A stretch of DNA of 64,000 nucleotides from Halobaculum sp. MBLA0143 (GCF_041361465.1 NZ_JBGKAC010000002.1:248001-312000), one strand, 5' to 3'; positions 1 to 64,000 are shown, numbered from the stretch's first letter. Translations and numbers: made by a program. Notes: generated by a model from the letters alone, not told the origin.

Positions 1-459
1 GTCCGACCGGTCCAGGCTCCGACCCCGAAGCGTTCCAGAAGGACCCCACGAGGGGTTGAAGCGACGGCCCGCCAGTGAACACTCGCCATGATCTGGACGG
101 TTCCAGAAGGACCCCACGAGGGGTTGAAGCGCCTCCAGTACGTTCGAGGAGGTAGACACCTTATTGTTCCAGAAGGACCCCACGAGGGGTTGAAGCGAAC
201 CGTATCAGTAACATGACATAACGGACGTGCAAGTTCCAGAAGGACCCCACGAGGGGTTGAAGCGACACGCTGGGGGCCCCAGAGAAGATTTCGTTCTTCA
301 TGTTCCAGAAGGACCCCACGAGGGGTTGAAGCACCCACGAGTCGAAGAACACGCGACAGCGGTGCCCGGTTCCAGAAGGACCCCACGAGGGGTTGAAGCG
401 CGGTCGGGAAGCGTGAACAGATCTATTCCATTCTTGATTCCAGAAGGACCCCACGAGGG
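1..459 (+). CRISPR. CRISPR array (trailer end), six repeats plus one degenerate
   Basis: Six identical 31-nt repeats start at 32, 100, 166, 233, 302 and 369. They begin GTTCCAGA and end TTGAAGC. Unique spacers of 35-38 nt separate them. Bases 1-31 are the end of an earlier spacer, so the array continues off the left edge. A seventh copy at 437 starts with A instead of G and loses its 3' part after about 459, which marks the trailer end; the leader should lie to the left. The 3' TTGAAGC resembles the crRNA 5' handle of haloarchaeal I-B repeats. No cas gene lies in the window, so the effector must be elsewhere or absent. Confidence 0.97.
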
Positions 460-767
460 AGACAGCGAGGACACCGTCACCGGCGACCACCCGCGCCGGC
501 ACGAGGGACACCCGTACGGCGACGTACAGCAGCAACAGGAACACCCGGAGCCCGAGCGCCCCGAGTTCGTCACCGACGCGGAAGCAGCCCACGAGCAACA
601 CCCCAGCGACGACGAGGTGGTAGAAGAGTCGCACAGCTGCCAGCCACGTCGAGCCCGTAGCGTCGCTGTCACGACCGCCGACGACTCTGTGTCTCCATCT
701 CGGCAGTCGTGTCCGCACCGTCCGCGCCGGTACCGCCGAACGGCTCTGGAGGGCGAGAGTCGTCCAT
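460..767 (-). pseudogene. Deleted remnant of the propeller + membrane-protein module
   Basis: Read on the minus strand this starts at 767 with MDDSRPPEP, matching the first residues of the beta-propeller gene that starts at 43842. After about 35 codons it jumps into the membrane protein encoded at 41573-42415: STWLAAVRLF here against STWPAAGRLF there, then LVPARVVAGDGVLA in both. About 1.7 kb of the intact module is missing at the junction. The coding homology stops exactly where the degenerate last CRISPR repeat begins. The order of the two pieces is the same as in the intact module, so this is an old duplicate with an internal deletion. No functional product is expected. Confidence 0.8.
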
Positions 768-843
768 CGGCGGGGCGTGGCCGACGGGAGCAAAGCTCTC
801 TTCGGCTCCTCGACGACTGAGGACGACTCACCGGCTACCGATG

Positions 844-1140
844 TCAGTCATCAAGCGCACCGAGTAGACGGGTGAAGACGGGGGCCACAACCCCCCCCGG
901 ATCGTCGTCGGTGGCCGGCGTGTCGACGTGGTCGCGGGACTCGTCGACCGTGTGGGCGGGGTTCTCGCCGGCGAGGTGGCCGTAGACCGCGCGGACCGCG
1001 TCCGTGAGACCGACCGCAGAGGGGTCGACTGCCGACAGTACTCTCTGTCGGTCGGTGTCGCCGTCACGATATTGACCGTCGGTCGGATCCCCTCTCGAGT
1101 GCGCCAGCAGAGCGGCGTGGCCCGGCGGCCGACCTGCGAA
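844..1140 (-). pseudogene. C-terminal gene fragment without a start codon
   Basis: One minus-strand frame is open for 98 codons between stops at 1141-1143 and 844-846. It reads like haloarchaeal coding sequence, with motifs such as DRQRVLSAVDPSAVGL, DAVRAVYGHLAGENP and a C-terminus FTRLLGALDD. It has no ATG, GTG or TTG near its beginning. It is therefore probably the tail of a gene that has lost its 5' part. I do not recognise the family. It lies among other gene debris between the CRISPR array and the sensor kinase. Confidence 0.45.
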
Positions 1141-1171
1141 CTACCGCTAGGGGGGATCGCTCCGAGGGCGA

Positions 1172-1657
1172 TCAGTCCTCTTCGTCGAGCCAGTAGTCCA
1201 CTTCGTCGTCGCGTCGGTAGTAGCCGTGGACGGTTCGTTCTCCCTCGCCGCCGGGTGGTGCGCCGGCGAACACGCCGACCTTCTCCGAGTCCGGGTAGAC
1301 GGTCACGTCGGGGTCCCGCATCGTGGAGACGACGAGGTACCGTAGCGGTTCGTCGCCGTCGTTGAACACGCTGTGGGCGTGGTCGGGACCGGCCGGGAGC
1401 GCCACGTAGTCGCCCGGCGAGACGGACAGTGTCTCGTCGGGGAGTCGAACGCCGCCGTGACCCGCGAGGACGTACACCGACTCCTCGTTGCCCGTGTGGT
1501 AGTGGTACGGCCACGACTGCTCGCCGGCCGGGAGTTCGTACAGACTACACCCCAGTTCGTCGCCGCCGGCGGCACGTCCCAGCCGTTTGCGCCGCAGCCC
1601 GGTCCGTTCCTCGTCGACCCGTTCCCAGTCCAGTGTCGCCTCGTTCACCCTGGTCAC
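1172..1657 (-). CDS. Cupin-domain protein
   Basis: A 161-residue single-domain cupin. The metal-site motif is visible as WPYHYHTGNEESVYVL (about residues 49-64), and the second cupin motif as GPDHAHSVFNDGD (about 91-103). The protein has no signal peptide and should be cytosolic. Cupins of this size are metal-binding isomerases, epimerases or ligand sensors; the substrate cannot be read from the sequence. The start is a GTG at 1657 with a TATA-like GATAAG 25-30 nt upstream, fitting a leaderless transcript. It is the only intact gene between the CRISPR array and the kinase. Confidence 0.85.
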   Translation of the reverse strand: MTRVNEATLDWERVDEERTGLRRKRLGRAAGGDELGCSLYELPAGEQSWPYHYHTGNEESVYVLAGHGGVRLPDETLSVSPGDYVALPAGPDHAHSVFNDGDEPLRYLVVSTMRDPDVTVYPDSEKVGVFAGAPPGGEGERTVHGYYRRDDEVDYWLDEED

Positions 1658-1681
1658 GCCCGGGTGGACGGGAGCGGCGAC

Positions 1682-1687
1682 GATAAG
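1682..1687 (-). promoter_or_regulatory. TATA box of the cupin gene
   Basis: On the minus strand this reads CTTATC, 25-30 nt before the GTG at 1657. The spacing is what leaderless haloarchaeal transcripts show. Confidence 0.4.
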
Positions 1688-1814
1688 CCTTCACGAGCGA
1701 GGGGGCGGCTACTCGGATCTCGGCGGGGGATGTAGCCACACGGAGTGTCTCCGTTCGCGTGACTCCACCGGGCGTGTGGGCGTATCTACGCCGCCGGAGA
1801 GTCCTCGCGTCGCG

Positions 1815-2479
1815 CTACTCCGACGGCGTCGTCGCCTGGACCCTCCACTGCTCCGTCGGGGAGCTCCCGTCGTCGGCGACGAGCGTCTCGGCCGCGACGG
1901 AGAGACGCTCGGGGTCGACCGCCGCCGCGAACGTCGGCGTGAACAGGGTCACCGGGTCGGACCGCTCCCGGACGGACTGCGAGCGGTCGGCTCCCCTACA
2001 CGGACCCGCCGAGAGCCACTGTCGCCTTCGACGACCTAGAACTCCTCGCCGTCGATGGCACCCGGGGACACCTCCGACAGCGACACGCTGTCGTGGCTGA
2101 CGGTGAACGCGAACTCCTGTACCCCGGCCGGTGCACGCGGGAGGCGGACCGTGACCGCTCGTGTCGTCGCCTCCGCCGTCGCACCGACGGCGTCGGCGAG
2201 GTCGACGAACTGGACGCGAGTCGTTCGGCCGCGGTCGGCCCGACGGACGACTCGGGTCCGATCGTCGGAGACGAGCGCCGGCTGGATCTCTCGGACGGTC
2301 GCGGCCGTCTCCGTCTCGACCACGACGCTCGCCTTCTCGAACCCGTCCGGCAACGCACCGACCGTCACGACGACCGTCGTCGTTCTCGTCTCTTCGCCCG
2401 TATCGCCGTCATCCCGCCGACCTGCCGACGACCCACGCTCGGCACCCGTCTCTCCGTACACACCCGTCTCGTACTCCAT
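1815..2479 (-). pseudogene. Broken cohesin-like secreted-protein gene
   Basis: From ATG 2479 a 147-codon frame runs to TAG at 2036. It contains a beta-rich segment with TVVVTVGALPDGF, VQFVDLADAVG and TVRLPRAPAGVQEFAFTV, which resembles the cohesin-like domains of haloarchaeal surface proteins. Reading through the TAG in the same frame continues sensibly (VVEGDSGSRRVRVG). A one-base shift then gives a further plausible tail (DPVTLFTPTFAAAVDPERL, ending TTPSE) that stops at 1815. The protein lacks a signal peptide. I infer a single gene broken by one stop and one frameshift. The first part could still be translated as a small protein. Confidence 0.5.
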
Positions 2480-2633
2480 CGTCGAGTTCCGACGTAGAGA
2501 CTCGTTCCTGCCACGGCGGACGACGACCGGTGCTCTCGCGAGTTCCACTACGTAGGGTCCTCCGAGCGTAGAAATAGACGTGCGTTCTTGTACGACTTAA
2601 TACGAGGTCAGATTGTATTGTGTCGCCGTCGCA

Positions 2634-2640
2634 CTTATAC
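2634..2640 (+). promoter_or_regulatory. TATA box of the sensor kinase
   Basis: CTTATAC lies 25-31 nt before the GTG at 2665 in an otherwise gene-free stretch. This supports a leaderless start there. Confidence 0.5.
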
Positions 2641-2664
2641 TGGTAGGACGCGTCGTCACGTTCC

Positions 2665-5600
2665 GTGGCAAACGTGCACGTCAGTTCATCCGACTTCGGA
2701 GAGTGTCTGTCCCGGGTGGACGAACTCCTCCTCTCGGAGACGGAGGAGGAAGCAGTACGACGGACGACAGAGCTGCTCCAGATTCCGTTCGACGACCCGA
2801 CGGTGCGGGTCTGGGTGAGGGACGACGACGACTGGGCAATCGTGGGGAACGCACAACACTCCGACCGCTCGACGGTCGCGTCTCGACGACTCCCCCCGAC
2901 GGGGCCGCTGACGGAGTCGACACTCGACACCCGGTCGGACGAGCAGTCGACGACCGAACTGCTCGTTCCCGTCGGCGACCAGACCGCTGTCGAAGTCGTC
3001 ACTCGTGTGCCCGACGGGTTCGCCGACCGGGCCGTCGCACTCGTCGAGGCCGTTGGCCCACACCTCGAACGCGTTCTCACCGACCGTTCGGCTGCCGACA
3101 ACCCCCGAGAGACGGACGAGACCGCCGCGGGAGACGACACAGACGAGACCGCCGCGGGAGACGACACAGACGAGACCGCCGCGGGAGACGACACGGGCGA
3201 GACCGAAGCGGACGACGGCCGGACGCCCGACGCTCGGAGAGATGTCGACACGGGTGCGCTCCGCCGACTCCACGAGGCGACGGTCGACGACGCGTCGTTC
3301 GCGGAGACGGTCGACCGGCTCCTCTCGCTCGGGTGTGAGTACGTCGGCCTCGAAACCGGGCTCCTCGCCCACGTCGACGGGACGGACTACGAGGTGGCGG
3401 CGGCCGTCGACCCGACCGACTCCCACGGGGTCGGGACCGTCTACGAGCTGGATCGGACGGTGTGTGCGACGACAGTCGAGAACCACTCGACGGTGACCGC
3501 GTTCCCGGGCCTGGCGAACTCCGACCACCGGTCACACCTCGCGTCGGACACCGTCCGATCGTACCTCGGTGTTCCGGTGACAGTCGACGGCGAGACGTAC
3601 GGGACGGTGAACTTCTCGGCACCGACACCACACCGGGCGTTCGAGCCGGACGAACGAGAGTACGTCGAGCTGATCGCCGAGTGGGTCGGCCGAGAGATCG
3701 AACGGCACCGACGGATCGAGGAGCTGGAACGCTACGAGACGATCATCGAGGCGGTCGACGACCCGGTGTACGCGCTCGACCGCGACGGTCGGTTCAGCTT
3801 CGTCAACGAGGCTGCACTCCGGGAGTTCGGCTACGGTCCAGAGGTCGTCGGAGACTCCCCGTCGATCGGGATGGACGAGGCGGACGTCGCTCGGATCCGC
3901 GAGCAGATCGAGCGCCTCCTCGCGAGCGACGACCGGTCGACCACCGCCGAGTTCGAGCTCCGGACCGCGGACGGCGACCCGAAGGTCGTCGAGAACCGGA
4001 TCGCAGTGATCGGGGACGACGAGTTCCGCGGAACGGCGGGTGTGATCCGCGACGTGACCGAGCGAACGGAGCGCCGTCAGCAGCTGGAGTCGTTCCAACG
4101 GGCAGTCGAGGAGGCCAGCGACGGCGTCGCGATTCTCGACGGCGACGAGTACACGTACGCCGACGAGACACACGCCGAGATGTACGGTCTCGACGACCGG
4201 AGCGAACTGCTCGGCGAGACCTGGCGGCAGTTGTACGACGACGAGGAGGCTCGACGGATCGATACCGAGGCGTTCTCCACGCTGGACACGGACGGGGAGT
4301 GGCAGGGGATGGTCACCGGCTCTCGACCGGACGGGTCGACGTTCCCGGCGGAACTGTCGCTGACGCGGCTCGACGACGACCGACTGGTGTGTACGGTCCG
4401 CGACGAGACGGACCGGCTGGAGCGAGAACAGCGACGACGGGCGACTGTCGACGTGCTCGAACGAATGTACGAGGTGACGACGGACCAGTCACTGTCGCGC
4501 TCGGAGAAGATCGACGCCCTGCTGGAGGCCGGCACCGACTATCTCGAACTCCCGTACGGGTTCCTCACCGAGATCGAGACCGACGTCACCAACGGTGGCA
4601 CGCAGACGATCACCCACGCACACGGCGACCACGGAGGACTCCAACCTGGCGCGTCGTGTCCGCTCCCGGAGTCGTACTGCCGGCGGACGGTGGAACGAGA
4701 CGAGCTGATGACGGTCCTCGACGCCACGGCGGAGGGGTGGGGAGACGACCCCGCCTACGAACGGTTCGCGTTGGGGTCGTACGTCGGCGGACCGATCCAC
4801 GTCGACGACGACACCCACGGAACGGTCTGTTTTGCCGGACCGTCGGCGCGTGACCGACCGTTCTCCCCGACGGAGAGATCGTTCGTCGGGCTGTTACGCC
4901 GGTGGATCAGCTACGAGATCAGCCGCGAGGCCGCCCGCGCCGAACTGTCCGAAGAACGGGAGCAGCTCCGGCTGCTGATCGACAGTCTCGACGAGTACGC
5001 CTTCGTCGTTCTCGACGGGGACGGTCGGGTTCAGCGGTGGAACACCGGTGCCGAGTCGTTGTTCGGCTACGAGTCGACGGACGCGACGGGCATGGCTGTC
5101 GAGGAACTACTCCCCGAGGATCGGCAGAGTGTCGCGGAGCGGCTGTTACAACAGGCACGAGTCGCGGGCGAGAACTCCGACGAAGGGTGGTACACCCGAC
5201 GCGGGGGGTCACAGTTCTACGGGGACGTGCGGTACGCGACACTGGAGGACGACGGGGAGTTCCGGGGGTACGCTGTCGTCGTCCGCGACCTGACCGACCG
5301 GCGACGACAACGCCGACGCACGGAGCAGTTCGTCGAGAAGTCCGAAGACGTGGTGACGATCGCCGACACGGAGGGACGGATCACGTACGCCAGCGGCTCG
5401 GCCGAGCGGGTCCTCGGGTGCGACCCGGAGCGGCTGGTCGATCAGAACCTCTTCGACTACGTCCACGAGGACGAGCGTGAGACGGCCATCGAGTCGTTCT
5501 ACACCGCCGTCGACGGAGCAGAGTCGGAGGTAGAAGTCGAGTGCCGGTTCCGAACGCCCGACGGCGAGTGGCGTAATCTCCAGATTCACTGCCGGAACAT

Positions 5601-6703
5601 GCTCGACAGCGACGCGATCGACGGGATGCTGTTGTACTTGCGTGACGTGACGGAGATGAGAGAACAGATGCGCCGGTTCGAGAGCATATTCAACCAGACG
5701 TTCCAGTTCACGGGACTACTCCAGCCCGACGGGACGGTCATCGAGGCCAACGAGTCGGCACTGAAGTTCGGTGGGATCGAACGCGAGGAGATCGTCGGCA
5801 GGGAGTTCCCGGACGTGCTGTGGTGGAACCACTCCGAGACGGTGTACGATCGTATCCAGGCCGCCATCGTTCAGGCGAGAAACGGAGAGTTCGTCCGCTA
5901 CGAGACCGAGGTACGGGGTGCAGACGGGCTGGCGACAATCGACTTCTCGCTGAAGCCCGTCCGTAACGACAGTGGTGAAGTGGTGTTGCTGGTTGCGGAG
6001 GGGCGTGACGTGACGCTCCAACGTCAGCGCCGGCAACACCTCGAGGTCGTCCAACGAGTGTTGCGTCACAACATGCGGAACGATCTGAGTAAGGTCCGTG
6101 GCTGGTCGGAGTTGATGGCCGAAGAGCCCGACCCGGAGACGCGATCCGAACAGTTCGAGCGGATCGACGGTATCATCGACCGGTGGCGGTCGATGACCGA
6201 ACGAGTGAAAGAGATCCGACAGATGCTCCAGACGGAGCCCGAGGATCAACGGACGGCACGACTCGAGAAGTTGGTCGCCAGGGCCGTGGGAACTGTCCGC
6301 GAGCGGCACTCGTCGGTCACGGTCGACACAGATCTACACAGCGAGCAACTCGAGGTTCCGACGAGCGTCGAGAAGGCCGTCGGTGAACTGCTCCAGAACG
6401 CGGCCAGTGTGACTGACGACGCCACACTGGAAGTGACAGCCACACGTCCCGAGGAGGGGTGGGTCGAGATCGACGTGTACGACGACGGTCCCGGGATGCC
6501 GGACAGCGAGGCAGAGGTGCTCGAGACCGGAGAGGAGACGTCTCTGATACACGGACAGGGTCTCGGCCTGTGGATGGTTCGGATGATCGTCACACAAGCC
6601 GGCGGCGACATCTCGGTCGACCCGGGTGACGACGGGACGCGTGTGTCTCCGTCTGCCGACGGACTTCCGAGGAACTCTCGCCGTGCCTGGCTCCTCCGGC
6701 TGA
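2665..6703 (+). CDS. Giant multi-PAS/GAF sensor histidine kinase, 3' frameshift
   Basis: A soluble kinase of about 1,340 residues with no membrane segment. Domain order: N-terminal region, a D/E/T-rich tandem repeat (about 151-177), GAF (about 195-350), PAS (about 355-470), PAS (about 475-580), GAF (about 590-760), three PAS (about 770-1120), a HisKA-like helix with phospho-acceptor His1135 in LRHNMRNDLSKVRG, then an HATPase with GELLQNAA, DDGPGMP and GQGLGLWMV. The GTG start is supported by a TATA box. Near 6645 the frame leaves the family pattern: the annotated-frame tail is Arg/Ser-rich and runs to 6957, into the convergent P450 gene. A one-base shift instead gives LRLPTDFRG and a stop at 6701-6703, the end I report. 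The signal sensed and the partner regulator are unknown. Confidence 0.88.
3115..3195 (+). repeat. 27-bp in-frame minisatellite (3 copies) in the kinase
   Basis: Three perfect or near-perfect 27-bp units start at 3115, 3142 and 3169, each encoding DETAAGDDT. The array lies in the linker before the first GAF domain, so copy-number change would alter linker length without changing frame. Confidence 0.9.
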
Positions 6704-6860
6704 GACACGCCGGGAGTCTCTCCCGTCGCACTGTGACACGCGTTCGAACACGAACCGCCTCGTGTGACCTTCGTCCACGTTCGGGTACGGGCCCTTCTGT
6801 GGAATCCCGAGCGTCTCGGTGGTGTCCGTCCTGCCTGCCGTTCCCAGCGCGACGAGCCGG

Positions 6861-8297
6861 TCACTCGCGTGGCTGGACACGGACGGACACGCCCCCGTCG
6901 AGCGCGAGCGTCGGGCCGCCGGCGACGGTGAGCTCGTCGACCGGCGTGAGCCGGTAGCGCCGACAGACCGCGGCGACGGCGGTCCGCAGCATCCGGTCGG
7001 CCATCCGACGGCCGATACAACTGCGCGGGCCGACGCCGTACGGGACGTACGCGGCAGTCGGGCGGTCGTCGCCGGCGAGCCCCGGCCCGCCGCCGTCGAC
7101 ACCCCTGCCCTCGGCGGTCCCGTCTCCGTCCTCGTCGTCTGCAGCGCTCCCTCGCCCGTCTCGGCCGTCGAGCCACCGCTGCGGGCGGAACGTCTCCGGG
7201 TCGTCCCAGAACCGACTGTCGCGGTGGTACAGCCACGGGGCCAGCACGACCGGTGTCCCGGCGGTCACCTGTGCTCCACCGAGCGACACGTCGGAGAGTG
7301 GCTCCCTGAACAGGAGATACTGCGGCGGGTACAGCCGGAGACTCTCTCGGACGACCGCGTCGAGTGGCTCACAGTCGATCGGCGAGGCGTCCGCCAGCGA
7401 CCTGTCGCCGACGCTCCGGTCGACCGCCGCCGCCAGTGACGACTGTCGTCGCGGGTGGGCCGCGAGCAGCCCGAGCGTACAGGACAGCGCGGTCGCGGTC
7501 GAGTCGAACCCGGCGAACAGGAACGCGATCAGTTCGTCCCGGATCGTCTCCGTCGGCAGTCCGGCAGCCACGAGTGTCCCGAGGAGTCCGCGGTCACTGT
7601 GGTCGTCGTGGTCGTCGCGGGCGCGGTGACCGTCGTGGCTCCCGTCGGAGCGACGCTGCCGCTCGACAGTCTCGTCGAGACGCGCGTGCAGCGTCGCCAC
7701 GGCGCGTCGGAACCGGCGGTTGGTCGGTGTCGGCACCCACTCCGGGAGGTACGTCGACGGCGAGTCCAGCCGGAGCCGGGCGAGCACGTCGTCGGCAGCC
7801 GCGTGGATCGGGGTGTCGCCGCCCCGGAGGTCCAACCCGAACAACGCCCGCGCGAGCACGGCGAGCGTGAGGTCACGAGCCGTCGCCTGGAGGTCGACCG
7901 TCGCGTCGGTCGGCCAGTCGGCCAGCTCCCCGTCCGCGTACGCCGCGGTGACGCTGTCGACGGTCGACACTCGGTCGGCGGTGAACGCCGACCCGACCAC
8001 CGAACGCCGGTCTCGCCAGGCGTCTCCCTCCAACAGGACGAGACTCCCGCCCTGGAGCGTTCCGAGACGTTCTCGGAGAATCTCCGCCTTCTGGTACTCC
8101 TCGGAGGCGTCGACGAGAACCTGCCGAGCGACTCGTGGATCGGTGACGACCACCACCTGCCGCCCGGCGACGGACGCCGAGACCACCGGCGCGTCCGTCT
8201 GGCCCCACCGGTCCAGCGTCGACAACGGCGACCGGAGAAACGAGACTGTGTGTCCGACGAGCGGCCAGTGGCCGGGGGCACGCGGCGGCTGTGACAC
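6861..8297 (-). CDS. Cytochrome P450
   Basis: A 478-residue soluble P450 monooxygenase. The I-helix oxygen-activation motif AGFDST, the K-helix ExxR (ESLR) and the heme-ligand loop GVGPRSCIGRR with Cys427 are all present. I place the start at GTG 8297 because the next residues, SQPPRAPGHWPLVGHT, are the usual proline-rich P450 N-terminus. The longer open frame upstream only mirrors the neighbouring flavoprotein gene. An acidic, low-complexity stretch (about 345-375) precedes the heme loop. No ferredoxin or reductase gene is adjacent. The substrate is not predictable; the gene is about 7 kb from the lanthipeptide block and on a separate transcript. Confidence 0.93.
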   Translation of the reverse strand: MSQPPRAPGHWPLVGHTVSFLRSPLSTLDRWGQTDAPVVSASVAGRQVVVVTDPRVARQVLVDASEEYQKAEILRERLGTLQGGSLVLLEGDAWRDRRSVVGSAFTADRVSTVDSVTAAYADGELADWPTDATVDLQATARDLTLAVLARALFGLDLRGGDTPIHAAADDVLARLRLDSPSTYLPEWVPTPTNRRFRRAVATLHARLDETVERQRRSDGSHDGHRARDDHDDHSDRGLLGTLVAAGLPTETIRDELIAFLFAGFDSTATALSCTLGLLAAHPRRQSSLAAAVDRSVGDRSLADASPIDCEPLDAVVRESLRLYPPQYLLFREPLSDVSLGGAQVTAGTPVVLAPWLYHRDSRFWDDPETFRPQRWLDGRDGRGSAADDEDGDGTAEGRGVDGGGPGLAGDDRPTAAYVPYGVGPRSCIGRRMADRMLRTAVAAVCRRYRLTPVDELTVAGGPTLALDGGVSVRVQPRE

Positions 8298-8481
8298 ACC
8301 CCGACTGTCGCTCGCCAGCCGGAAGTACGTGTGGAGCCCAGAGGAGACAGACGGTCCGCTCGGACTACCGGAACACCGACCACCACCTGTCGCCACCGTC
8401 CGCCGACGTGGTCGGACCCGCACGTTCGGCGGTGGCTTCTGCGAGCGACCCGTCGGCAGGTGGCTGCGAGGGGGCGTCCGA

Positions 8482-10263
8482 CTACTCCAGCTGGTGGTAG
8501 TCGAGCTCGTGCCCCTCGTCGAGTGCCGTCTGGACCGTCTCACTCGGCTCGCCGACGGGCTCGGTGGTCGTCGTGACGCCGACGTCCGCGGCGTGGTAGT
8601 GGATGTTCCGGCGCCACTCCGGATCGGGATCGGTGGCGTCCGTGCGGTAGTGGGCGCCGCGGGACTCGTCGCGTTCGAGCGCCCCCCGCATGACTGTCTC
8701 CGCGACCGTCAGCGAGAATCCCACGTCCACGGCGAACTCGAACGACCGGCTCCCCAGCGGACCGACAGCCATCTCTTCGGCGGCATCTCTGACCTCCGCG
8801 AGCTGGTCCAACCCCTCCCGGAGCTGGTCGCCGTCTCGGAGCAGCCCCGCGTGGTCCCACAGGAGGTTCTGGAGGTCGTCGAGCACCGCGCGCGGCTCGT
8901 GCTCGCCGTCGCTGTCGGCCAGCGTGGTGAGCCCGGCGACGTGTGGCTCGACGAGTGACTCACGCACCGCCGCCGGAACCGTCCCCGGCTCCGGGTCGCG
9001 GGCGGCGATTCGCTCGCCGGCGACGGCACCGTACACGACCGTCTCGGCGAGACTGTTGCCGCCGAGTCGGTTGGCGCCGTGGACGCCCGCCATCGTCTCG
9101 CCGACGGCGAACAGTCCCGACACGTCCGTCTCCCCGTAGTCGTCGACGGCGACGCCACCCATCCCGTAGTGGGCCGTCGGCGCCACCTCTACTGGCTCTT
9201 CGGAGAGGTCGACGCCCAAGTCTTGGAAGCGTTCGTACATCCGAGGGAGCCGTTCCTGGACGAAGTCCGCCTCTCGGTGAGAGATGTCGAGGTAGACACC
9301 GTCGTTCTCCGTGCCGCGGCCCTCGCGCACCTCCTGTGCGATGGCGCGAGCGACCACGTCGCGGGCGTCCAACTCCATCTGGTCGGGAGAGTACCGCTCC
9401 ATGAACCGCTCGCCCTCGGCGTTGTACAGTCGACCACCCTCGCCGCGGACAGCCTCCGTGACGAGCCGGCCGCGCCAGGGCGCCCACTCCGGGTCGGACT
9501 CGTCGACGGCCATCCCGGTCGGGTGGAACTGGACGAACTCCGTGTCCATCAGCGACGCGCCGGCGTCCAACGCCAGCGCTGGCCCGTCACCGTTGTTCTC
9601 GTCGTCGCGGGAGGTGTGACGGTCGTAGATCGCCGCGTAGCCACCCGCCGCGAGCACGACCTCCGAGGCTTCGATCAGCGTCGGCTCCTCGGTGTCGAGG
9701 TCGACACCGACGGCACCGTAGACTCTGTCGCCGTCGGCGGCGAGCTTCGTCACTAGGAGGTTCTCGCGGTAGGGAACCTCCAGCTCCTGTGCCCGGCCGA
9801 CGAGCGTGTCGAGCAACGACTCGCCGGTGTGGTCGCCGGCGAAGGCGGTCCGGCGGAACGACTGTGCGCCGAAGTAGCGTTGGTCGATCTCGCCGTCGTC
9901 CGTCCGGGAGAACGACATCCCCCAGTCGTCAAGTTCGCGGAGGTGGTCCGGCATCGCTCGCGTCACCGTCTCCACCTTCGCGGGGTCGTTGACGAAGTGC
10001 CCCTCGTTCAGCGTGTCCGCGGCGTGGATCGCCCAGTCGTCTTCCGGGTCGTGGGTGCCGAGTGCGCCGTTGATACCGCCGCGCGCCCACGTCGTGTGTG
10101 CGTCGCCGTGCCCGCGCTTCCCGACGACGAGCAGGTCGTCGACGCCACGCTCCGCGAGCTCGATAGCGGCTCTGGCGCCCGCCGCGCCCGCTCCGATCAC
10201 GAGTACGCCGACCGACTCCGTCTCGTAGTCGACTGCACTCGCCGTGTCCTCCGGTGTACTCAC
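8482..10263 (-). CDS. SDH/FRD-type FAD-dependent oxidoreductase
   Basis: A 593-residue flavoprotein. VLVIGAGAAGARAA (about 20-33) is the dinucleotide-binding fold. DAHTTWARGGING keeps a His (residue 56) at the position that covalently binds FAD in succinate dehydrogenase and fumarate reductase, a residue absent from L-aspartate oxidase. QFHPTGMA and VHGANRLGGNSLAE are the family's substrate and FAD motifs. No iron-sulfur or membrane subunit gene is nearby, so it may act alone, as soluble fumarate reductases do, or with a distant partner. The GTG at 10263 is preferred over an upstream extension because it starts MSTPED and has a TATA-like GGTATATCCC about 20-30 nt upstream. Confidence 0.88.
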   Translation of the reverse strand: MSTPEDTASAVDYETESVGVLVIGAGAAGARAAIELAERGVDDLLVVGKRGHGDAHTTWARGGINGALGTHDPEDDWAIHAADTLNEGHFVNDPAKVETVTRAMPDHLRELDDWGMSFSRTDDGEIDQRYFGAQSFRRTAFAGDHTGESLLDTLVGRAQELEVPYRENLLVTKLAADGDRVYGAVGVDLDTEEPTLIEASEVVLAAGGYAAIYDRHTSRDDENNGDGPALALDAGASLMDTEFVQFHPTGMAVDESDPEWAPWRGRLVTEAVRGEGGRLYNAEGERFMERYSPDQMELDARDVVARAIAQEVREGRGTENDGVYLDISHREADFVQERLPRMYERFQDLGVDLSEEPVEVAPTAHYGMGGVAVDDYGETDVSGLFAVGETMAGVHGANRLGGNSLAETVVYGAVAGERIAARDPEPGTVPAAVRESLVEPHVAGLTTLADSDGEHEPRAVLDDLQNLLWDHAGLLRDGDQLREGLDQLAEVRDAAEEMAVGPLGSRSFEFAVDVGFSLTVAETVMRGALERDESRGAHYRTDATDPDPEWRRNIHYHAADVGVTTTTEPVGEPSETVQTALDEGHELDYHQLE

Positions 10264-10282
10264 ATGTACCTTTAGAACACGA

Positions 10283-10292
10283 TAGGGATATA
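10283..10292 (-). promoter_or_regulatory. TATA box of the flavoprotein gene
   Basis: On the minus strand GGTATATCCC lies 20-29 nt before the GTG at 10263, in the 200-nt gap after the haloperoxidase-family gene. Confidence 0.45.
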
Positions 10293-10465
10293 CCAGCGGC
10301 ACGCGTGCGCGACCGCGCACACGCGCGGACGTGCGGGGCGCCAGCGGCAGACGTGTCGTCTCCTATCGTCTCCGGTCACTCTACCACTGGGGCGAGGCAC
10401 GGTCGGGACGGGTTCGACGACGACCGTCTGACTCTCCCCTACCCAGACGGCAGCGCCGCCGGTCG

Positions 10466-12781
10466 TCACTCCACCGTCGGAGTGATCGTCCTCGTCTCGC
10501 CGTCGAACGTCTCCAGCGACAGTTCGACGTCGTCGCCCGGGAGTCGTCGGGGGAGACTCAGCTGATCCTCCAGGTAGCTGATCGCCGCAGCCTCCCCCAG
10601 ACGGAGTCCCTCGATGCCGTCCGTCCGGTAGTGGATTCCCGCCCTGTTCCGTCCGAGTGCCATGTTGGAGGCGAGTTTGTTCAACTCCCCTCGGACGGTG
10701 AGCTCGTCGTCGATGTCCTGCTCGTCCGCCCGGAGCCCCGACTCCGGGAGCTCTGCGGCAGTTACGAGCTCTCGCCCGTCTCTCGTCGGGACGACCTTCT
10801 CGTCGGCGGGGAAGGTGTGGTCGCCGTCGAACAACGCCTTCATGACGGTGACGCCCGCACCGGCGACGACGGAGTGGCCCGCCGGGTACGAGGGGTGGAC
10901 CGGCGACCCCTCGGCGTACGCCTGTGGGAGCAGGAGCGTGTCGGTGTCGAAGCGTTTGCCCGTCTCCGCGACCGCGTCGGAGTCGAGCAGGTTGTCCGGG
11001 AGCGACGACGACAGGTCGACACCTGCGGGACTCTCGAGGGGGCTCCCGTCGCGTGTCGCCTCGACCCGCCCGCCGTACTCCTCGGGACGGAGTCGACGGT
11101 GGACGTTCCACTTCTTGTGCCAGGCGGCCTTCTGTCCCACCTCGCTCGCCTCCAGGACTCGCTTCTCCACGTACAACGGCCCGAAGTCGTTGAACGGGAG
11201 CGTGGTCTGTGCGGTGAACGCCGAGGCGGTCCGCGGGCTCCCGTCCGGGGCGGCCCCGTCGAGCGGCTGCAGGCTGTACGGTATCCCCGCGTCCAACGGC
11301 GTGCTCGTCCCGAACACCAACACCTGTGCGGCCTTCTGGAGCTGCCTGAACGGCGGGTCGCCGTGGACGCGCTCTGCCATGTCTCGCCCGGTGATCACGT
11401 ACCGACGCTCCGACTGGAGTCGGATCCCGTCGAGATCGTCGTCGAGCGAGGGAGCGACCCCGCGTTGGAGCTTCAGCCAGTCCTCGACGGACGTCGCGTA
11501 CTCTCGTCCCGGTGGCGGTACCTCGATCCGCTGCGTCTCGATACCGCTGCCCAGCGGCCGATCCTTCCACAGGAGCTGAGAGATGTACGGCCCCGTCGTC
11601 GCGCCCGGCGTGACCCCACGGAACACGTTGTCGGCGTCGACCGTCCCGTCGGCACCCGGACCGGCGTAGGCGTCGAGCCCGTCGAGCTCGTCGGCCGCTG
11701 CCTGGACGTCCTCGTGGCTGTCGTAGTTGCGGAACTTCACGTCACGGGTGAGGGCGCGCCAGTAGAGCTCGACCATCTCCGCGCCGGCCTCCGGGTCGTC
11801 GATCCTCGGCGGGGTCGCGATCCGGAGGGTCCCGGTCGACTTCCCGGCGGCGAGGTACGTCCACGCCGTCTCCGGCTGCGCCAGCGGCCTGGAGTCGAGT
11901 GCGTCCACCGCCTCGACGAGGTCGACCGTCTCGGGGACGTCGCCGCCGGTCGCGTTCTCGAACGCCTGCGGGATCTCGTCGTACCCGACCGTCTCGCCGC
12001 CGGACTCCGCGGCGGCGACCAGACTGTCGTAGGCGGCGCTCGCCGGGAGCCCGGTCGTCGAGTCGTGCGGGAGTGACTTCCCGAACTTCCCGACGACCGA
12101 CTCCTCGGCGACCCGCTCGTTCGACGCGTGCGGGCTGGTGTCGGCGGTGACGAGGAGGTGTTCGCGCGAGTACGCCTCCCGCGTCCGAAACTCCGCGTCC
12201 ACCCGCCGTTGGAGTGTCGAATCACTCGCCGCGTCGTCTGCCCCACCTCCGCCGCCCGGCGGGTCGGCACTCGCCCGAATGACGACGGGCAGCGTCTGGT
12301 CCGTGTCGACCCCGTCCGTGTCGACGGCGACACCGACCGCGAGCGTGTCGCCGGTCGCAACCGACGGAGCGGCCGCCGTCGCCCGGAGCGGGGTGTCACC
12401 CGTGCCGCTGGCGTAGAACGACAGATCACCGGGGTCGAAGGCCGACCCGTCGAACTGTGGTGTCGCCCAGACGTACACCGACTGTGTCCCCCGGTTCTGG
12501 ATCTCGAACACGTCGTCGAACTCGTACGTCGAGTCCGTCCCCAGCCCCTCGCCACCCGTCTCCGTGTCCGTGAACGACAGCCCGAGCTCGTTCCCGTCGG
12601 CGGCGGCGAACTCCCCGTTCGGCCCCGTCGACGGCCGGAGCGTGAGGAACGCGCTCGCGTCGGGAGCGACCGACACGGACACGTCGCGTCGTGCGCGAAC
12701 ACTCGAGAACGCCCCGGAGCCGACCGCACCGGCACCCCCGGCCAGGCCGCCGACCCCCAACAGGAGCTTGCGTCGCTTCAT
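10466..12781 (-). CDS. Vanadium-haloperoxidase/PAP2-family protein with TasA-like N-terminus
   Basis: A 771-residue exported protein in two parts. Residues 1-190 look like the SipW/camelysin-TasA-like surface domain seen in haloarchaea: MKRRKLLLGVGGLAGG signal, then SVRARRDVSVSVAPDAS and beta-rich sequence. From about 210 the protein follows vanadium chloroperoxidases and acid phosphatases: KKWNVHRRLRPEE for the K...RP motif, HPSYPAGHSVV for the PxGH motif, and GRNRAGIHYRTDG for R...GIHY..D. These residues coordinate vanadate or phosphate. It should act outside the cell as a haloperoxidase or phosphatase; the motifs favour haloperoxidase. The N-terminal fusion is unusual. Confidence 0.88.
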   Translation of the reverse strand: MKRRKLLLGVGGLAGGAGAVGSGAFSSVRARRDVSVSVAPDASAFLTLRPSTGPNGEFAAADGNELGLSFTDTETGGEGLGTDSTYEFDDVFEIQNRGTQSVYVWATPQFDGSAFDPGDLSFYASGTGDTPLRATAAAPSVATGDTLAVGVAVDTDGVDTDQTLPVVIRASADPPGGGGGADDAASDSTLQRRVDAEFRTREAYSREHLLVTADTSPHASNERVAEESVVGKFGKSLPHDSTTGLPASAAYDSLVAAAESGGETVGYDEIPQAFENATGGDVPETVDLVEAVDALDSRPLAQPETAWTYLAAGKSTGTLRIATPPRIDDPEAGAEMVELYWRALTRDVKFRNYDSHEDVQAAADELDGLDAYAGPGADGTVDADNVFRGVTPGATTGPYISQLLWKDRPLGSGIETQRIEVPPPGREYATSVEDWLKLQRGVAPSLDDDLDGIRLQSERRYVITGRDMAERVHGDPPFRQLQKAAQVLVFGTSTPLDAGIPYSLQPLDGAAPDGSPRTASAFTAQTTLPFNDFGPLYVEKRVLEASEVGQKAAWHKKWNVHRRLRPEEYGGRVEATRDGSPLESPAGVDLSSSLPDNLLDSDAVAETGKRFDTDTLLLPQAYAEGSPVHPSYPAGHSVVAGAGVTVMKALFDGDHTFPADEKVVPTRDGRELVTAAELPESGLRADEQDIDDELTVRGELNKLASNMALGRNRAGIHYRTDGIEGLRLGEAAAISYLEDQLSLPRRLPGDDVELSLETFDGETRTITPTVE

Positions 12782-13273
12782 CGCTCACCCGTGTAGCTGT
12801 CACAGTCGTCTCCGACGGCGTCGTAGCGTCGCCCGTCGCCACGCCGTCGTGAACACCCTCGGTCCGTCGATACTCTGCTGTCCGCACGTCTACAGTACGA
12901 AGTCGCCTCGCTGACGTCCATCGACAACGGTCCCCAAGACGGTGGGTCGATTAGTATTGACTCGGTTGCGAGGCGTATCGAGCCGGTTGTCGGCCGTTAC
13001 GCCCCGATTAATCCCGGACACGACGGCGACCGGGGCGGAGCGAGAGTTCGCCGATTACGGGGTCGGTGAGGAGTGACGGCTCCCTCGACCGCGAACGACG
13101 ACTCTGTACACTCGAACGCCTCGCGCAGTTCCCCGAGGGACGTCTCTCCGTCGACTACCGAACAGCATGATCTGTCTGGCTCCGAATTTTAAACCTCTGT
13201 TCGTACCGTTTTGTCTTTGCGTGGGTTCAGAACCGATAGTGGTTAACACCAGGGGTTCGAGGTGCCCGTAGAA
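12782..13273. other. Intergenic region between divergent genes
   Basis: I see no credible gene in these 492 bases. They separate the divergent haloperoxidase-family and transducer genes and hold their promoters. A TATA-like AATTTTAAAC sits at 13185-13194, about 80 nt before the transducer start, implying a leadered transcript there. Several AT-rich islands occur around 12950-13010. Confidence 0.6.
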
Positions 13274-15166
13274 ATGAGTGACACAGGGGTGAGTCGAGGA
13301 ACGAGCCTGGGGCGCGTGGAGGCGTTCCTCCGAAACGTGCCGGACGGTCGGTCGATGAGCGACGAGATGTGGCGTGGTCGCCACCGAAAGATCCTGCTCG
13401 CGCTGGCGGCACACGTCCCCTTCCTGGCGGCGCTGGGGTTGTTCACGGGGACGCTCCCGGTCGCGGAGGCGACGATCCCGGCGACGCCGACGTGGTTGGT
13501 CGCCGGGGAGTTGGGGCTGCTCGCCGTCGTCGTCGCCGCAGCCTGGAGTAGCCGACCGCGGCGGCGTATCCGCACGCTCCTGTCGGCGTTCGGTTGGATG
13601 CTGGCGTCGATGGCGCTCGTCCAGTTCTCCGGAGGGTACATCGAGGCCCACTTCCACTTCTTCGTCGCCGTCGGGGTGTTGGCGAGCTACGAGGACTGGC
13701 TGCCGTTCGCGGCCGGCGTCGGCTACGTGGTCCTGGGTCACGGGGCGTTCGCGACCGTCCTCGACGCGAGTCGGGTGTACAACCACGCCGCCGGTGCCGG
13801 GAACCCCTGGGTCTGGGGCGGGATCCACGGTCTGTTCGTCTCGATGCTGGCCGTCTCCGAGCTGTCGAACTGGCAGTCGATCGAGCAGTCACGCCGCGAG
13901 GCGCGCGAGCAGTTGGCGGAGGCAGAACGGCAACGCGAACTCGTCGCCGACGCCGAGACGGCACAGGCAGAGGCGGAGCGCCGCGAGGCGGAGATCACCG
14001 CACTGAAACAGCGTCTGGAGTCGACGGCAGAGTCGTACCGTGAGACGATCACGCGGGCCGCCGACGGCGACCTGACTGTCCGGTTGGACGAGGACGCGGA
14101 CGACGAGTCGATGCGGGCCGTCGCCGAGTCGGTCAACCGGATGTTGGTGGCGCTCGACGAGACGGTCGTCGAGACGCAGTCGTTCGCGGACGACGTTGCC
14201 GACGGCTCCGACTCGGCCGTGAGCGCCGCGACGACGGTGGAGACGACCAGCGAGACGGTCGGGCGGACGGTCAACGAGGTCGAACGCCAGGTGACGGCCC
14301 ACCGAGACGACCTCGCGCAGGCGGCCGACGAGATGAACACGCTGTCGGCGACGGTCGAAGAGGTCGCCGCCTCGGCCTCGGAGGTGGAGACGACGGCGAC
14401 GCAGATGGCCGGCACCGCCGACGACGGGCGAGCGGCCATCGAAGACGCCGTCGCGGCGGCCGACGACGTCCGGGAGACGATCGGCGACACCGTCGCGACC
14501 GTCGAGACGCTGGACGAACGGATGGACGAAATCGACGAGATCACGGCGCTGATCGGCGACATCGCCGCCCAGACGAACCTGCTCGCGCTGAACGCCAACA
14601 TCGAGGCCGCCCGCGCGGACACGGACGGCAGCGACGGGTTCGCCGTCGTCGCAGACGAGGTGAAGTCGCTCGCAGAGGAGACGCGGGCCGCCGCGGGCGA
14701 CATCGAGTCGTTGATCGCCGGCGCACGCGAACAGACGGAGACCGTGAGGGAGACGGCCACTCGGGCGGCGAGCCACGCGGACGACGCACAGACGGCCGTC
14801 ACGGCCGCCGGCGAACAGTTCGACACACTGGCCGAGCAGGCCGCGGCGACGACGGACGGCGTGACGGAGATCAGTCGCGCCACGGACGACCAGGCCGCGA
14901 GCATCGAGGAGACCGTCAGCGTCGTCGATCAGGTGCAGACCGGGAGCGAGGAGACCGTCGAGGCCGTGAGCGACATCGCCGAGGCGGCGACTCGACAGAC
15001 GTCGGAGGCGCAGGCCATCGTCTCGGAGGTCGAACGACTCGCTCGGCAGGCCGACACGCTCCAGACGTCACTGGAGACGTTCACGACCGCGGAGACGGAC
15101 GCGAGTGACGGCGTCGACGTTCCGCGGTCGGCGGGTGGGCCGGCCGGGGTGGCCGGCTCGCGGTGA
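13274..15166 (+). CDS. Membrane methyl-accepting chemotaxis transducer (Htr type)
   Basis: A transducer of 630 residues. About residues 35-200 form a multi-helix membrane sensor that contains SGGYIEAHFHFFV and YEDWLPF, a His-bearing module also found in bacterial sensor proteins and Htr-type transducers. A HAMP-like stretch (DGDLTVRLDEDADD, about 260) follows, then a long methylation coiled coil and the signalling hairpin (IGDIAAQTNLLALNANIEAA, then GFAVVADEVKSLAEET). It should signal to CheA/CheW. The ATG at 13274 is chosen over a GTG four codons upstream. The stimulus is unknown; the His-rich membrane module suggests a redox or small-ligand cue, by inference only. Confidence 0.93.
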   Translation: MSDTGVSRGTSLGRVEAFLRNVPDGRSMSDEMWRGRHRKILLALAAHVPFLAALGLFTGTLPVAEATIPATPTWLVAGELGLLAVVVAAAWSSRPRRRIRTLLSAFGWMLASMALVQFSGGYIEAHFHFFVAVGVLASYEDWLPFAAGVGYVVLGHGAFATVLDASRVYNHAAGAGNPWVWGGIHGLFVSMLAVSELSNWQSIEQSRREAREQLAEAERQRELVADAETAQAEAERREAEITALKQRLESTAESYRETITRAADGDLTVRLDEDADDESMRAVAESVNRMLVALDETVVETQSFADDVADGSDSAVSAATTVETTSETVGRTVNEVERQVTAHRDDLAQAADEMNTLSATVEEVAASASEVETTATQMAGTADDGRAAIEDAVAAADDVRETIGDTVATVETLDERMDEIDEITALIGDIAAQTNLLALNANIEAARADTDGSDGFAVVADEVKSLAEETRAAAGDIESLIAGAREQTETVRETATRAASHADDAQTAVTAAGEQFDTLAEQAAATTDGVTEISRATDDQAASIEETVSVVDQVQTGSEETVEAVSDIAEAATRQTSEAQAIVSEVERLARQADTLQTSLETFTTAETDASDGVDVPRSAGGPAGVAGSR

Positions 15167-15311
15167 CGTCGGTGGAGGTGGACTCTCTACACCGCCTCCG
15201 AGTCGGCGGGCGTGTCGACGACGCGGACCGTCTGCGTTCGGTGCCGGGACGGGCACTACGGCGCCGACGACGGCCGGGTGTCGGGGAGGGAGTCGGACGG
15301 GCACGTCGAGG

Positions 15312-16067
15312 TCACGCCAACAGCCCGCCGTCGACCCGTAGCACCGCTCCGGAGACGTACGAGGCGGCGGGACTGGCGAGGAACCCGATCACTTCGGCGA
15401 CCTCTTCCGGGTCTGCCAGGCGGTCCTGTGGAATGGGTTCCTCGGCGAGCACCGCCTCGGCGTCGTCGTACGGACCGGACGTCAACAACTGCGTCTCCGT
15501 GTACCCCGGACAGACGGCGTTGACGCGTACGTCACGGCTCCCGTACTCACGGGCGAGTGACCGAGTGAGCCCGACTAGTCCCGCCTTGCTGGCAGCGTAG
15601 TTGGCCTGTCCGGACCACCCACGAAGCGCGGCGACGCTGCTCACGTTCACCACCGACCCGCCGTCGCTGCGCAACATCTGACCCAGCGCGGCCCGGGAAC
15701 AGTAGAACGCCCCCGAGAGGTTCGTCTGCACGACACGCTCCCAGTTGTCGTCGGACAGGCGGACGGACAGCCCGTTCGCCATCGTCCCGGCGTTGTTGAC
15801 GAGCACGTCCACCGGTCCGAACTCCTCGCGGACCGCCTCGAACGCCGCCGCGACCGCGTCCGCGTCACCCACGTCGAACTGGTGCACTCGACTCTCCGTG
15901 TCGAACGACCCCAGTTCCGACTCCAGTTGTGCGGCTGCCGTCTCGTCGGCGCAGTACGTCGCTACCACGGACACGCCTCGTTCGGCCAGGTAGTGGACGA
16001 CCGCGCGACCGATCCCGCGCGTTCCACCCGTGACGACGGCGACCGTGTCGTCACCGTCAGGCCACAC
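15312..16067 (-). CDS. fabG: 3-oxoacyl-[ACP] reductase-like SDR
   Basis: A 251-residue short-chain dehydrogenase. TGGTRGIG is the NADP-binding loop, NNAG follows, and SSVAALRGWSGQANYAASK carries the Ser-Tyr-Lys catalytic set. VRVNAVCPGYTET and a C-terminal YVSGAVLRVDGG are typical of FabG. It should reduce a beta-ketoacyl thioester on the ACP encoded at the head of the operon. It is the last gene of a five-gene minus-strand operon, and its GTG start overlaps the end of the transacylase gene by 11 nt, indicating translational coupling. No dehydratase gene is visible in the block, so the product may keep a beta-hydroxyl or be processed elsewhere. Confidence 0.9.
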   Translation of the reverse strand: MWPDGDDTVAVVTGGTRGIGRAVVHYLAERGVSVVATYCADETAAAQLESELGSFDTESRVHQFDVGDADAVAAAFEAVREEFGPVDVLVNNAGTMANGLSVRLSDDNWERVVQTNLSGAFYCSRAALGQMLRSDGGSVVNVSSVAALRGWSGQANYAASKAGLVGLTRSLAREYGSRDVRVNAVCPGYTETQLLTSGPYDDAEAVLAEEPIPQDRLADPEEVAEVIGFLASPAASYVSGAVLRVDGGLLA

Positions 16068-16986
16068 TGTCGAACACCTCGCGAGCGTCCGTCGGCTCGT
16101 CGAGCGTCACTACCTCTCCGGAGACACCGGCGCGCTCGACGAGCGCCGCGAGTGTCCCGGCCGGCGGGAGTTCGACGTACCTGTCGACACCCGCCTCGTC
16201 GAGGTGCGCGACCACGTCCGTCCACCGGACGGGGTTCGTCAGTTGGGTTGCCAGCTGTGACCGAGCCCGACTCCCGTCCGTGTACGGATCGCCGGTCACG
16301 TCGGAGACGACGGGCGCGTCCGCAGTCTCGAACGCTGTCTCAGCCAGCGCGGCCTCGAACGGATCGACCGCCGAGGACATCAACGGCGAGTGGAAGGCGG
16401 TGCCGACGTCCAGTTCTTCGAACCTGGCAGTGTGTGTCTCCGACAGCTCCTCCCGAACGGCCGTGACCTGGTCGGTCGCGCCGCTGACGACCGTCTGTCG
16501 CCGGCCGTTGTACACCGCGACGGAGACGTCCGAGTAGTCTGCACACACCTCCGCGACGTCTCCGGGGTCGGTCAACAGGACCGCGACCATCGTCCCCGGG
16601 CCGTCTCGTTCCCCAGCACGCTGCATGAGCCGTCCACGTTCGGCGACGAGTTCGGCACCGGCACCCGCGGGGAGCGCCCCCGCGGCGGCGAGTGCAGTGA
16701 AGTGACCGAGACTGTGACCCGCGAAGAACGTCGGGTCGACGTCGAACCGTCGGTCGGTCGCACGTGCTGCCGTGACGCCGACCGCGAACACCGCCGGCTG
16801 TGTGTAGCGTGTCTCTCGGAGCCTGTCGTCGGAGCTCTCGAACACCAGTGTCTCCAGGTCGAGGTCGAGTGACCCGTCCAGACGGGCGAACGCCTCGCGG
16901 AACTCGGGCCAGGCATCGTAGAAGGCCGCTCCCATCCCGCTCGTCTGGCTCCCCTGACCGGGACACAGCAGCGCCGTCTCGGTCAC
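16057..16986 (-). CDS. fabD: Malonyl-CoA:ACP transacylase
   Basis: A 309-residue acyltransferase. PGQGSQTSGMG opens the fold. Ser92 in FFAGHSLGHFTAL is the catalytic nucleophile of the GHSxG motif, and TAFHSPLM provides the active-site His. It should load malonyl units onto the ACP for the ketosynthases. Its start overlaps the stop of the holo-ACP synthase gene by 4 nt. Archaea generally lack this ACP-dependent set, so horizontal acquisition with the rest of the operon is likely; codon use looks host-like by eye. Confidence 0.93.
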   Translation of the reverse strand: MTETALLCPGQGSQTSGMGAAFYDAWPEFREAFARLDGSLDLDLETLVFESSDDRLRETRYTQPAVFAVGVTAARATDRRFDVDPTFFAGHSLGHFTALAAAGALPAGAGAELVAERGRLMQRAGERDGPGTMVAVLLTDPGDVAEVCADYSDVSVAVYNGRRQTVVSGATDQVTAVREELSETHTARFEELDVGTAFHSPLMSSAVDPFEAALAETAFETADAPVVSDVTGDPYTDGSRARSQLATQLTNPVRWTDVVAHLDEAGVDRYVELPPAGTLAALVERAGVSGEVVTLDEPTDAREVFDSVA

Positions 16987-17441
16987 GACGGACCACCTCC
17001 GCCGACGGCGACGGTGACGACCGCCGTCGCCGTGTCGCTCTCGCGGTCGTGGGTCAGGCTGATGGCCGTGTCGACGGCAGCCGTCGACGGTGGTGCACCC
17101 ACCGTCTCGGTCAGTGCTCGCCTCGCCGTGTCCGCGACGGCGAGCCGTGGGGCGCCCGTCTCCGTCCGGTGGGTCGCAACGTCACGGAACGCGACCCGGC
17201 CGGGATCGTCCACCAGCTTCCTGGCAGCCTCCTTCACACACCACCGGGCGGCGTAGTGTTCGGCCGGGTGTCTGGTCCCGTCACAGTAGGCCCGTTCCTC
17301 GGTGGTGAACACGCGGTCGACGAACCCGGTCGCCTCGTCGGCGACGAGTCCGCGGATCCGTCCGATCGACACCGTGTCGACGCCCGTCTCGACCCGGACG
17401 TTCGGGAGGTCGGTCACCGGCGGCGAGGGCGGCTCAGACAC
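16983..17441 (-). CDS. acpS: Holo-[ACP] synthase (phosphopantetheinyl transferase)
   Basis: About 152 residues, the AcpS size class. GVDTVSIGRI near the N-terminus holds the Mg-binding Asp, FTTEERAYC matches the FT..E..YC motif, and AARWCVKEAARKL is the WxxKEA signature. It should transfer phosphopantetheine from CoA to the carrier serine of the ACP in the same operon. I start at GTG 17441, which overlaps the ketosynthase stop by 8 nt; a second GTG at 17417 is also possible. A dedicated phosphopantetheinyl transferase shows that the carrier protein is meant to be functional. Confidence 0.92.
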   Translation of the reverse strand: MSEPPSPPVTDLPNVRVETGVDTVSIGRIRGLVADEATGFVDRVFTTEERAYCDGTRHPAEHYAARWCVKEAARKLVDDPGRVAFRDVATHRTETGAPRLAVADTARRALTETVGAPPSTAAVDTAISLTHDRESDTATAVVTVAVGGGGPS

Positions 17442-18657
17442 GCTCGAACACCACTGCGCCGTTCGTCCCGCCGAAGCCGGCGGAGTTCGCGAGCACGACC
17501 TCCGGATCCGCGTCGCGCGGCTCCGTGACCACGTCGACGCCACAGTCCGGTGTCTCGTGGTTCACCGTCGGAGGGATCGTCCCCTCGTGGATCGAGGCGG
17601 CCGAGATCGCCCCCTCGATTGCCCCGCTCGCGCCGAGGGTGTGCCCGACGTTCCCCTTGTTCGCCGTCACCGGCGGCGGATCGTCGAACACTTCGTGGAG
17701 ACACAACGCCTCGTGATCGTCACCACGAGGAGTCGCCGTGGCGTGTGCGTTGACGTGATCGACGTCCGCCGGCGAACGGTCGGCGTCGGCCAACGCCCGT
17801 TCGATCGCCGCGATCAGCCCGCGTCCGTCGCTGGCCGGCCTGATCAGGTGGTCTGCGTCGGCGGACCGACCGACACCCGTGACCGCCGCGTACGCCGTCG
17901 CGCCACGCTCGGCGGCGTGGCTCGCCGACTCCAACACGAGCGCACCGGCGCCCTCGCCCAGGAGGAATCCGTCGCGGTCGGCGTCGAACGGCCTGATCGC
18001 CGCCGTCGGGGCGTCGTTCCGGCTGCTCATCGCCCGCAGCGAGTCGAACGCCGCGAGCCCGGTAGAGCAGACCCCGGCGTCGGCTCCCCCGGCGATCATC
18101 ACGTCGGCACGCCCGAGCCGAACGTCGTCGACGGCGTCGGCGATCGCGTGAGTCCCGGCCGCACACGCTGTCGATGGCGCCCGGTTCGGTCCACGTGCGT
18201 CGAACACGACACTCGCGTGACCGGCGACACTGCTGGTCAGCGACTGGATCGAGAACCGGGTGTCCGGGCGGCCTCCGTCCCGCATACGGAGCTGGTGTTC
18301 GTCGATCTCCAACTGTCCTCCGAGACAGCTCGCGTAGCTGACCCCGGCACGGGTCGGGTCCCAGTCCGGTCCGTCGTCGGCGTCGAACCCAGCGTCTGCA
18401 ACTGCCTCGCTGGCGGCGACGACCCCGAACTGTGCGTGACGACCCGCGCTGCGCTCGTCGACCGACGGGTGCGCCGACGGGTCCGCGGCGACCTCACAGC
18501 CGACCCGTGTTCGGAAGTCGTACCCGTAGGTGTCGAGGTCGAACTGCGTGATCGGACCGGCGCCGCTCTCGTGACCGAGCAACGACTCCCACGTCTCCGA
18601 GAGAGACCCTCCGACGGGAGTGATCGTGCCCAGGCCGGTGACAACCACGTCGTTCAT
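17434..18657 (-). CDS. fabF: Beta-ketoacyl-ACP synthase II
   Basis: A 407-residue condensing enzyme. The active-site Cys165 lies in APSTACAAGTHA, with the catalytic His residues in VNAHATATPRGD and KGNVGHTLGASGA. NSAGFGGTNGAVVF is the usual C-terminal loop. The Cys-His-His triad is complete, so it should perform decarboxylative condensation rather than act as a chain-length factor. It starts 3 nt after the ACP gene ends and overlaps the AcpS gene. A second, diverged ketosynthase at 31267-32499 flanks the far side of the lanthipeptide block. Confidence 0.95.
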   Translation of the reverse strand: MNDVVVTGLGTITPVGGSLSETWESLLGHESGAGPITQFDLDTYGYDFRTRVGCEVAADPSAHPSVDERSAGRHAQFGVVAASEAVADAGFDADDGPDWDPTRAGVSYASCLGGQLEIDEHQLRMRDGGRPDTRFSIQSLTSSVAGHASVVFDARGPNRAPSTACAAGTHAIADAVDDVRLGRADVMIAGGADAGVCSTGLAAFDSLRAMSSRNDAPTAAIRPFDADRDGFLLGEGAGALVLESASHAAERGATAYAAVTGVGRSADADHLIRPASDGRGLIAAIERALADADRSPADVDHVNAHATATPRGDDHEALCLHEVFDDPPPVTANKGNVGHTLGASGAIEGAISAASIHEGTIPPTVNHETPDCGVDVVTEPRDADPEVVLANSAGFGGTNGAVVFERV

Positions 18658-18660
18658 CCG

Positions 18661-18909
18661 TCAGTCTCGCCGCTCGGCGACGTAGGACTTCACCGCGCCG
18701 ACGGTCGTCAGCTCCTCTAAGTCCTCGTCTGGAACGTGAACGCCGAGTTCGTCCTCGACGAGCTCCGCCATCTCGACGATGTCCAACGACTCCGCAGCTA
18801 GCCCGTCGTCGTCGAAGGGCGTGTCGTCGTCGAACTCCGACTCGTCGACCAACAACGCGTCTGCGACGATCTCGTCTACCGTTTCGCTCGCCTCGTCCGA
18901 GAGTTGCAT
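18661..18909 (-). CDS. acpP: Acyl carrier protein
   Basis: An 82-residue, very acidic carrier protein. The phosphopantetheine attachment site is Ser41 in GLAAESLDIVEMAELVE; the usual Asp before the Ser is Glu here. The four-helix spacing and C-terminal VGAVKSYVAERRD fit ACPs of type II systems. It heads the operon ACP-ketosynthase-AcpS-transacylase-ketoreductase. A TATA-like CTTATCAA lies 28-38 nt upstream of the ATG. ACPs are mostly absent from archaea, which generally use ACP-independent fatty acid chemistry, so this gene is a strong marker of a secondary acyl pathway. Confidence 0.93.
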   Translation of the reverse strand: MQLSDEASETVDEIVADALLVDESEFDDDTPFDDDGLAAESLDIVEMAELVEDELGVHVPDEDLEELTTVGAVKSYVAERRD

Positions 18910-18936
18910 GTGTGTGAGAGTTATTTATCCTCTCGG

Positions 18937-18947
18937 TTGATAAGTAG
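18937..18947 (-). promoter_or_regulatory. TATA box of the ACP operon
   Basis: On the minus strand CTTATCAA lies about 30 nt before the ACP start codon. I infer that one transcript from here covers all five acyl-synthesis genes. Confidence 0.45.
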
Positions 18948-19039
18948 TTCGGTAAATCGACAATCAGTTGTGGGCACAGAACGACAAAAACCGTCCCTCC
19001 GGGACGACAGCGCAGACGCTTCGGGTCGGTCCTCGTCGA

Positions 19040-20041
19040 CTACTGGCCCACTTCGAGCAACACCTTCCCGACGCTCTCCCTGTCTTCTACGTGTCGGTGT
19101 GCGTCGTCGGCCCGTCGCAGTGGGAACGACCTGTCGGTCACGAGTTCCAACTCGTCGCGGGCGAACCCGTCGAGCACCGCCTCGCGTGCCGACGCCACTC
19201 GCTGTGGGAGGTTCGTCTCGGCGTCTTCCAGGTGGTAGCCGACGACCGAACGGTTGTCGAACAACAGCCGGGGCGCGGCGACGCTCGGCACGTCACCGCT
19301 CGCCAGTCCGTACGTCACGAGTCTCCCCCCCGAAGCGAGCGTTCGGACGCTCCGTCGGAACGTCTTCCCACCGACGCCGTCGAGCACCAGGTCGAACCCG
19401 CCGTCGAGCTCGTCGGCTGCCACCTGTCGAATCGACTCCGTCGTGTAGTCGACAGCCCGGTCGGCACCCAGCTCTCGCGTCAACTCCCGCTTCTCTTCGG
19501 TACTGGCAGTAGTGTACACCGTACAGTCGACACTGTCGGTCAGCTGGAGTGCCGCAGTCCCGACGCCGCCCGCCCCGGCGTGGACCAACACCGTCTCTCC
19601 AGCCGTCAGCCCTCCACACGCGAACAGAGCGTTGTGTGCAGTCAGGAACTGAACTGTCCCGCTCGCGACCTCGAGGCCGACACCGTCGGGAACTCTGTGG
19701 ACGCGCGTCGCTGGAACGGTGATCGATTCCCGGTAACACTCCGGCTCGACGACGACGAACACGCGGTCACCGGGGTCGTAGTCCGTGTCGCTCCCGGCGT
19801 CGGCGACGCGCCCGGCAGCCTCCATTCCCGGTACGTACGGTGGGTCCGGCGAGTGAATGGCCTCTCGGTTCGGATACGTCCCACGTCGTTTCTCGATGTC
19901 CGCGAAATTGACACTCGTGTACGCGACTTCGATTCGTACTTCCGTCGGACCCGGCTCGGAGACGGCCCGCTCTGTCACCCGCAGTACCTCGGGCCCGCCG
20001 TGGTCGTCTGCGACAACTGCTCGCACAGTCGTTGTTCTCAC
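19040..20041 (-). CDS. MDR-family quinone/enoyl oxidoreductase
   Basis: A 333-residue zinc-independent medium-chain dehydrogenase. The N-terminal fold is followed by NADPH-binding VLVHAGAGGVGTAALQL (about 152-168), and no zinc-ligand pattern is visible. Relatives are NADPH:quinone reductases, and the same fold supplies the enoyl reductase of polyketide and fatty acid synthases. Next to the ACP operon an enoyl-thioester reductase role is attractive but inferred. It lies on the same strand 130 nt downstream of the divergent promoter region and upstream of the ACP gene. The GTG at 20041 is favoured by AGTATATTG about 30 nt upstream; a second GTG at 20026 is possible. Confidence 0.85.
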   Translation of the reverse strand: MRTTTVRAVVADDHGGPEVLRVTERAVSEPGPTEVRIEVAYTSVNFADIEKRRGTYPNREAIHSPDPPYVPGMEAAGRVADAGSDTDYDPGDRVFVVVEPECYRESITVPATRVHRVPDGVGLEVASGTVQFLTAHNALFACGGLTAGETVLVHAGAGGVGTAALQLTDSVDCTVYTTASTEEKRELTRELGADRAVDYTTESIRQVAADELDGGFDLVLDGVGGKTFRRSVRTLASGGRLVTYGLASGDVPSVAAPRLLFDNRSVVGYHLEDAETNLPQRVASAREAVLDGFARDELELVTDRSFPLRRADDAHRHVEDRESVGKVLLEVGQ

Positions 20042-20070
20042 CTACGCTCGCTTAGCTCTTGTGAATCGAA

Positions 20071-20078
20071 CGATCAAT
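20071..20078 (-). promoter_or_regulatory. TATA box of the MDR gene
   Basis: On the minus strand AGTATATTG lies 30-37 nt before the GTG at 20041. Confidence 0.4.
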
Positions 20079-20225
20079 ATACTGGCTACGAGCGGATCCG
20101 GGTACGCACGGGCCCACCGACCGTCGTGTGGTGGTCACGCCGCCGACCGACAGACTCCCTCACGCGCGCTCCCGAGACACCCGCCGACCGCGGGTTCGTC
20201 CGCCCGAGTCGTACTCTGTGAGTAG

Positions 20226-20233
20226 TTTTAAAT
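20226..20233 (+). promoter_or_regulatory. TATA box of the ABC exporter operon
   Basis: TTTTAAAT lies 23-30 nt before the GTG at 20256, fitting a leaderless transcript for the ATPase-permease pair. Confidence 0.55.
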
Positions 20234-20255
20234 TCGAGGATTGTAATGTCCTTCT

Positions 20256-21266
20256 GTGAGTCAGAACGATAAGCAAGACAGATCCGATATCCTCACCGTG
20301 CGTGACTTACAGAAGACGTACGGCAGCGGTGAGGAAGCCGTTACGGCGGTCGACGGCGTCAGTTTCGGCGTCGAGCGAGGCTCGATCACCGGGCTACTGG
20401 GGCACAACGGAGCCGGGAAGACGACGCTGATCAAGATGATTCTCGGGTTGGTGACCCCGACAGCCGGCTCCGTCGTCTTGGGGGACGAAGACGTCACCGG
20501 GCGGTCGAAGGCGGTGGCGAGCCGGGCTGCGGCCGTTCTCGAGGGCGCTCGGACGATGTACTGGCGACTCACCGTCAGGGAGAACGTGGAGTTCTTCACC
20601 CGACTGGCGGGAAACACTCCGGGCTCTCGCGCACAGCGAAACGAGGAGCTGTACGAGGCGTTCGACATCGCCCACCGCGTCGACAAGACGGTGAACGAGC
20701 TTTCGCGGGGAATGAAACAGAAGGCGTCTATCGTCACGGTGTTGTCACAGGAGCCGGACCTGCTGGTGTTAGACGAGCCGACTCTCGGACTGGATGTCGA
20801 GAGTTCACTCGAACTCAGACGACAGCTCCAGGAGATCGTCGCGGAACGCGACACGACCGTTCTGGTGTCGAGCCACGACATGGCCGTCGTAGAGGAGATC
20901 TGCGACCGGGCGGTGATCCTCTCGGACGGTGTGGTCGTCGCCGACGAGTCGGTCGCCTCACTGATGGACCTCTTCGAGACCCAGACCGTGACGGTGACGC
21001 TTACCAGCCCACCGGCCGAACTGTTGGACACGATCGAGTCGCGGTTCCGAGTGTCCACCCACGAGGCCATCGGTGACAGACACCAGATCGAACTCTCGAT
21101 CAAGAACTCCGCGGCGATGCACTCCCTCACCGGAGTCATCGCGGAACACGACGCGGCCTCGCCCGACATAGAGACCGCACAGCTCGACTTCGAGGAAGTG
21201 TACCTCCAGTTGACCAGGGAACAGGAACGAACGGACGACCGTTCGGAGAAGACGGCAAATGCGTGA
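20256..21266 (+). CDS. ABC exporter ATP-binding subunit
   Basis: A 336-residue ATPase of the ABC-2 (drug/bacteriocin exporter) type. GHNGAGKTT is Walker A, LSRGMKQK the signature, LLVLDEP Walker B, and SSHDM holds the switch His. A 100-residue C-terminal domain follows, as in DrrA/CcmA-like subunits. It overlaps the permease start by 8 nt. It sits directly upstream of the five precursor peptides, on the same strand, so export of or immunity to the mature lanthipeptide is the best guess. It is paralogous to the pair at 36521-38355: both share EGAR-x2-YWRLTVREN. There is no peptidase domain. Confidence 0.95.
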   Translation: MSQNDKQDRSDILTVRDLQKTYGSGEEAVTAVDGVSFGVERGSITGLLGHNGAGKTTLIKMILGLVTPTAGSVVLGDEDVTGRSKAVASRAAAVLEGARTMYWRLTVRENVEFFTRLAGNTPGSRAQRNEELYEAFDIAHRVDKTVNELSRGMKQKASIVTVLSQEPDLLVLDEPTLGLDVESSLELRRQLQEIVAERDTTVLVSSHDMAVVEEICDRAVILSDGVVVADESVASLMDLFETQTVTVTLTSPPAELLDTIESRFRVSTHEAIGDRHQIELSIKNSAAMHSLTGVIAEHDAASPDIETAQLDFEEVYLQLTREQERTDDRSEKTANA

Positions 21267-22032
21267 GTCACTCGATCTGTTCGTCGGAGTGCTGAAAAAG
21301 CGGCTCTTACTCCTGTACCGGTACCCACTCAACACCGTCGCGTACCTCTTCACACTGTACGGATTCTTCCTGTTAGTGTTCCTGGGCGGGCGGACGGTCG
21401 CCGGTGGGGCCTTCGACAACTCCGTCGACTCCCTCGTCGTCGGGTACTTCCTCGTCACGATGGCGTTTACCGCCTACAACGAACTGGCGAACGCCTTCTC
21501 CAAGGAGGCCTCGTGGGGGACGCTCGAACAGCTGATGATGTGTGACGCCGGCTTCGGTCGCCTCGCGACGTTCATCGCCGCCGCACAACTGCTCGTGGGT
21601 GCGTTCTTCGGCGGTGTGATCCTGGTTGCGGCCGTCCTGACCACCGGCGTGACGCTGTCCGTCCACCTGCCGAGCGTCGTCCCGATCATCTTGTTCGGCG
21701 TGGCGTCGGTCTCTGGCGTCGGGTTCGTGTTCGGTGGCGCAGCAGTGTTGTACAAGCGAATCTCGAACCTGTTCAACGCGGTCCAGTTCGCCTTCATCGG
21801 ACTGGTGGCGGCGCCGGTCCAGCAGATCCCGGCACTGAAGCTACTCCCGTTGACTCAGTCTAGCTGGCTGCTCCAGCGTGTGATGCGCGACGGTGTCGTG
21901 ATCTGGGAGCTCCCGCCGACGGAGCTGGCGATTCTCGTCGCAACGGGGGTCGGGTACTTCGGACTCGGCCACCTCGTCATGCTCCGGCTCGTGAGCGTCG
22001 CGCGTGCCCGAGGTGTCGTCGGGCACTACTGA
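21259..22032 (+). CDS. ABC-2 exporter permease subunit
   Basis: A 257-residue membrane protein with about six helices, of the ABC-2 permease family. It starts within the ATPase gene (8-nt overlap), so the two form one transporter. SWGTLEQLMM and GGAAVLYKRIS are the amphipathic loops typical of this family and recur in the second permease at 36521. By position it probably moves the lanthipeptide products out of the cell or protects the producer. No peptidase-bearing LanT transporter is present, so leader removal would need another protease. Confidence 0.92.
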   Translation: MRESLDLFVGVLKKRLLLLYRYPLNTVAYLFTLYGFFLLVFLGGRTVAGGAFDNSVDSLVVGYFLVTMAFTAYNELANAFSKEASWGTLEQLMMCDAGFGRLATFIAAAQLLVGAFFGGVILVAAVLTTGVTLSVHLPSVVPIILFGVASVSGVGFVFGGAAVLYKRISNLFNAVQFAFIGLVAAPVQQIPALKLLPLTQSSWLLQRVMRDGVVIWELPPTELAILVATGVGYFGLGHLVMLRLVSVARARGVVGHY

Positions 22033-22136
22033 ACACCCAAACGCCGCCGACTCTTCCGTCGCGAGTTGACTCTATCTCCTCTCCGACGGGAGATCTGTTT
22101 TATTGCCTATAACAAAAAACCACTTCTAATCGCCAG

Positions 22137-22144
22137 ATTTAACT
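22137..22144 (+). promoter_or_regulatory. TATA box of precursor 1
   Basis: ATTTAACT lies 27-34 nt before the ATG at 22171. The same element stands before precursor 3 at 22694-22701. Confidence 0.55.
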
Positions 22145-22170
22145 CACACGCTCCGGAATAGACGGTTGCA

Positions 22171-22287
22171 ATGTCGATCAACACCGACATCGAGACGGAG
22201 TACACGCCCAGCACGCCGACTGTCGAGGACGCAGACGACCGACAGCTCACCGGTTCCTGTGTCAGCGACTCCTGCGAAGAGAACTAA
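22171..22287 (+). CDS. Lanthipeptide precursor peptide 1
   Basis: A 38-residue peptide. It has an acidic leader (MSINTDIETEYTPSTP, VEDADDRQLT) and a short C-terminal core, GSCVSDSCEEN. The core has two Cys four residues apart, with Ser between and before them, i.e. candidates for dehydration and thioether ring closure. All five precursors in this block share E-x-YTP, P-x-V, R-x-L and GSC-x4-C. It has its own promoter and is read in the same direction as the LanM gene 1.2 kb downstream. No double-Gly cleavage motif is present; Gly-Ser precedes the first Cys. Too short for standard gene callers. Confidence 0.88.
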   Translation: MSINTDIETEYTPSTPTVEDADDRQLTGSCVSDSCEEN

Positions 22288-22413
22288 CTCCGACCGACCG
22301 GCGGTCCAGTTCCCACAGAGGGCAGTCGATCGACCGGTCACCGCTTCGACGAGAACCGGTGACTCTGATCGGTTGCCTCTTTTTCCGACAAAATCTTTGA
22401 AGCTGACGACAGA

Positions 22414-22421
22414 GTTAAGTT
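22414..22421 (+). promoter_or_regulatory. TATA-like box of precursor 2
   Basis: GTTAAGTT lies 26-33 nt before the ATG at 22447, the same spacing as in the other precursor genes. Confidence 0.4.
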
Positions 22422-22446
22422 CAACTGAGTTAAATTGGTGGTTGCA

Positions 22447-22560
22447 ATGTCGAACAACCCCGACATCGAGACGGAGTACACGCCTAGCACACCAACCGTC
22501 GAGGACGTAGACGACCGACAGCTCACCGGCTCCTGCATCAGCGGGACGTGTAACGACTGA
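22447..22560 (+). CDS. Lanthipeptide precursor peptide 2
   Basis: A 37-residue peptide, MSNNPDIETEYTPSTP at the start and GSCISGTCND at the end. Leader and GSC-x4-C spacing match precursor 1. The core differs: Thr instead of Ser before the second Cys, and Gly for Asp in the middle. That would give a methyllanthionine instead of a lanthionine if Thr is used, so the product is chemically distinct. Same strand, own promoter. Confidence 0.88.
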   Translation: MSNNPDIETEYTPSTPTVEDVDDRQLTGSCISGTCND

Positions 22561-22689
22561 TCCGAGGGCGACCCGTAGCGCTCGGTTCTCTCACAGACTT
22601 CTCTCCGGTACGACAGTGGACGACTAGCGAGAGTAATTGCACCCTCCCGAACAATTTCCTGACTGAACTGTAAGTTCCGATTTTATCCA

Positions 22690-22857
22690 CCAGATTTAAC
22701 TCACACGCTCCGGAATGGACGGTTGCAATGTCGATCAACACTGACATCGAGACGGAGTACACGCCCAGCACGCCGACCGTCGAGGACACAGACGACCGAC
22801 AGCTCACCGGTTCCTGTGTCAGCGACTCCTGCGAAGAGAACTAACTCCGATCGACCA
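22690..22857 (+). repeat. Direct repeat, copy 2 (precursor gene duplication)
   Basis: Nearly identical to 22133-22300, offset by 557 nt. Differences are a few single bases, mostly silent or outside the core. Confidence 0.9.
22728..22844 (+). CDS. Lanthipeptide precursor peptide 3
   Basis: A 38-residue peptide differing from precursor 1 by one leader residue (VEDTDDR for VEDADDR). Its core GSCVSDSCEEN is identical. Both the gene and its promoter come from the 168-bp duplication, so the recent copy raises dosage of the same product. Confidence 0.88.
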   Translation: MSINTDIETEYTPSTPTVEDTDDRQLTGSCVSDSCEEN

Positions 22858-22935
22858 GCGTCGATCGGCCTCCGGCACTACAGTTTTTTACCGACGGTGC
22901 TCACTGAGCGCCACCTAAACTGATTAACTCTAGCT

Positions 22936-22946
22936 AAATACTTATA
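22936..22946 (+). promoter_or_regulatory. TATA box of precursor 4
   Basis: AAATACTTATA lies 25-35 nt before the ATG at 22971. The same AAATACTTAT stands before precursor 5. Confidence 0.6.
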
Positions 22947-22970
22947 CGCTAGTAGCTGTAACTGTAGGGT

Positions 22971-23087
22971 ATGTCGGAAACGACAACCCGAGTCGAGGAG
23001 GAGTACACGCCGAACGTCCCGACCGTCGACGAATCGAACGAGCGGAAGCTGTTCGGCTCCTGCACCAGCGACACCTGCCAAGCGTAA
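22971..23087 (+). CDS. Lanthipeptide precursor peptide 4
   Basis: A 38-residue peptide of a second subtype: MSETTTRVEEEYTP, PTVDESNERKLF, then GSCTSDTCQA. The leader keeps YTP and the R/K-x-L before GSC but is otherwise diverged from precursors 1-3. Thr occurs after the first Cys and before the second. Own promoter, same strand. Confidence 0.88.
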   Translation: MSETTTRVEEEYTPNVPTVDESNERKLFGSCTSDTCQA

Positions 23088-23180
23088 CGCCCCCTCCCGA
23101 CCGGCGTCGGTCGGGTTCGACACCTCAGTTCTTCGAACGGTGGTATCCACCAACGCTCCCTAAACTGACCTACTGTAACC

Positions 23181-23191
23181 AAATACTTATG
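23181..23191 (+). promoter_or_regulatory. TATA box of precursor 5
   Basis: AAATACTTATG lies 25-35 nt before the ATG at 23216. Confidence 0.6.
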
Positions 23192-23215
23192 TATTGCTGA
23201 CTGTAACTGTGGGGT

Positions 23216-23350
23216 ATGTCGGAAGCGACAACCCGAGTCGAGGAGAACTACACACCGACCGCCCCAGCAGTCGACGGGTCGAACGAACGACAACTGTTCG
23301 GTTCCTGTGTCTGCGACTCCTGTGACAAGGACGGCTGCACGGGCATCTGA
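23216..23350 (+). CDS. Lanthipeptide precursor peptide 5
   Basis: A 44-residue peptide with the longest core. The leader is MSEATTRVEENYTP...SNERQLF as in precursor 4; the core is GSCVCDSCDKDGCTGI with four Cys. GSC-x4-C is kept, with an extra Cys inside it and one near the end, and only two Ser and one Thr as dehydration sites. At least one Cys may therefore stay free or form a disulfide. It is the last precursor before the LanM gene. Confidence 0.87.
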   Translation: MSEATTRVEENYTPTAPAVDGSNERQLFGSCVCDSCDKDGCTGI

Positions 23351-23472
23351 TCACCGGCCGACCCGACGCCGACGCCTCCGACGGGCGCCCCACACCTTTT
23401 TGTAGTCTGTGTCGAATTAGTGCACAAAAAACTCGGTAGGTTTACGTTCGTAGTAGCTGAATGTACTTACCG

Positions 23473-23495
23473 TGTTCGTGAGCACTTCACGAACA
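23473..23495 (+). promoter_or_regulatory. Inverted repeat before the LanM gene
   Basis: A perfect 9-bp inverted repeat, TGTTCGTGA - 5 nt - TCACGAACA, ends 11 nt before the ATG at 23507. This is a typical operator layout. No regulator gene is obvious in the block, so the binding protein is unknown; a role as an RNA hairpin is the alternative. Confidence 0.5.
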
Positions 23496-23506
23496 GCTTC
23501 GATACG

Positions 23507-26500
23507 ATGTCACGAGACGAGATACCCCTCGACACTGCGACACTCACCGCCCGGGCCACACCGCTGTACGACCGGCTCGGTGGCGGCGACAGCGACGACT
23601 CGGTTCCCCCCGTCATCGACTCGGCGTCACTCCGCGAGGAGTGGCGAGCGTCGCTGGCACCGGCCGACGACGGCGCGTGGGCCGCCCGGTTGACACACCT
23701 CGACGCGTCGCCGACGGCGTCGATCGCCGACCCAGTGCCAGACAGCGACGCGGGATGGGTCGACACTCTCCGCGCGCTCGTCGACTCGTTGCTCGACGAG
23801 GAACTGTCCCCGTCGGACGACCGGGAAGACGAGGCACCGTTCACACACGTCGTCGAACCGATCGTGTCGTTTGCCGCCGAGCCGTGTGAGTTCGGGCCCG
23901 TGCTCGCTCCGTCGGCGGTCTCGGATCTCCGTGCGGAACTCGCCGGGCGGCTCCGCCGTGTGCTCGCACAGGCGTTGTTCGTCGAGTTCAAACTCGCCGC
24001 GGACCCAGAGGCGGAGGGTGTCGTCTCTGTCACCGACGTTCCGACGGGGACGGGTCGCCCGCGCTACTCCGCGTTCGTGGCCCGACTCACCGCAGACGGG
24101 CTCGCCGGGTTCTTCGAACGGTACCCCGTCGCCGGACGGCTTACGGCGACGATCGTGTCCGAGTGGCGCGACCGCGTCGTACGGCTGGCGGAACGCGCCC
24201 GTGCAGACCGCGCCACGTTGGCCGACCGGTTCGACGAGGGCACGGCGCCGGGACCAGTCGTCGATGTCTCGGCGACCGGAGACCCACACGACGGCGGGGA
24301 GTGTGTCTCTCGTGTCGAGTTCGACTCCGGGCTGACGCTCGCGTACAAGCCACGGCCGGTCGACGCGCACGCAGCGTTCGACGAGTTCTGTGAGTGGCTC
24401 GCCACCGAGACCGATCTCTCACTCCCACACCGCGCGACGGTCGTCACACGAGACGGCTACGGCTGGGTCGAGTGGCTCGAACAACGCGACTGTGAAGACG
24501 AGGCCGCGGTCGAACGGTACTACCGTCGTATCGGAACGCTCGCCTGCCTGTCGTACGTGCTCCGGTTCACTGACGGCAACTACCAGAACCTGGTCGCCGT
24601 CGGCGAACGACCCGCGTTGATCGACCTAGAGACGGTCTGTCGCCCGGCGTACCCGGACGAGGGTGGGTTCGGCCAGCCCGAGTTGGCCGAGATCGTCGAC
24701 GAGTCCGTTCTCTCGACGGGGTTGTTCCCGGTCGTCACCGCCGAAGACGACATCGTGGGTGTCGGTGGGCTCGACGACCCGGGGGAACGCGAGACGTCGA
24801 TCCCCACCCGGAACTTCCAGGCCGTCAACACCGACGAGATGGAACTCACGTTCGATCACACGACGACACACGACGGCCGGAACCAACCGACGGTCGACGG
24901 CCAGCCACACGGTCCGGACGACTACGGGACGGAGATACTCGCGGGGTTCGAGCAGGCGGCGAGCGTGGTCGCCGCGGAACGCGACCGGCTCGCCGACCCG
25001 AGCGGCCCGTTGTCCGGGTTCGAGAGCGTCGAGATCCGGACGTTCCTCCGCAGCACGATGGAGTACACTCGTGTCCGACGGCCGCTCGTCACGACGGAGT
25101 ACCTCCGTTCTGGGGGGAAGCGAGACGTTCGCGTCGAGACGTTGCTCAAGCGGGTCGACTTCACGGCCGCAGACGAGCGACGAACGGCGTTGTTCCGGGC
25201 CGAGCGTGCTGCCATCGACCGTGGCGACGTGCCGCGCTTGACGATCCAGACGGACGACACGGCGGTCTCCTGTGGCGGTCGAACCGTCCCGGGTGTCCTC
25301 GAAGAGACGCCGTTCGAGCAACTGCTGGCGCACGTCGCCGAGCTCGGCGAGTCGACACTCCGAGAACAGGCGGACTACCTCAAACTGGCCTACGAGCCTC
25401 GTGAACTCCGTCTCCCGGACCCACCATCGGCGCCGGCGACAGCCCCGCGATTGACAGACGACCGACTCCGTAGTGTCGTCGCCGGTGTCGTCGACCGAGT
25501 CCACGATGCCGCCGTCGAGACGGACGACGGCACCACGCGCTGGTACGTCCGAGAGGGCCGCCCGGGTGGGGTCCACGTACACGACCTCCGAGACGACTTG
25601 TACGGCGGACGCCTCGGGCTGGCGACGTTCGGGGCAGCCGCACAACGGGTTCTGTCCGGACCAGTGGCACGGCGTGCGGCCACGATCACCGACGAGGCAG
25701 TCGCGCCGGTCCTCGACAGCGTGCGGGCAGACGACCTCCCCACGGAGAAACTCGGCGTCTGTCACGGCCGCGGCTCGTTCGTGTACGCGCTGGTGAACCT
25801 GTGGCGTCTCCGAGACGACGACCGATTCCTCGACGCTGCCGTGCGGGTCGCAGACACCGTCCCCGAGCTCGTCGGCGACGACGACGTGTACGACCTGATC
25901 GGGGGGGCTGCCGGCGGCGCGCTGGCGCTGTCGACACTCGCGGACGCGACAGACGACAGCCGGCACCGCCAGACTGCAGTCGACCTCTGTGATCACCTGT
26001 TGTCGGAACGGATCGACCACGACGGTGTTCGCGTCTGGGAGACGCACGACGGTCCCGAGCGTGCACTCGTCGGCGCCGGCCACGGGATCGCCGGGATCGC
26101 ACTCGCGCTGGGGCGAGTCGGCGCCACAGTCGACGCGCCACGGTTCAAGCAGGCGGCCGCAGATGCGCTCCAGTTCGAACGCGACCTGTACGACTCCGAA
26201 CGAGGAGGCTGGCCGGACTTCCGACTCGGGACGTACCGACGGGGGTGGTGTGCCGGTGCTGCCGGGATCGCGCTCACCCGTGCAGAGCTGATCGCGGTCG
26301 ACGACAGACCGGCGTACCGACGGGACTTGGACCGTGCCGTGGAGTCGATGCAGACGGGGAAGCTCCACGACCGTGACCACCTCTGTTGTGGCAACCTCGG
26401 TCACGCAGCCGTGACACGGCGCGTCGACGAACTGTGTAACCGACCGTTGCTCGCACGTCGCGGGCGGGCGCTGGCCGCACGCAGCCTCGCACGCGGCGAC

Positions 26501-26632
26501 GACGACTCTACGCTCGCGTACGACACCGACCAGTGGTACAATCCGACGCTGTTCTTGGGTGATCCCGGGGTCGGGTACGCCGCCTGCCGACTACTCGATT
26601 CGACAGTTCCGTCGCTGTTGGCCGTCGAGTGA
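23507..26632 (+). CDS. lanM: Class II lanthionine synthetase LanM
   Basis: A 1,041-residue bifunctional enzyme. Residues about 150-650 are the DUF4135 dehydratase, with LAYKPR (Lys281), TDGNYQNL (Asp356, Asn361) and ALIDLET (Asp373, Glu375). In characterised LanMs the second motif is D-x-H-x-x-N; here the His is Asn358. Residues about 690-1041 are the LanC-like cyclase: zinc ligands Cys915 (GWCAGAAGI) and Cys960-Cys961 (LCCGNLGH). The CCG form, giving three Cys ligands, is shared with ProcM-like enzymes that accept many substrates, fitting five different precursors. It should phosphorylate and dehydrate Ser/Thr and close thioether rings. I use the ATG at 23507; an in-frame GTG at 23420 is possible. 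Confidence 0.96.
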   Translation: MSRDEIPLDTATLTARATPLYDRLGGGDSDDSVPPVIDSASLREEWRASLAPADDGAWAARLTHLDASPTASIADPVPDSDAGWVDTLRALVDSLLDEELSPSDDREDEAPFTHVVEPIVSFAAEPCEFGPVLAPSAVSDLRAELAGRLRRVLAQALFVEFKLAADPEAEGVVSVTDVPTGTGRPRYSAFVARLTADGLAGFFERYPVAGRLTATIVSEWRDRVVRLAERARADRATLADRFDEGTAPGPVVDVSATGDPHDGGECVSRVEFDSGLTLAYKPRPVDAHAAFDEFCEWLATETDLSLPHRATVVTRDGYGWVEWLEQRDCEDEAAVERYYRRIGTLACLSYVLRFTDGNYQNLVAVGERPALIDLETVCRPAYPDEGGFGQPELAEIVDESVLSTGLFPVVTAEDDIVGVGGLDDPGERETSIPTRNFQAVNTDEMELTFDHTTTHDGRNQPTVDGQPHGPDDYGTEILAGFEQAASVVAAERDRLADPSGPLSGFESVEIRTFLRSTMEYTRVRRPLVTTEYLRSGGKRDVRVETLLKRVDFTAADERRTALFRAERAAIDRGDVPRLTIQTDDTAVSCGGRTVPGVLEETPFEQLLAHVAELGESTLREQADYLKLAYEPRELRLPDPPSAPATAPRLTDDRLRSVVAGVVDRVHDAAVETDDGTTRWYVREGRPGGVHVHDLRDDLYGGRLGLATFGAAAQRVLSGPVARRAATITDEAVAPVLDSVRADDLPTEKLGVCHGRGSFVYALVNLWRLRDDDRFLDAAVRVADTVPELVGDDDVYDLIGGAAGGALALSTLADATDDSRHRQTAVDLCDHLLSERIDHDGVRVWETHDGPERALVGAGHGIAGIALALGRVGATVDAPRFKQAAADALQFERDLYDSERGGWPDFRLGTYRRGWCAGAAGIALTRAELIAVDDRPAYRRDLDRAVESMQTGKLHDRDHLCCGNLGHAAVTRRVDELCNRPLLARRGRALAARSLARGDDDSTLAYDTDQWYNPTLFLGDPGVGYAACRLLDSTVPSLLAVE

Positions 26633-27187
26633 CTACATACTCTCCCAGACCGCTTCAGTGCCGTCCCACTCGTGACGCAGCATGTCGAGCAACACGACGT
26701 CGATCTCCTCGCCGTCGAACGTCACCATCTCTCGTTTCCGCCCGGTCTGTGTGAAACCGACGCCCTTCGCTCCCTCGATAATCGGTGCGTTGGTCTCCAT
26801 CGTCTCGATCTCCAGCCGGTGGAGACCGAGCTGTCGGAACCCGTAGTCGACGATCTGGACCGTCGCGTCGACGCTGATCCGCGACGGCTGCTGTTCCGGT
26901 GCTACCCAGATCCCGAGCCCGCCGGTCCCGTGTTGCCAGTCGATCGGCGCAATCTGCACGTAGCCCACCGGATCGGACTCGTCGACCGGTACCATCAGCA
27001 GCCCGACGTTCTCGCCACAGTCGATGGTCTCGTACCGTTCTCTGACCCGCGCCTCGTTGTGAGGGAGATCCGTGTAGTACTGCTGTATCTCCGGGTGGTT
27101 CAGGTACTTCCGGAGAAACGGGATGTCCTCTTCTTCGACGGTACACAGCTCGACGTGTCTCCCCTCGATGAAAGTTGCACCCGGCAT
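26633..27187 (-). CDS. GNAT-family (RimJ/RimL-type) acyltransferase
   Basis: A 184-residue N-acyltransferase. GRHVELCTVEEEDIPFL opens the fold, and LHRLEIETMETNAPIIEGAKGVGF is close to the RimJ/RimL acyl-CoA-binding region. It converges on the LanM gene (0-nt gap). Family members acetylate N-terminal amines. In goadvionin-type lipolanthipeptide pathways a GNAT enzyme joins an acyl-ACP chain to the peptide N-terminus, and here an ACP system is 8 kb away. So N-acylation of the lanthipeptide is a reasonable inference. Simple acetylation for self-protection is the alternative. Start ATG 27187, with TATA GTTTTAAGT 25-33 nt upstream. Confidence 0.9.
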   Translation of the reverse strand: MPGATFIEGRHVELCTVEEEDIPFLRKYLNHPEIQQYYTDLPHNEARVRERYETIDCGENVGLLMVPVDESDPVGYVQIAPIDWQHGTGGLGIWVAPEQQPSRISVDATVQIVDYGFRQLGLHRLEIETMETNAPIIEGAKGVGFTQTGRKREMVTFDGEEIDVVLLDMLRHEWDGTEAVWESM

Positions 27188-27211
27188 CGAAAAGAGAGAG
27201 GAATTTCTACT

Positions 27212-27220
27212 ACTTAAAAC
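27212..27220 (-). promoter_or_regulatory. TATA box of the GNAT gene
   Basis: On the minus strand GTTTTAAGT lies 25-33 nt before the ATG at 27187, in the short gap after the exporter gene. Confidence 0.55.
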
Positions 27221-27239
27221 CGACGGATAAGAGTGAAAC

Positions 27240-29702
27240 TCACTCGTGCAAGCGATGCCACAATGCCAGCAGCGACGGAAGGACGAACACGCTGGCGAGG
27301 AAGGCACCGACGAGCGCGAGCCCGACGACGGAACCGATGTTCGACGTCTGGTCGAACGGTGAGATGGCGAGCGTTCCGAACACGGAGACGGTCGTGATCG
27401 TCGACCCGAGCAACGCTCCACCGGTGCCTCTGAGGGAGCGTTCCAACGCGTCGAACGGTTCGTCGTCACCCGTCACCTCGTCCGCGAACCGGTCCGTCAC
27501 GTGGATGGAGTAGTCCACCCCGAGGCCGATCACCAGCCCGATCATCAGCGCGGTGAACAACGTGATCGGGACGCCCAACAGCAGCATCCCGAGTGAGATC
27601 AACGCGACCACGAGCGCGACGGGGACGAACGCGATCACACCGAGGAGTGCGCTCCCCTCGACGACTCTGTACACGAGCGCCAACAGGAGCAACACCGCTA
27701 CGAGCGAGACCACGACGGTCTGGAACACGCTGCCGATCACGGCACGCAACAGCGCGGCCGTGATGGACTGCCGGCCGGTCACGTACGCGCCCACGCCGTC
27801 GAGTTCGCCCACCGGCTGGACAGTCTCTCGTATCGTGTTGTCGACCACCACCGCGTCGCTCGTCTGTTCGGTCTCCACCACCAGCCGGAGGGACCGGTAC
27901 TCGTCGCCCTCCCGTTCGACGACACTCGCCGCGGTGTCGGGTGCGACACGGTAGAACGCGTCGTAGACGCCGGTAACGTTCTGTTCTGGGACGCCGTCGT
28001 CGTCCGTGTCCGCCCGTTCGAACACGTCACCGAACCGGTCACTCTCGTCTGCGACCCGCCGCATCTCCGTCAACGGTCCGGTCGTCTCGGCGAGCCCACC
28101 CTGGCGACGGAAGGCGACGGGGCTCTCTGCGGCCGCCTCCCGACTCTCGTCGAGTCGTTCGAGCGCCTCTGGATCGGCCACCGACCCTTGTATCAGGATC
28201 TGTGTGGGGCGCGACTCCGGATCGGACGAGAGGTACGTCTCCTCGACGTACGCACGGTTCTCGAGGAACGGGTACTGCTCGACACCCAACGGCTCCGGTA
28301 GTTCCTGTGACCAGTCGTCCGGTTCGCTGATCCCCGTCTGGAGGCTCTGATCGAGCTGCGTCCACGCGAACACTCCACCGGCGCCGGCGACGACCGCGAC
28401 GACGACGACCGCCACCGCGGACAGCCGAGCGGCGGAGACACCGGCGGTGAGTACGCCCGCGACTCGGTCCCCGTTACCGACCGGCTGATTGTCCGGCCCC
28501 GAGAGGAACCGTGTTCTGAGACCGTCCAGCTCCAGCTTCGCCGCCGGAACGAGCGTCACGAACACCAAGAACGTGGCGACGATTCCGAGAGACATCGCGG
28601 CCGTCAGGTTCCGCACGTCCGACAACGGGTTCGTCACGTTCGAGAGGAACCCGACCGCGGTGGTCACGGTCACGAGCGCGAGCGCGACACCGACGGCCGA
28701 CAGCGCTCGACGCATCGGGCCACGCCGTCCCTCACCCGGCTCGTGGTTCTCCCGGAACCGCATGAAGATGTGGAAACTGTAGTCGATGGAGAGCCCGATG
28801 ATGAGGATGACCGCGATGGTGCCGGCGGTGCCGAACGGAATCGACAGCCACCCCATCAGTCCGGCCGTCGCCACCAGCGACGAGAGGACGCCGAACAGCC
28901 CCACGAGGATGTCACCCAGGTCACGGTAGGCGACGATCATGGTGAGGATCATCACCAGCAGTGCGATCGGTCCGGTCAGTTCGAGGATGTCCTGGTTCAC
29001 CCGCGAGAACGTCCCGTCGCCCGCCGGACCAGAGAGCATGAAGTAGTCACTCTCGGCTGTCGCCGGGAGCTCGGCGAACAACACTTCACCGAGACGTTCT
29101 GCGGTCGCTCCGCCACTGTCCTCCGACGCGAGCGAGTCGTCGGGCACCACGAACACTATCCGTCGCCCGGTCGCCGTCGCCGTGCCGGGCTCGTAGCTGT
29201 TCGGCATCAACTGCAGTGCCCGACTCTCCGCCGACAGCAGTTCTCGCTCGATCTCGTCTATCTGGTCGGCGTCTGCCCGTTCTAACGCCGTGAACCGTTT
29301 CTCGTAGCTGGCAGCGGGGTTGCCGGTCAGCTGCGAGGTGACCGCGACGGCGATGCTCGCAGTCTGCCCGTCCTCTCGGATCACCCCCCCGACAGTCTCG
29401 TTGTCGGTGACGCGTCTGTGGAACTCGAGTGAACGGCGAAGCGAGTCCCGGTCGAGGACGTCTCCGTCTCCGTCGCGGACGTACACGGCGTACACCGTCT
29501 GGTTCGACCCGCCGACCGGATAGTTGTCGACGATGTAGTCTAACTTCTGTTCTGCAGTCGAGTTCACCTGGAGTGAACCCCCGTCGGCGCTCGGAATACT
29601 GGCGGCACCGACGGCGAGGCCGGCCAACAACACCAGAGTGACGGCCACCGTCAGCTTGCTCCGGCCGGCGACGACCGACGCGAGTCGGCTCACGACGCTC
29701 AC
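27240..29702 (-). CDS. MmpL/RND-superfamily exporter
   Basis: An 820-residue membrane protein with the two-fold RND layout: TM1 (VAVTLVLLAGLAVGAAS), a large outer loop (about 40-215), a five-helix bundle with GLSIDYSFHIFMRFRE, then the second half (about 425-820) with GLGVDYSIHVTDRFADE. The paired D-Y-S-x-H motifs are typical of the hydrophobe/amphiphile exporter (MMPL) branch, whose members move lipids and lipopeptides. Lying between the GNAT and the monooxygenase, it is a candidate exporter for an acylated product. GTG start. Confidence 0.93.
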   Translation of the reverse strand: MSVVSRLASVVAGRSKLTVAVTLVLLAGLAVGAASIPSADGGSLQVNSTAEQKLDYIVDNYPVGGSNQTVYAVYVRDGDGDVLDRDSLRRSLEFHRRVTDNETVGGVIREDGQTASIAVAVTSQLTGNPAASYEKRFTALERADADQIDEIERELLSAESRALQLMPNSYEPGTATATGRRIVFVVPDDSLASEDSGGATAERLGEVLFAELPATAESDYFMLSGPAGDGTFSRVNQDILELTGPIALLVMILTMIVAYRDLGDILVGLFGVLSSLVATAGLMGWLSIPFGTAGTIAVILIIGLSIDYSFHIFMRFRENHEPGEGRRGPMRRALSAVGVALALVTVTTAVGFLSNVTNPLSDVRNLTAAMSLGIVATFLVFVTLVPAAKLELDGLRTRFLSGPDNQPVGNGDRVAGVLTAGVSAARLSAVAVVVVAVVAGAGGVFAWTQLDQSLQTGISEPDDWSQELPEPLGVEQYPFLENRAYVEETYLSSDPESRPTQILIQGSVADPEALERLDESREAAAESPVAFRRQGGLAETTGPLTEMRRVADESDRFGDVFERADTDDDGVPEQNVTGVYDAFYRVAPDTAASVVEREGDEYRSLRLVVETEQTSDAVVVDNTIRETVQPVGELDGVGAYVTGRQSITAALLRAVIGSVFQTVVVSLVAVLLLLALVYRVVEGSALLGVIAFVPVALVVALISLGMLLLGVPITLFTALMIGLVIGLGVDYSIHVTDRFADEVTGDDEPFDALERSLRGTGGALLGSTITTVSVFGTLAISPFDQTSNIGSVVGLALVGAFLASVFVLPSLLALWHRLHE

Positions 29703-29807
29703 GATGCACCCTCCGACTGTCGTCTACATTCGATCATTTGTATTTTCGTATGCTGAAAAGATTCGAACAGTAATTCAGCTTTTCGGTATTTGACGACAAA
29801 TCACCGT

Positions 29808-31040
29808 CTACGGTAACCGAGGGGCGACGCGGTCGGCGAACGACTCGTACTGCTCCAGCCGGGTGGACCGCGAGAGACCCGGGACGACGACGCTCGGAAT
29901 GATCGCCAGGTCGTCGTAGTCACACACCGACGCGAGCTCGGAGAACCGTTCGACCAGGTGGTCGGTGTCACCCACGATGGGGGCGTCGCCGGACTCGATT
30001 ACCGCGTCCGCGTCGATGGGAATACTCGCCGCCTGTTCTTCGGAGGCACTGGACCGTCGAACGCTCAACAGCACCTCCTGTCCGGTTCGCCACTCGTCGA
30101 CTTCCGACTCGCTCGCCACGGACGTGTCGAAACACTGTATCTCGGCGACGACGCCTCGGCGCCGCTGCGGGTCCCACCCACGCCCGAACGGCTCACCGTC
30201 GAGCGACGGGCGTCGGTCCGGCCAGTCGGCCGCGGCAGCCGCCTCGTGGTACCGGTCGACCATCTCGGCGAGGTCGTCGAAGTACTGACAGTACGTACAG
30301 ACGTTGGCACCGCGGCGTGCCGCGCCGGCGGCGGTGTCCGGCGAGACCGTGACCTGCCACATCTGTGGCCGGGGGCGCTGCTGGGGGAGTGGTGTGACGT
30401 GGAGGCCGGTCTGCACTGTCTCCTCGCCGTCCATCCCCACGAACGACCCGAGATCACGGTCTTCACCCGCGGCGAAGTAGGAGTACTCCAGGTCGTCACC
30501 CCAGTCGAGGCCCGCGGGCGGAACTGTCGACTGTTCTCCCTCGTGGCTGACCGGACCGTCGGCCCACGCTGCACGCAGCAACGACTCGTACTCGTCGAAG
30601 ATCTCTCCCGGCTCCCCTTCCGGTTCGAACAGCGCTCGTTCCCGGTCGCCAGACCCGGTCGCCACGCCGACGTCGAGCCGTCCGCCGGAGAGAACGTCGA
30701 TCGTCGCCGCCTGTTCGGCGAGTCTCACCGGGTCTCGCTGCGGGAGCGAGATCGCCGCCTGCAACAGCCGAATCTCGTCCGTCCGCGCAGCGACGAACGC
30801 CTGGACGAGCAACGGGTCTGGAGCGGTCTGCACGAGCGGGTCGAAGTGGTTCTCCGAGTGGACGACGAAGTCGTAGCCGAACTCCTCTGCGGCGACCGCC
30901 ATCTCGACTTGTGTCTCCGTCGCTCGTCGGTGCGACTCCCGCAGCTCCGCGAGGTCCGAGTCCGGACCCACGTACCCGTTGTCGTACTCTGTGGTCGGAT
31001 AGCCGATGAACCCTTCACAGTGACAGCCGATGGTCACCAT
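29808..31040 (-). CDS. Luciferase-like (LLM) flavin monooxygenase
   Basis: A 410-residue TIM-barrel oxidoreductase of the bacterial-luciferase-like superfamily. EEFGYDFVVHSENHF, LSGGRLDVGVATGSGDRE and LFEPEG are characteristic segments. It should use FMNH2 or F420; haloarchaea make F420, so either is possible. Such enzymes also tailor polyketides and nonribosomal peptides. It sits next to the MmpL exporter on the same strand and diverges from the second ketosynthase gene, so a tailoring role on the acyl chain or peptide is plausible. Confidence 0.88.
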   Translation of the reverse strand: MVTIGCHCEGFIGYPTTEYDNGYVGPDSDLAELRESHRRATETQVEMAVAAEEFGYDFVVHSENHFDPLVQTAPDPLLVQAFVAARTDEIRLLQAAISLPQRDPVRLAEQAATIDVLSGGRLDVGVATGSGDRERALFEPEGEPGEIFDEYESLLRAAWADGPVSHEGEQSTVPPAGLDWGDDLEYSYFAAGEDRDLGSFVGMDGEETVQTGLHVTPLPQQRPRPQMWQVTVSPDTAAGAARRGANVCTYCQYFDDLAEMVDRYHEAAAAADWPDRRPSLDGEPFGRGWDPQRRRGVVAEIQCFDTSVASESEVDEWRTGQEVLLSVRRSSASEEQAASIPIDADAVIESGDAPIVGDTDHLVERFSELASVCDYDDLAIIPSVVVPGLSRSTRLEQYESFADRVAPRLP

Positions 31041-31266
31041 GGGTCACATAACCTCTGCCACAAGTAAATTTCTTTTGTCAGAAGGTCACTTATCTGACGA
31101 GAGAAGAATCTCATCGTCGGGTGACGTGTGAGCCAAGGATCCCAGTCGAGCAGCCGACCGCACCACTCGAATTAGTTTGTGCCCGGGAACGGGAGGACTT
31201 TAGTCACACCGGTATGGAGTGAGTGTGTGCAACGTAGCTGTCGAGCCCCTCTGGAGGTGGGAAGCC

Positions 31267-32499
31267 GTGCTCGGTGACGACGAGTCACCCGTCGTCACCG
31301 GCGTCGGGCTGCTGACCGCCGGCGGCGAGAGCCGCTCGACGACCTGGGAGACGATCAGAGACGGAGACAGTCGCCTGACGCCACCGACGGAGGTTCACCC
31401 AGCCGTCACGGAGCAGTACGACGTCCACGTCGTCGGCAGAGCGACCGAGTTCGACCCGCAGACAGTGTCGGGGTACGACCGCCGCACGACCGGGCGGTAC
31501 GCCGCGTTCGCGCTCGACGCAGCCGAAGAGGCGCTGATCGACGCCGCGCTCGACCCGGACGGACCCGACTGGACGGCCGACCGAGTGGGCGTCAGCGTCG
31601 CCTCCGTCTTCGGTGGACTCGACGAGATCCTCGCGGAGTACGACACGGATCGGTCGCGGGTGTCGTCGTACCTCGCGACGAAGTCGTTGGGGAATCTCGC
31701 GGCCGGCCACGTCGGGATGACCGTCGGAGCACGTGGTCCCAACCGGACGCAGGCGACTGCCTGTGCGGCCGGCACACACGCTCTCGACGCCGCAGTAACC
31801 GACCTGCGCCGCGGCCGGGCCGACGTGATGCTCGTCGGCGGAGCCGAAGCCGTCCTCAACTACTACGGTATCGCCATGACCGCCGCCCCACGGGCGTACA
31901 CGAGCCGCGCCGGACCGGACGCCGTCCGCCCGTTCGACGAGTCCCGTGACGGACTCGCGCTCGGCGAAGGGGCGGCAGTGATGATCGTCGAGACCGCCGC
32001 TCACGCGCGCGACCGGGGTGTCGAGCCGTACGCCCGTGTCACCGGCGTCGGTGCGACGGCCGACGCACACCACCCAGTCAGTCCCCCGACTGACGGGCAC
32101 GGACTCCAACGGTCGATGCAGATGGCGCTGTCGGAGGCCGACGTCTCTCCCGACGCCGTCGACTACGTCAACACACACGGAACGGGGACGGTCGCGGGGG
32201 ACACGGCGGAGGCCAACGCCGTCGAGACCGTTCTCGGAGAAGACACTCCGATAACCTCGGTCAAGGGAGCGATCGGACACACGTACGGTGCGGCAGGTGC
32301 GATCGACGCGGCCGTGACGGCACTGTCCGTCGACCGCGACACGGTCCCCGCGACGGCGAACGTCGAGACGCCCGACCCGGAGATCACCCCGCCGGTCGTC
32401 ACGACCCCGACCGACGAGTCGGTCGACACCGTCGTCTCCAACTCCGCCGGCTTCGGTGGGACCAACGGCTCCATCGTGTTCGAGACACCGGACCGGTGA
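31267..32499 (+). CDS. Second beta-ketoacyl synthase (KAS II type)
   Basis: A 410-residue condensing enzyme with a full triad: Cys166 in QATACAAGTHA and His in VNTHGTGTVAGD and VKGAIGHTYGAAGA. It ends NSAGFGGTNGSIVFE. It is clearly diverged from the operon ketosynthase, so it likely has another chain length or partner. It shares none of the Gln/Glu-for-Cys changes of chain-length factors. I start at GTG 31267, which gives LGDDESPVVTGVG; an in-frame GTG at 31219 adds 16 residues atypical of the family. With the ACP operon it brackets the lanthipeptide genes. Confidence 0.93.
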   Translation: MLGDDESPVVTGVGLLTAGGESRSTTWETIRDGDSRLTPPTEVHPAVTEQYDVHVVGRATEFDPQTVSGYDRRTTGRYAAFALDAAEEALIDAALDPDGPDWTADRVGVSVASVFGGLDEILAEYDTDRSRVSSYLATKSLGNLAAGHVGMTVGARGPNRTQATACAAGTHALDAAVTDLRRGRADVMLVGGAEAVLNYYGIAMTAAPRAYTSRAGPDAVRPFDESRDGLALGEGAAVMIVETAAHARDRGVEPYARVTGVGATADAHHPVSPPTDGHGLQRSMQMALSEADVSPDAVDYVNTHGTGTVAGDTAEANAVETVLGEDTPITSVKGAIGHTYGAAGAIDAAVTALSVDRDTVPATANVETPDPEITPPVVTTPTDESVDTVVSNSAGFGGTNGSIVFETPDR

Positions 32500-32617
32500 G
32501 CGCCGTCGACCGGCGTCCTCACCAGCGCCCGCCGAGACGCCTCTCGACAGCCACTGTGTGAGTCGGTCACGCTCGAACGCCCGACGAGCGGCCGTCCCGT
32601 TCGCTCCGAAACCGCCA

Positions 32618-33097
32618 CTACCGGGCGGGCGAACCTGTGAGACTGTCGAACGGTGGCCCCGCCGCCTCCGGACGGCTGTCGACGGAGCGGTCCGCCGGTC
32701 GGTCGGCCGGATCGGCGCTCGTCGACTCCGGCACGGACATCACCTGCTCGTCGGCGACGAACGTGTACGCCGACTCGCCCTCGTGCCGGAGACACCGCGT
32801 CGCTCCGTGACCTCCGCCGGGAAGCACTGCCGCGTACGCGCCCGGTCGGATCGTCGTCACCTCGACCAGTTCCTCGGGCGTGATCGTGACGGTCTCGCCC
32901 GCTGCCGTCGTCTCCGGGTCACGACACTCTCGTGTGCCGGGCGTCTCGGGCGTCACCGACAGCCCGGCCCGCGTCGACGGGTCGCGCCAGTCTCGGACGC
33001 GGAGGGTCGCCGGCCCGTCGGCGCCGAACGCAGCACAGCCGCTCACGCCGACCACGCCGCGGGCGACGACCCTGGTGAAGGGCTGTCTCCGTCGCAC
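32618..33097 (-). CDS. Small lipoprotein, paralogue of 43956-44336
   Basis: A 159-residue protein with an Arg-rich N-terminus and lipobox GVSGC, so it should be an anchored lipoprotein outside the membrane. ATLRVRDW, GLSVTPETPGTRECRDPETT and EVTTIRPGAYAAVLPGGG align along the whole length with the 126-residue lipoprotein at 43956-44336. The C-terminus has an extra Pro/Asp/Ala-rich tail of about 35 residues. Start GTG 33097. The fold looks beta-rich. Function unknown; both copies sit near beta-propeller or lipoprotein genes. Confidence 0.75.
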   Translation of the reverse strand: MRRRQPFTRVVARGVVGVSGCAAFGADGPATLRVRDWRDPSTRAGLSVTPETPGTRECRDPETTAAGETVTITPEELVEVTTIRPGAYAAVLPGGGHGATRCLRHEGESAYTFVADEQVMSVPESTSADPADRPADRSVDSRPEAAGPPFDSLTGSPAR

Positions 33098-33308
33098 CGG
33101 AGACAGGTTCGGACCGACGGAGCAGCAGTCTTCCAACCTGTCGCACTCTCCGCGAACGAACCACCCGACCCGGCCGACGGACACGACCCTCGTCGATGTC
33201 CACGACGACGCCGTCGCCAACCGACTCCGTGGTCGCTAGCCCCCCGCCGTCTAGGCTGCGTTCGTCGCTCGACTGGCACCGTTCCGTCCGCTCACCGTCA
33301 TGTACCCC

Positions 33309-33716
33309 TCACCCCTCCTCGTCGAGCAACTCTACGAGACGATCCCACGCCGCCGACGGCCAGGCGGCGTCTTCGGTCGTCGCGCGGTGGAGTCGCCGAC
33401 AGTGCGCCGGTGACACGGCCCCGTCCAGCGTGACCACGGGGGTCGTCCGGCGCTCCCACGCCAGTCGCCAGTCGTCGACCGACTCGAACCGGACGTACGT
33501 CACGTCCGGTGTCACGTCGACGGCCGAGACCGGGCGCGACTGCCGGCCGGCGACGGACCGTGTGTCGACAGCCACTGTCGGGTCGTCGGTCTCGGCGCCG
33601 GCGTTCACGACGGCCGTCAGGAACCGTCCGAGACCCCCTGCCTCCCAGGCGTAGCTCGTGTAGTCCGCGTGTCGTTCGACGTACACCGTCGGTTCCGCCG
33701 GGACGGGAACACCCAC
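33309..33716 (-). CDS. Conserved-looking hypothetical protein
   Basis: A 135-residue protein that I cannot assign. It starts at GTG 33716 with VPVPAEPTVYVERHADYTSY. It contains VRFESVDDWRLAWERRTT and ends in a helix with WDRLVELLDEEG. It has no signal peptide or membrane helix. It follows a lipoprotein gene on the same strand with a 56-nt gap. The balanced haloarchaeal residue use over the whole frame supports real coding. Confidence 0.6.
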   Translation of the reverse strand: MGVPVPAEPTVYVERHADYTSYAWEAGGLGRFLTAVVNAGAETDDPTVAVDTRSVAGRQSRPVSAVDVTPDVTYVRFESVDDWRLAWERRTTPVVTLDGAVSPAHCRRLHRATTEDAAWPSAAWDRLVELLDEEG

Positions 33717-33772
33717 AGTCGTCTGTGGTGTCGCACACCCAGGAGGGTTGCGCTGGCGCCGCCCCGCCCCGT

Positions 33773-34762
33773 TCAGTCGACAGTGCACGTCGCGGCGTAG
33801 ACGGTGCCGGCGTAGCGGTACGTCACCGTCCGGGTGAATCGGTCGTCGTGTTCGAACGTCTCGACCCCGAGACGTTCCAACAGCGTTCGGAACGGCTCCG
33901 ACGGGGTACCGTCCTCGCGGTAGCCGTCGCCGGCGGCAGTGTCGAGAATCTCCCGTCGGTCCGCGGGGAGGTCGTCGGCGTCGAACGTCGCGTCCAACAC
34001 GTTCGCGTCCAGGTAGTCGGCGAAGTCGGCGCGGTCGTCGGCGACCCGTTCGACCGTGTTCGTGTACCGGGTCGTCTCGACGGGGCCTCGCCGTACCCGG
34101 AGCCGGACCGGTTGCTCGTCCGGCAGGAAGTTCTCCTCGCCCTCGAAGACCGCGTGCTCGAACGGCGGGTTCGGCACCAGCGCCGTCTCCTCGGGCGTCG
34201 TCGGATCGAACAGGACGTAACCGCGGTCGCGGAGCGGGCGGTCGCCGAGAGTCTCGTCTGCCGCCAGCGCCGTTCCGAGGGTGGCCTTCGCCCGCCGGAG
34301 GATCTGTGCGTCGAAGCGGTCCGCCTCGGCCACGCGGGTGTCGATCGACTCGACGCCGTCCGGCGCGGCGTCGACCGGTTCGAACCAGACCACCCACTCG
34401 TCGACGGTCGTCGGAGTCGCCTCGGTCGGCGAGATGCGGTAGTAGCCGTCCGCCTCGACGAACCTGGGGCGTGAGACCGCCGGCGACACGCTCGTGTCCG
34501 GGTGCGACACGCGGCCGTCGATCGTCGTCTCCAGCGTCTCCACGCTGCCGGTGTCGACGAGCGTCCGCCGGAGCGTCTCGACGTGCCGGGCGACGTGTGG
34601 CGCTCCGAGCGACTCTCGCAGGAGAAACACATCTGCGAGCCCCTCGTCGCCGGCGAACAACGACACCTCGCCGCCGGGACTCACCGACAGACAGCCGCCG
34701 AGCCAACTCCCCCCGACAGCCGCTCCCACACCGCACAGCCGCCGTCTCGTGAGACGTTGCAC
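33773..34762 (-). CDS. Predicted lipoprotein of unknown function
   Basis: A 329-residue exported protein. MQRLTRRRLCGVGAAVGGSW leads to the lipobox GGCL, so it is probably anchored outside the cell by a lipid. The mature part has no recognisable domain: VVWFEPVDAAPDGVES, RGYVLFDPTT and YRYAGTVYAATC are typical stretches, and it looks like mixed alpha/beta. It is the first of two or three minus-strand genes reading away from the phospholipase-like gene. Confidence 0.75.
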   Translation of the reverse strand: MQRLTRRRLCGVGAAVGGSWLGGCLSVSPGGEVSLFAGDEGLADVFLLRESLGAPHVARHVETLRRTLVDTGSVETLETTIDGRVSHPDTSVSPAVSRPRFVEADGYYRISPTEATPTTVDEWVVWFEPVDAAPDGVESIDTRVAEADRFDAQILRRAKATLGTALAADETLGDRPLRDRGYVLFDPTTPEETALVPNPPFEHAVFEGEENFLPDEQPVRLRVRRGPVETTRYTNTVERVADDRADFADYLDANVLDATFDADDLPADRREILDTAAGDGYREDGTPSEPFRTLLERLGVETFEHDDRFTRTVTYRYAGTVYAATCTVD

Positions 34763-34907
34763 ACGTTTCGGATTCGGTTTATGGCTTGAATAGCTTCTGT
34801 TTTTGTCGAACGACGACGACGACGTGCCGCTCGGACGGGCTCTCGTTCCCGGCTCCCGAGACAGTTACGCACTGTTACAAGATAAATCCGAACAGTTTGG
34901 GTAATGC

Positions 34908-34916
34908 TTAAGTGCA
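34908..34916 (+). promoter_or_regulatory. TATA box of the phospholipase-like gene
   Basis: GCTTAAGTG lies 24-32 nt before the ATG at 34940. Confidence 0.55.
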
Positions 34917-34939
34917 CTCGGTAACACGTTTTGAGTGCA

Positions 34940-36247
34940 ATGCGAGAACCACACACTCGAAGACGAAACGTACTGAAGACGATCGGTGCGGGGGCGGCAC
35001 TGACCGGGATGTCGACCGTGACCGGCGCGGTCTCCGACGACAGACGGGTCGAACCGGAGGACGTCGAGCTCCCGTATCCGGACACGAAGTACGTCACCGT
35101 CGGCGACGACGTGTACGACGCAGTCAACCACCACTGGTGGCTGTTGACGCTGGACCGCGACCGGATCGACGAGCTGCTCCGGAAGGCCCCGGTCGCCAGC
35201 GACGACGTCCAGACCCACAGTGACCGCATCGACAGCCTCCGGAGCACGTACACGGTCGAGCAGTCGGAGGTCACCTCCACGCGCGCCGGCGAGGAACACA
35301 CCTACCACCTCACCGACCGCCGTGTGAGTAGTCTGAGCCACGACCGGCAGGTCGAGGTGGCGGAGACGGCCGGCGCGGTGCTCGACGGGTTCGCCGCCGA
35401 GGGGGACAGCCAGGACGTGTCGACGAACTGGTACGCGAAGACCCACCGGAAGCAGGCGGCGTACGTCCTCGACGAGTTCAACATCACGAACAGCTACCGG
35501 GACACGCTCCGGAGCAACACGGACGACCCGGACCAGTTCGGGTGTAAGTCCTGCCAGGTGGACTGGCTGCCGGTCCCGATTCCGGACTACGTGGAAGACG
35601 CTATCGGGGCTGCGGTGCGCGGACTCGGCAACGACAGCGAGGCGAAGCACCCGCCGTTCCACTTCTACCTCGGCGACCCGCCGTCGGTCACCATCGCCGG
35701 CTACGAGATCTCCGCGCCGAAGTTCGGCGGCGCCCCCAGCGAGGCACAGTACTTCGTCCAGCAGGCCAACAACGCCTACACGGCCTCCGAGAAGGCCAGG
35801 AACCTGGGGTACGCCGCTCACTACCTCCAGGACATGAGCGTCCCGTTCCACAGCGGCGCCGTCTGGGAGCAGCTCAACTACTCGCCGACGTACACGGATC
35901 CGACCAACTTCGATCCCCGGCGTGACATCCACTACGCCTACGAGGAGGAGATCAACGAGAACCTGGAGGACGCAGTGTACTACGTCGGTGACCCGTTCGT
36001 CGACGACTTCAAGTCCGGCTACCCGTACTACGTCTCCGACGTGGCGCAGGGGTGTAAGGACCTGTCCACGTTCGCCGGCAAGTACGGCCCGGACATCTTC
36101 GAGTCCGTGCTGAACGGTGGGAAGGACAGCCCGTGGGAGTGGAACGACAACGGCCGGAACGTCTTCGAGAAGACCCACAACTGCATGAGCGAGGCCGGCA
36201 ACTACCTCCGCGGCTTCCTCTACAACCACAACGACTACAACTGGTAG
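34940..36247 (+). CDS. Exported phospholipase C/S1-P1-nuclease-like protein
   Basis: A 435-residue Tat substrate: TRRRNVLKTIGAGAAL at the N-terminus. In the mature part, LGYAAHYLQDMSVPFHSGAVWE matches the H-x2-D...P-x-H zinc-site segment of zinc-dependent phospholipase C and S1/P1 nucleases. Further His residues (HHWWLL, HPPFHFYLGD, THNCMSEA) could complete a trinuclear zinc site. It should hydrolyse phosphodiesters outside the cell. Two Cys in FGCKSCQ may form a disulfide or bind metal. The start is supported by a TATA box; an in-frame GTG 9 nt upstream is unlikely. Confidence 0.8.
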   Translation: MREPHTRRRNVLKTIGAGAALTGMSTVTGAVSDDRRVEPEDVELPYPDTKYVTVGDDVYDAVNHHWWLLTLDRDRIDELLRKAPVASDDVQTHSDRIDSLRSTYTVEQSEVTSTRAGEEHTYHLTDRRVSSLSHDRQVEVAETAGAVLDGFAAEGDSQDVSTNWYAKTHRKQAAYVLDEFNITNSYRDTLRSNTDDPDQFGCKSCQVDWLPVPIPDYVEDAIGAAVRGLGNDSEAKHPPFHFYLGDPPSVTIAGYEISAPKFGGAPSEAQYFVQQANNAYTASEKARNLGYAAHYLQDMSVPFHSGAVWEQLNYSPTYTDPTNFDPRRDIHYAYEEEINENLEDAVYYVGDPFVDDFKSGYPYYVSDVAQGCKDLSTFAGKYGPDIFESVLNGGKDSPWEWNDNGRNVFEKTHNCMSEAGNYLRGFLYNHNDYNW

Positions 36248-36333
36248 CTCGTCGCGTCGGTAGCGGCTCTCCCCCACCGCGACGCCCATCTCCGTCTCGT
36301 GACCGAGAGAGTCGACACGGACAGTCGGTCACT

Positions 36334-36495
36334 GTGAGGTCGAACTCCCACAGAGCGTACTACGGCGTACGAGCCGGTCCGAACGTACCACGAGGGGACC
36401 CAGGCGGCGACTCCACAGAACTCCGCGAGAAGTACGGTCTGGACTCGGGCGACGTGGTCGTCCGTGACGCCGGCTACGAGACCGTCTGGAGGTGA
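36334..36495 (+). CDS. Possible 53-residue small protein or gene fragment
   Basis: A short frame from GTG 36334 with haloarchaeal-like composition: SNSHRAYYGVRAGPNVPRGD, then STELREKYGLDSGDVVVRD. It may be a free small protein or the tail of a lost gene. No promoter was recognised and I do not know the family. Confidence 0.35.
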   Translation: MRSNSHRAYYGVRAGPNVPRGDPGGDSTELREKYGLDSGDVVVRDAGYETVWR

Positions 36496-36520
36496 CGACC
36501 CGCCTCGCACCTCACGCGGG

Positions 36521-37321
36521 TCAGTAGTCTCCGAGCACGCCCAGCCGGCGCGCCCGCCGGGTGGCGTAGTGGAAGACGGCGTACCCACCGCCGACGTACA
36601 CGACGGCGACGCCGAGGAGCGTCACGAGCTCCGCCGGCGGGAACTGCCACAGTCGAGTCCCCTCCAACATCGCCCGTTGGAGCAGACTGCTCCCCTGCGC
36701 CAACGGGAGGAACCGCGTCGGGCCGAGCTCGAACGCCGGGGCCGCGATCAGCACGGGAAAGACGAACTGGAGGAGCCCCAGCCAACTGCCGATCCGCTTG
36801 TACAACACGGACAGCCCCCCGGCGGCGAAGCCGAGCCCGAGCACCGAGAGAATCGACAGCCCGGCGACGACCACGACGGTGACGACCGGCACTCGCAGGG
36901 TCGTCCCCGTGACCAGGAGCATGACCGCCAGGATCACCCCCGAGACGAGGAACGATCGGACCACCTTGGCCACGCCCTTGGCGAGCGCGACGGGCGCGAA
37001 CCCGAACGGCGTCATGAAGTGACGCTCCAACGTCCCCCACTGCACCTCGCTGCCGATGTCGTTGGCGACGGAGCTGTACGCGCCCACCGACAGCGTCCAC
37101 AGGAAGTACCCGACGACGAGCCCCTCGATGGAGTCGGCCAGCGCCTGGGCGGCGAACGCCCGCCCGCCGTAGAACAACAGACCGAAGAACAACAACGAGA
37201 CGACGACCCCACCGACTGCGTCGGCCGGGTAACGGACGAAGATCAGGTACTCCCGCTTCAACACTGCCAGCGTCAGGTCGACGACACTCGCCCGTCGTGG
37301 CCGCTCGACAGTGTCGCTCAC
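36521..37321 (-). CDS. ABC-2 exporter permease (second system)
   Basis: A 266-residue membrane protein with about six helices, paralogous to the permease at 21259-22032: QWGTLERHFM here against SWGTLEQLMM there, and LYKRIGSW against LYKRISNL. Its GTG start overlaps the ATPase stop by 4 nt (GTGA), so the two are coupled. The substrate is unknown. There are no precursor peptides near this copy, so it is probably the general-purpose relative of the lanthipeptide-linked exporter. Confidence 0.92.
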   Translation of the reverse strand: MSDTVERPRRASVVDLTLAVLKREYLIFVRYPADAVGGVVVSLLFFGLLFYGGRAFAAQALADSIEGLVVGYFLWTLSVGAYSSVANDIGSEVQWGTLERHFMTPFGFAPVALAKGVAKVVRSFLVSGVILAVMLLVTGTTLRVPVVTVVVVAGLSILSVLGLGFAAGGLSVLYKRIGSWLGLLQFVFPVLIAAPAFELGPTRFLPLAQGSSLLQRAMLEGTRLWQFPPAELVTLLGVAVVYVGGGYAVFHYATRRARRLGVLGDY

Positions 37322-38355
37322 TCGCGGGTCACCTCCAAGAACGCCGACTCCAGGTCCGACTCCACCGTATCGACCGACGAGACGTGGACGTCCTGCGCGC
37401 GGAGCACGTCGACGAGGTCGTAGAACCCGTCGGAGTCGGTCGCCACCTCGACGGTCGTGTGGTCGCCACGCTTGCGCACCTCGCGCACGTCGAATCCGTC
37501 CCGGACGGCCGCCAGCGCCGCGCCCTGGAGGTCCGGACTCTCGACGCGGAACCCACCCGGGTCGAGACCGCCCATCAGGCCGTCGACGGCGTCGTCGGCG
37601 ACGATCTGGCCGTCGTTCACGATCACGACCCGGTCACAGACGTCCTCGATCACGTCCATGTCGTGGCTCGTCACGAGCGCCGTCAGCCCCCGTTCGGCGA
37701 CGATCCGTCGGAGTTCGCTGCGGAGAGTGAGCGACGACTCGACGTCCAGCCCCAGGGTCGGCTCGTCCAAGAACACCACGTCGGCGTCGGTCGCCAACAC
37801 GCTCGCCAACGACACTTTCTGTTTCATCCCGCGCGAGAGGTTGCGGACGGCGGTGTCGGCCTCGTCCGCGAGGTCGAGTTGCTCCAACAGCTTGTCGTGG
37901 CGGTCGGTCACGTCGTCCGACTTCACGCCGCCGATAGTGGCGAAGTACCGCAGGTTCTCGCGGACGGTGAGCCGCCAGTAGTCGTTCCGTGCACCCTCCA
38001 GCATCGCGTCGACGTGACGGTACGCCGACCGCGGCTCCGCGAGCACGTCCACGCCGGCAACCTGCACGGAGCCGGCGTCGGGCAGGATCATCCCCAACAG
38101 ACACTTGATGGTCGTCGTCTTCCCGGCGCCGTTCGGGCCGAGTAGGCCGACGACCGACCCCGACTCGACGGAAAAGGAGATGTCGTCGACGGCGGTGACG
38201 GCGTCGTCGCCGTCGCCGAACCGCTTCGTCAGCCCCTCGACGGCGATCGCCGGCTCGGCTCCTCGCTCGTCGTGCTGTCGTCGTTCTCGGGTCGTGTCGG
38301 CACTCCCGTCTCCGGCTCCCGACCACGACTCGTCTCGCTCCTGCTGGCTCGCCAT
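37318..38355 (-). CDS. ABC exporter ATP-binding subunit (second system)
   Basis: A 345-residue ATPase. GPNGAGKTTT is Walker A, LSRGMKQKVS the signature, VVFLDEP Walker B and TSHDMDV the switch. A charged 45-residue N-terminal extension precedes the nucleotide-binding domain; the C-terminal 90 residues form the usual accessory domain. Start ATG 38355. Close paralogue of the 20256 ATPase, which probably arose by duplication or shared ancestry within the ABC-2 family. Confidence 0.93.
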   Translation of the reverse strand: MASQQERDESWSGAGDGSADTTRERRQHDERGAEPAIAVEGLTKRFGDGDDAVTAVDDISFSVESGSVVGLLGPNGAGKTTTIKCLLGMILPDAGSVQVAGVDVLAEPRSAYRHVDAMLEGARNDYWRLTVRENLRYFATIGGVKSDDVTDRHDKLLEQLDLADEADTAVRNLSRGMKQKVSLASVLATDADVVFLDEPTLGLDVESSLTLRSELRRIVAERGLTALVTSHDMDVIEDVCDRVVIVNDGQIVADDAVDGLMGGLDPGGFRVESPDLQGAALAAVRDGFDVREVRKRGDHTTVEVATDSDGFYDLVDVLRAQDVHVSSVDTVESDLESAFLEVTRE

Positions 38356-38648
38356 CGTACGGTACATCGTACCAGTTCGACAGTGAAGAACCCCGGGCAC
38401 CCGAGGGGTCGCGTCCGCGACCTCGACGCCGTCGTCGCAAACGGGTGCACCGAGTGCCGAGCACCGAGCACCACTCTCGGCTCTCGGCTCTCCCGCTCAC
38501 GTCTCGACCGAGTGACCACGACGCTGAAGTGGCCGCCGGGACTGGCGAGTGACGTGACAGCCTCCGACTCGGAGCCCCGACACGCCCGCCCGACGGGCAG
38601 ACGCTCGCGGACACGGGGAGCGACGCGTGGCAGTCGGTGGGGTGACCG

Positions 38649-40463
38649 GTGAGCGACGACTCGTCGAGCGACGAGGCCAGGACCCTCCTCGTCGCCGGGA
38701 CCGCCTCTCACGTCGGCAAGAGCACCGTCGCGGCGGGGCTGTGTCGTCACCTCGCGGACTGCGGCCGCTCCGTCGTGCCGTTCAAAGCACAGAACATGAG
38801 CAACAACGCCCGCGCGGTCCCGATCGCAGCGGGAGCGGCCGACGGCTCTACGACGGCCGACGATCACGCGACGACTGCCGACCACGCGACCGACGACGAC
38901 ACCACGACCGGCGACAACACGGCGACCGACGACAGTACCGCGGCCGGCGACGACACGGCGACCGACGACAGTACCGCGGCCGGCGACGACACGGCGACCG
39001 ACGACAGTACCGTGGCCGGCGACGACACGGCGAACCAGACACAGTGGGGGGAGATCGGTGTCTCGCAGTACGTCCAGGCCCGGGCGGCTCGCACCGCGTC
39101 GACGACCGACAGCAACCCGGTGTTGCTGAAGCCCCGCGGCGACGCAGAGAGTCAACTCGTCGTCGACGGGGTCGCGGTCGGTCACTACGAGGCCGGCAGC
39201 TACTACGACGACCACTGGACCGACGCCCGCGCGGCCGCCGAGACGGCACACGACAGACTCGCGGCCGCCAACGACGTGGTCGTCGCCGAGGGTGCCGGGA
39301 GCATCGCCGAGATCAACCTCCAAGACCGCGACCTGGCGAACCTCGAGACAGCCAGGTTCGCCGACGCGGACGTACTGCTCGTCGTCGACATCGAGCGCGG
39401 CGGGGCGTTCGCCAGCCTCTACGGCACCGTCGAACTCCTCCCGGCGGACGTCCGCGAACGAGTCGTCGGCGCGGTCGTCACGAAGTTCAGAGGCGACCCG
39501 TCGCTCTTGGAGCCGGGGATCGAGGAGATCGAAGATCGGACCGGCGTGCCGGTCGTCGGCGTGATCCCGTACGACGACCCCGGGCTCCCGGCCGAGGACA
39601 GTCTGTCGATCCCGACGCCGTCGGCCGACGACACCGGAGCCGTGTCGGCAGGGAACGCGGGTGACCGAGCGGTCGTCGGCGACGACGGAGTGTCCGCCGA
39701 GCGGTCGGTGACGGTGGGCGTCGTCCGGCTGCCACGGATCTCGAACTTCACGGACGTGGAGCCGCTCGCTCGCGTCCCCGGTGTCCGGGTGGCGTACGTC
39801 CCGCCGGAGACGACACTCGACGGGCTCGACGCGGTGATCCTCCCGGGGACGAAGAACACGGTCGACGATCTGCTCGCGCTCAGAGCGGCCGGCTTCGGCG
39901 ATGCACTCCACGCGTTCGACGGGCCGGTCGTCGGCCTGTGTGGCGGCTACCAACTGCTGGGCGAGCGGATCGGGAACGCCGGCGTCGAGTCGACCGACGA
40001 CCACGACACCGTCGAGGCGTTCGGGCTCCTCCCGGTGGCGACGCGGTTCCACCGGGAGAAACGGGTCGCGGCCGTCGAGCGCTCGCTCGACGGTCCCCTG
40101 TTGGGCGACGATCACGACCGACGGTCGGCGACCTCGCCGACTGCGTCGGGCTACGAGAGTGCCACAGTGTCGGGGTACGAGATCCACATGGGACGCACGC
40201 GGGAACTCGAACCGACACCCTCCCCCGTCGGCCCGGAGAGCGCCGCGACCGGGAACGTGCTCGGGACGTACCTCCACGGGCTGTTCGAGAACGAACCCGC
40301 CCGCGAGCGGTTCCTCGACGCGGTGTTCGCCGCCGCGGGTGTCGACCGACCGACGAGCGAGACGGACCGCCAGTCACCGTACGACGCCGCCGCGGAACTC
40401 GTCCGGGAGAACGTCGATCTCCGAGCGCTGGGACTGCCAGAGAGCCCCGGCGACGACGGGTGA
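38649..40463 (+). CDS. cbiP: Cobyric acid synthase CbiP with a repeat insertion
   Basis: A 604-residue glutamine amidotransferase of cobalamin synthesis that amidates cobyrinic acid a,c-diamide. [19 protein letters not shown] is the P-loop and [11 protein letters not shown] the next core motif. Before the expected partner segment ([14 protein letters not shown]) comes an insert of about 70 residues, Asp/Thr/Ala-rich, with three 12-residue repeats. The amidotransferase half has nucleophilic Cys in [15 protein letters not shown] and the catalytic His in [10 protein letters not shown]. The insert lies in a surface loop, so function is likely kept. GTG start at 38649. Confidence 0.95.
38916..39023 (+). 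repeat. 36-bp in-frame minisatellite (3 copies) in cbiP
   Basis: Three 36-bp units start at 38916, 38952 and 38988. Each encodes a variant of [12 protein letters not shown]. Imperfect Asp/Thr-rich codons on both sides look like decayed earlier copies. Confidence 0.92.
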
Positions 40464-40561
40464 CGCCACGAGCGTCGGCTCTCTCGTGTCTGCTCCGAGT
40501 GTCTCTCACCGGCGAACTGTGACCGACCACTCCGCCCCGCAGTGACTCGTTCCTCCCGCAG

Positions 40562-41048
40562 TCACCTACTCTGCGACTCGCGTGCCCGCGCGACGGCGTC
40601 GGCGACAGTCGCGGTCACCCCGTCGACGGCGTCGGCGAGCGTGACAATCCAGTCGTACTTCGCGTACGACTCGGCGACCCCTCGCAGCGACACCGCCTCG
40701 CCGTCGCCGAGCTCCCGGTCGGTGTCGCCGACCTGGGGCGCCGTCACGCCCGCGAGCCGGTCGTCCGGGGTCTCGAACAGCCCACAGGCCTTCCGAGCGA
40801 CCCGCCGCTCCGGCGGGTGGCCGCCGTTCACGAGCCGGTCGACGGCGTCGACGGCGGCGGCTCGCCGCTCGCGCACCCGTGTCGCGTCGGCGGGATACAG
40901 TCGCTCACCCTCCCGAACCCGGCTCCGCAGTACAGCCAGCGCGTCGAACCACGTCACCACCATCGGTCTGGTCGTAGACGACAGCCAGCGCCTCCTCCAT
41001 GCCGGGACTGTCGCCGATCGAATCCAGTACTTCTGTGTGAGCGCTCAC
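40562..41048 (-). CDS. Hypothetical protein with a probable frameshift
   Basis: Two adjoining minus-strand frames both look coding. From GTG 41048 the first reads SAHTEVLDSIGDSPGMEEAL and AVVYDQTDG. A shift of one base near 40965 leads into VTWFDALAVLRSRVREG, GERLYPADATRVRERR and on to a stop at 40562 (frame of 133 codons). Together they give about 160 residues without signal peptide. The second frame can start alone at GTG/ATG 40963, so a shorter intact protein is also possible. I do not recognise the family. Confidence 0.5.
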
Positions 41049-41050
41049 AC
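41035..41050. promoter_or_regulatory. 16-bp perfect palindrome over a start codon
   Basis: GTGTGAGCGCTCACAC is a perfect palindrome covering the putative GTG start at 41048 of the minus-strand gene. It could be an operator site or chance; no second copy was noticed. Confidence 0.3.
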
Positions 41051-41243
41051 GGCCGCCTCTGTTCGGACAGTTATCGACTCTTCTCTGTCGTGGTCGTCGA
41101 CGCGCCGTCCGTCGCCGAGTCACTCGTCACCGGCCGACACGGACCGTCGACGAAGACGGTCGGTCCGGCGTCGCCGGCGTTCGAGTCGCCGTCCACAGCC
41201 CGATGTCGAAACGAAGTTGTACGATTCCACGGTACGGGAGCGC

Positions 41244-41468
41244 GTGAGCAACGGGATCGACTACGCGACGTACGCGAAGCGTGGCATGGCCTTCGGATTC
41301 CTCCTCGTCGGTGCCGGGATTCTCGGCCACCTGATCCTCCCTCCGCTCGTCGGACCGCTCCCGGGGTGGGAACAGACGTTGCTCTTCGACTCCGTGCTAC
41401 TCGGTCTCGTCTCGGAGCTCGTCTCCGTCTTCGGCTTCGGGATCGTCTTCCCCCTGTTGAGTAGCTGA
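41244..41468 (+). CDS. Small two-helix membrane protein
   Basis: A 74-residue protein with two hydrophobic helices: MAFGFLLVGAGILGHLILPP and VLLGLVSELVSVFGFGIVFP. The N-terminus NGIDYATYAKRG is hydrophilic. It resembles small haloarchaeal membrane proteins of unknown function. Start GTG 41244. It is alone on the plus strand. Confidence 0.6.
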   Translation: MSNGIDYATYAKRGMAFGFLLVGAGILGHLILPPLVGPLPGWEQTLLFDSVLLGLVSELVSVFGFGIVFPLLSS

Positions 41469-41572
41469 GACCGGACTGTGACTCGACAGAGCAGCTCGTG
41501 TCTCCGTCCCACGTCGGTGCCGACGACGCCTCACTCCACCAGTCACACGCGAACTGTTCGCGCTCGGCCGAC

Positions 41573-42415
41573 TCACTCACCGCCCGAGTCGTCGAGCCGA
41601 GCGGCGACGAGCCCGACACCGACGGCGTGAGCCGTCCCGACGACGGTCGTCGCCAGCACGCTCCCGGCCTCGCCGGCGGCGGCCAGGCTCGGCGCGAGCA
41701 ACGCCGGCAGGCTCACCAGCAGGTTCGCGGCGACGCCGAGCGCGACGGCGACGCCGGCGAGCGTCCTGGCGTGGCCGTGTGTCCGAGCCCAACTCCACTC
41801 TACGGACGCGAGGACGCCGTCGCCGGCGACCACCCGCGCCGGCACGAGGAACGTCCGCGCGGCGACGTACAGCACGAGCAGGACTACCGGGAGCCCGAAC
41901 AGTCCGAGACCGCCCCCCACGAGGACGCTACCGCCGGCCAACAGCCCACTGACGGCGAGTTGGTAGCCGAAGAGCCGCCCAGCCGCCGGCCACGTCGACA
42001 CCGTCGCGTCGCCGTGTCCGAGGGCGTCGCCGACGCGACGGAGCACCCACACGGCCGCGACCACGCCACAGCCGGCTGTCAGGAGTTCCAGCCCGCCGGT
42101 GACGGCGAGCCACGACAGTTCGAGGCCGAGCCACGCTCCCGGCGAGGTCCCGACGGCGCTCACCGGTGCCGGAACGGCGTGGAAGACGATTCGGAGCGGG
42201 CCGTACTGTGCCGCCGTCTGTCCGGTCGTCGGCACCGGCCCGGCGACCCGCATCACGTCCACGAGGGCGGTGACGACCCCAGCGAGCAGGAACGGGACCA
42301 CCACGGTCGGTCGGTGTCGGACGAACACCCAGACGGCCCGGAGGACGCCGCCGAACGTGACCCGCGTGTCGGCGACGCTCGCAGCGTCGTCGACGCCTGC
42401 AGTACCGTCGGTCAC
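41573..42415 (-). CDS. Multi-helix membrane protein of the propeller module
   Basis: A 280-residue membrane protein with about six helices, including VVVPFLLAGVVTALVDV, LFGLPVVLLVLYVAARTFL and the loop VPARVVAGDGVLASVEWSW. The GTG start overlaps the stop of the beta-propeller gene (GTGA), so the pair is co-translated. A degenerate part-copy lies at 460-767. The function is unknown; the partner binds a beta-propeller ligand outside the membrane, so this could anchor or transduce for it, by inference. Confidence 0.8.
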   Translation of the reverse strand: MTDGTAGVDDAASVADTRVTFGGVLRAVWVFVRHRPTVVVPFLLAGVVTALVDVMRVAGPVPTTGQTAAQYGPLRIVFHAVPAPVSAVGTSPGAWLGLELSWLAVTGGLELLTAGCGVVAAVWVLRRVGDALGHGDATVSTWPAAGRLFGYQLAVSGLLAGGSVLVGGGLGLFGLPVVLLVLYVAARTFLVPARVVAGDGVLASVEWSWARTHGHARTLAGVAVALGVAANLLVSLPALLAPSLAAAGEAGSVLATTVVGTAHAVGVGLVAARLDDSGGE

Positions 42416-43842
42416 GCTTCCCTCTCGAACGCGGTGAGACTCCCGTAGCCGACGACGTACAGTCCGCCCTCGGCCGGGACTGGCGTCCCGTACGGACTCG
42501 CGTCCTCGTCGCCGAGCACGCGCCAGCGCCGTCGGCCGTCGCCGGCGTCGAGACACCGGATGTCGTCGTACGCCGAGAGGTACACGCGGCCGTCGGCGAC
42601 GGTCGGGAGCCCGGTGAGCGCGTCGATCTGCCGCCGCCACAGCTCCCGCCCGGACTCCGTGTCGAGCGCGACGACCGCCTGCGAGCCGTCCTCGGGGGTG
42701 ACGACCACGATCAGCCGCCCGTCGGCGACGGCACCGGCGAATCGCCCACCCGCGTCCGCGAGGTGGCCGTCCAGTCGCTGTCGCCACAGCTCCCCGCCGT
42801 CGCTCGGGTCGAGCCCGACGACCCGCTCGTCGCCCAGCAGGAGAATCACCGACGGCGTAGCGACGACGGTCCGGCCGGACAGCGCCCCGTCGGCCGTCGA
42901 CGATTGGATCCACTCGAGGGCGCCCGTCGCGGCGTCGACCGCGTGGACGCGACGGAGCGCGTCGACGGCGTACACCGTCCCGTCGCGGACGGCCGGTCGC
43001 GTCGCCGGGTACCAGTCGGGGCCGCGGTCGTCGTCACCGCTCGCCGGCGAGTCGTCCGTCGCCAGATCGTCGGGAACGGGGTAGGTCCACTCCGGTTCGC
43101 CGTCGGCCGCCGAGAGGGCGACGACGCCCGCCCGCTGGGTGCCGTCTGGGTGCTGCCACGAGCCGCCGGCGAACACGGTGCCGTCGGCGACTGTCAGCGG
43201 CGAGACACCGTCGCCGCCCCAGTGACCGAACGCGCCACCGGTGTCGGGGAACCGCCACCGGACGCGGAGGCCGTCGTCGACGCTCGGCGTGGGGTTCAGC
43301 CCGACGAGCGCCTGCTCGCGGCCGTAGTTCGGCGGCCCGGTCGAGGGTTCGACCGTTCGGACACCGACGAGCGTCGCGTTGCGGTACGGGGTCTGTGTCG
43401 TCACCGCGGGCGGGGCGTCGAGCGGCCCGAGGGCGGCGCGCTGGCGTCCGGTCGCGGCGTCGAACGTCGGCGACGGGTGCCAGCCGACGTACACCGTCCC
43501 GTCGTGGACGACCGGCTCGACACCGCGGGTCGAGCCCGACAGATCCGGTGTCTCGACGTGGAAGCGTCGTCGGAGGTCGTCTGCCGTCGTCGATGCGTCC
43601 CCGTCGCTGGCGTACGTCCCGGCGGGGGTTCCGCCGGGTGTCGCCCAGTCGCCGGTGTCGACCGCTCGGGTTCGCGCCGGGAGAACGCCGCTGCACCCGG
43701 CCGTCGCCGCCGTCACGCCGACTGCCAGCGCGAGCGTCTGCCGCCGAGTCCGGGTCGTCGCCGGCGACTCGGCCGTCGGAGGGTCGGTATCGGTGTGTCC
43801 GTCGATACTGCCGGACGGCTCTGGAGGGCGGGAGTCGTCCAT
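42412..43842 (-). CDS. PQQ-like beta-propeller lipoprotein
   Basis: A 476-residue exported beta-propeller. TRTRRQTLALAVGVTAATAG followed by CSG is a Tat-type signal with a lipobox. Repeating blades carry W motifs such as VRWRFPDTGG, GELWRQRLDG and GRELWRRQIDALTG, with GTVYAVDAL and GRVYLSAYDD strands. Such PQQ-like propellers often act as scaffolds rather than enzymes. Upstream and coupled to the membrane-protein gene at 41573. Its N-terminal 35 codons also survive in the remnant at 660-767. Confidence 0.88.
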   Translation of the reverse strand: MDDSRPPEPSGSIDGHTDTDPPTAESPATTRTRRQTLALAVGVTAATAGCSGVLPARTRAVDTGDWATPGGTPAGTYASDGDASTTADDLRRRFHVETPDLSGSTRGVEPVVHDGTVYVGWHPSPTFDAATGRQRAALGPLDAPPAVTTQTPYRNATLVGVRTVEPSTGPPNYGREQALVGLNPTPSVDDGLRVRWRFPDTGGAFGHWGGDGVSPLTVADGTVFAGGSWQHPDGTQRAGVVALSAADGEPEWTYPVPDDLATDDSPASGDDDRGPDWYPATRPAVRDGTVYAVDALRRVHAVDAATGALEWIQSSTADGALSGRTVVATPSVILLLGDERVVGLDPSDGGELWRQRLDGHLADAGGRFAGAVADGRLIVVVTPEDGSQAVVALDTESGRELWRRQIDALTGLPTVADGRVYLSAYDDIRCLDAGDGRRRWRVLGDEDASPYGTPVPAEGGLYVVGYGSLTAFEREA

Positions 43843-43955
43843 CGGCGAGGCGTCGTCGGGAGGTGTGAAACCGTCTTCGACTCGTCTCGGAGGCTCGGAA
43901 CAGCCTGCCGCGCCGGGATCGAGTCGTGGGCACCCGTGTCCTCCTCCCTCCGCGA

Positions 43956-44336
43956 CTATCCCGCCGTGAACACCACGTTCGCTTCGTCGACGACGAAGGT
44001 GTACGTCGAGCGGTCACCCTCGTGCCGGATGCACCGCGTCGCCTCGTGACCGCCGCCGCGGAACACCGTCCCGTACGCGCCCGGCTCGATCGTCGTCACT
44101 TCGACGAACTCCTCCGACCCGACGGTGACGGCCTCGTTCGTCGGCGTCGTCTCGGGGTTCCGGTACGCCCGGGTGCCAGGCCGCTCGGGCGTCACAGACA
44201 GTCTGGCCTGGACGGACGAGTCACCCCAGTTGCGGACCCGGACGGTCGCCGACTCGTCGGTGCCGGACGCAGTACACCCGCTCACGCCGGTCGCGCCGCA
44301 GGTGACGACACCCGCGAGAAACTGTCTCCGTTGCAT
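43956..44336 (-). CDS. Small lipoprotein, paralogue of 32618-33097
   Basis: A 126-residue protein. MQRRQFLAGVVTCGATGVSGC has a lipobox (GVSGC), so it is an anchored lipoprotein. ATVRVRNWGDSSVQARLSV, PGTRAYRNPETT and FVEVTTIEPGAYGTV match the copy at 32618-33097. It looks like a single beta-sandwich domain. Function unknown. Confidence 0.78.
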   Translation of the reverse strand: MQRRQFLAGVVTCGATGVSGCTASGTDESATVRVRNWGDSSVQARLSVTPERPGTRAYRNPETTPTNEAVTVGSEEFVEVTTIEPGAYGTVFRGGGHEATRCIRHEGDRSTYTFVVDEANVVFTAG

Positions 44337-44443
44337 CGGAGACAGACTCCACCCGACGGGAGACGAATCTTCCGGTCTCTGCTGGCGCTCGTACTCGTGT
44401 GCGTGACTCGACTCGTTACGGCCGTTCGGCGGTGGGATACCCG

Positions 44444-44877
44444 TCAGCTCTGCCAGGGTGCCCGCTGTCGCTCGTCGATCTCCTCGAACACGGCCGTCAA
44501 GCTGTCCCGCCAGTGTGACGGGTGCGGCTCGTCGCGGCCGGGCGTCGGCGCGTCCGGCCCGGGGTGGATGTGGTCACGACTGTTGTGATCCGACGGGTGG
44601 CGATCCCACCGATGGCGAACGACTCGTCGCGGTGTGTCTCGTGGTAGTGAATCGAGGAGTCGCCGTTCTCGTACCACACGAGCTCGACACGAGCACGCTC
44701 GACTGCCGAGGGATAGAAGTCGTCACGGAACACACAGCGGAGTCGGTCGAGGGCAGTCTCGGGGCGAAGCGTCACCCGTCGGAATCGGTCGTCGGTCACG
44801 AGTCGGTCACGGACCGTGGCAAGCAGTTCGAAGTTGACCGGCGCGTCGTCGCGGCGGTTGTCACCGCGGCCGTTCAC
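44444..44877 (-). pseudogene. Frameshifted partner protein of the HTH regulator
   Basis: From 44877 the first frame reads NFELLATVRDRLVTDDRF, FRDDFYPSAVERARVELVW and HYHETHRDESFAIG. The family continuation then lies one base away: WDRHPSDHNSRDHIHPGP through AVFEEIDERQRAPWQS, stopping at 44444. The joined protein would be about 143 residues with a His/Asp-rich core. A missing base near 44610 explains the break. It overlaps the HTH gene by 4 nt (ATGA), and such pairs of an HTH protein and a small His-rich protein are common in haloarchaea, possibly toxin-antitoxin-like. Either real decay or an assembly indel. Confidence 0.6.
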
Positions 44878-45566
44878 GCGACACGTCGACGTTCGGCCGC
44901 GTCGCCGCCGTCAGACTCCAACGCACGCTCGACCAACTCGATCCGACGGCGAACAGTCCGCCACGCCGAGATGTCCTCCCAGACAGCTTCGACGGAGCGG
45001 CCCGTCTCGGTCGCGTGCGCGGACGGCGACACCTCGGCGGGCGAGTCGGCGTCGAACTGCTCGGCGAACGCCGCCGCCCGTTCCGTGTCTGCTTCGAGCC
45101 GGTCGAGCAGTTCCTCGGTCGTGTGCGTCGCCCGCAGACGGTCGACACGACGCCGCTCGAAGTACGACTCGTTGCGCTCGTAAGTCGCGGGCGTCTCCGA
45201 CCGCCGACGCACGATTCCCATGGCCTCGACCCACGCGAGGGACTCGCGTGCCGCGTCGACACCGTGGCCCGCGCGGTCGGCCACCTCGCCGACCGTCGCC
45301 GGCTCCGCCAGCGTCACCACCGCGTCGAAGAGGTCGTCGCCGGCTCCGCCAGCGTCACCACCGCGTCGAAGAGGTCGTCGCCGGCTCCGCCAGCGTCACC
45401 ACCGCGTCGAAGAAGTCGTCGCCGGCTCCGCCAGCGTCACCACCGCGTCGAAGAAGTCGTCGTGGGTCCGGTCGCCGCTCACCACCTCCGCCGGCGACGC
45501 CAGGCCGTCGAACGCCGGCGGGGTCGCGTCCGGGTCCGCTCGAAGCTCCTCGGCTGGCTCTCTCAC
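44874..45566 (-). pseudogene. HTH regulator gene interrupted by 41-bp repeats
   Basis: GTG 45566 starts MREPAEELRADPDATPP and continues to THDDFFDAVVTLAEPAT. A single copy of the following segment would run on into VGEVADRAGHGVDAARESL, a winged-helix DNA-binding domain, and end at 44874. Instead four copies of a 41-bp unit occur. The second copy is read in another frame and hits TGA at 45396-45398. An internal GTG in the last copy (45320) can restart a 148-residue product that keeps most of the HTH domain. It is likely a transcriptional regulator; the N-terminus is phase-dependent. See the repeat entry. Confidence 0.75.
45294..45457. repeat. 41-bp tandem repeat (4 copies) in the HTH gene
   Basis: Units start at 45294, 45335, 45376 and 45417 and are almost identical. 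The unit is not a multiple of three (41 = 3x13+2), so each added or lost copy changes the reading frame. On the minus strand one frame of the unit encodes DDFFDAVVTLAEPAT. Only one copy would give an uninterrupted full-length regulator; four copies restore the downstream frame but leave one stop codon. Confidence 0.95.
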
Positions 45567-45677
45567 ACCTACACATCTCCGTCCCAGCGGAATAGCCCTT
45601 CTTCCGACGGACTGTTCCGTCTCGTCGGACGGCGTTCGGCCCGTGACGACACAGTGACGATCCCGGTCAGAGCGCCG

Positions 45678-47018
45678 TCAGCGACCGCCCGCCGACAGCC
45701 GAGCACAGAACGCGTCGAACGCGCCCGACTCCGGGTGGACGTGTGCGTACGTCCCGAGCGTCTGGTACTCCGTCAGGCCGTCTGCGTCTCCAGTGATCCC
45801 GTCGCCGCGGTCGACGTCGAACGCGAACCGGGCGTCGCCGGCCACGTCCGCGGCCGAGTAGTGGAACTCGTGGCCACGCAGCGTCTCGCCGGCGTCGGCC
45901 GTCAGCGTCCGGTCGCGTGCCATCAGTTCGACGTGATCCAACGCCTGGTAGCGATCTTCCATCTGTACATCTGCGGGGAGGACGCCCGCCATCTCGACGG
46001 TGTCGCCGTCGGTCGTGGTCAGCGACTCTGCGAGCGTCATGAGTCCGCCACACTCCCCGAACACCGGGAGCCCGTCGGTGGCGCGGGCGGCGATGTCGTC
46101 CAGCGCCGGCGCGCTCGACAGCTCCGCCGCGAACCGCTCGGGGTAGCCGCCCGGGAGGTACACGCCGTCACACGCCGGGAGGTCGTCGCCCGCGAGCAGC
46201 GAGACCGTGACGACCTCGCCGAGTTCACGGAGTCGCTCTCTGGTCGACGGGTACGAGAAGCAGTGTGCCGTGTCGTCGACGACCGCGACCCGTGGACGGT
46301 CGTCGGCGTCGGGCGTTCCTCCGATGCCCGCGTCGGCGGTCGCCGTCTCTCCCGGTCCTGGCGGCGCTCTGGCGAGTCCGAGCAACCGCTCCGTGTGGAT
46401 CGTCTCGGCGGCGCGATCCAGCGCCGCCGGGTCGACCGGGGACTCGGAGCCCATCTCCAGCCCGAGGTGGCGATCCGGAACGGCGAGGCCGTCGTCCGGC
46501 GGGACACGCCCGAGGTAGTCGATCCCGTCGGGGAGCGCCTCGCAGATCCCGGACTCGTGGCGACCGCCGTGGGCGCGCTGTGCGATCACGCCCGCGACGT
46601 CCACGTCTGCGTCGACCTCGGCGGCGTACTCGCGGAACCCGAGTGCGGTCGCGCCGACGCTCTGCATCCCGGCGTTCGCGTCGACGACGAGCACGACCGG
46701 GAGATCCAGCGTCGCGGCGACGCGGGCGGTACTGCAAACGTCACCGTCGTACAGCCCCATCATCCCCTCGACGACGCACACGTCGCCGTCGCCGCGGTAG
46801 TACGTCCGCCGAGTGCCCGTCTCACCTTCGAGCCACGGGTCGAGCGAGCGTGAGTGAGCGTCGACGACCGCCTCGTGGTGGCTCGGGTCGATGAAGTCCG
46901 GCCCCGCCTTCGCCGGCTGTGGGTCGTAGCCGGCGTCGTCGAGTGCGCGCAGGACGGCCAGCGTGGCGACGGTCTTGCCGACGCCCGAACTCGTCCCCGC
47001 CAGGACGAACCCCTTCAC
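45678..47018 (-). CDS. cbiA: Cobyrinate a,c-diamide synthase (CobB/CbiA)
   Basis: A 446-residue glutamine amidotransferase of cobalamin synthesis. MKGFVLAGTSSGVGKTVATL is the P-loop and DFIDPSHHEAV the substrate motif. VFGECGGLMTLAESL has the nucleophilic Cys, with the catalytic His in TLGTYAHVH near the C-terminus. It acts before CbiP, which is encoded 6 kb away on the other strand. It is complete, with normal length. Confidence 0.94.
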   Translation of the reverse strand: MKGFVLAGTSSGVGKTVATLAVLRALDDAGYDPQPAKAGPDFIDPSHHEAVVDAHSRSLDPWLEGETGTRRTYYRGDGDVCVVEGMMGLYDGDVCSTARVAATLDLPVVLVVDANAGMQSVGATALGFREYAAEVDADVDVAGVIAQRAHGGRHESGICEALPDGIDYLGRVPPDDGLAVPDRHLGLEMGSESPVDPAALDRAAETIHTERLLGLARAPPGPGETATADAGIGGTPDADDRPRVAVVDDTAHCFSYPSTRERLRELGEVVTVSLLAGDDLPACDGVYLPGGYPERFAAELSSAPALDDIAARATDGLPVFGECGGLMTLAESLTTTDGDTVEMAGVLPADVQMEDRYQALDHVELMARDRTLTADAGETLRGHEFHYSAADVAGDARFAFDVDRGDGITGDADGLTEYQTLGTYAHVHPESGAFDAFCARLSAGGR

Positions 47019-47040
47019 GGGCTGCCCCCGTCGACGAAGG

Positions 47041-47600
47041 CGGCGTCACGCACAGGCACCGTCGTCACGCTCCGGCTCGAACTCCGGCGTGGTCTCGATC
47101 CCAGCTCCTGCCGTGTCATCCAGCGTACGTTCGTCGTCGGCGTCTTCAATCTCGGGGTGTGTGTCGGAGGGCGACTCGTCTCTGTTCTGTATCGCGTCCA
47201 CGACGGCCTCTCCGTCTCGTTCCCAGAACAGTGCCCTCCGGAGTTCGTAGTCGAAGCCGTCGTCACCGGTCGGGAGTCGCGTCAGCTCGTCGTCGCCGTG
47301 GTCCGTCGAACGCCCAGAGTTTCACTTCGCACACGGCGGTATCGGGAGTCGTCGTGCCGTTCGACTGTGCAATCGGCCACGGTCGCTCACCCCCCGCGTC
47401 GCTGGAGCGTTGCTGCCGCCGCACCGCCGGCGAGGATCGCCACGGGAACAGCGACCAACTCCCCCGACACCCCGACGACGCGACTGGAGACGAGTGTGTA
47501 TACAGATTCACACCGGCCGTCCAGTGTACACGACCGGCCTCCCTCGGAGGGCTACCCTCTCGCGGCCTCTCCCCTCCAGACCGAGACTTCGAATCACCGG
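47041..47600 (-). pseudogene. Gene debris with coding fragments in several frames
   Basis: No intact gene lies here, but three minus-strand stretches look coding. The first (about 47408-47560) encodes CTLDGRCESVYTLVSSR and a hydrophobic end GELVAVPVAILAGGAAA. The second (about 47300-47390) reads VADCTVERHDDSRYRRV. The third (about 47056-47300) reads FDYELRRALFWERDGEAVV, then acidic PEIEDADDERTLDD. They sit in different frames with stops between them. I infer one or two decayed genes. The families are not recognised. Confidence 0.4.
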
Positions 47601-47619
47601 AGGAGCGTAGTCGAGACTG

Positions 47620-48258
47620 ATGTGTTACGACGGATCCTCCACGCGACGCACGCTCCTCTCGTGGGCGGACGACGGACCCCGGGAGTTCCCCTGGCGCGAC
47701 CGCTCTCGGTCGTTCTACGAGGTGTTCCTCGCGGAGTTCCTCCTCACGCAGACGCCAGCGGAGAACGTGGCCGACGTGTACCCGGAGCTCTGTGATCGGT
47801 ACCCCGACCTGGACAGTCTCGCCAGAGCGTCCGAGTCGGAGCTAGAGTCGGCGCTGGAACCGCTCGGGTTCCAGCGGATGCGGGCGGCGGCGCTGTCCGA
47901 GGTCGCCGCGACGCACGACTCGCTCCCACGCGACGGCGACGAGCTCCGGGAGCTCCCGCGCGTCGGGCCGTACGTCGCCGACGCGACGCGGTGCTTCGCA
48001 CTCGCCGAGTCGGTCCCGATCGTCGACCGGAACGTCGTCCGCGTGTACGAGCGTCTGTCCGGCGAGGAGTTCCCGACGGCCGACGCCGAGCGGCGGTCGT
48101 TCGCCGCCGAACTCCTCCCGTCCGACGGCGAGCGAGCGCGGACGTACAACCTCGCGCTGCTCGACTTCGGGGCGACGGTGTGCACGAAGCGCGAGCCGGC
48201 GTGTCCGAGTTGTCCCCTCCGCGAGCGGTGCGAGTACGTGACGCACAGAGAGAGGTGA
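47620..48258 (+). CDS. HhH-GPD DNA glycosylase with [4Fe-4S] cluster
   Basis: A 212-residue endonuclease III/MutY-superfamily glycosylase. ELPRVGPYVADATRCFAL is the helix-hairpin-helix, VPIVDRNVVRVYERL carries the catalytic Asp, and CTKREPACPSCPLRERC fits C-x6-C-x2-C-x5-C for the iron-sulfur cluster. It is short and lacks MutY's C-terminal domain, like the thymine-mismatch glycosylases (Mig type) that often accompany restriction or defence genes. It faces the Argonaute gene across a 277-nt gap. It should remove a damaged or mismatched base; which one is open. Confidence 0.9.
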   Translation: MCYDGSSTRRTLLSWADDGPREFPWRDRSRSFYEVFLAEFLLTQTPAENVADVYPELCDRYPDLDSLARASESELESALEPLGFQRMRAAALSEVAATHDSLPRDGDELRELPRVGPYVADATRCFALAESVPIVDRNVVRVYERLSGEEFPTADAERRSFAAELLPSDGERARTYNLALLDFGATVCTKREPACPSCPLRERCEYVTHRER

Positions 48259-48535
48259 AGACAACAGTTGAATCGGACCGCGTTCACTCGGCCAAGTCGG
48301 TGCCGAACTCGGGTGTTCGAACAGTCCTGTCGACTGAGGTCACTCACAGCTGTTGGAGTCGTGTGGGCATCACACCAGTGACGGCTTGAACTCACTTCGG
48401 CGAGACATGCACTCCAATCGAAATAGATCTGAATCGACAATCGGACAGAGTATCCGGCTCCACCCTGGGGGAATAAATAATGCTTCACTGTCAGGAATGC
48501 CGCTGGTCGCGTTCCTCGACGAAAACTGGTGTACG

Positions 48536-50791
48536 CTACAAGTACGCTGGCCCGTGGATAACCTGCCCACTGGATACGAATCCGTCTCTCACGTACTCTG
48601 CGGCCTTGTCAGCGTACTCGATCGGGACGGGGTTCCGACCACTCCGGGCGGGTGATCCGACGTGAACCTCCGATAGCCAGTACACCTGCCGTGTCAGTGT
48701 TTCAATATCACTCGGCCCGGAGTGGTGGCGAATCCCGAGTGTTCGCGGAGTTCCACGAGCGCTCGAGAGCTGTACCTCGGGCGGCCCCCAGGAGAGGAGT
48801 ACAGACCGATCTCGGTCGCGGTCCACGAACGCCACCCCCTTGTCGGCGAGGTCGAGCCGTCGGCGTGACGCATCGTACTCGACGATCCGTGGCTGGCCGG
48901 ACTTCCGAACTGCTACAACGTCAGCCTCGAGATTCATCTCCTGGGCGGCTGTTCTGATCGTCTCCACATCTTCGGTCATGCGACCGTCTCGTAGCAACGT
49001 CACGTGTTCGATCGACTCTCCCATGACGGTGCCGTGATCGAAGACCAGTTCGCGGATGAACTGACGCACGTCGTCGACCGAGAATTCCTCACCCCCTTGC
49101 GTCGTCGTCGACTCGGCAGCGTACGTCGTCCCGTCGGCGAGGACGACGCTCGCACTCGCGCCAGTGTGCTGGCCCGTGTCTGAATCGTACGTCACGTCCA
49201 AACCGAGGAACGCATCCGTCTCTCCAGGGAGGTCGGCGATTTGCCACGGGGTACCCCCGGCCTTCGCAACGAGTGCGCTGAGGATGTTCGCAAACTTCTC
49301 GTTCGAGAGATCGGCGTTCGACTGGCTCAGGTCGTCTGCGGTCGACTTCTGTAGCATCTGGCTCGCGACGCCACCCCTCATGAGTGTCTGTTTGAGTTCG
49401 TCGAACGGGTCGTCGAACATATCAAAGCTAGCGACCTGGTCCTCGTCTGGCACTAAAACGAGCGCACAGTCGATCTCGCCGCGGATCTGTGCTGCCTGCT
49501 CGGTGTAGTCGCTAGTCGCCCCGAGTTCGTACTCGATGAACCGCGTCCTCGTTGGAGCGCCTACCTCTTGGAGCCCTTTGAGCAACAGTTGCGTAATCTC
49601 CTCGCCGAGGTCGGCAACACGGCTCGGGGCCAAGACACCGAGACTGTAGTCGCCCGGGTCGCTGAACACGCCGTGCTCTCGTAGCCCCTCCGTCGGTACA
49701 CTGTGGAGACTCTGGTCCCCGAACGCCAACCGTCTCCCGCCTTCCCGAATCGGGACACAGTCGTAGCCGGTGCTATCGGGGCCGTTGCCGACCGAGAAGT
49801 CGAAGTCGAGGACGGGAATCCGGCTGAGATCAGAGATGAACGACCGAGCATAGCTCACGCGGTCGTCCGGGAGAAGACTCTTTTTCGCCTGGTACTGTCG
49901 GTAGAACTCGGGGTTCGCCTCTTGTACGTCCTCTTCGCGGACGCTCCGGCGGAGAATTTGAGGCGCTTGATGCCCTTCGAATCCAGGGCCGTACTTCACA
50001 CGGACGAGTCGAGGATTCTGGCCGATCAACTCCTGTCGCATCTGCTCGTTCAGGAGACCTTCGTGGTACGATGCGACCGACTGGTCGAGACCCGGAACGT
50101 GGTCGGTGTAGCGGTAGTCGGACCATCCCTGAACCGTTCCACGACTCTTGTCGTCGTAGACTGTCGTATCGTGTTCGACTGTGATCCCGCTCACGTCGTC
50201 GCCGGGGCTGTGTGTGTCGGCGAGTACTTGAGTCGTCCGCACGGTGTGGCCGGCCTCCACGTGCAGTAGTGGAGTTCCGGAGGCAGGGACATCCACCGTG
50301 AGATCGAACTTCGGGTAGAGTGCGAACTTCTCGTCTTCGGAGCGGAGCGCAGGTGTGTGACTGACGACACGATCTAACGTTGGGACTTCGTACTCCTCGG
50401 CTGAAATCGCCAGCCGGAGACCAGTCTGCACGAGCGCCTTGAGCTGGCCTCTACCCCGCGGTGAACTCGCATCGAGTGTCACTGCCTCTCTCGACCGAGG
50501 CGAGACAGATTGGCCCCACACAGTGACTGACCGGGACAGTTCCGTGGGCGCAACGACGGTGAGATCGCCGCGAGTAGCCACTGGTGTAGCGTGTTCACGG
50601 CCGAGATACCAGGCCGCCATCTCGGTGAACCGTTCCACGTCGTCGTCGTGGCCCAGCCCCTCACTCGTACTCAGCTCGTGAACGACTACCCGAAGTCCAT
50701 CCAAACTCCGATCACCTGCCCAGTTTAGAATGTGTACACCCCCAGAGAGTGCATCTTCTTCACCCAGACCAGTCTCCTCTCGCTTTTCCAT
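48536..50791 (-). CDS. ago: Long prokaryotic Argonaute with DEDD tetrad
   Basis: A 751-residue pAgo. The N-terminal half has beta-rich N/PAZ-like segments (YPKFDLTVDV, HVEAGHTVRTTQVLAD). The PIWI half has a complete catalytic set, numbering from the GTG at 50800: Asp535 in FLGLDVTYD, the Glu finger in GGEEFSVDD (571/572), Asp605 in LLRDGRM and Asp731 in IEYADKAAEY. It should use small nucleic-acid guides to cleave target DNA or RNA, as long-A pAgos such as the Natronobacterium protein are thought to. Start ATG 50791 with a TATA-like TTTTTATG 22-30 nt upstream; the GTG at 50800 is the alternative. The gene is in a lower-GC island, suggesting transfer. Confidence 0.93.
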   Translation of the reverse strand: MEKREETGLGEEDALSGGVHILNWAGDRSLDGLRVVVHELSTSEGLGHDDDVERFTEMAAWYLGREHATPVATRGDLTVVAPTELSRSVTVWGQSVSPRSREAVTLDASSPRGRGQLKALVQTGLRLAISAEEYEVPTLDRVVSHTPALRSEDEKFALYPKFDLTVDVPASGTPLLHVEAGHTVRTTQVLADTHSPGDDVSGITVEHDTTVYDDKSRGTVQGWSDYRYTDHVPGLDQSVASYHEGLLNEQMRQELIGQNPRLVRVKYGPGFEGHQAPQILRRSVREEDVQEANPEFYRQYQAKKSLLPDDRVSYARSFISDLSRIPVLDFDFSVGNGPDSTGYDCVPIREGGRRLAFGDQSLHSVPTEGLREHGVFSDPGDYSLGVLAPSRVADLGEEITQLLLKGLQEVGAPTRTRFIEYELGATSDYTEQAAQIRGEIDCALVLVPDEDQVASFDMFDDPFDELKQTLMRGGVASQMLQKSTADDLSQSNADLSNEKFANILSALVAKAGGTPWQIADLPGETDAFLGLDVTYDSDTGQHTGASASVVLADGTTYAAESTTTQGGEEFSVDDVRQFIRELVFDHGTVMGESIEHVTLLRDGRMTEDVETIRTAAQEMNLEADVVAVRKSGQPRIVEYDASRRRLDLADKGVAFVDRDRDRSVLLSWGPPEVQLSSARGTPRTLGIRHHSGPSDIETLTRQVYWLSEVHVGSPARSGRNPVPIEYADKAAEYVRDGFVSSGQVIHGPAYL

Positions 50792-50812
50792 ATATCGCAC
50801 CTCGACACCAGC

Positions 50813-50821
50813 ACATAAAAA
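50813..50821 (-). promoter_or_regulatory. TATA box of the Argonaute gene
   Basis: On the minus strand TTTTTATG lies 22-30 nt before the ATG at 50791, in an AT-rich gap. Confidence 0.45.
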
Positions 50822-51037
50822 TTTTTCACTGGACCTATCTTATCGACGTAGGTCAGATTCTATTCCGGAAAAGAACGGAGCCCTGAATGTGTACCGACCG
50901 TGCATCGAATTGTTCAGTTACCTATCGGCAGCGAGCGTCCGCCCGAACGCCCGTCGCTCTTCTAGACGCCGCGTTGCTCTGCGGCCTCACACAGATTGTA
51001 CCTCGCTCGTTGCCGTCGGGGTTGTGTCTGTGAAGAG

Positions 51038-52190
51038 TTACCCAAACAGTCGTGAGAGGAATCCTCCGGACTCTCCATCCACGTGTTCCTCCGAAGCATC
51101 CGTGCCCTCGTTGGAGCTGTCCCGGTCGGAATCTGCCGACGCCCCTCTTGCTCCCTCACTGTCTTCGCTGGTACCGGCGAGCAGTTCTTCGACGGTGTAC
51201 CCCGCCCACTCGGCGAACGCCTCGGGGGCACCGATGTACACCGATCGTCCAGATTTATGTGTAATGAACCGCTTGTCGAGACGTTTCTCGTAGTCGTACC
51301 CCTCCAGTCCCCGTGGTCGAACCCCGCGCGGATCCTCTCGGACTCCCGCTCGAACGTGACTCGTCCACCCTCGATATCCTTCTGCCAATTCAACCGGCCG
51401 GTGTCGAACCGCTTCTCGGCGGCCTCGTCGGCCGGGAAGTAGTCTGGCATCGGACGGCTGGCCTCGTCGTAGAACTCCCTGACGATACGGCGTACGTCCT
51501 CCACTGTCCCGCTCCCCTCCGTCCACGGTCGTCTATCGAGCATCCGCCGGGCGACATAGCTGAGGATCGGGCTCCGGCGTTCGAGCACGTCCGTCAGCGC
51601 CTCCTGTGCCTCGTGGAAGTTCGGGTCCTCCGGGTTCGATGGGAACGCGACGTCCATCGAGAGGATCTTCATCCGGTTGCGGAACTCCGACTTCGGGAGA
51701 CTGTCGTTCGTCGTGAAGATCAGACACGGCTGGTCGACGCTCGTCGGCGTCCAGTCGCCCCAGTAGTTCCGGATCGGACTCCAACTCTGGATCTTGCCTC
51801 TCTCGGCGTCGATGATCGCGCACGGGAAACAGGTGTCCCACTCTCTGATCCCACAGATCTTTCGGACCCCGACATCGACGGCCTCGTTCGTCCCCGCGCC
51901 GTAGCCACCCGATCGAGTGGTGAACACCCGGTGTCGCGCCGCCGCCTCGGGCTCGTCGACACTCTGTCCGGAGGTGTCCCTCGTCTCCCTCGACGTGTTT
52001 CCTCACGTAGTTGCGGTCGGGTGGCTGGTCTAACGCGACGACTGCCTCGACAGGTTCCCCCGGGCGACGACACCAATCTCCTCGGGGAAGACCCTCTCCT
52101 CGTCGACGTGACGCTGCGTGACCCCGTCGGCCACCTCTCGGCTCACGTCTCGGGCGGTCCTGGCGGGCACCTTCCGCGGGTCGAGCGTGT
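51038..52190 (-). pseudogene. Broken helicase/ATPase-like gene beside the Argonaute
   Basis: The coding sense passes through several frames on the minus strand. The 5' part (about 52190-52060) reads KVPARTARDVSREVADGVTQ and VDEERVFPEEIGVVA. A shift gives EAVVALDQPPDRNYVRKHVE. Another shift gives RHRVFTTRSGGYGAGTNEAV, then PCLIFTTNDSLPKSEFRNRM, a sensor-like Asn segment of phage-type D5 or DUF927-like helicases. A last shift near 51310 leads to LDKRFITHKSGRSVYIGAPE and the stop at 51038. There are at least three frameshifts, and the 5' end is cut by a CRISPR repeat at 52196. Probably inactive. Its position suggests it was once a partner of the Argonaute. Confidence 0.65.
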
Positions 52191-52195
52191 CGAGG

Positions 52196-52292
52196 GTTCA
52201 ATCCCACAACGGGTTCGTCTGGAACACGCACGGACTGCGCCTACCGCTCGGACTGGCACCGGCTTCAACCCCACAACGGGTTCATCCGAAAC
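52196..52292 (-). CRISPR. Mini-CRISPR: two repeats, one 36-nt spacer
   Basis: Two imperfect repeats at 52196-52225 and 52262-52292 flank a 36-nt spacer. On the minus strand they begin GTTCCAGACGAACCC and GTTTCGGATGAACCC and end with TTGAAC and TTGAAGC. Both match the haloarchaeal I-B repeat family and share its ends with the array at the left edge, but the middle differs. The repeats have diverged from each other, so this looks like a decaying remnant. Confidence 0.75.
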
Positions 52293-52344
52293 CGTGCCCG
52301 AATCGGACACGTACAGTGTGCTACTGCCCGCCTAGCACTTATCA

Positions 52345-52393
52345 TTTCCGTCGACCCGCAATCACCCCCGAACCCCCGGGGGGTCGACGGAAA
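52345..52393. repeat. 13-bp perfect inverted repeat (hairpin)
   Basis: TTTCCGTCGACCC (52345-52357) pairs perfectly with GGGTCGACGGAAA (52381-52393). The 23-nt loop is itself C- and G-rich. It lies between the mini-CRISPR and a broken gene. It could be a terminator, a recombination site, or the end of a lost mobile element. Confidence 0.6.
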
Positions 52394-53047
52394 CGCGGCG
52401 CGACAGCACCCCGGAGCACCGACCGACCGAGATGCTCCCCAACTCGGCCGGTCGACCCCAGAACAGAACCACGGCACGCCCGAACGACGGCAGGTCGTCC
52501 AGTTCGCGCGGTCTGACCGGAGACCAGGAGTCGCCAGCGTCGGCGACGAGACCGCCTTCGAGAACAGCGCGAACTCCGTCTCCCGCGTCCCCAGCCGCTA
52601 GCGCACACGCTGAGTTGCCGTCGGCGAGCACCGGGCGCGCTCGGCGGTGTCCGTTGCGAGTGCCCTCAGTTCTTCGAGGAGGCGCGCGGCGTCGTCGTCG
52701 AGCGTCGCGTCACCGTCCAGCGCGGCCGCGACACCGCCGGCCTGCTCGGCGGCGGTGTCGTCGACATCACCGAGCACACCCTCTTCGAGTCCCCCACGGA
52801 GATACTCCGCGAACACCTCGGCCCGACCGTCGTCGGCACAGCTCGGTCGGTAGGTGGCGAGGTGGAGACGAGGGTCGTCGACGTCACCGTCGGGCGACAA
52901 CGAGGCGTAGTCGATGTCGAGGCTAGGAGCGTCGCCGCGACCGGGGTCGTCGAGCGCGGGACCGGAGACGCCATCGACGGCGTCGGTGAGCGCCGGGCGC
53001 TGTCGGTACGTCGTCCGTGCCACCTCGACGACGTGTGTGATCGACAA
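52362..53047 (-). pseudogene. Hypothetical gene with a frameshift
   Basis: From ATG 53047 the first frame gives an acidic protein: SITHVVEVARTTYRQRPAL, APSLDIDYASLSPDGDVDD, ARLLEELRALATDTAERAR. Near 52630 it falls out of frame and stops. One base away the sequence goes on with VLADGNSACALAAGDAGDG and SPVRPRELDDLPSFGRAVV to a stop at 52362. Joined it would be about 228 residues. No family was recognised. It diverges from the plus-strand gene at 53143. Confidence 0.5.
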
Positions 53048-53142
53048 CCACGAGGCGGGAGTCGATCACTGCGCGAGCGTCGCCGAGCGCTCGCAGACGA
53101 GACGAGCGTGATCGCCTCCACGAGCGACTGGACGGGGCCGGT

Positions 53143-53850
53143 GTGGACCACGCGATCCACTCCCTCCACGGCGTCTACGACGACGATCCGACCGCTCGGG
53201 AGCCACAGGTCGACGTCGGCCCGTCGACTGTCGACGTGCCTGCGCCGGACGGCGACGATCACGACGCCTACCGCGAGCGGCTGGACGTGCCGACGTTCGA
53301 CCCGAACGAGGGGGCACAGAAGGCTCACCTCTGGTACGTCACCGAGGAGCCGAGCGTGTTGCACGACCTCCTGTCTGTCCGGGTCGACAGCTGGGGACAG
53401 CTGAAGTCGTTGTTGGACGCGGGACACGTCGACGAACTGCTCTCGACTGACGCCCGCGACCGCATCCGGCGTCACGGCGCCGCGCTGGAGGCGTTCACGG
53501 AGGTGTACACCGTCGGCCGTGGCGAACCGATCGATCGGGAAGTGTTGAAACACAGCGGGGCCGTGTCTGACACCTTCATCGACGAGGTCAGCGAACTTGC
53601 CGAGCGCGTCGACGGCGACCCGAAGCGCGTGCTCGATGGGCTCCCCGGCGTGAACCACTTCCGCACCCAGAAGATCGAAGAACTCCGCGAGTACCTCCGC
53701 GAGGGGTGGTACCTCGACACTCGCAAGACGCACTCGTCCGAGGAGATCCGGATCGCTGTCGCAAACGCCTACGCCGACCACGGCCTGACGGGCCGGGAGG
53801 CGGACGCGGCCGCGCGACGGTTGTTGGAGCGAGTGGGCGGCACAGACTGA
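53143..53850 (+). CDS. Hypothetical cytosolic protein
   Basis: A 235-residue soluble protein I cannot assign. An acidic N-terminal third (VYDDDPTAREPQVDVGP, APDGDDHDAYRERLDVPTF) precedes a helical part with HLWYVTEEPSVLHDLLSVR, PIDREVLKHSGAVSDTFID and RVLDGLPGVNHFRTQKIEEL, suggesting helical repeats or an HhH-like fold. GTG start at 53143; the frame is open further upstream but without a start codon. It converges with the AddAB-side genes. Confidence 0.7.
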   Translation: MDHAIHSLHGVYDDDPTAREPQVDVGPSTVDVPAPDGDDHDAYRERLDVPTFDPNEGAQKAHLWYVTEEPSVLHDLLSVRVDSWGQLKSLLDAGHVDELLSTDARDRIRRHGAALEAFTEVYTVGRGEPIDREVLKHSGAVSDTFIDEVSELAERVDGDPKRVLDGLPGVNHFRTQKIEELREYLREGWYLDTRKTHSSEEIRIAVANAYADHGLTGREADAAARRLLERVGGTD

Positions 53851-53856
53851 CACAGA

Positions 53857-54303
53857 TCACGGCCCCGTCTCCGCCACCGCTCGCTCCGCTCGCCGGCGGA
53901 GGATCGACTGGACACACTCCAGACGCTCTTGGACTTGGTCACGGATCTCCCTGTCCGGGAACCCACAGGTCGCTGCGGCGGCGTCGAGTCGCGCTGCGGT
54001 GACGTCGAACCGCCAGTCTGCCGGTAGTTCGGCGGCGACACGGGAGAGCACCTGCGTCTCCTCGAAGGAACGGTCCGTCTCGGCCACGTCGAACGCTGTC
54101 ACGCCCGTGCGTGCCGTCGCAAGGTCTCGAAACAGGTTACGTCCCGTCGTGAGCCGTCGCCGAAGCTCGTCGCCTTCGTGGTCGAGGTCGATTCCCTCGG
54201 CGCGGGCGGCCAACACCGTCACGCCTACCGAGGCTCTCTGGGCGCGGTCTTCGAGGTTCCGGAGTGCCAGATACCGCCGTTTCGCCCGCACGCTTTGCGT
54301 CAC
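53857..54303 (-). CDS. Hypothetical helical protein downstream of the helicase
   Basis: About 148 residues from GTG 54303: TQSVRAKRRYLALRNLEDRA, RNLFRDLATARTGVTAFDV and a C-terminal helix DQVQERLECVQSILRRR. No domain is recognised. It starts 38 nt after the AddA-like gene stops and is on the same strand, so it is probably the last gene of that operon. Confidence 0.6.
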   Translation of the reverse strand: MTQSVRAKRRYLALRNLEDRAQRASVGVTVLAARAEGIDLDHEGDELRRRLTTGRNLFRDLATARTGVTAFDVAETDRSFEETQVLSRVAAELPADWRFDVTAARLDAAAATCGFPDREIRDQVQERLECVQSILRRRAERAVAETGP

Positions 54304-54341
54304 GGCCGCGACGGAGACCGCCCGACACGAGTCACCTTCGA

Positions 54342-57300
54342 CTACAGCCGCCGACGGAGCCGCGGGAGCCCCCGATCCATCTCCTCCCGAATCGCCACCA
54401 ACTCCGCCGCGGTGTAGCGCCGCCGTCGAACGACCCCACCACCGTTCTCCCCCGCAGCGTCGGTGAAACACAGCCGGAGTTCCACGTCCCGCCCGTCCTC
54501 ACGCTCGGCGAGCGCGGCGGCGTACACCCGCAGTTGCGGCCAGTGGGTCGCGGCCAAGTCGTCGACAGCGACCCCCTCGGTCGCGTCCGTCTTGTAGTCT
54601 AGGACGACGTACCGCTCGTCGGTCACGACCAGGAGGTCGATCTCGCCGACGATCCGGCCGGCGTCGAACCGGGCGGTCACCGGGAGCTCCGCGTGAACAC
54701 TCGCCGGATCGACCCGTTCCAACAGGCGTTCGCGGGTCGCCAGCCCGCGGTCGGCGTGTTCGAGGATCGCGTCCACGTCGGCGTCGGTCGGGTCGCCGAG
54801 TCCGGTCGCGCGCCGGCGGGCGCTCTCGCGCCACTCCTCCCGTGGCGGGCGGTGCTCCAGCAGTTCGTGGACGGCCGTGCCGCGGTCGTTGGCGGCGAGG
54901 CCGAACGCCGAGTCGGTGTCCACCACGTCGTCCCCCTCACTCCCCTCTCCTCTACCGCTCCGTTCCACTTCGGGCGCGACAGCCTCGGCGTACGCCGTCG
55001 CCGTCGTCGCAACGGGCGGCGGAGAGGGGTCGACGGGCGCGACGTCGCGGCGCGGCACAGCCTCCTCCACCGTCCCGAAGTCGTCCGACCGACGCTCGCG
55101 CCAGTCCGTCGCCGGCGCCGGCGGGACGCGAACGGTGTAGTCGGCGTCGCCGAGCGAGCGGGTGACGGCGCCGTCGGCCTGGAGTGCGCGGAGAGTGTCG
55201 GCCGTCGCCGCGGCACGGGCGTCCGCTGCGGCGTCGTCTTCTTCGGGCTCCCGGAGACTGCCGTCACCTAGGAGGAGCGGCGCGAGCCAGTCCCGCCAGC
55301 GCCGCGCGTCGGCGTGTGGCTTCGGGTCGTCGAGAGCGCCCGCGAGGGGAGCGTCGTCGCTGCTGCCGTTGTCGCCGCCTCTGTCGTCGCCGCCGCCCAC
55401 GTCGTCGACGGAGTGGTGCCCGGAAAGCAGGAGGTGATCCCGGGTTCGTGTGAGAGCGACGTACAACAGGCGTCGTTGCTCGGCACGTTCCCGCCGGCGG
55501 TCGCGTTCGCGCAGTCCACGGCGCGCCAACGTGCCGACGTGGTCGTAGCCGTCGCCCGGTGACGGCGCCTTGATCCCGACGAGCGGGACGGTTTCGGCGG
55601 TCGTGTCGCGGTCACCCGCTGTGCCGTCACCCGCTCCGCTGTCACCTGCTGTGGCCTCTGTCGCGTCCGCAGCGACCCGGTCGAGGTACAGCTTCCCGTC
55701 GTCGTCGACACTCGACCCGAACACGAACTCCCGGCCGACCTCGGGGACGACGACGACGGAGAACTCCAGCCCCTTCGCGGAGTGGATCGTCCGGAGTCGG
55801 ACGCCGTCGGCGTCGTCCGGCACGCTCGCCTGGTCGGCGTGGGTCTCGACCGCCCGACGGTCCCGCACCCGGGTGAGCAACGCCGCGAGCGTCACCGCGC
55901 CGCCGTCGGCCCAGTCGCGCACCTGTTCGCGGAACTGTTCGACGTTCGCCACGGCCTGCCGCGGGCGTTCGCCGGCCGCGAGCGCACCGAGGTAGCCCGT
56001 CTCCGTCGACACCCGCGAGAGGAACTGTCCCCACGAGGGCGTGTCGACGCCGCGCTCGGGTTCCCCGCCTCCATCACCGAGCGCCATCCGCTCGCGCCAG
56101 TCGGCGATCCGGTCGCCGGCGGCCGCGAGTTCGTCGGTGACTGCCGTCTCGGGCTCGTCCGAATCCCCCGTCTCGGAGTCTCCCCGCTCGCCAGCCCGGA
56201 TCGTCGCCCACAGCGACCCTTCACTCGCAGTCGGGGCCGCGAGGTCGTCGTCCGGGAGGCCGAACACGGGCGAGCGGAGGAGGCCGTACAGCGCGGTGTC
56301 GTCCGTCGGGTCCGCGAGCACCTCCAGCAGCCCGACGAGCGTCCGTACCTCCGGCGTCTGCCAGAAGCCCGTCCCGGACGCGACCGTGTACGGCACGTCG
56401 ACGGCGTCCAGTGCCCGCTCGTACGCCGGGAGCCGGGTTCTAGCCCGCAGCAACACGGTCACGTCTTCGGGTCTGGCCGGCCGTTCGTCGCCCGTCTCCG
56501 GGTCCTCGACGGTCGGCGGCGACGCGAGTAGCCGGCTCAGCCGTGCCGCGACCGCCGCCGCCTCCCGCGTCGCCGTGTCGCCCAAGAACGGGAGCGCGTT
56601 GCCGTCGTCGAGGAAGCCGTCGCCGTGGAACCCGGGAACGTCGTCGTCCGGAACGAACAGGTACTCGACGGAGCCCGGGCGGTCGGGCTCGTCGCTGTCT
56701 TCGCTGTCGTCGTCGTCACCCCGCTCGCCCGACAACGCCTGTGGCGCCGCCTCGAAGGCGGCGCGCTCGTCGCCGGCGGGCGCGAACACCCGCTCGAACG
56801 CCTCGTTGCAGAACGCCCGCGGCCCGTCCAGCGTCCGGAAGTTCCCCGACAGTTCGAGGTCGGCGTGGTCCGTCTCCGCGTCGCCCGCTCCGGTCGAACC
56901 CGCGTCACCCCCGTCGACCGCGTTCGCGTCCGCGAGCGTCGCCCGCGCGTCGCCGAAGGTGGTCACGTCGGCGCCACGGAAGCGGTAGATCGACTGCTTC
57001 TCGTCGCCGACGAGAAAGAGGTTGGTGTCGAACGTCGGCGTCGCGTCCGGGTGGCCGAGCGCTGCCGGGTCGGCGCCGGCGAGGAGTTGGATCAGCTCCC
57101 ACTGCTCGTCGTCCGTGTCCTGCATCTCGTCGACCATCACGTACTCGAACTGGTCGCAGACGGCCGCGCGGAACGCGGGCTCCTCGCGGAGGAGCGAGAC
57201 CGTGTCGGTGACGAGGTCGTCGAAGTCCAACGCCGTCCGGTCCCGTTTGCGGGCGTCGTACGCCGACAACACGCGGTCCGTCACCCGGGCGAGCGCTCGG

Positions 57301-58469
57301 AGGTACGGCGCCGCGTCGCCGTCCGCGTGGCGCCCGCCGACGAACGGGGTCTCCGCGGGGTCGAGACGGTCGATCAGCGTCTTCCCCGCCGTCTCCAACT
57401 GCTCTTGTGTCGCCTCGTGGGCGCTCCAGGTGCTCTTGGCCCCGCGGTAGTAGTGGACCGACCGTCCGGTGTACGGGTCGCCGTTTCCGGTCGTCAGCCT
57501 GTCACACAGCCTGTCGAGCGCGAGCTGCCAGTCGCGGCCCGACGCGGTGCCGTCGGCGACGTCGGTCTCCCGACAGACGGACTCGACCGTCCGGACGAAC
57601 TCCGCGCCGTCGTCCGAGTCGGGGTCGATCCCGAGCGCCGCGGGGTCGATGTCGGTGATCGTCGCCAGCGCCGACTGGACGGCGTCGTCGGTCAGTCGCG
57701 CCCGCGCCTCGGCGACCGAGACGGGGTACAGCGCCCGCCAGGCCGCGTCGGCGTGGGCACCGGCGTCGGCGTCCCGCCAGCGGTCGACCCACGCACGGCT
57801 CTCCGGCCGGGACTCCAACAGTCCGACGAGCACCGTCTCCAGCTCCGACCGACTCCAGAGACGGCCGAGTCGCGTCAGGTCGCCGTGTCGGTCGTCGTCG
57901 GGGTCGAGCATCTCCGTGACGCTCGTGCGGACCGTCTGGCGGGCCAACACTCCCGCGTCGCTCTCGTCTAGCGTCTCTGCCGAGGGGTTCACCCCCGCGG
58001 CGACGGCGAACTCCGACCGCAGCCTGGCACACGACTCGTGGATCGTGTGGACGTAGGCGTCGCCCATCGCGTCGGCGGCCGCCCGCCAGTGGTCGTAGTC
58101 GGCGCGGTCGGTGTCGGCACGCCCACCCGTGTCGCCGTCCCCCCTCCCGTCGCCCGCGATCGCCGCGTCGAGTTCGTCGTCGACGGCCGCCCGCACCCGT
58201 TCCCGGAGTTCGCCGGCGGCGTCGTTCGTGAACGTGATCGTCAGGATCTCCCGGGGGTCGACGCCGTCCCCGAGCAGCTTCAGGTACCGCCGGGTGAGTG
58301 TCGTCGTCTTCCCAGTGCCCGCGCCGGCCGTCACCGCGACGTGGGCCTCCGTCGCCGTCGCCGCACGTTGTTCGTCGGTCAGGCTGAACGGCTCCTCGCC
58401 GTCTCCCGTGCCTGTCGCCGCCGTCGTCTCGTCGGCGTCCGTCGCGCTCGCCGGATCGGAGTCGCTCAC
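54342..58469 (-). CDS. addA: UvrD-type helicase-nuclease (AddA-like)
   Basis: A 1,375-residue superfamily 1 helicase fused to a PD-(D/E)XK nuclease. TAGAGTGKTTTLTRRYLKLL is Walker A (about 48), VMVDEMQDTDDEQWEL the helicase motif II, LVGDEKQSIYRFRGAD motif III, and VRLRTIHSAKGLEFSVVVVP motif V. The C-terminus has VGEIDLLVVTDERYVVLDYK, the nuclease core. With the AddB-like protein, whose stop overlaps its start (58466-58469), it should resect double-strand DNA ends. AddAB-like pairs are uncommon in archaea but occur in haloarchaea. Several acidic Gly/Asp linkers are present. Confidence 0.92.
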   Translation of the reverse strand: MSDSDPASATDADETTAATGTGDGEEPFSLTDEQRAATATEAHVAVTAGAGTGKTTTLTRRYLKLLGDGVDPREILTITFTNDAAGELRERVRAAVDDELDAAIAGDGRGDGDTGGRADTDRADYDHWRAAADAMGDAYVHTIHESCARLRSEFAVAAGVNPSAETLDESDAGVLARQTVRTSVTEMLDPDDDRHGDLTRLGRLWSRSELETVLVGLLESRPESRAWVDRWRDADAGAHADAAWRALYPVSVAEARARLTDDAVQSALATITDIDPAALGIDPDSDDGAEFVRTVESVCRETDVADGTASGRDWQLALDRLCDRLTTGNGDPYTGRSVHYYRGAKSTWSAHEATQEQLETAGKTLIDRLDPAETPFVGGRHADGDAAPYLRALARVTDRVLSAYDARKRDRTALDFDDLVTDTVSLLREEPAFRAAVCDQFEYVMVDEMQDTDDEQWELIQLLAGADPAALGHPDATPTFDTNLFLVGDEKQSIYRFRGADVTTFGDARATLADANAVDGGDAGSTGAGDAETDHADLELSGNFRTLDGPRAFCNEAFERVFAPAGDERAAFEAAPQALSGERGDDDDSEDSDEPDRPGSVEYLFVPDDDVPGFHGDGFLDDGNALPFLGDTATREAAAVAARLSRLLASPPTVEDPETGDERPARPEDVTVLLRARTRLPAYERALDAVDVPYTVASGTGFWQTPEVRTLVGLLEVLADPTDDTALYGLLRSPVFGLPDDDLAAPTASEGSLWATIRAGERGDSETGDSDEPETAVTDELAAAGDRIADWRERMALGDGGGEPERGVDTPSWGQFLSRVSTETGYLGALAAGERPRQAVANVEQFREQVRDWADGGAVTLAALLTRVRDRRAVETHADQASVPDDADGVRLRTIHSAKGLEFSVVVVPEVGREFVFGSSVDDDGKLYLDRVAADATEATAGDSGAGDGTAGDRDTTAETVPLVGIKAPSPGDGYDHVGTLARRGLRERDRRRERAEQRRLLYVALTRTRDHLLLSGHHSVDDVGGGDDRGGDNGSSDDAPLAGALDDPKPHADARRWRDWLAPLLLGDGSLREPEEDDAAADARAAATADTLRALQADGAVTRSLGDADYTVRVPPAPATDWRERRSDDFGTVEEAVPRRDVAPVDPSPPPVATTATAYAEAVAPEVERSGRGEGSEGDDVVDTDSAFGLAANDRGTAVHELLEHRPPREEWRESARRRATGLGDPTDADVDAILEHADRGLATRERLLERVDPASVHAELPVTARFDAGRIVGEIDLLVVTDERYVVLDYKTDATEGVAVDDLAATHWPQLRVYAAALAEREDGRDVELRLCFTDAAGENGGGVVRRRRYTAAELVAIREEMDRGLPRLRRRL

Positions 58470-61400
58470 GACTCCTCACCCCCAATCTCGTCGTAGTAAC
58501 TCGTCGGACGCGCCGCCTGCGGGACGTAGTGCCCGGCGTCGTCGGCGGCCTCGGCCCGCTCGCGTCGCCGGTGGTGTCGCACCCCGCACACGTCCGCGAA
58601 CCGACAGTGGTCACAGCCGGCCGTGTCGGCGTCGAGCGTCGTCGTGTGGAACGCGCCGTCGGCGACGCTGTCGGCGACGTCCGCGACGCGCTCTGGGATC
58701 TCAGCGTCGAGGAACTGCTCGAACTCCGTCGCGTCGCCGCCGTTGCGGTAGATCGTCTCGAGGAGTGTCCGTTTTCGTCTGACCGTCGCCGGCGGCTCGA
58801 CCGTGTAGAAGCCGCCGTCCACCTCGTCGAGCGCGTCGCCGTACCGTCTGGTCAGTTCGCGCCGCGCCGCGACGGTGTAGATCGGCAGTTGGAAGTCGAT
58901 CCCTCCGAACGTCCGTTTCGTCGTCGGGTCGCTCGTCTTGTAGTCGTGGACCCGTCCGCCGACCGACTCGACGCCGGACTCGCCACCGTCTGTGTCGTCG
59001 ACCTCCACCGCGACACGGTCGACGCGCCCCCGGACCGCGACCGTTCGGCCGTCCGGCGCTTCGAGTTCGACGGCGTACGCGTCGTCGTCGCGTTCTGCAC
59101 CCGTCGGGGCGTCCGGGTCCGTCGTGAAGTCGAGCGGCGACTCCACCGCCAGCACGCGGTCGTCGTTGTCGAACTCTTCGTCGAGGAACCGGACGAAGAC
59201 CCCACGGTCCGTCCCCCGGTGAGGGTGGTCGTCGCCGTAGTGGTCGTTGGCCGCCGGCGTTGCGAGCCCGGCCAGCAGCGTCTCCAGCCACCGCGTGCCG
59301 AAGGCGTCGTCCGTCGGCGCGTCGAGCGTCGACAGCTCCGTCTCCGCGGCGTCCAGCAGTCGTCGCTCCAGGCTCGCGCGGTCGAACGTCGTCAGGTCGA
59401 CCGGGTCGCCGTCCGTCTCGACGAGGAGTCCGTCGAAGAAGCGTTCCAGCGTGTCGTGGACGAGCGTCCCGCGGTCGAGTGCCGTCGGCTCCAATGGGTA
59501 CTCCGGCTCCTCCGGTAGCCCCAGCACCCGGTCGGCGTAGTACCGGAAGCCACACCGCGCGTACGACCGCAGTCCGGTGGGGCTGAACGGCGCCGGGTCG
59601 TGGTGTGCCGCGACCGTCGCTGGGTCGACGTGGCCGTCGAACTCACCGAACCCGTCGCCGACCCGTCCGGCGAGACAGGCCGCCCCGCGCCGGACGTTCT
59701 CTGCCGTCGCGGACGACACCACCCCGTCCCTCACCGCCTCCGTCAGCGCCGTCTCGCGCGTCTCGCCGTCGTGGCCAGTCAGCGCACGCTGGAGGTCGCC
59801 CGCGCTCGCAATCGACGGCGTCGGGGGAACGGTGGAGTCGACGGGGTCGGTAGAGTCAGTAGGAGTAGCGGAGTCGACGGGGTCGGTAGAGTCGGTGGAA
59901 GTAGCGGAGTCGACGGGGTCGGTAGAGTCGGTGGAAGTAGCGGAGTCGACGGGGTCGGTAGAGTCAGTAGGAGTAGCGGAGTCGACGGGGTCGGTAGAGT
60001 CAGTGGGAGTAGCGGAGTCGACGGGGTCGGTAGAGTCAGTGGGAGTAGCGGAGTCGACGGGGTCGGTAGAGTCGGTGGAAGTAGCGGAGTCGACGGGAGC
60101 AGCGGGATCAGCGGAGTCGGCGGGCGACTCCGGGTCGAGCCCGGTCACTCGGGCGAGTTCCGTCAGGATCGGCGACGGGAGTCGTTCGTCTCCGTCCGTG
60201 CCGACCTCGGGGTGGCCGAGCGCCACCGTCTCTGCGGCGCCGACGAGCACGGCGAACTGGTAGCGAGCCCGGGCCTGGTGGTCCGTCGCCGTGACGCTCG
60301 GCAACGCCTCGAACGCCCGACGGAAGAACCGCGACCGACGGTCCTCCGGCGGGAACGCCGCCCGCGTCAGTCCGACGACGTGGAGGTGGTCGGACGACCG
60401 CCCGAGCGCGTCCTGCACCCCGACGATCTCGACTGTCCCCGGTCGCCCTCCGCCAGGTGCGACACGCAGCCCCTCCAGGGCGTCTGCGACCCGGCGGAGC
60501 GGGTCCGTCGCGTCCCCCGCAGCCTCCCTGGCGTCGCCGTCGTCGTCGGTACGCTCGCTGTCCGGGTCGCCGACGCGCCCGACGGCCGCGAGCGTGCGGT
60601 CGACGGCCGTTCGTGCGCCAGCCTCGTGGGTCCCGTCCGTCGTCGGTCGATCGTCGCCGACCGCGAGACCGACGTGTGCGAACAGTTCGCGGAGCCGCGC
60701 GACCGTCGCCTCACGCGAGGCGGTTCGGACCGCACGAACCCGGTCGAGCAACGCCGCGACGGCGGCGTCCGCCTCGGCGTCGAGTTCCGCACGGAGGTCG
60801 GCGAGCCCGTCCGTCGGGAGGCTGTCGACGACCGCGAGCAGCTCGTCGGCGTCGAGCGGGTGGTCGCCGGAGGAGTCGCCGTCCGGGTGACCGTCGGAGT
60901 CGTCGGTGGTGTCGCGGTAGTCGAGATCCACGGCCGGGTTGCTCGCCAGACTCGCCAGGTCGCGGGCCGTCGGCGACGACAGACAGCAGTCGACCAGGTC
61001 GATAGCGGCGCGACCGACGCAGGTCTGCCCCAGCGGCGGGCGCCCGGCGTCGGAGACGGGCACGCCGACGGCGTCGAAGGCGTCGGCGAGGCGGTCACGG
61101 TACGACAACAGCTCCGGGACGACGACGAGCACGTCCTCCGGTGCCGCGCCGTCGGCGATCTGCCGACGGACCCGTCGTGCGACCGCCCGTGACTCCGCCA
61201 TCGGCGTCGCCGCCGACTCCCAGCGTAGCCCGGACGGCACCGCGTCGTCGACGGTCGCCGTTCGAGTGAACGTTCGACCGACCGCCGTCGCCAGCGAGGG
61301 TGTGGCCGTGTCGGTAGGGTCGCTCGCGTCGGTGACGGTCGCGTCGCCGGCGCTGGTGTCGGTAGGGTCGCTCGCGTCGGTGGCGTCGGCACCGACGTGG

Positions 61401-62209
61401 ACGTGTTCGTCCGCCAGCGCCACGAGCGTCGTGTAAGTGTCGGCGACGTAGGCGTTCGCGCCGTCGAGCGACGCTGTCTCGTCGTCTCCCGGTTCGTCGT
61501 TCGTCGTCTCGTCGCCTCGGCGGTCCGGCGTCTCCGCGAGTGGGAGGGTGACGACGACGTCCGTCGTCGTCCGGGCCGCGAGACACTCCAAGAGGTCGAT
61601 CTGCGTGTCTGCGAGGTCGGTGTAGCCGGAGACGACCAGCGCGTCGGCGTCGACGAGCGCCTCGGGGTCGTCGGCGTCACAGACCGCCCGGTACGCCTCC
61701 GGGAGCGTGTACGACGCGGGCGCGGCCGACTGCTGGAGTGTCGCCGCCGTCTCGGCCACTCGCGAGAGCACCGTCGCCGTCCGGTCGTCGAGGTGTGTGT
61801 CGACGTGGTCTGCGAGTTCGGCCGGGTCGTCGTAGCCCGCAGCCGCGAGTTCCGACAACAGCTCTCGGACCTCCCGTCCGTGGGCGTGTGCCGCCGACAG
61901 CCCCGTCTCCGCTGCAACCGCCCGCAGCGCCCGGTCGATCGTCTGGCGCCGCGTCGGCGTGTCCAGCCGCGTCCCCGGGCCGCCAGCCCGCTCGTAGGCG
62001 TCACCCGCGAGCCGGTCTAGGTCCGTCACCCGCACCCGAAGGGGGTCGTGAGCCGCCGCCCAGGCGTCCGCGACGGCACCACTCTGCCCGCCGTCTGCCG
62101 CCGCGACGACGACTGACCCCGGCTCGTCGTCCGCGACGGCACTCGCCCGCTCGAACGCCCGTCGTTCGAGCGCCGTCGGGTCGACTCCCGTCAGAACTGT
62201 GACTGTCAC
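58466..62209 (-). CDS. addB: AddB-like Fe-S nuclease/helicase subunit
   Basis: A 1,247-residue partner of the AddA-like protein, starting at GTG 62209. The N-terminal helicase-like half has GVDPTALERRAFERASAVAD and VVGLTRAAFPPEDRRS. The C-terminal nuclease has FSPTGLRSYARCGFRYY and, near the end, GCDHCRFADVCGVRHH: together four Cys that would hold the iron-sulfur cluster as in AddB. The core VHDYKTSD is visible. A 12-residue repeat array interrupts the middle (59835-60086). It overlaps the AddA-like gene by 4 nt. Confidence 0.9.
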   Translation of the reverse strand: MTVTVLTGVDPTALERRAFERASAVADDEPGSVVVAAADGGQSGAVADAWAAAHDPLRVRVTDLDRLAGDAYERAGGPGTRLDTPTRRQTIDRALRAVAAETGLSAAHAHGREVRELLSELAAAGYDDPAELADHVDTHLDDRTATVLSRVAETAATLQQSAAPASYTLPEAYRAVCDADDPEALVDADALVVSGYTDLADTQIDLLECLAARTTTDVVVTLPLAETPDRRGDETTNDEPGDDETASLDGANAYVADTYTTLVALADEHVHVGADATDASDPTDTSAGDATVTDASDPTDTATPSLATAVGRTFTRTATVDDAVPSGLRWESAATPMAESRAVARRVRRQIADGAAPEDVLVVVPELLSYRDRLADAFDAVGVPVSDAGRPPLGQTCVGRAAIDLVDCCLSSPTARDLASLASNPAVDLDYRDTTDDSDGHPDGDSSGDHPLDADELLAVVDSLPTDGLADLRAELDAEADAAVAALLDRVRAVRTASREATVARLRELFAHVGLAVGDDRPTTDGTHEAGARTAVDRTLAAVGRVGDPDSERTDDDGDAREAAGDATDPLRRVADALEGLRVAPGGGRPGTVEIVGVQDALGRSSDHLHVVGLTRAAFPPEDRRSRFFRRAFEALPSVTATDHQARARYQFAVLVGAAETVALGHPEVGTDGDERLPSPILTELARVTGLDPESPADSADPAAPVDSATSTDSTDPVDSATPTDSTDPVDSATPTDSTDPVDSATPTDSTDPVDSATSTDSTDPVDSATSTDSTDPVDSATPTDSTDPVDSTVPPTPSIASAGDLQRALTGHDGETRETALTEAVRDGVVSSATAENVRRGAACLAGRVGDGFGEFDGHVDPATVAAHHDPAPFSPTGLRSYARCGFRYYADRVLGLPEEPEYPLEPTALDRGTLVHDTLERFFDGLLVETDGDPVDLTTFDRASLERRLLDAAETELSTLDAPTDDAFGTRWLETLLAGLATPAANDHYGDDHPHRGTDRGVFVRFLDEEFDNDDRVLAVESPLDFTTDPDAPTGAERDDDAYAVELEAPDGRTVAVRGRVDRVAVEVDDTDGGESGVESVGGRVHDYKTSDPTTKRTFGGIDFQLPIYTVAARRELTRRYGDALDEVDGGFYTVEPPATVRRKRTLLETIYRNGGDATEFEQFLDAEIPERVADVADSVADGAFHTTTLDADTAGCDHCRFADVCGVRHHRRRERAEAADDAGHYVPQAARPTSYYDEIGGEES
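59835..60086. repeat. 36-bp in-frame minisatellite (7 copies) in the AddB-like gene
   Basis: Units start at 59835, 59871, 59907, 59943, 59979, 60015 and 60051, with a partial copy at 60087. On the minus strand each encodes a variant of TDSTDPVDSATP. The two-letter changes between copies (CAGTAGGAG against CGGTGGAAG) are mixed along the array, as expected from unequal exchange. Confidence 0.95.
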
Positions 62210-62236
62210 ACCGCCCGTATCGTGAGAGGGCCACAT

Positions 62237-62538
62237 AGATGTACGCCTCGCGGTGCGGTGGGATCGGTGTGCCGGCCGGTCACACCCACCCGGCCCGCCG
62301 GCACCACACTGTTCGCCGTGTTCGCGTCCACTGTCTCCGTGTTCGCCGTCTCCCCGCTCCCCGTCACCGTCTCCCGGAGTAGACTAGCGGGGACTCGGCC
62401 GTCGCTGGTGGGTCCGCTCTCGAGGGTCGGACCCCGTTCGCGAGTGCCGGCGTCACAGCGGACGAGCGTCGGTGTGCTCCCGCGGGCGTGCCGCCGTCGA
62501 TTCGGAGCTTTCACACTGTCGCCGTCCGTACGTCGGTC
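62237..62538. other. Intergenic region
   Basis: About 300 bases between the divergent AddB-like and cupin genes. I see no credible gene or clear TATA box. It is as GC-rich as coding sequence. Confidence 0.5.
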
Positions 62539-63210
62539 GTGTCCACGATCACTACGGGCCGCACACTCGACGGCGACGGCGACCCGATTCCCGGGACGGG
62601 GTTCGAGGTGGAGCCGGGCTCCTGGCTGGCCGACCGGATCCGCGAGCGGGTCGGCCCGATCCAGTCACACCCGACACGATCGGTCTGGGGCGTGCCGGTC
62701 GCGGCCGACGGCGACACCGTCCGAACCGTCTCCGTCGTCGGCGGGGGGTACGGCGGGCCGCCGCCACACTACCACACGCAGAGCCGCGAGCGCTTCTCCG
62801 TCGAACGCGGCGAACTCACGCTCGAACTGGACGGTCGGGACCGGGTCGTCACCGCCGGCGAGACGGAGACCGTCGCCACCGGCGTCGAACACTCCTTCCG
62901 TGCCGACACGGACGACCGCGTGCTCGTCGTCACGGAGATCGACACCCCCGGGCGGCTCCGAGACGTGTTGCCGACGCTCGGCGGGCTGGCCCACGACGAC
63001 GACCGCGACCCGGAGCACCCGCTCCAACAGGCCGTGATCGCCGACCGACTCGCCGACAACACGGTGTTCACCGCCGCAGACGGTGGAGTCACCGGCCTCG
63101 CTACCGACCTGCTCGCGCCGCTGGGGCGCGCGGCGGGCTACCGCGCCGCCTACGCCGAGTACCGGACGCCGGCGTTCTGGCGGGCACACGTCGAACAGCC
63201 GTCGATCTGA
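62539..63210 (+). CDS. Cupin-domain protein (quercetinase-like size)
   Basis: A 223-residue protein with one cupin. GPPPHYHTQSRERFSVERGE is the first metal motif (His-x-His...Glu) and ATGVEHSFRADTD carries the second His. The C-terminal 80 residues are helical (RDVLPTLGGLAHDDD, GRAAGYRAAYAEYRTP). It is probably a metal-dependent enzyme or sensor; no substrate can be named. Start GTG 62539 is chosen because the frame upstream is not protein-like. Confidence 0.85.
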   Translation: MSTITTGRTLDGDGDPIPGTGFEVEPGSWLADRIRERVGPIQSHPTRSVWGVPVAADGDTVRTVSVVGGGYGGPPPHYHTQSRERFSVERGELTLELDGRDRVVTAGETETVATGVEHSFRADTDDRVLVVTEIDTPGRLRDVLPTLGGLAHDDDRDPEHPLQQAVIADRLADNTVFTAADGGVTGLATDLLAPLGRAAGYRAAYAEYRTPAFWRAHVEQPSI

Positions 63211-63238
63211 GGGGGTGTGCGCGTGTCACGACAGTGTC

Positions 63239-64000
63239 TCATACCGTCTGGATCGACAGTTCCTCCAACCGGTAGACAGACTCCACCCGCGCAGCCGTGT
63301 GCCAGTCGATCGTCGACCGGCCGGCGAACCCAACGGACGGTGTGACCTGGAGTCGGTACACCCGACCGGCGATGGCGTCGAACTCGGTCGTGATCCGTGT
63401 CGGGTCGAACGGATCCCCGAGGAATCCTCCCTCTGTCGGGTCACGTGGCTCTAGATCGATTGCCCAGTCGATCAGAACACGAGCGATCAGTCCGCCGACT
63501 AAGCCGAGGTAAGGTGCGACGAGGCGGTACGCCAGAAACTCTAACAACTGTTCGGCCACACTCGCCCCGGGCCCGCCGGTGCGGTGCTGGAGGTCCGGGT
63601 GTGTCTCGTGTGCCACCGCGCGGTCGCCGTCGAAGACCGCCAGGTTCGTCTCCGAACACAGGGCGTAGTCGCGGCCGTCCGTCGCTCTCGGAGCGTACTC
63701 GTAGCCGCCGTTGCCCCAGTAGGCCGCCGACAGTCGGTACGTCCCCGTCTCCGGCGCCCGCCAGTACGTCCGGAACGCACTCGCCGCGTTCATGCCCAGA
63801 CGACCGTCGCCGACGAGCGCGCCGTCCACCTCCAGGTGGGTCCTCGAGTTGGAGTCGAACGTCGCGCGGTTCGCCAACTCGTGTACCTCGTCGTCGCCCG
63901 TGATCCCACTCGACTGTGGCTCTGCCGGGAGTCCCGCCGTCTCCTGAATCGGGAGCCCGCCCGTCCTCGTGAGCGGGTCGTACCGACGCGGTGTCGCCGT
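63239..64000 (-). CDS. Partial gene running off the right edge, unknown protein
   Basis: At least 254 residues of one frame; the 5' end lies outside the window. It contains FRTYWRAPETGTYRLSAAYW and GRVYRLQVTPSVGFAGRST, beta-rich segments that look like carbohydrate-binding or secreted lectin-like domains, and between them a hydrophobic helix VAPYLGLVGGLIARVLIDWA. The C-terminus is ELSIQTV. No family is firm. A TTG at 63877 is only an internal codon. Confidence 0.6.
   Translation of the reverse strand, partial: TATPRRYDPLTRTGGLPIQETAGLPAEPQSSGITGDDEVHELANRATFDSNSRTHLEVDGALVGDGRLGMNAASAFRTYWRAPETGTYRLSAAYWGNGGYEYAPRATDGRDYALCSETNLAVFDGDRAVAHETHPDLQHRTGGPGASVAEQLLEFLAYRLVAPYLGLVGGLIARVLIDWAIDLEPRDPTEGGFLGDPFDPTRITTEFDAIAGRVYRLQVTPSVGFAGRSTIDWHTAARVESVYRLEELSIQTV

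Follow-up and report, generated by a model that had tools for sequence, protein, structure and literature searches.

The block described here occupies positions 15312 to 32499 of the window, by which we mean the whole 64,000-nucleotide stretch of DNA analysed (C2:248001-312000), and belongs to a large and plasmid-like contig of 589 kb in a haloarchaeal genome. It extends from the FabG stop (15312) to the KS2 stop (32499), exactly as a first-pass annotation had delimited it, and gene calls together with Pfam and NCBIfam family scans place every gene named there at its expected position. Two modules can be distinguished, a class II lanthipeptide cluster and a haloarchaeal ACP operon, with a second ketosynthase gene (KS2) beyond the lanthipeptide genes, which are thus flanked by ketosynthase genes on both sides. 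As far as sequence can establish it, the set comprises an intact LanM, five precursors and an intact ACP/KS system.

The ACP operon lies on the minus strand and comprises a FabG-like SDR assigned as 3-oxoacyl-ACP reductase (15312..16067; PF13561, 4e-66; TIGR01830, 3e-76), which has the YxxxK motif and is an operon member in relatives; the malonyl-CoA:ACP transacylase FabD (16057..16986; PF00698, 1e-41; TIGR00128, 2e-71) with its GHSLG motif; the holo-ACP synthase AcpS, whose start is uncertain (16983..17417; PF01648, 1e-12; W-x-x-K-E-A motif); the FabF-like ketosynthase KS1 (17434..18657; TIGR03150, 2e-117); and the ACP (18661..18909; PF00550, 1.6e-11) with its ESL serine. It is headed by an MDR-family oxidoreductase, overlooked in the first-pass annotation (19040..20041, minus strand; PF00107; TIGR02824, 4e-67), which adjoins the operon in most relatives and may be an enoyl-ACP reductase. 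KS2 (31219..32499, plus strand; TIGR03150, 1e-104) is fast-evolving, with a branch length of 1.11 in the ketosynthase tree, and the catalytic Cys, His and His are present in both KS1 and KS2. The KS, KR, MAT, ACP and AcpS of a type II fatty-acid set are all found in the block; no dehydratase is encoded there, and four MaoC genes lie on the other, larger contig of the genome. The ACP/KS system is genuine and stands side by side with the lanthipeptide cluster.

The lanthipeptide cluster opens on the plus strand with an ABC exporter, formed by an ATPase (20256..21266; PF00005) and a permease (21259..22032; weak PF12698), a pair whose homologues recur next to many haloarchaeal LanM genes. Five small ORFs follow upstream of LanM, recognised from their sequence by acidic leaders and by C-terminal GSCxxx[ST]C cores with Ser/Thr and Cys: precursor 1 (MSINTDIETEYTPSTPTVEDADDRQLTGSCVSDSCEEN; 22171..22287, plus strand; core GSCVSDSC), precursor 2 (MSNNPDIETEYTPSTPTVEDVDDRQLTGSCISGTCND; 22447..22560, plus; GSCISGTC), precursor 3, which is precursor 1 with one residue changed from A to T (22728..22844, plus; GSCVSDSC), precursor 4 (MSETTTRVEEEYTPNVPTVDESNERKLFGSCTSDTCQA; 22971..23087, plus; GSCTSDTC) and precursor 5 (MSEATTRVEENYTPTAPAVDGSNERQLFGSCVCDSCDKDGCTGI; 23216..23350, plus; GSCVCDSC), the sole one with lysine in its core. 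The class II lanthipeptide synthetase LanM (23507..26632, plus strand, from an inferred ATG start) contains the dehydratase and LanC-like domains (PF13575, 1.6e-93; PF05147, 9.5e-42) and scores 606 bits against the cut-off of 304 for TIGR03897. It agrees with the consensus at 94 of the 103 conserved columns in an alignment of 43 haloarchaeal LanMs and keeps the LanC-like zinc-site motifs WCxG and CCGN. These features identify a genuine archaeal class II lanthipeptide cluster, as had been claimed, and we regard the predicted LanM as intact and the cluster as firm in its anatomy. Five LanM-like places occur in this genome, one of them some 50 kb away on the same contig, and two further LanM loci have similar cores and no LLM gene.

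Three genes are found in line on the minus strand after LanM. The first, a GNAT of 184 aa (26633..27187; PF13302), abuts LanM tail to tail. It is followed by an MmpL/HAE3-like RND transporter (27240..29702; PF03176, 3e-31; TIGR00921 below cut-off), previously read as a lipid or lipopeptide exporter; this protein scores under the cut-offs of the named transporter families and is uninformative about a lipopeptide cargo. The third is a luciferase-like flavin enzyme, LLM (29808..31040; PF00296, 9e-40), which belongs to a LanM-associated subfamily.

The distribution of LLM indicates the module to which it belongs. The enzyme and its close relatives (>290 bits) occupy seven places in 190 genomes, each within ~5 kb of a LanM gene (two in G008, two in G031, one each in G174 and G114, and the window itself); five more distant relatives were not beside LanM in the stretches read. 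The cores at other LLM-bearing LanM loci are DSCWSSSC (G174, three copies), DSCGFNSC (G031) and DSCGSESC (G008), and the locus L153 (G114) has no such core. Since all its close relatives adjoin LanM, LLM is most probably part of the peptide pathway and not of the acyl machinery. It had been counted as part of an acyl-lanthipeptide set and is rather a lanthipeptide-cluster enzyme that also occurs without any ACP operon, as in the LLM-type LanM clusters of G031 and G114. In a structure model of moderate quality the nearest solved folds are FMN monooxygenases, as are the nearest sequences; an F420-dependent role as dehydroalanine reductase was also considered, and F420 enzymes rank below the FMN monooxygenases. 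We found no earlier description of a LanM-associated LLM subfamily in the open-access literature.

The GNAT beside LanM was the basis of the proposal that the block encodes a goadvionin-like pathway, in which this enzyme would move an acyl group from the ACP to the peptide. In lipolanthines and goadvionins, which are class III products, an N-terminal lipid is attached by a GNAT (PMC13060382); the presence of GNAT, ACP, KS and LanM together is in keeping with this proposal, as is the preserved GNAT fold (structure model pLDDT 80). The protein is however a single-domain, degenerate member of a generic haloarchaeal RimJ/RimL-like family, found in 124 of the 190 genomes and often in several copies. 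It departs from 31 relatives at 13 of 50 conserved columns, including G103R in the CoA loop, A127I, S136I (the conserved Ser of the NxxS motif) and E148T, all four at sites invariant in those relatives, none of which carries the same changes; Y167L, at the Tyr of the YGLLxxEW motif, is altered as well. What is unusual is the nature of the sites and not their count, another relative departing at 12 of 51 columns. The first-pass annotation had not remarked on this loss of active-site residues that the relatives share. The generic family and the four lost invariant residues make the GNAT an unconvincing joining enzyme. On these sequence grounds a normal acyltransferase activity is unlikely, and the protein probably does not join acyl chain and peptide; use of an unusual donor is conceivable, and the lost CoA pyrophosphate loop could in principle suit one bound to ACP. 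We therefore consider the goadvionin-like pathway improbable. It is rather likely that the GNAT has nothing to do with acyl-ACP and instead serves in immunity, acetylates peptides or is in decay, which would agree with both main readings of the block discussed below. The RimJ/RimL-like family and a structural neighbour that acts on lasso peptides (acetyltransferase 9iy3, TM 0.80) are consistent with such a function, and its degenerate site would suit a protein that is decaying or has no catalytic task, even though the reading frame is intact over its 184 aa, with neither frameshift nor stop.

The ACP operon is a portable module. Traced by FabD as marker in the order ACP-KS-AcpS-FabD-FabG, usually with the MDR oxidoreductase alongside, it is present in 16 of the 392 genomes of the taxonomic order; with family searches the carriers number 25, one of them a weak match on a 5-kb contig; the window's genome is the only carrier among 148 of its family. 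When genome contigs were scanned with KS1, most matches were bacterial FabF, and the scan was informative for Natronorubrum, one haloarchaeal MAG and outgroups only. In 14 of the 25 carriers another gene goes with the operon; among solved structures its product is closest to R2-like ligand-binding oxidases and to related small subunits of ribonucleotide reductase (E 3e-15); an assignment of this companion of stand-alone operons as TenA/UndA-like was dropped because comparison with the PDB shows R2-like oxidases instead. Plasmid pHME505 of Haloferax mediterranei carries the same arrangement of operon and R2-like oxidase (77% identity for the oxidase). Its operon shares with that of the window the order oxidoreductase-ACP-KS-AcpS-FabD-FabG, with relatives 40-60% identical, but is accompanied by the oxidase gene and is not near a LanM. 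No match to the R2-like oxidase was obtained in the window's genome, in the same search run without a positive control. In Haloarcula the operon neighbours are two smaller GNATs, another annotated GNAT resembling the Eis type, a P450 and MetE-like genes. Our survey of the open-access literature yielded no report of a function for the operon, and likewise no earlier description of its link to an R2-like oxidase.

This distribution bears on whether the two modules are independent neighbours by chance, that is, an ordinary archaeal lanthipeptide cluster next to a stand-alone ACP operon with its own fatty-acyl or polyketide product, an explanation to which we give a substantial probability, though below one half. 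LanM is found in 38 and the operon in 16 of the 392 genomes, both occur in four against an expected 1.6, a borderline excess (P 0.058), and in two of these four, the window and G174, they are neighbours. Thus, 34 of the 38 LanM genomes are without the operon, and in 23 of the 25 operon carriers no LanM was seen beside it (nine of them checked only within ~10 kb of the operon). The operon and LanM occur mostly apart, largely the pattern that the first-pass annotation had named as contrary to its own reading. The operon usually stands alone and appears in several contexts (the R2-like oxidase, the P450/GNAT/MetE cluster of Haloarcula, and others), and the second LanM ~50 kb away implies that peptide genes are dense on this contig. 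In general, LanM and operon display no clear association in a smaller sample with the window left out (P 0.17). A search for a promoter motif common to both modules yielded nothing beyond repeats of the precursor promoters and short matches at chance level, and plasmid records gave no further copy of the block as a whole.

Chance proximity is less comfortable with the arrangement in G174, a genome of another family that has the same two modules with their genes interleaved. There the oxidoreductase is separated from ACP-KS-AcpS-FabD-FabG by LLM, an MFS exporter, an Eis-type GNAT, LanM and three precursors with the core DSCWSSSC; in the window itself KS2 is on the far side of LanM. At least two adjacencies among four genomes with both modules have P ~0.006-0.012 under uniform placement. 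The operon is also present in three of the five genomes with an LLM-type LanM as compared with 7 of 190 overall (P 3e-4), an association that gives P ~0.005 without the window. These tests are post hoc, assume uniform placement and ignore phylogeny. The interleaving in G174 and the higher than expected frequency of the operon in LLM-type LanM genomes suggest that coincidence may not be the whole story, and a functional link of the lanthipeptide cluster with the ACP operon is plausible.

Phylogenetic analysis placed the LanMs of the window and G174 in one clade (SH-aLRT 82) and rejected them as sisters (AU p 0.007), the window LanM being long-branched in this tree; for the operon, the KS test did not reject the same sisterhood (p 0.079). 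A grouping of the window LanM with L127, L133 and L148 in a first FastTree was abandoned, the better model leading to the clade of G174, L121 and L123. The LanM of G174 pairs with that of G008, whose ACP operon is on another contig. Both genomes have a different GNAT at LanM, of the Eis type with an SCP2-like domain, which is the better candidate for acyl transfer; in the 190 genomes, the protein of G174 finds its best match in that of G008.

Compared with characterised systems, the block combines features of several. LanM-type synthetases, small precursors and haloarchaeal hosts are shared with the archaeal class II lanthipeptides (PMC10105419, PMC12144867), the difference being that here an ACP operon, a second KS, LLM and MmpL lie next to these genes. 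Of these reports, the main text of 2023 is without the terms acyl, GNAT, fatty acid and luciferase, and that of 2025 without acyl, GNAT, fatty acid, ketosynthase and luciferase; our survey of the open-access literature found no report of acylated archaeal lanthipeptides. Lipolanthines and goadvionins resemble the block in the combination of lanthipeptide genes with chain-building genes (here KS1, KS2, FabD, FabG, ACP and AcpS) and a GNAT. The block however has a class II LanM (49 bits with the LanKC model against a cut-off of 575), and its single-domain GNAT has lost the CoA loop and other invariant residues; no Pfam family of the flavoprotein decarboxylase for an avionin ring was found among its genes. 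Selidamides and nostolysamides (PMC13060382) likewise have a lanthipeptide synthetase with an adjacent GNAT, the synthetase being a class II LanM in nostolysamides. The nostolysamide GNAT is a tandem protein with a clear P-loop that acylates a Lys side chain from acyl-CoA (PMC13060382), unlike the 184-aa single domain of the block, whose P-loop is lost, and the block offers no Lys/Orn acceptor except the Lys of precursor 5.

Our preferred reading, held tentatively at slightly below an even chance, is that the block is a class II lanthipeptide cluster of the LLM-associated type together with a recruited portable ACP operon, perhaps serving one product or a joint function. In this proposal LanM would dehydrate Ser/Thr and close thioether rings in the GSCxxx[ST]C cores, and the ABC pair would export the peptide product, as their families suggest. 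LLM may oxidise or otherwise tailor the peptide, given that close relatives of it lie at other LanM genes. On the ACP, an acyl or hydroxyacyl chain would be built by the operon together with KS1, KS2, malonyl transferase and ketoreductase, and the two modules could, with modest strength, be assigned to one product or a joint function. If they are joined, the acyl group would be placed on the N-terminus freed by leader removal, since the absence of lysine from four of the five cores excludes side-chain N-acylation there and leaves the N-terminus as the sole site. The original idea that an acyl group is made on the ACP and put on the peptide finds partial support: the adjacency of the modules and the pairing in G174 stand in favour, against the mostly separate occurrence of the modules, the degenerate GNAT and the lysine-free cores. 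A minimal class II archaeal acyl-lanthipeptide, with an N-terminal acyl group from a dedicated ACP operon and the pairing found in at least two haloarchaeal families, is a conceivable outcome, which we judge to be clearly less than evenly probable.

Archaeal membranes are built of isoprenoids, and to our knowledge archaea are generally held to be without ACP-dependent fatty-acid synthesis of the bacterial type. If a portable ACP operon serves secondary metabolism, it would show archaeal use of such machinery. Even with the two modules unconnected, two testable associations would stand, that of the LLM subfamily with LanM and that of the ACP operon with an R2-like oxidase; if the ACP product is joined to the lanthipeptide, it would be an archaeal lipopeptide of a new class, which might act on neighbouring haloarchaea.

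In the window, the first three of the five precursor genes upstream of LanM are preceded by repeated elements, ATTTAACTCA ... GGTTGCAATG (22100-22180, 22400-22450 and 22690-22730), from which the upstream regions of precursors 4 and 5 differ. The same genome carries four more LanM loci, one at 213500-233400 of the window's own contig (L150) and three on contig C1 (L144, L164 and L174), and two of these four encode SCxxxSC cores like those of the window (SGSCTLLSC and ESCVSLSC). The LanM clusters L121, L123, L153 and L222 contain the luciferase-like flavin enzyme (LLM), in most cases together with an MFS exporter, and represent a type of lanthipeptide cluster in archaea that is associated with this enzyme; the LLM occurs in two copies in genome G031, and the cluster of G008 includes an Eis-type GNAT.

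Haloarcula carries a conserved cluster (L115, L116 and L241, the last on a plasmid of Haloarcula sp. JP-L23) in which the ACP operon is accompanied by several GNATs, a P450, a mandelate-racemase-like enzyme and MetE-like genes. It looks like a secondary-metabolite cluster and, to our knowledge, has not been described previously. The ACP/KS locus L117 (G227:C2:34000-53900) is divergent and has two FabD genes. MaoC-like, carboxylase-like and aldehyde-dehydrogenase-like genes were also recognised there by eye, and the locus may encode a more complete acyl pathway of archaea.

A gene encoding an R2-like ligand-binding oxidase lies alongside the haloarchaeal ACP operon in 14 of the 25 carrier genomes (loci L095/L096 in G164, L108-L113, L224-L230, L233 and L240:4048-4899); in Haloferax mediterranei it is annotated as 'hypothetical protein'. 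The R2-like ligand-binding oxidases, a family whose natural substrate is unclear, are thereby linked with an acyl-chain operon.
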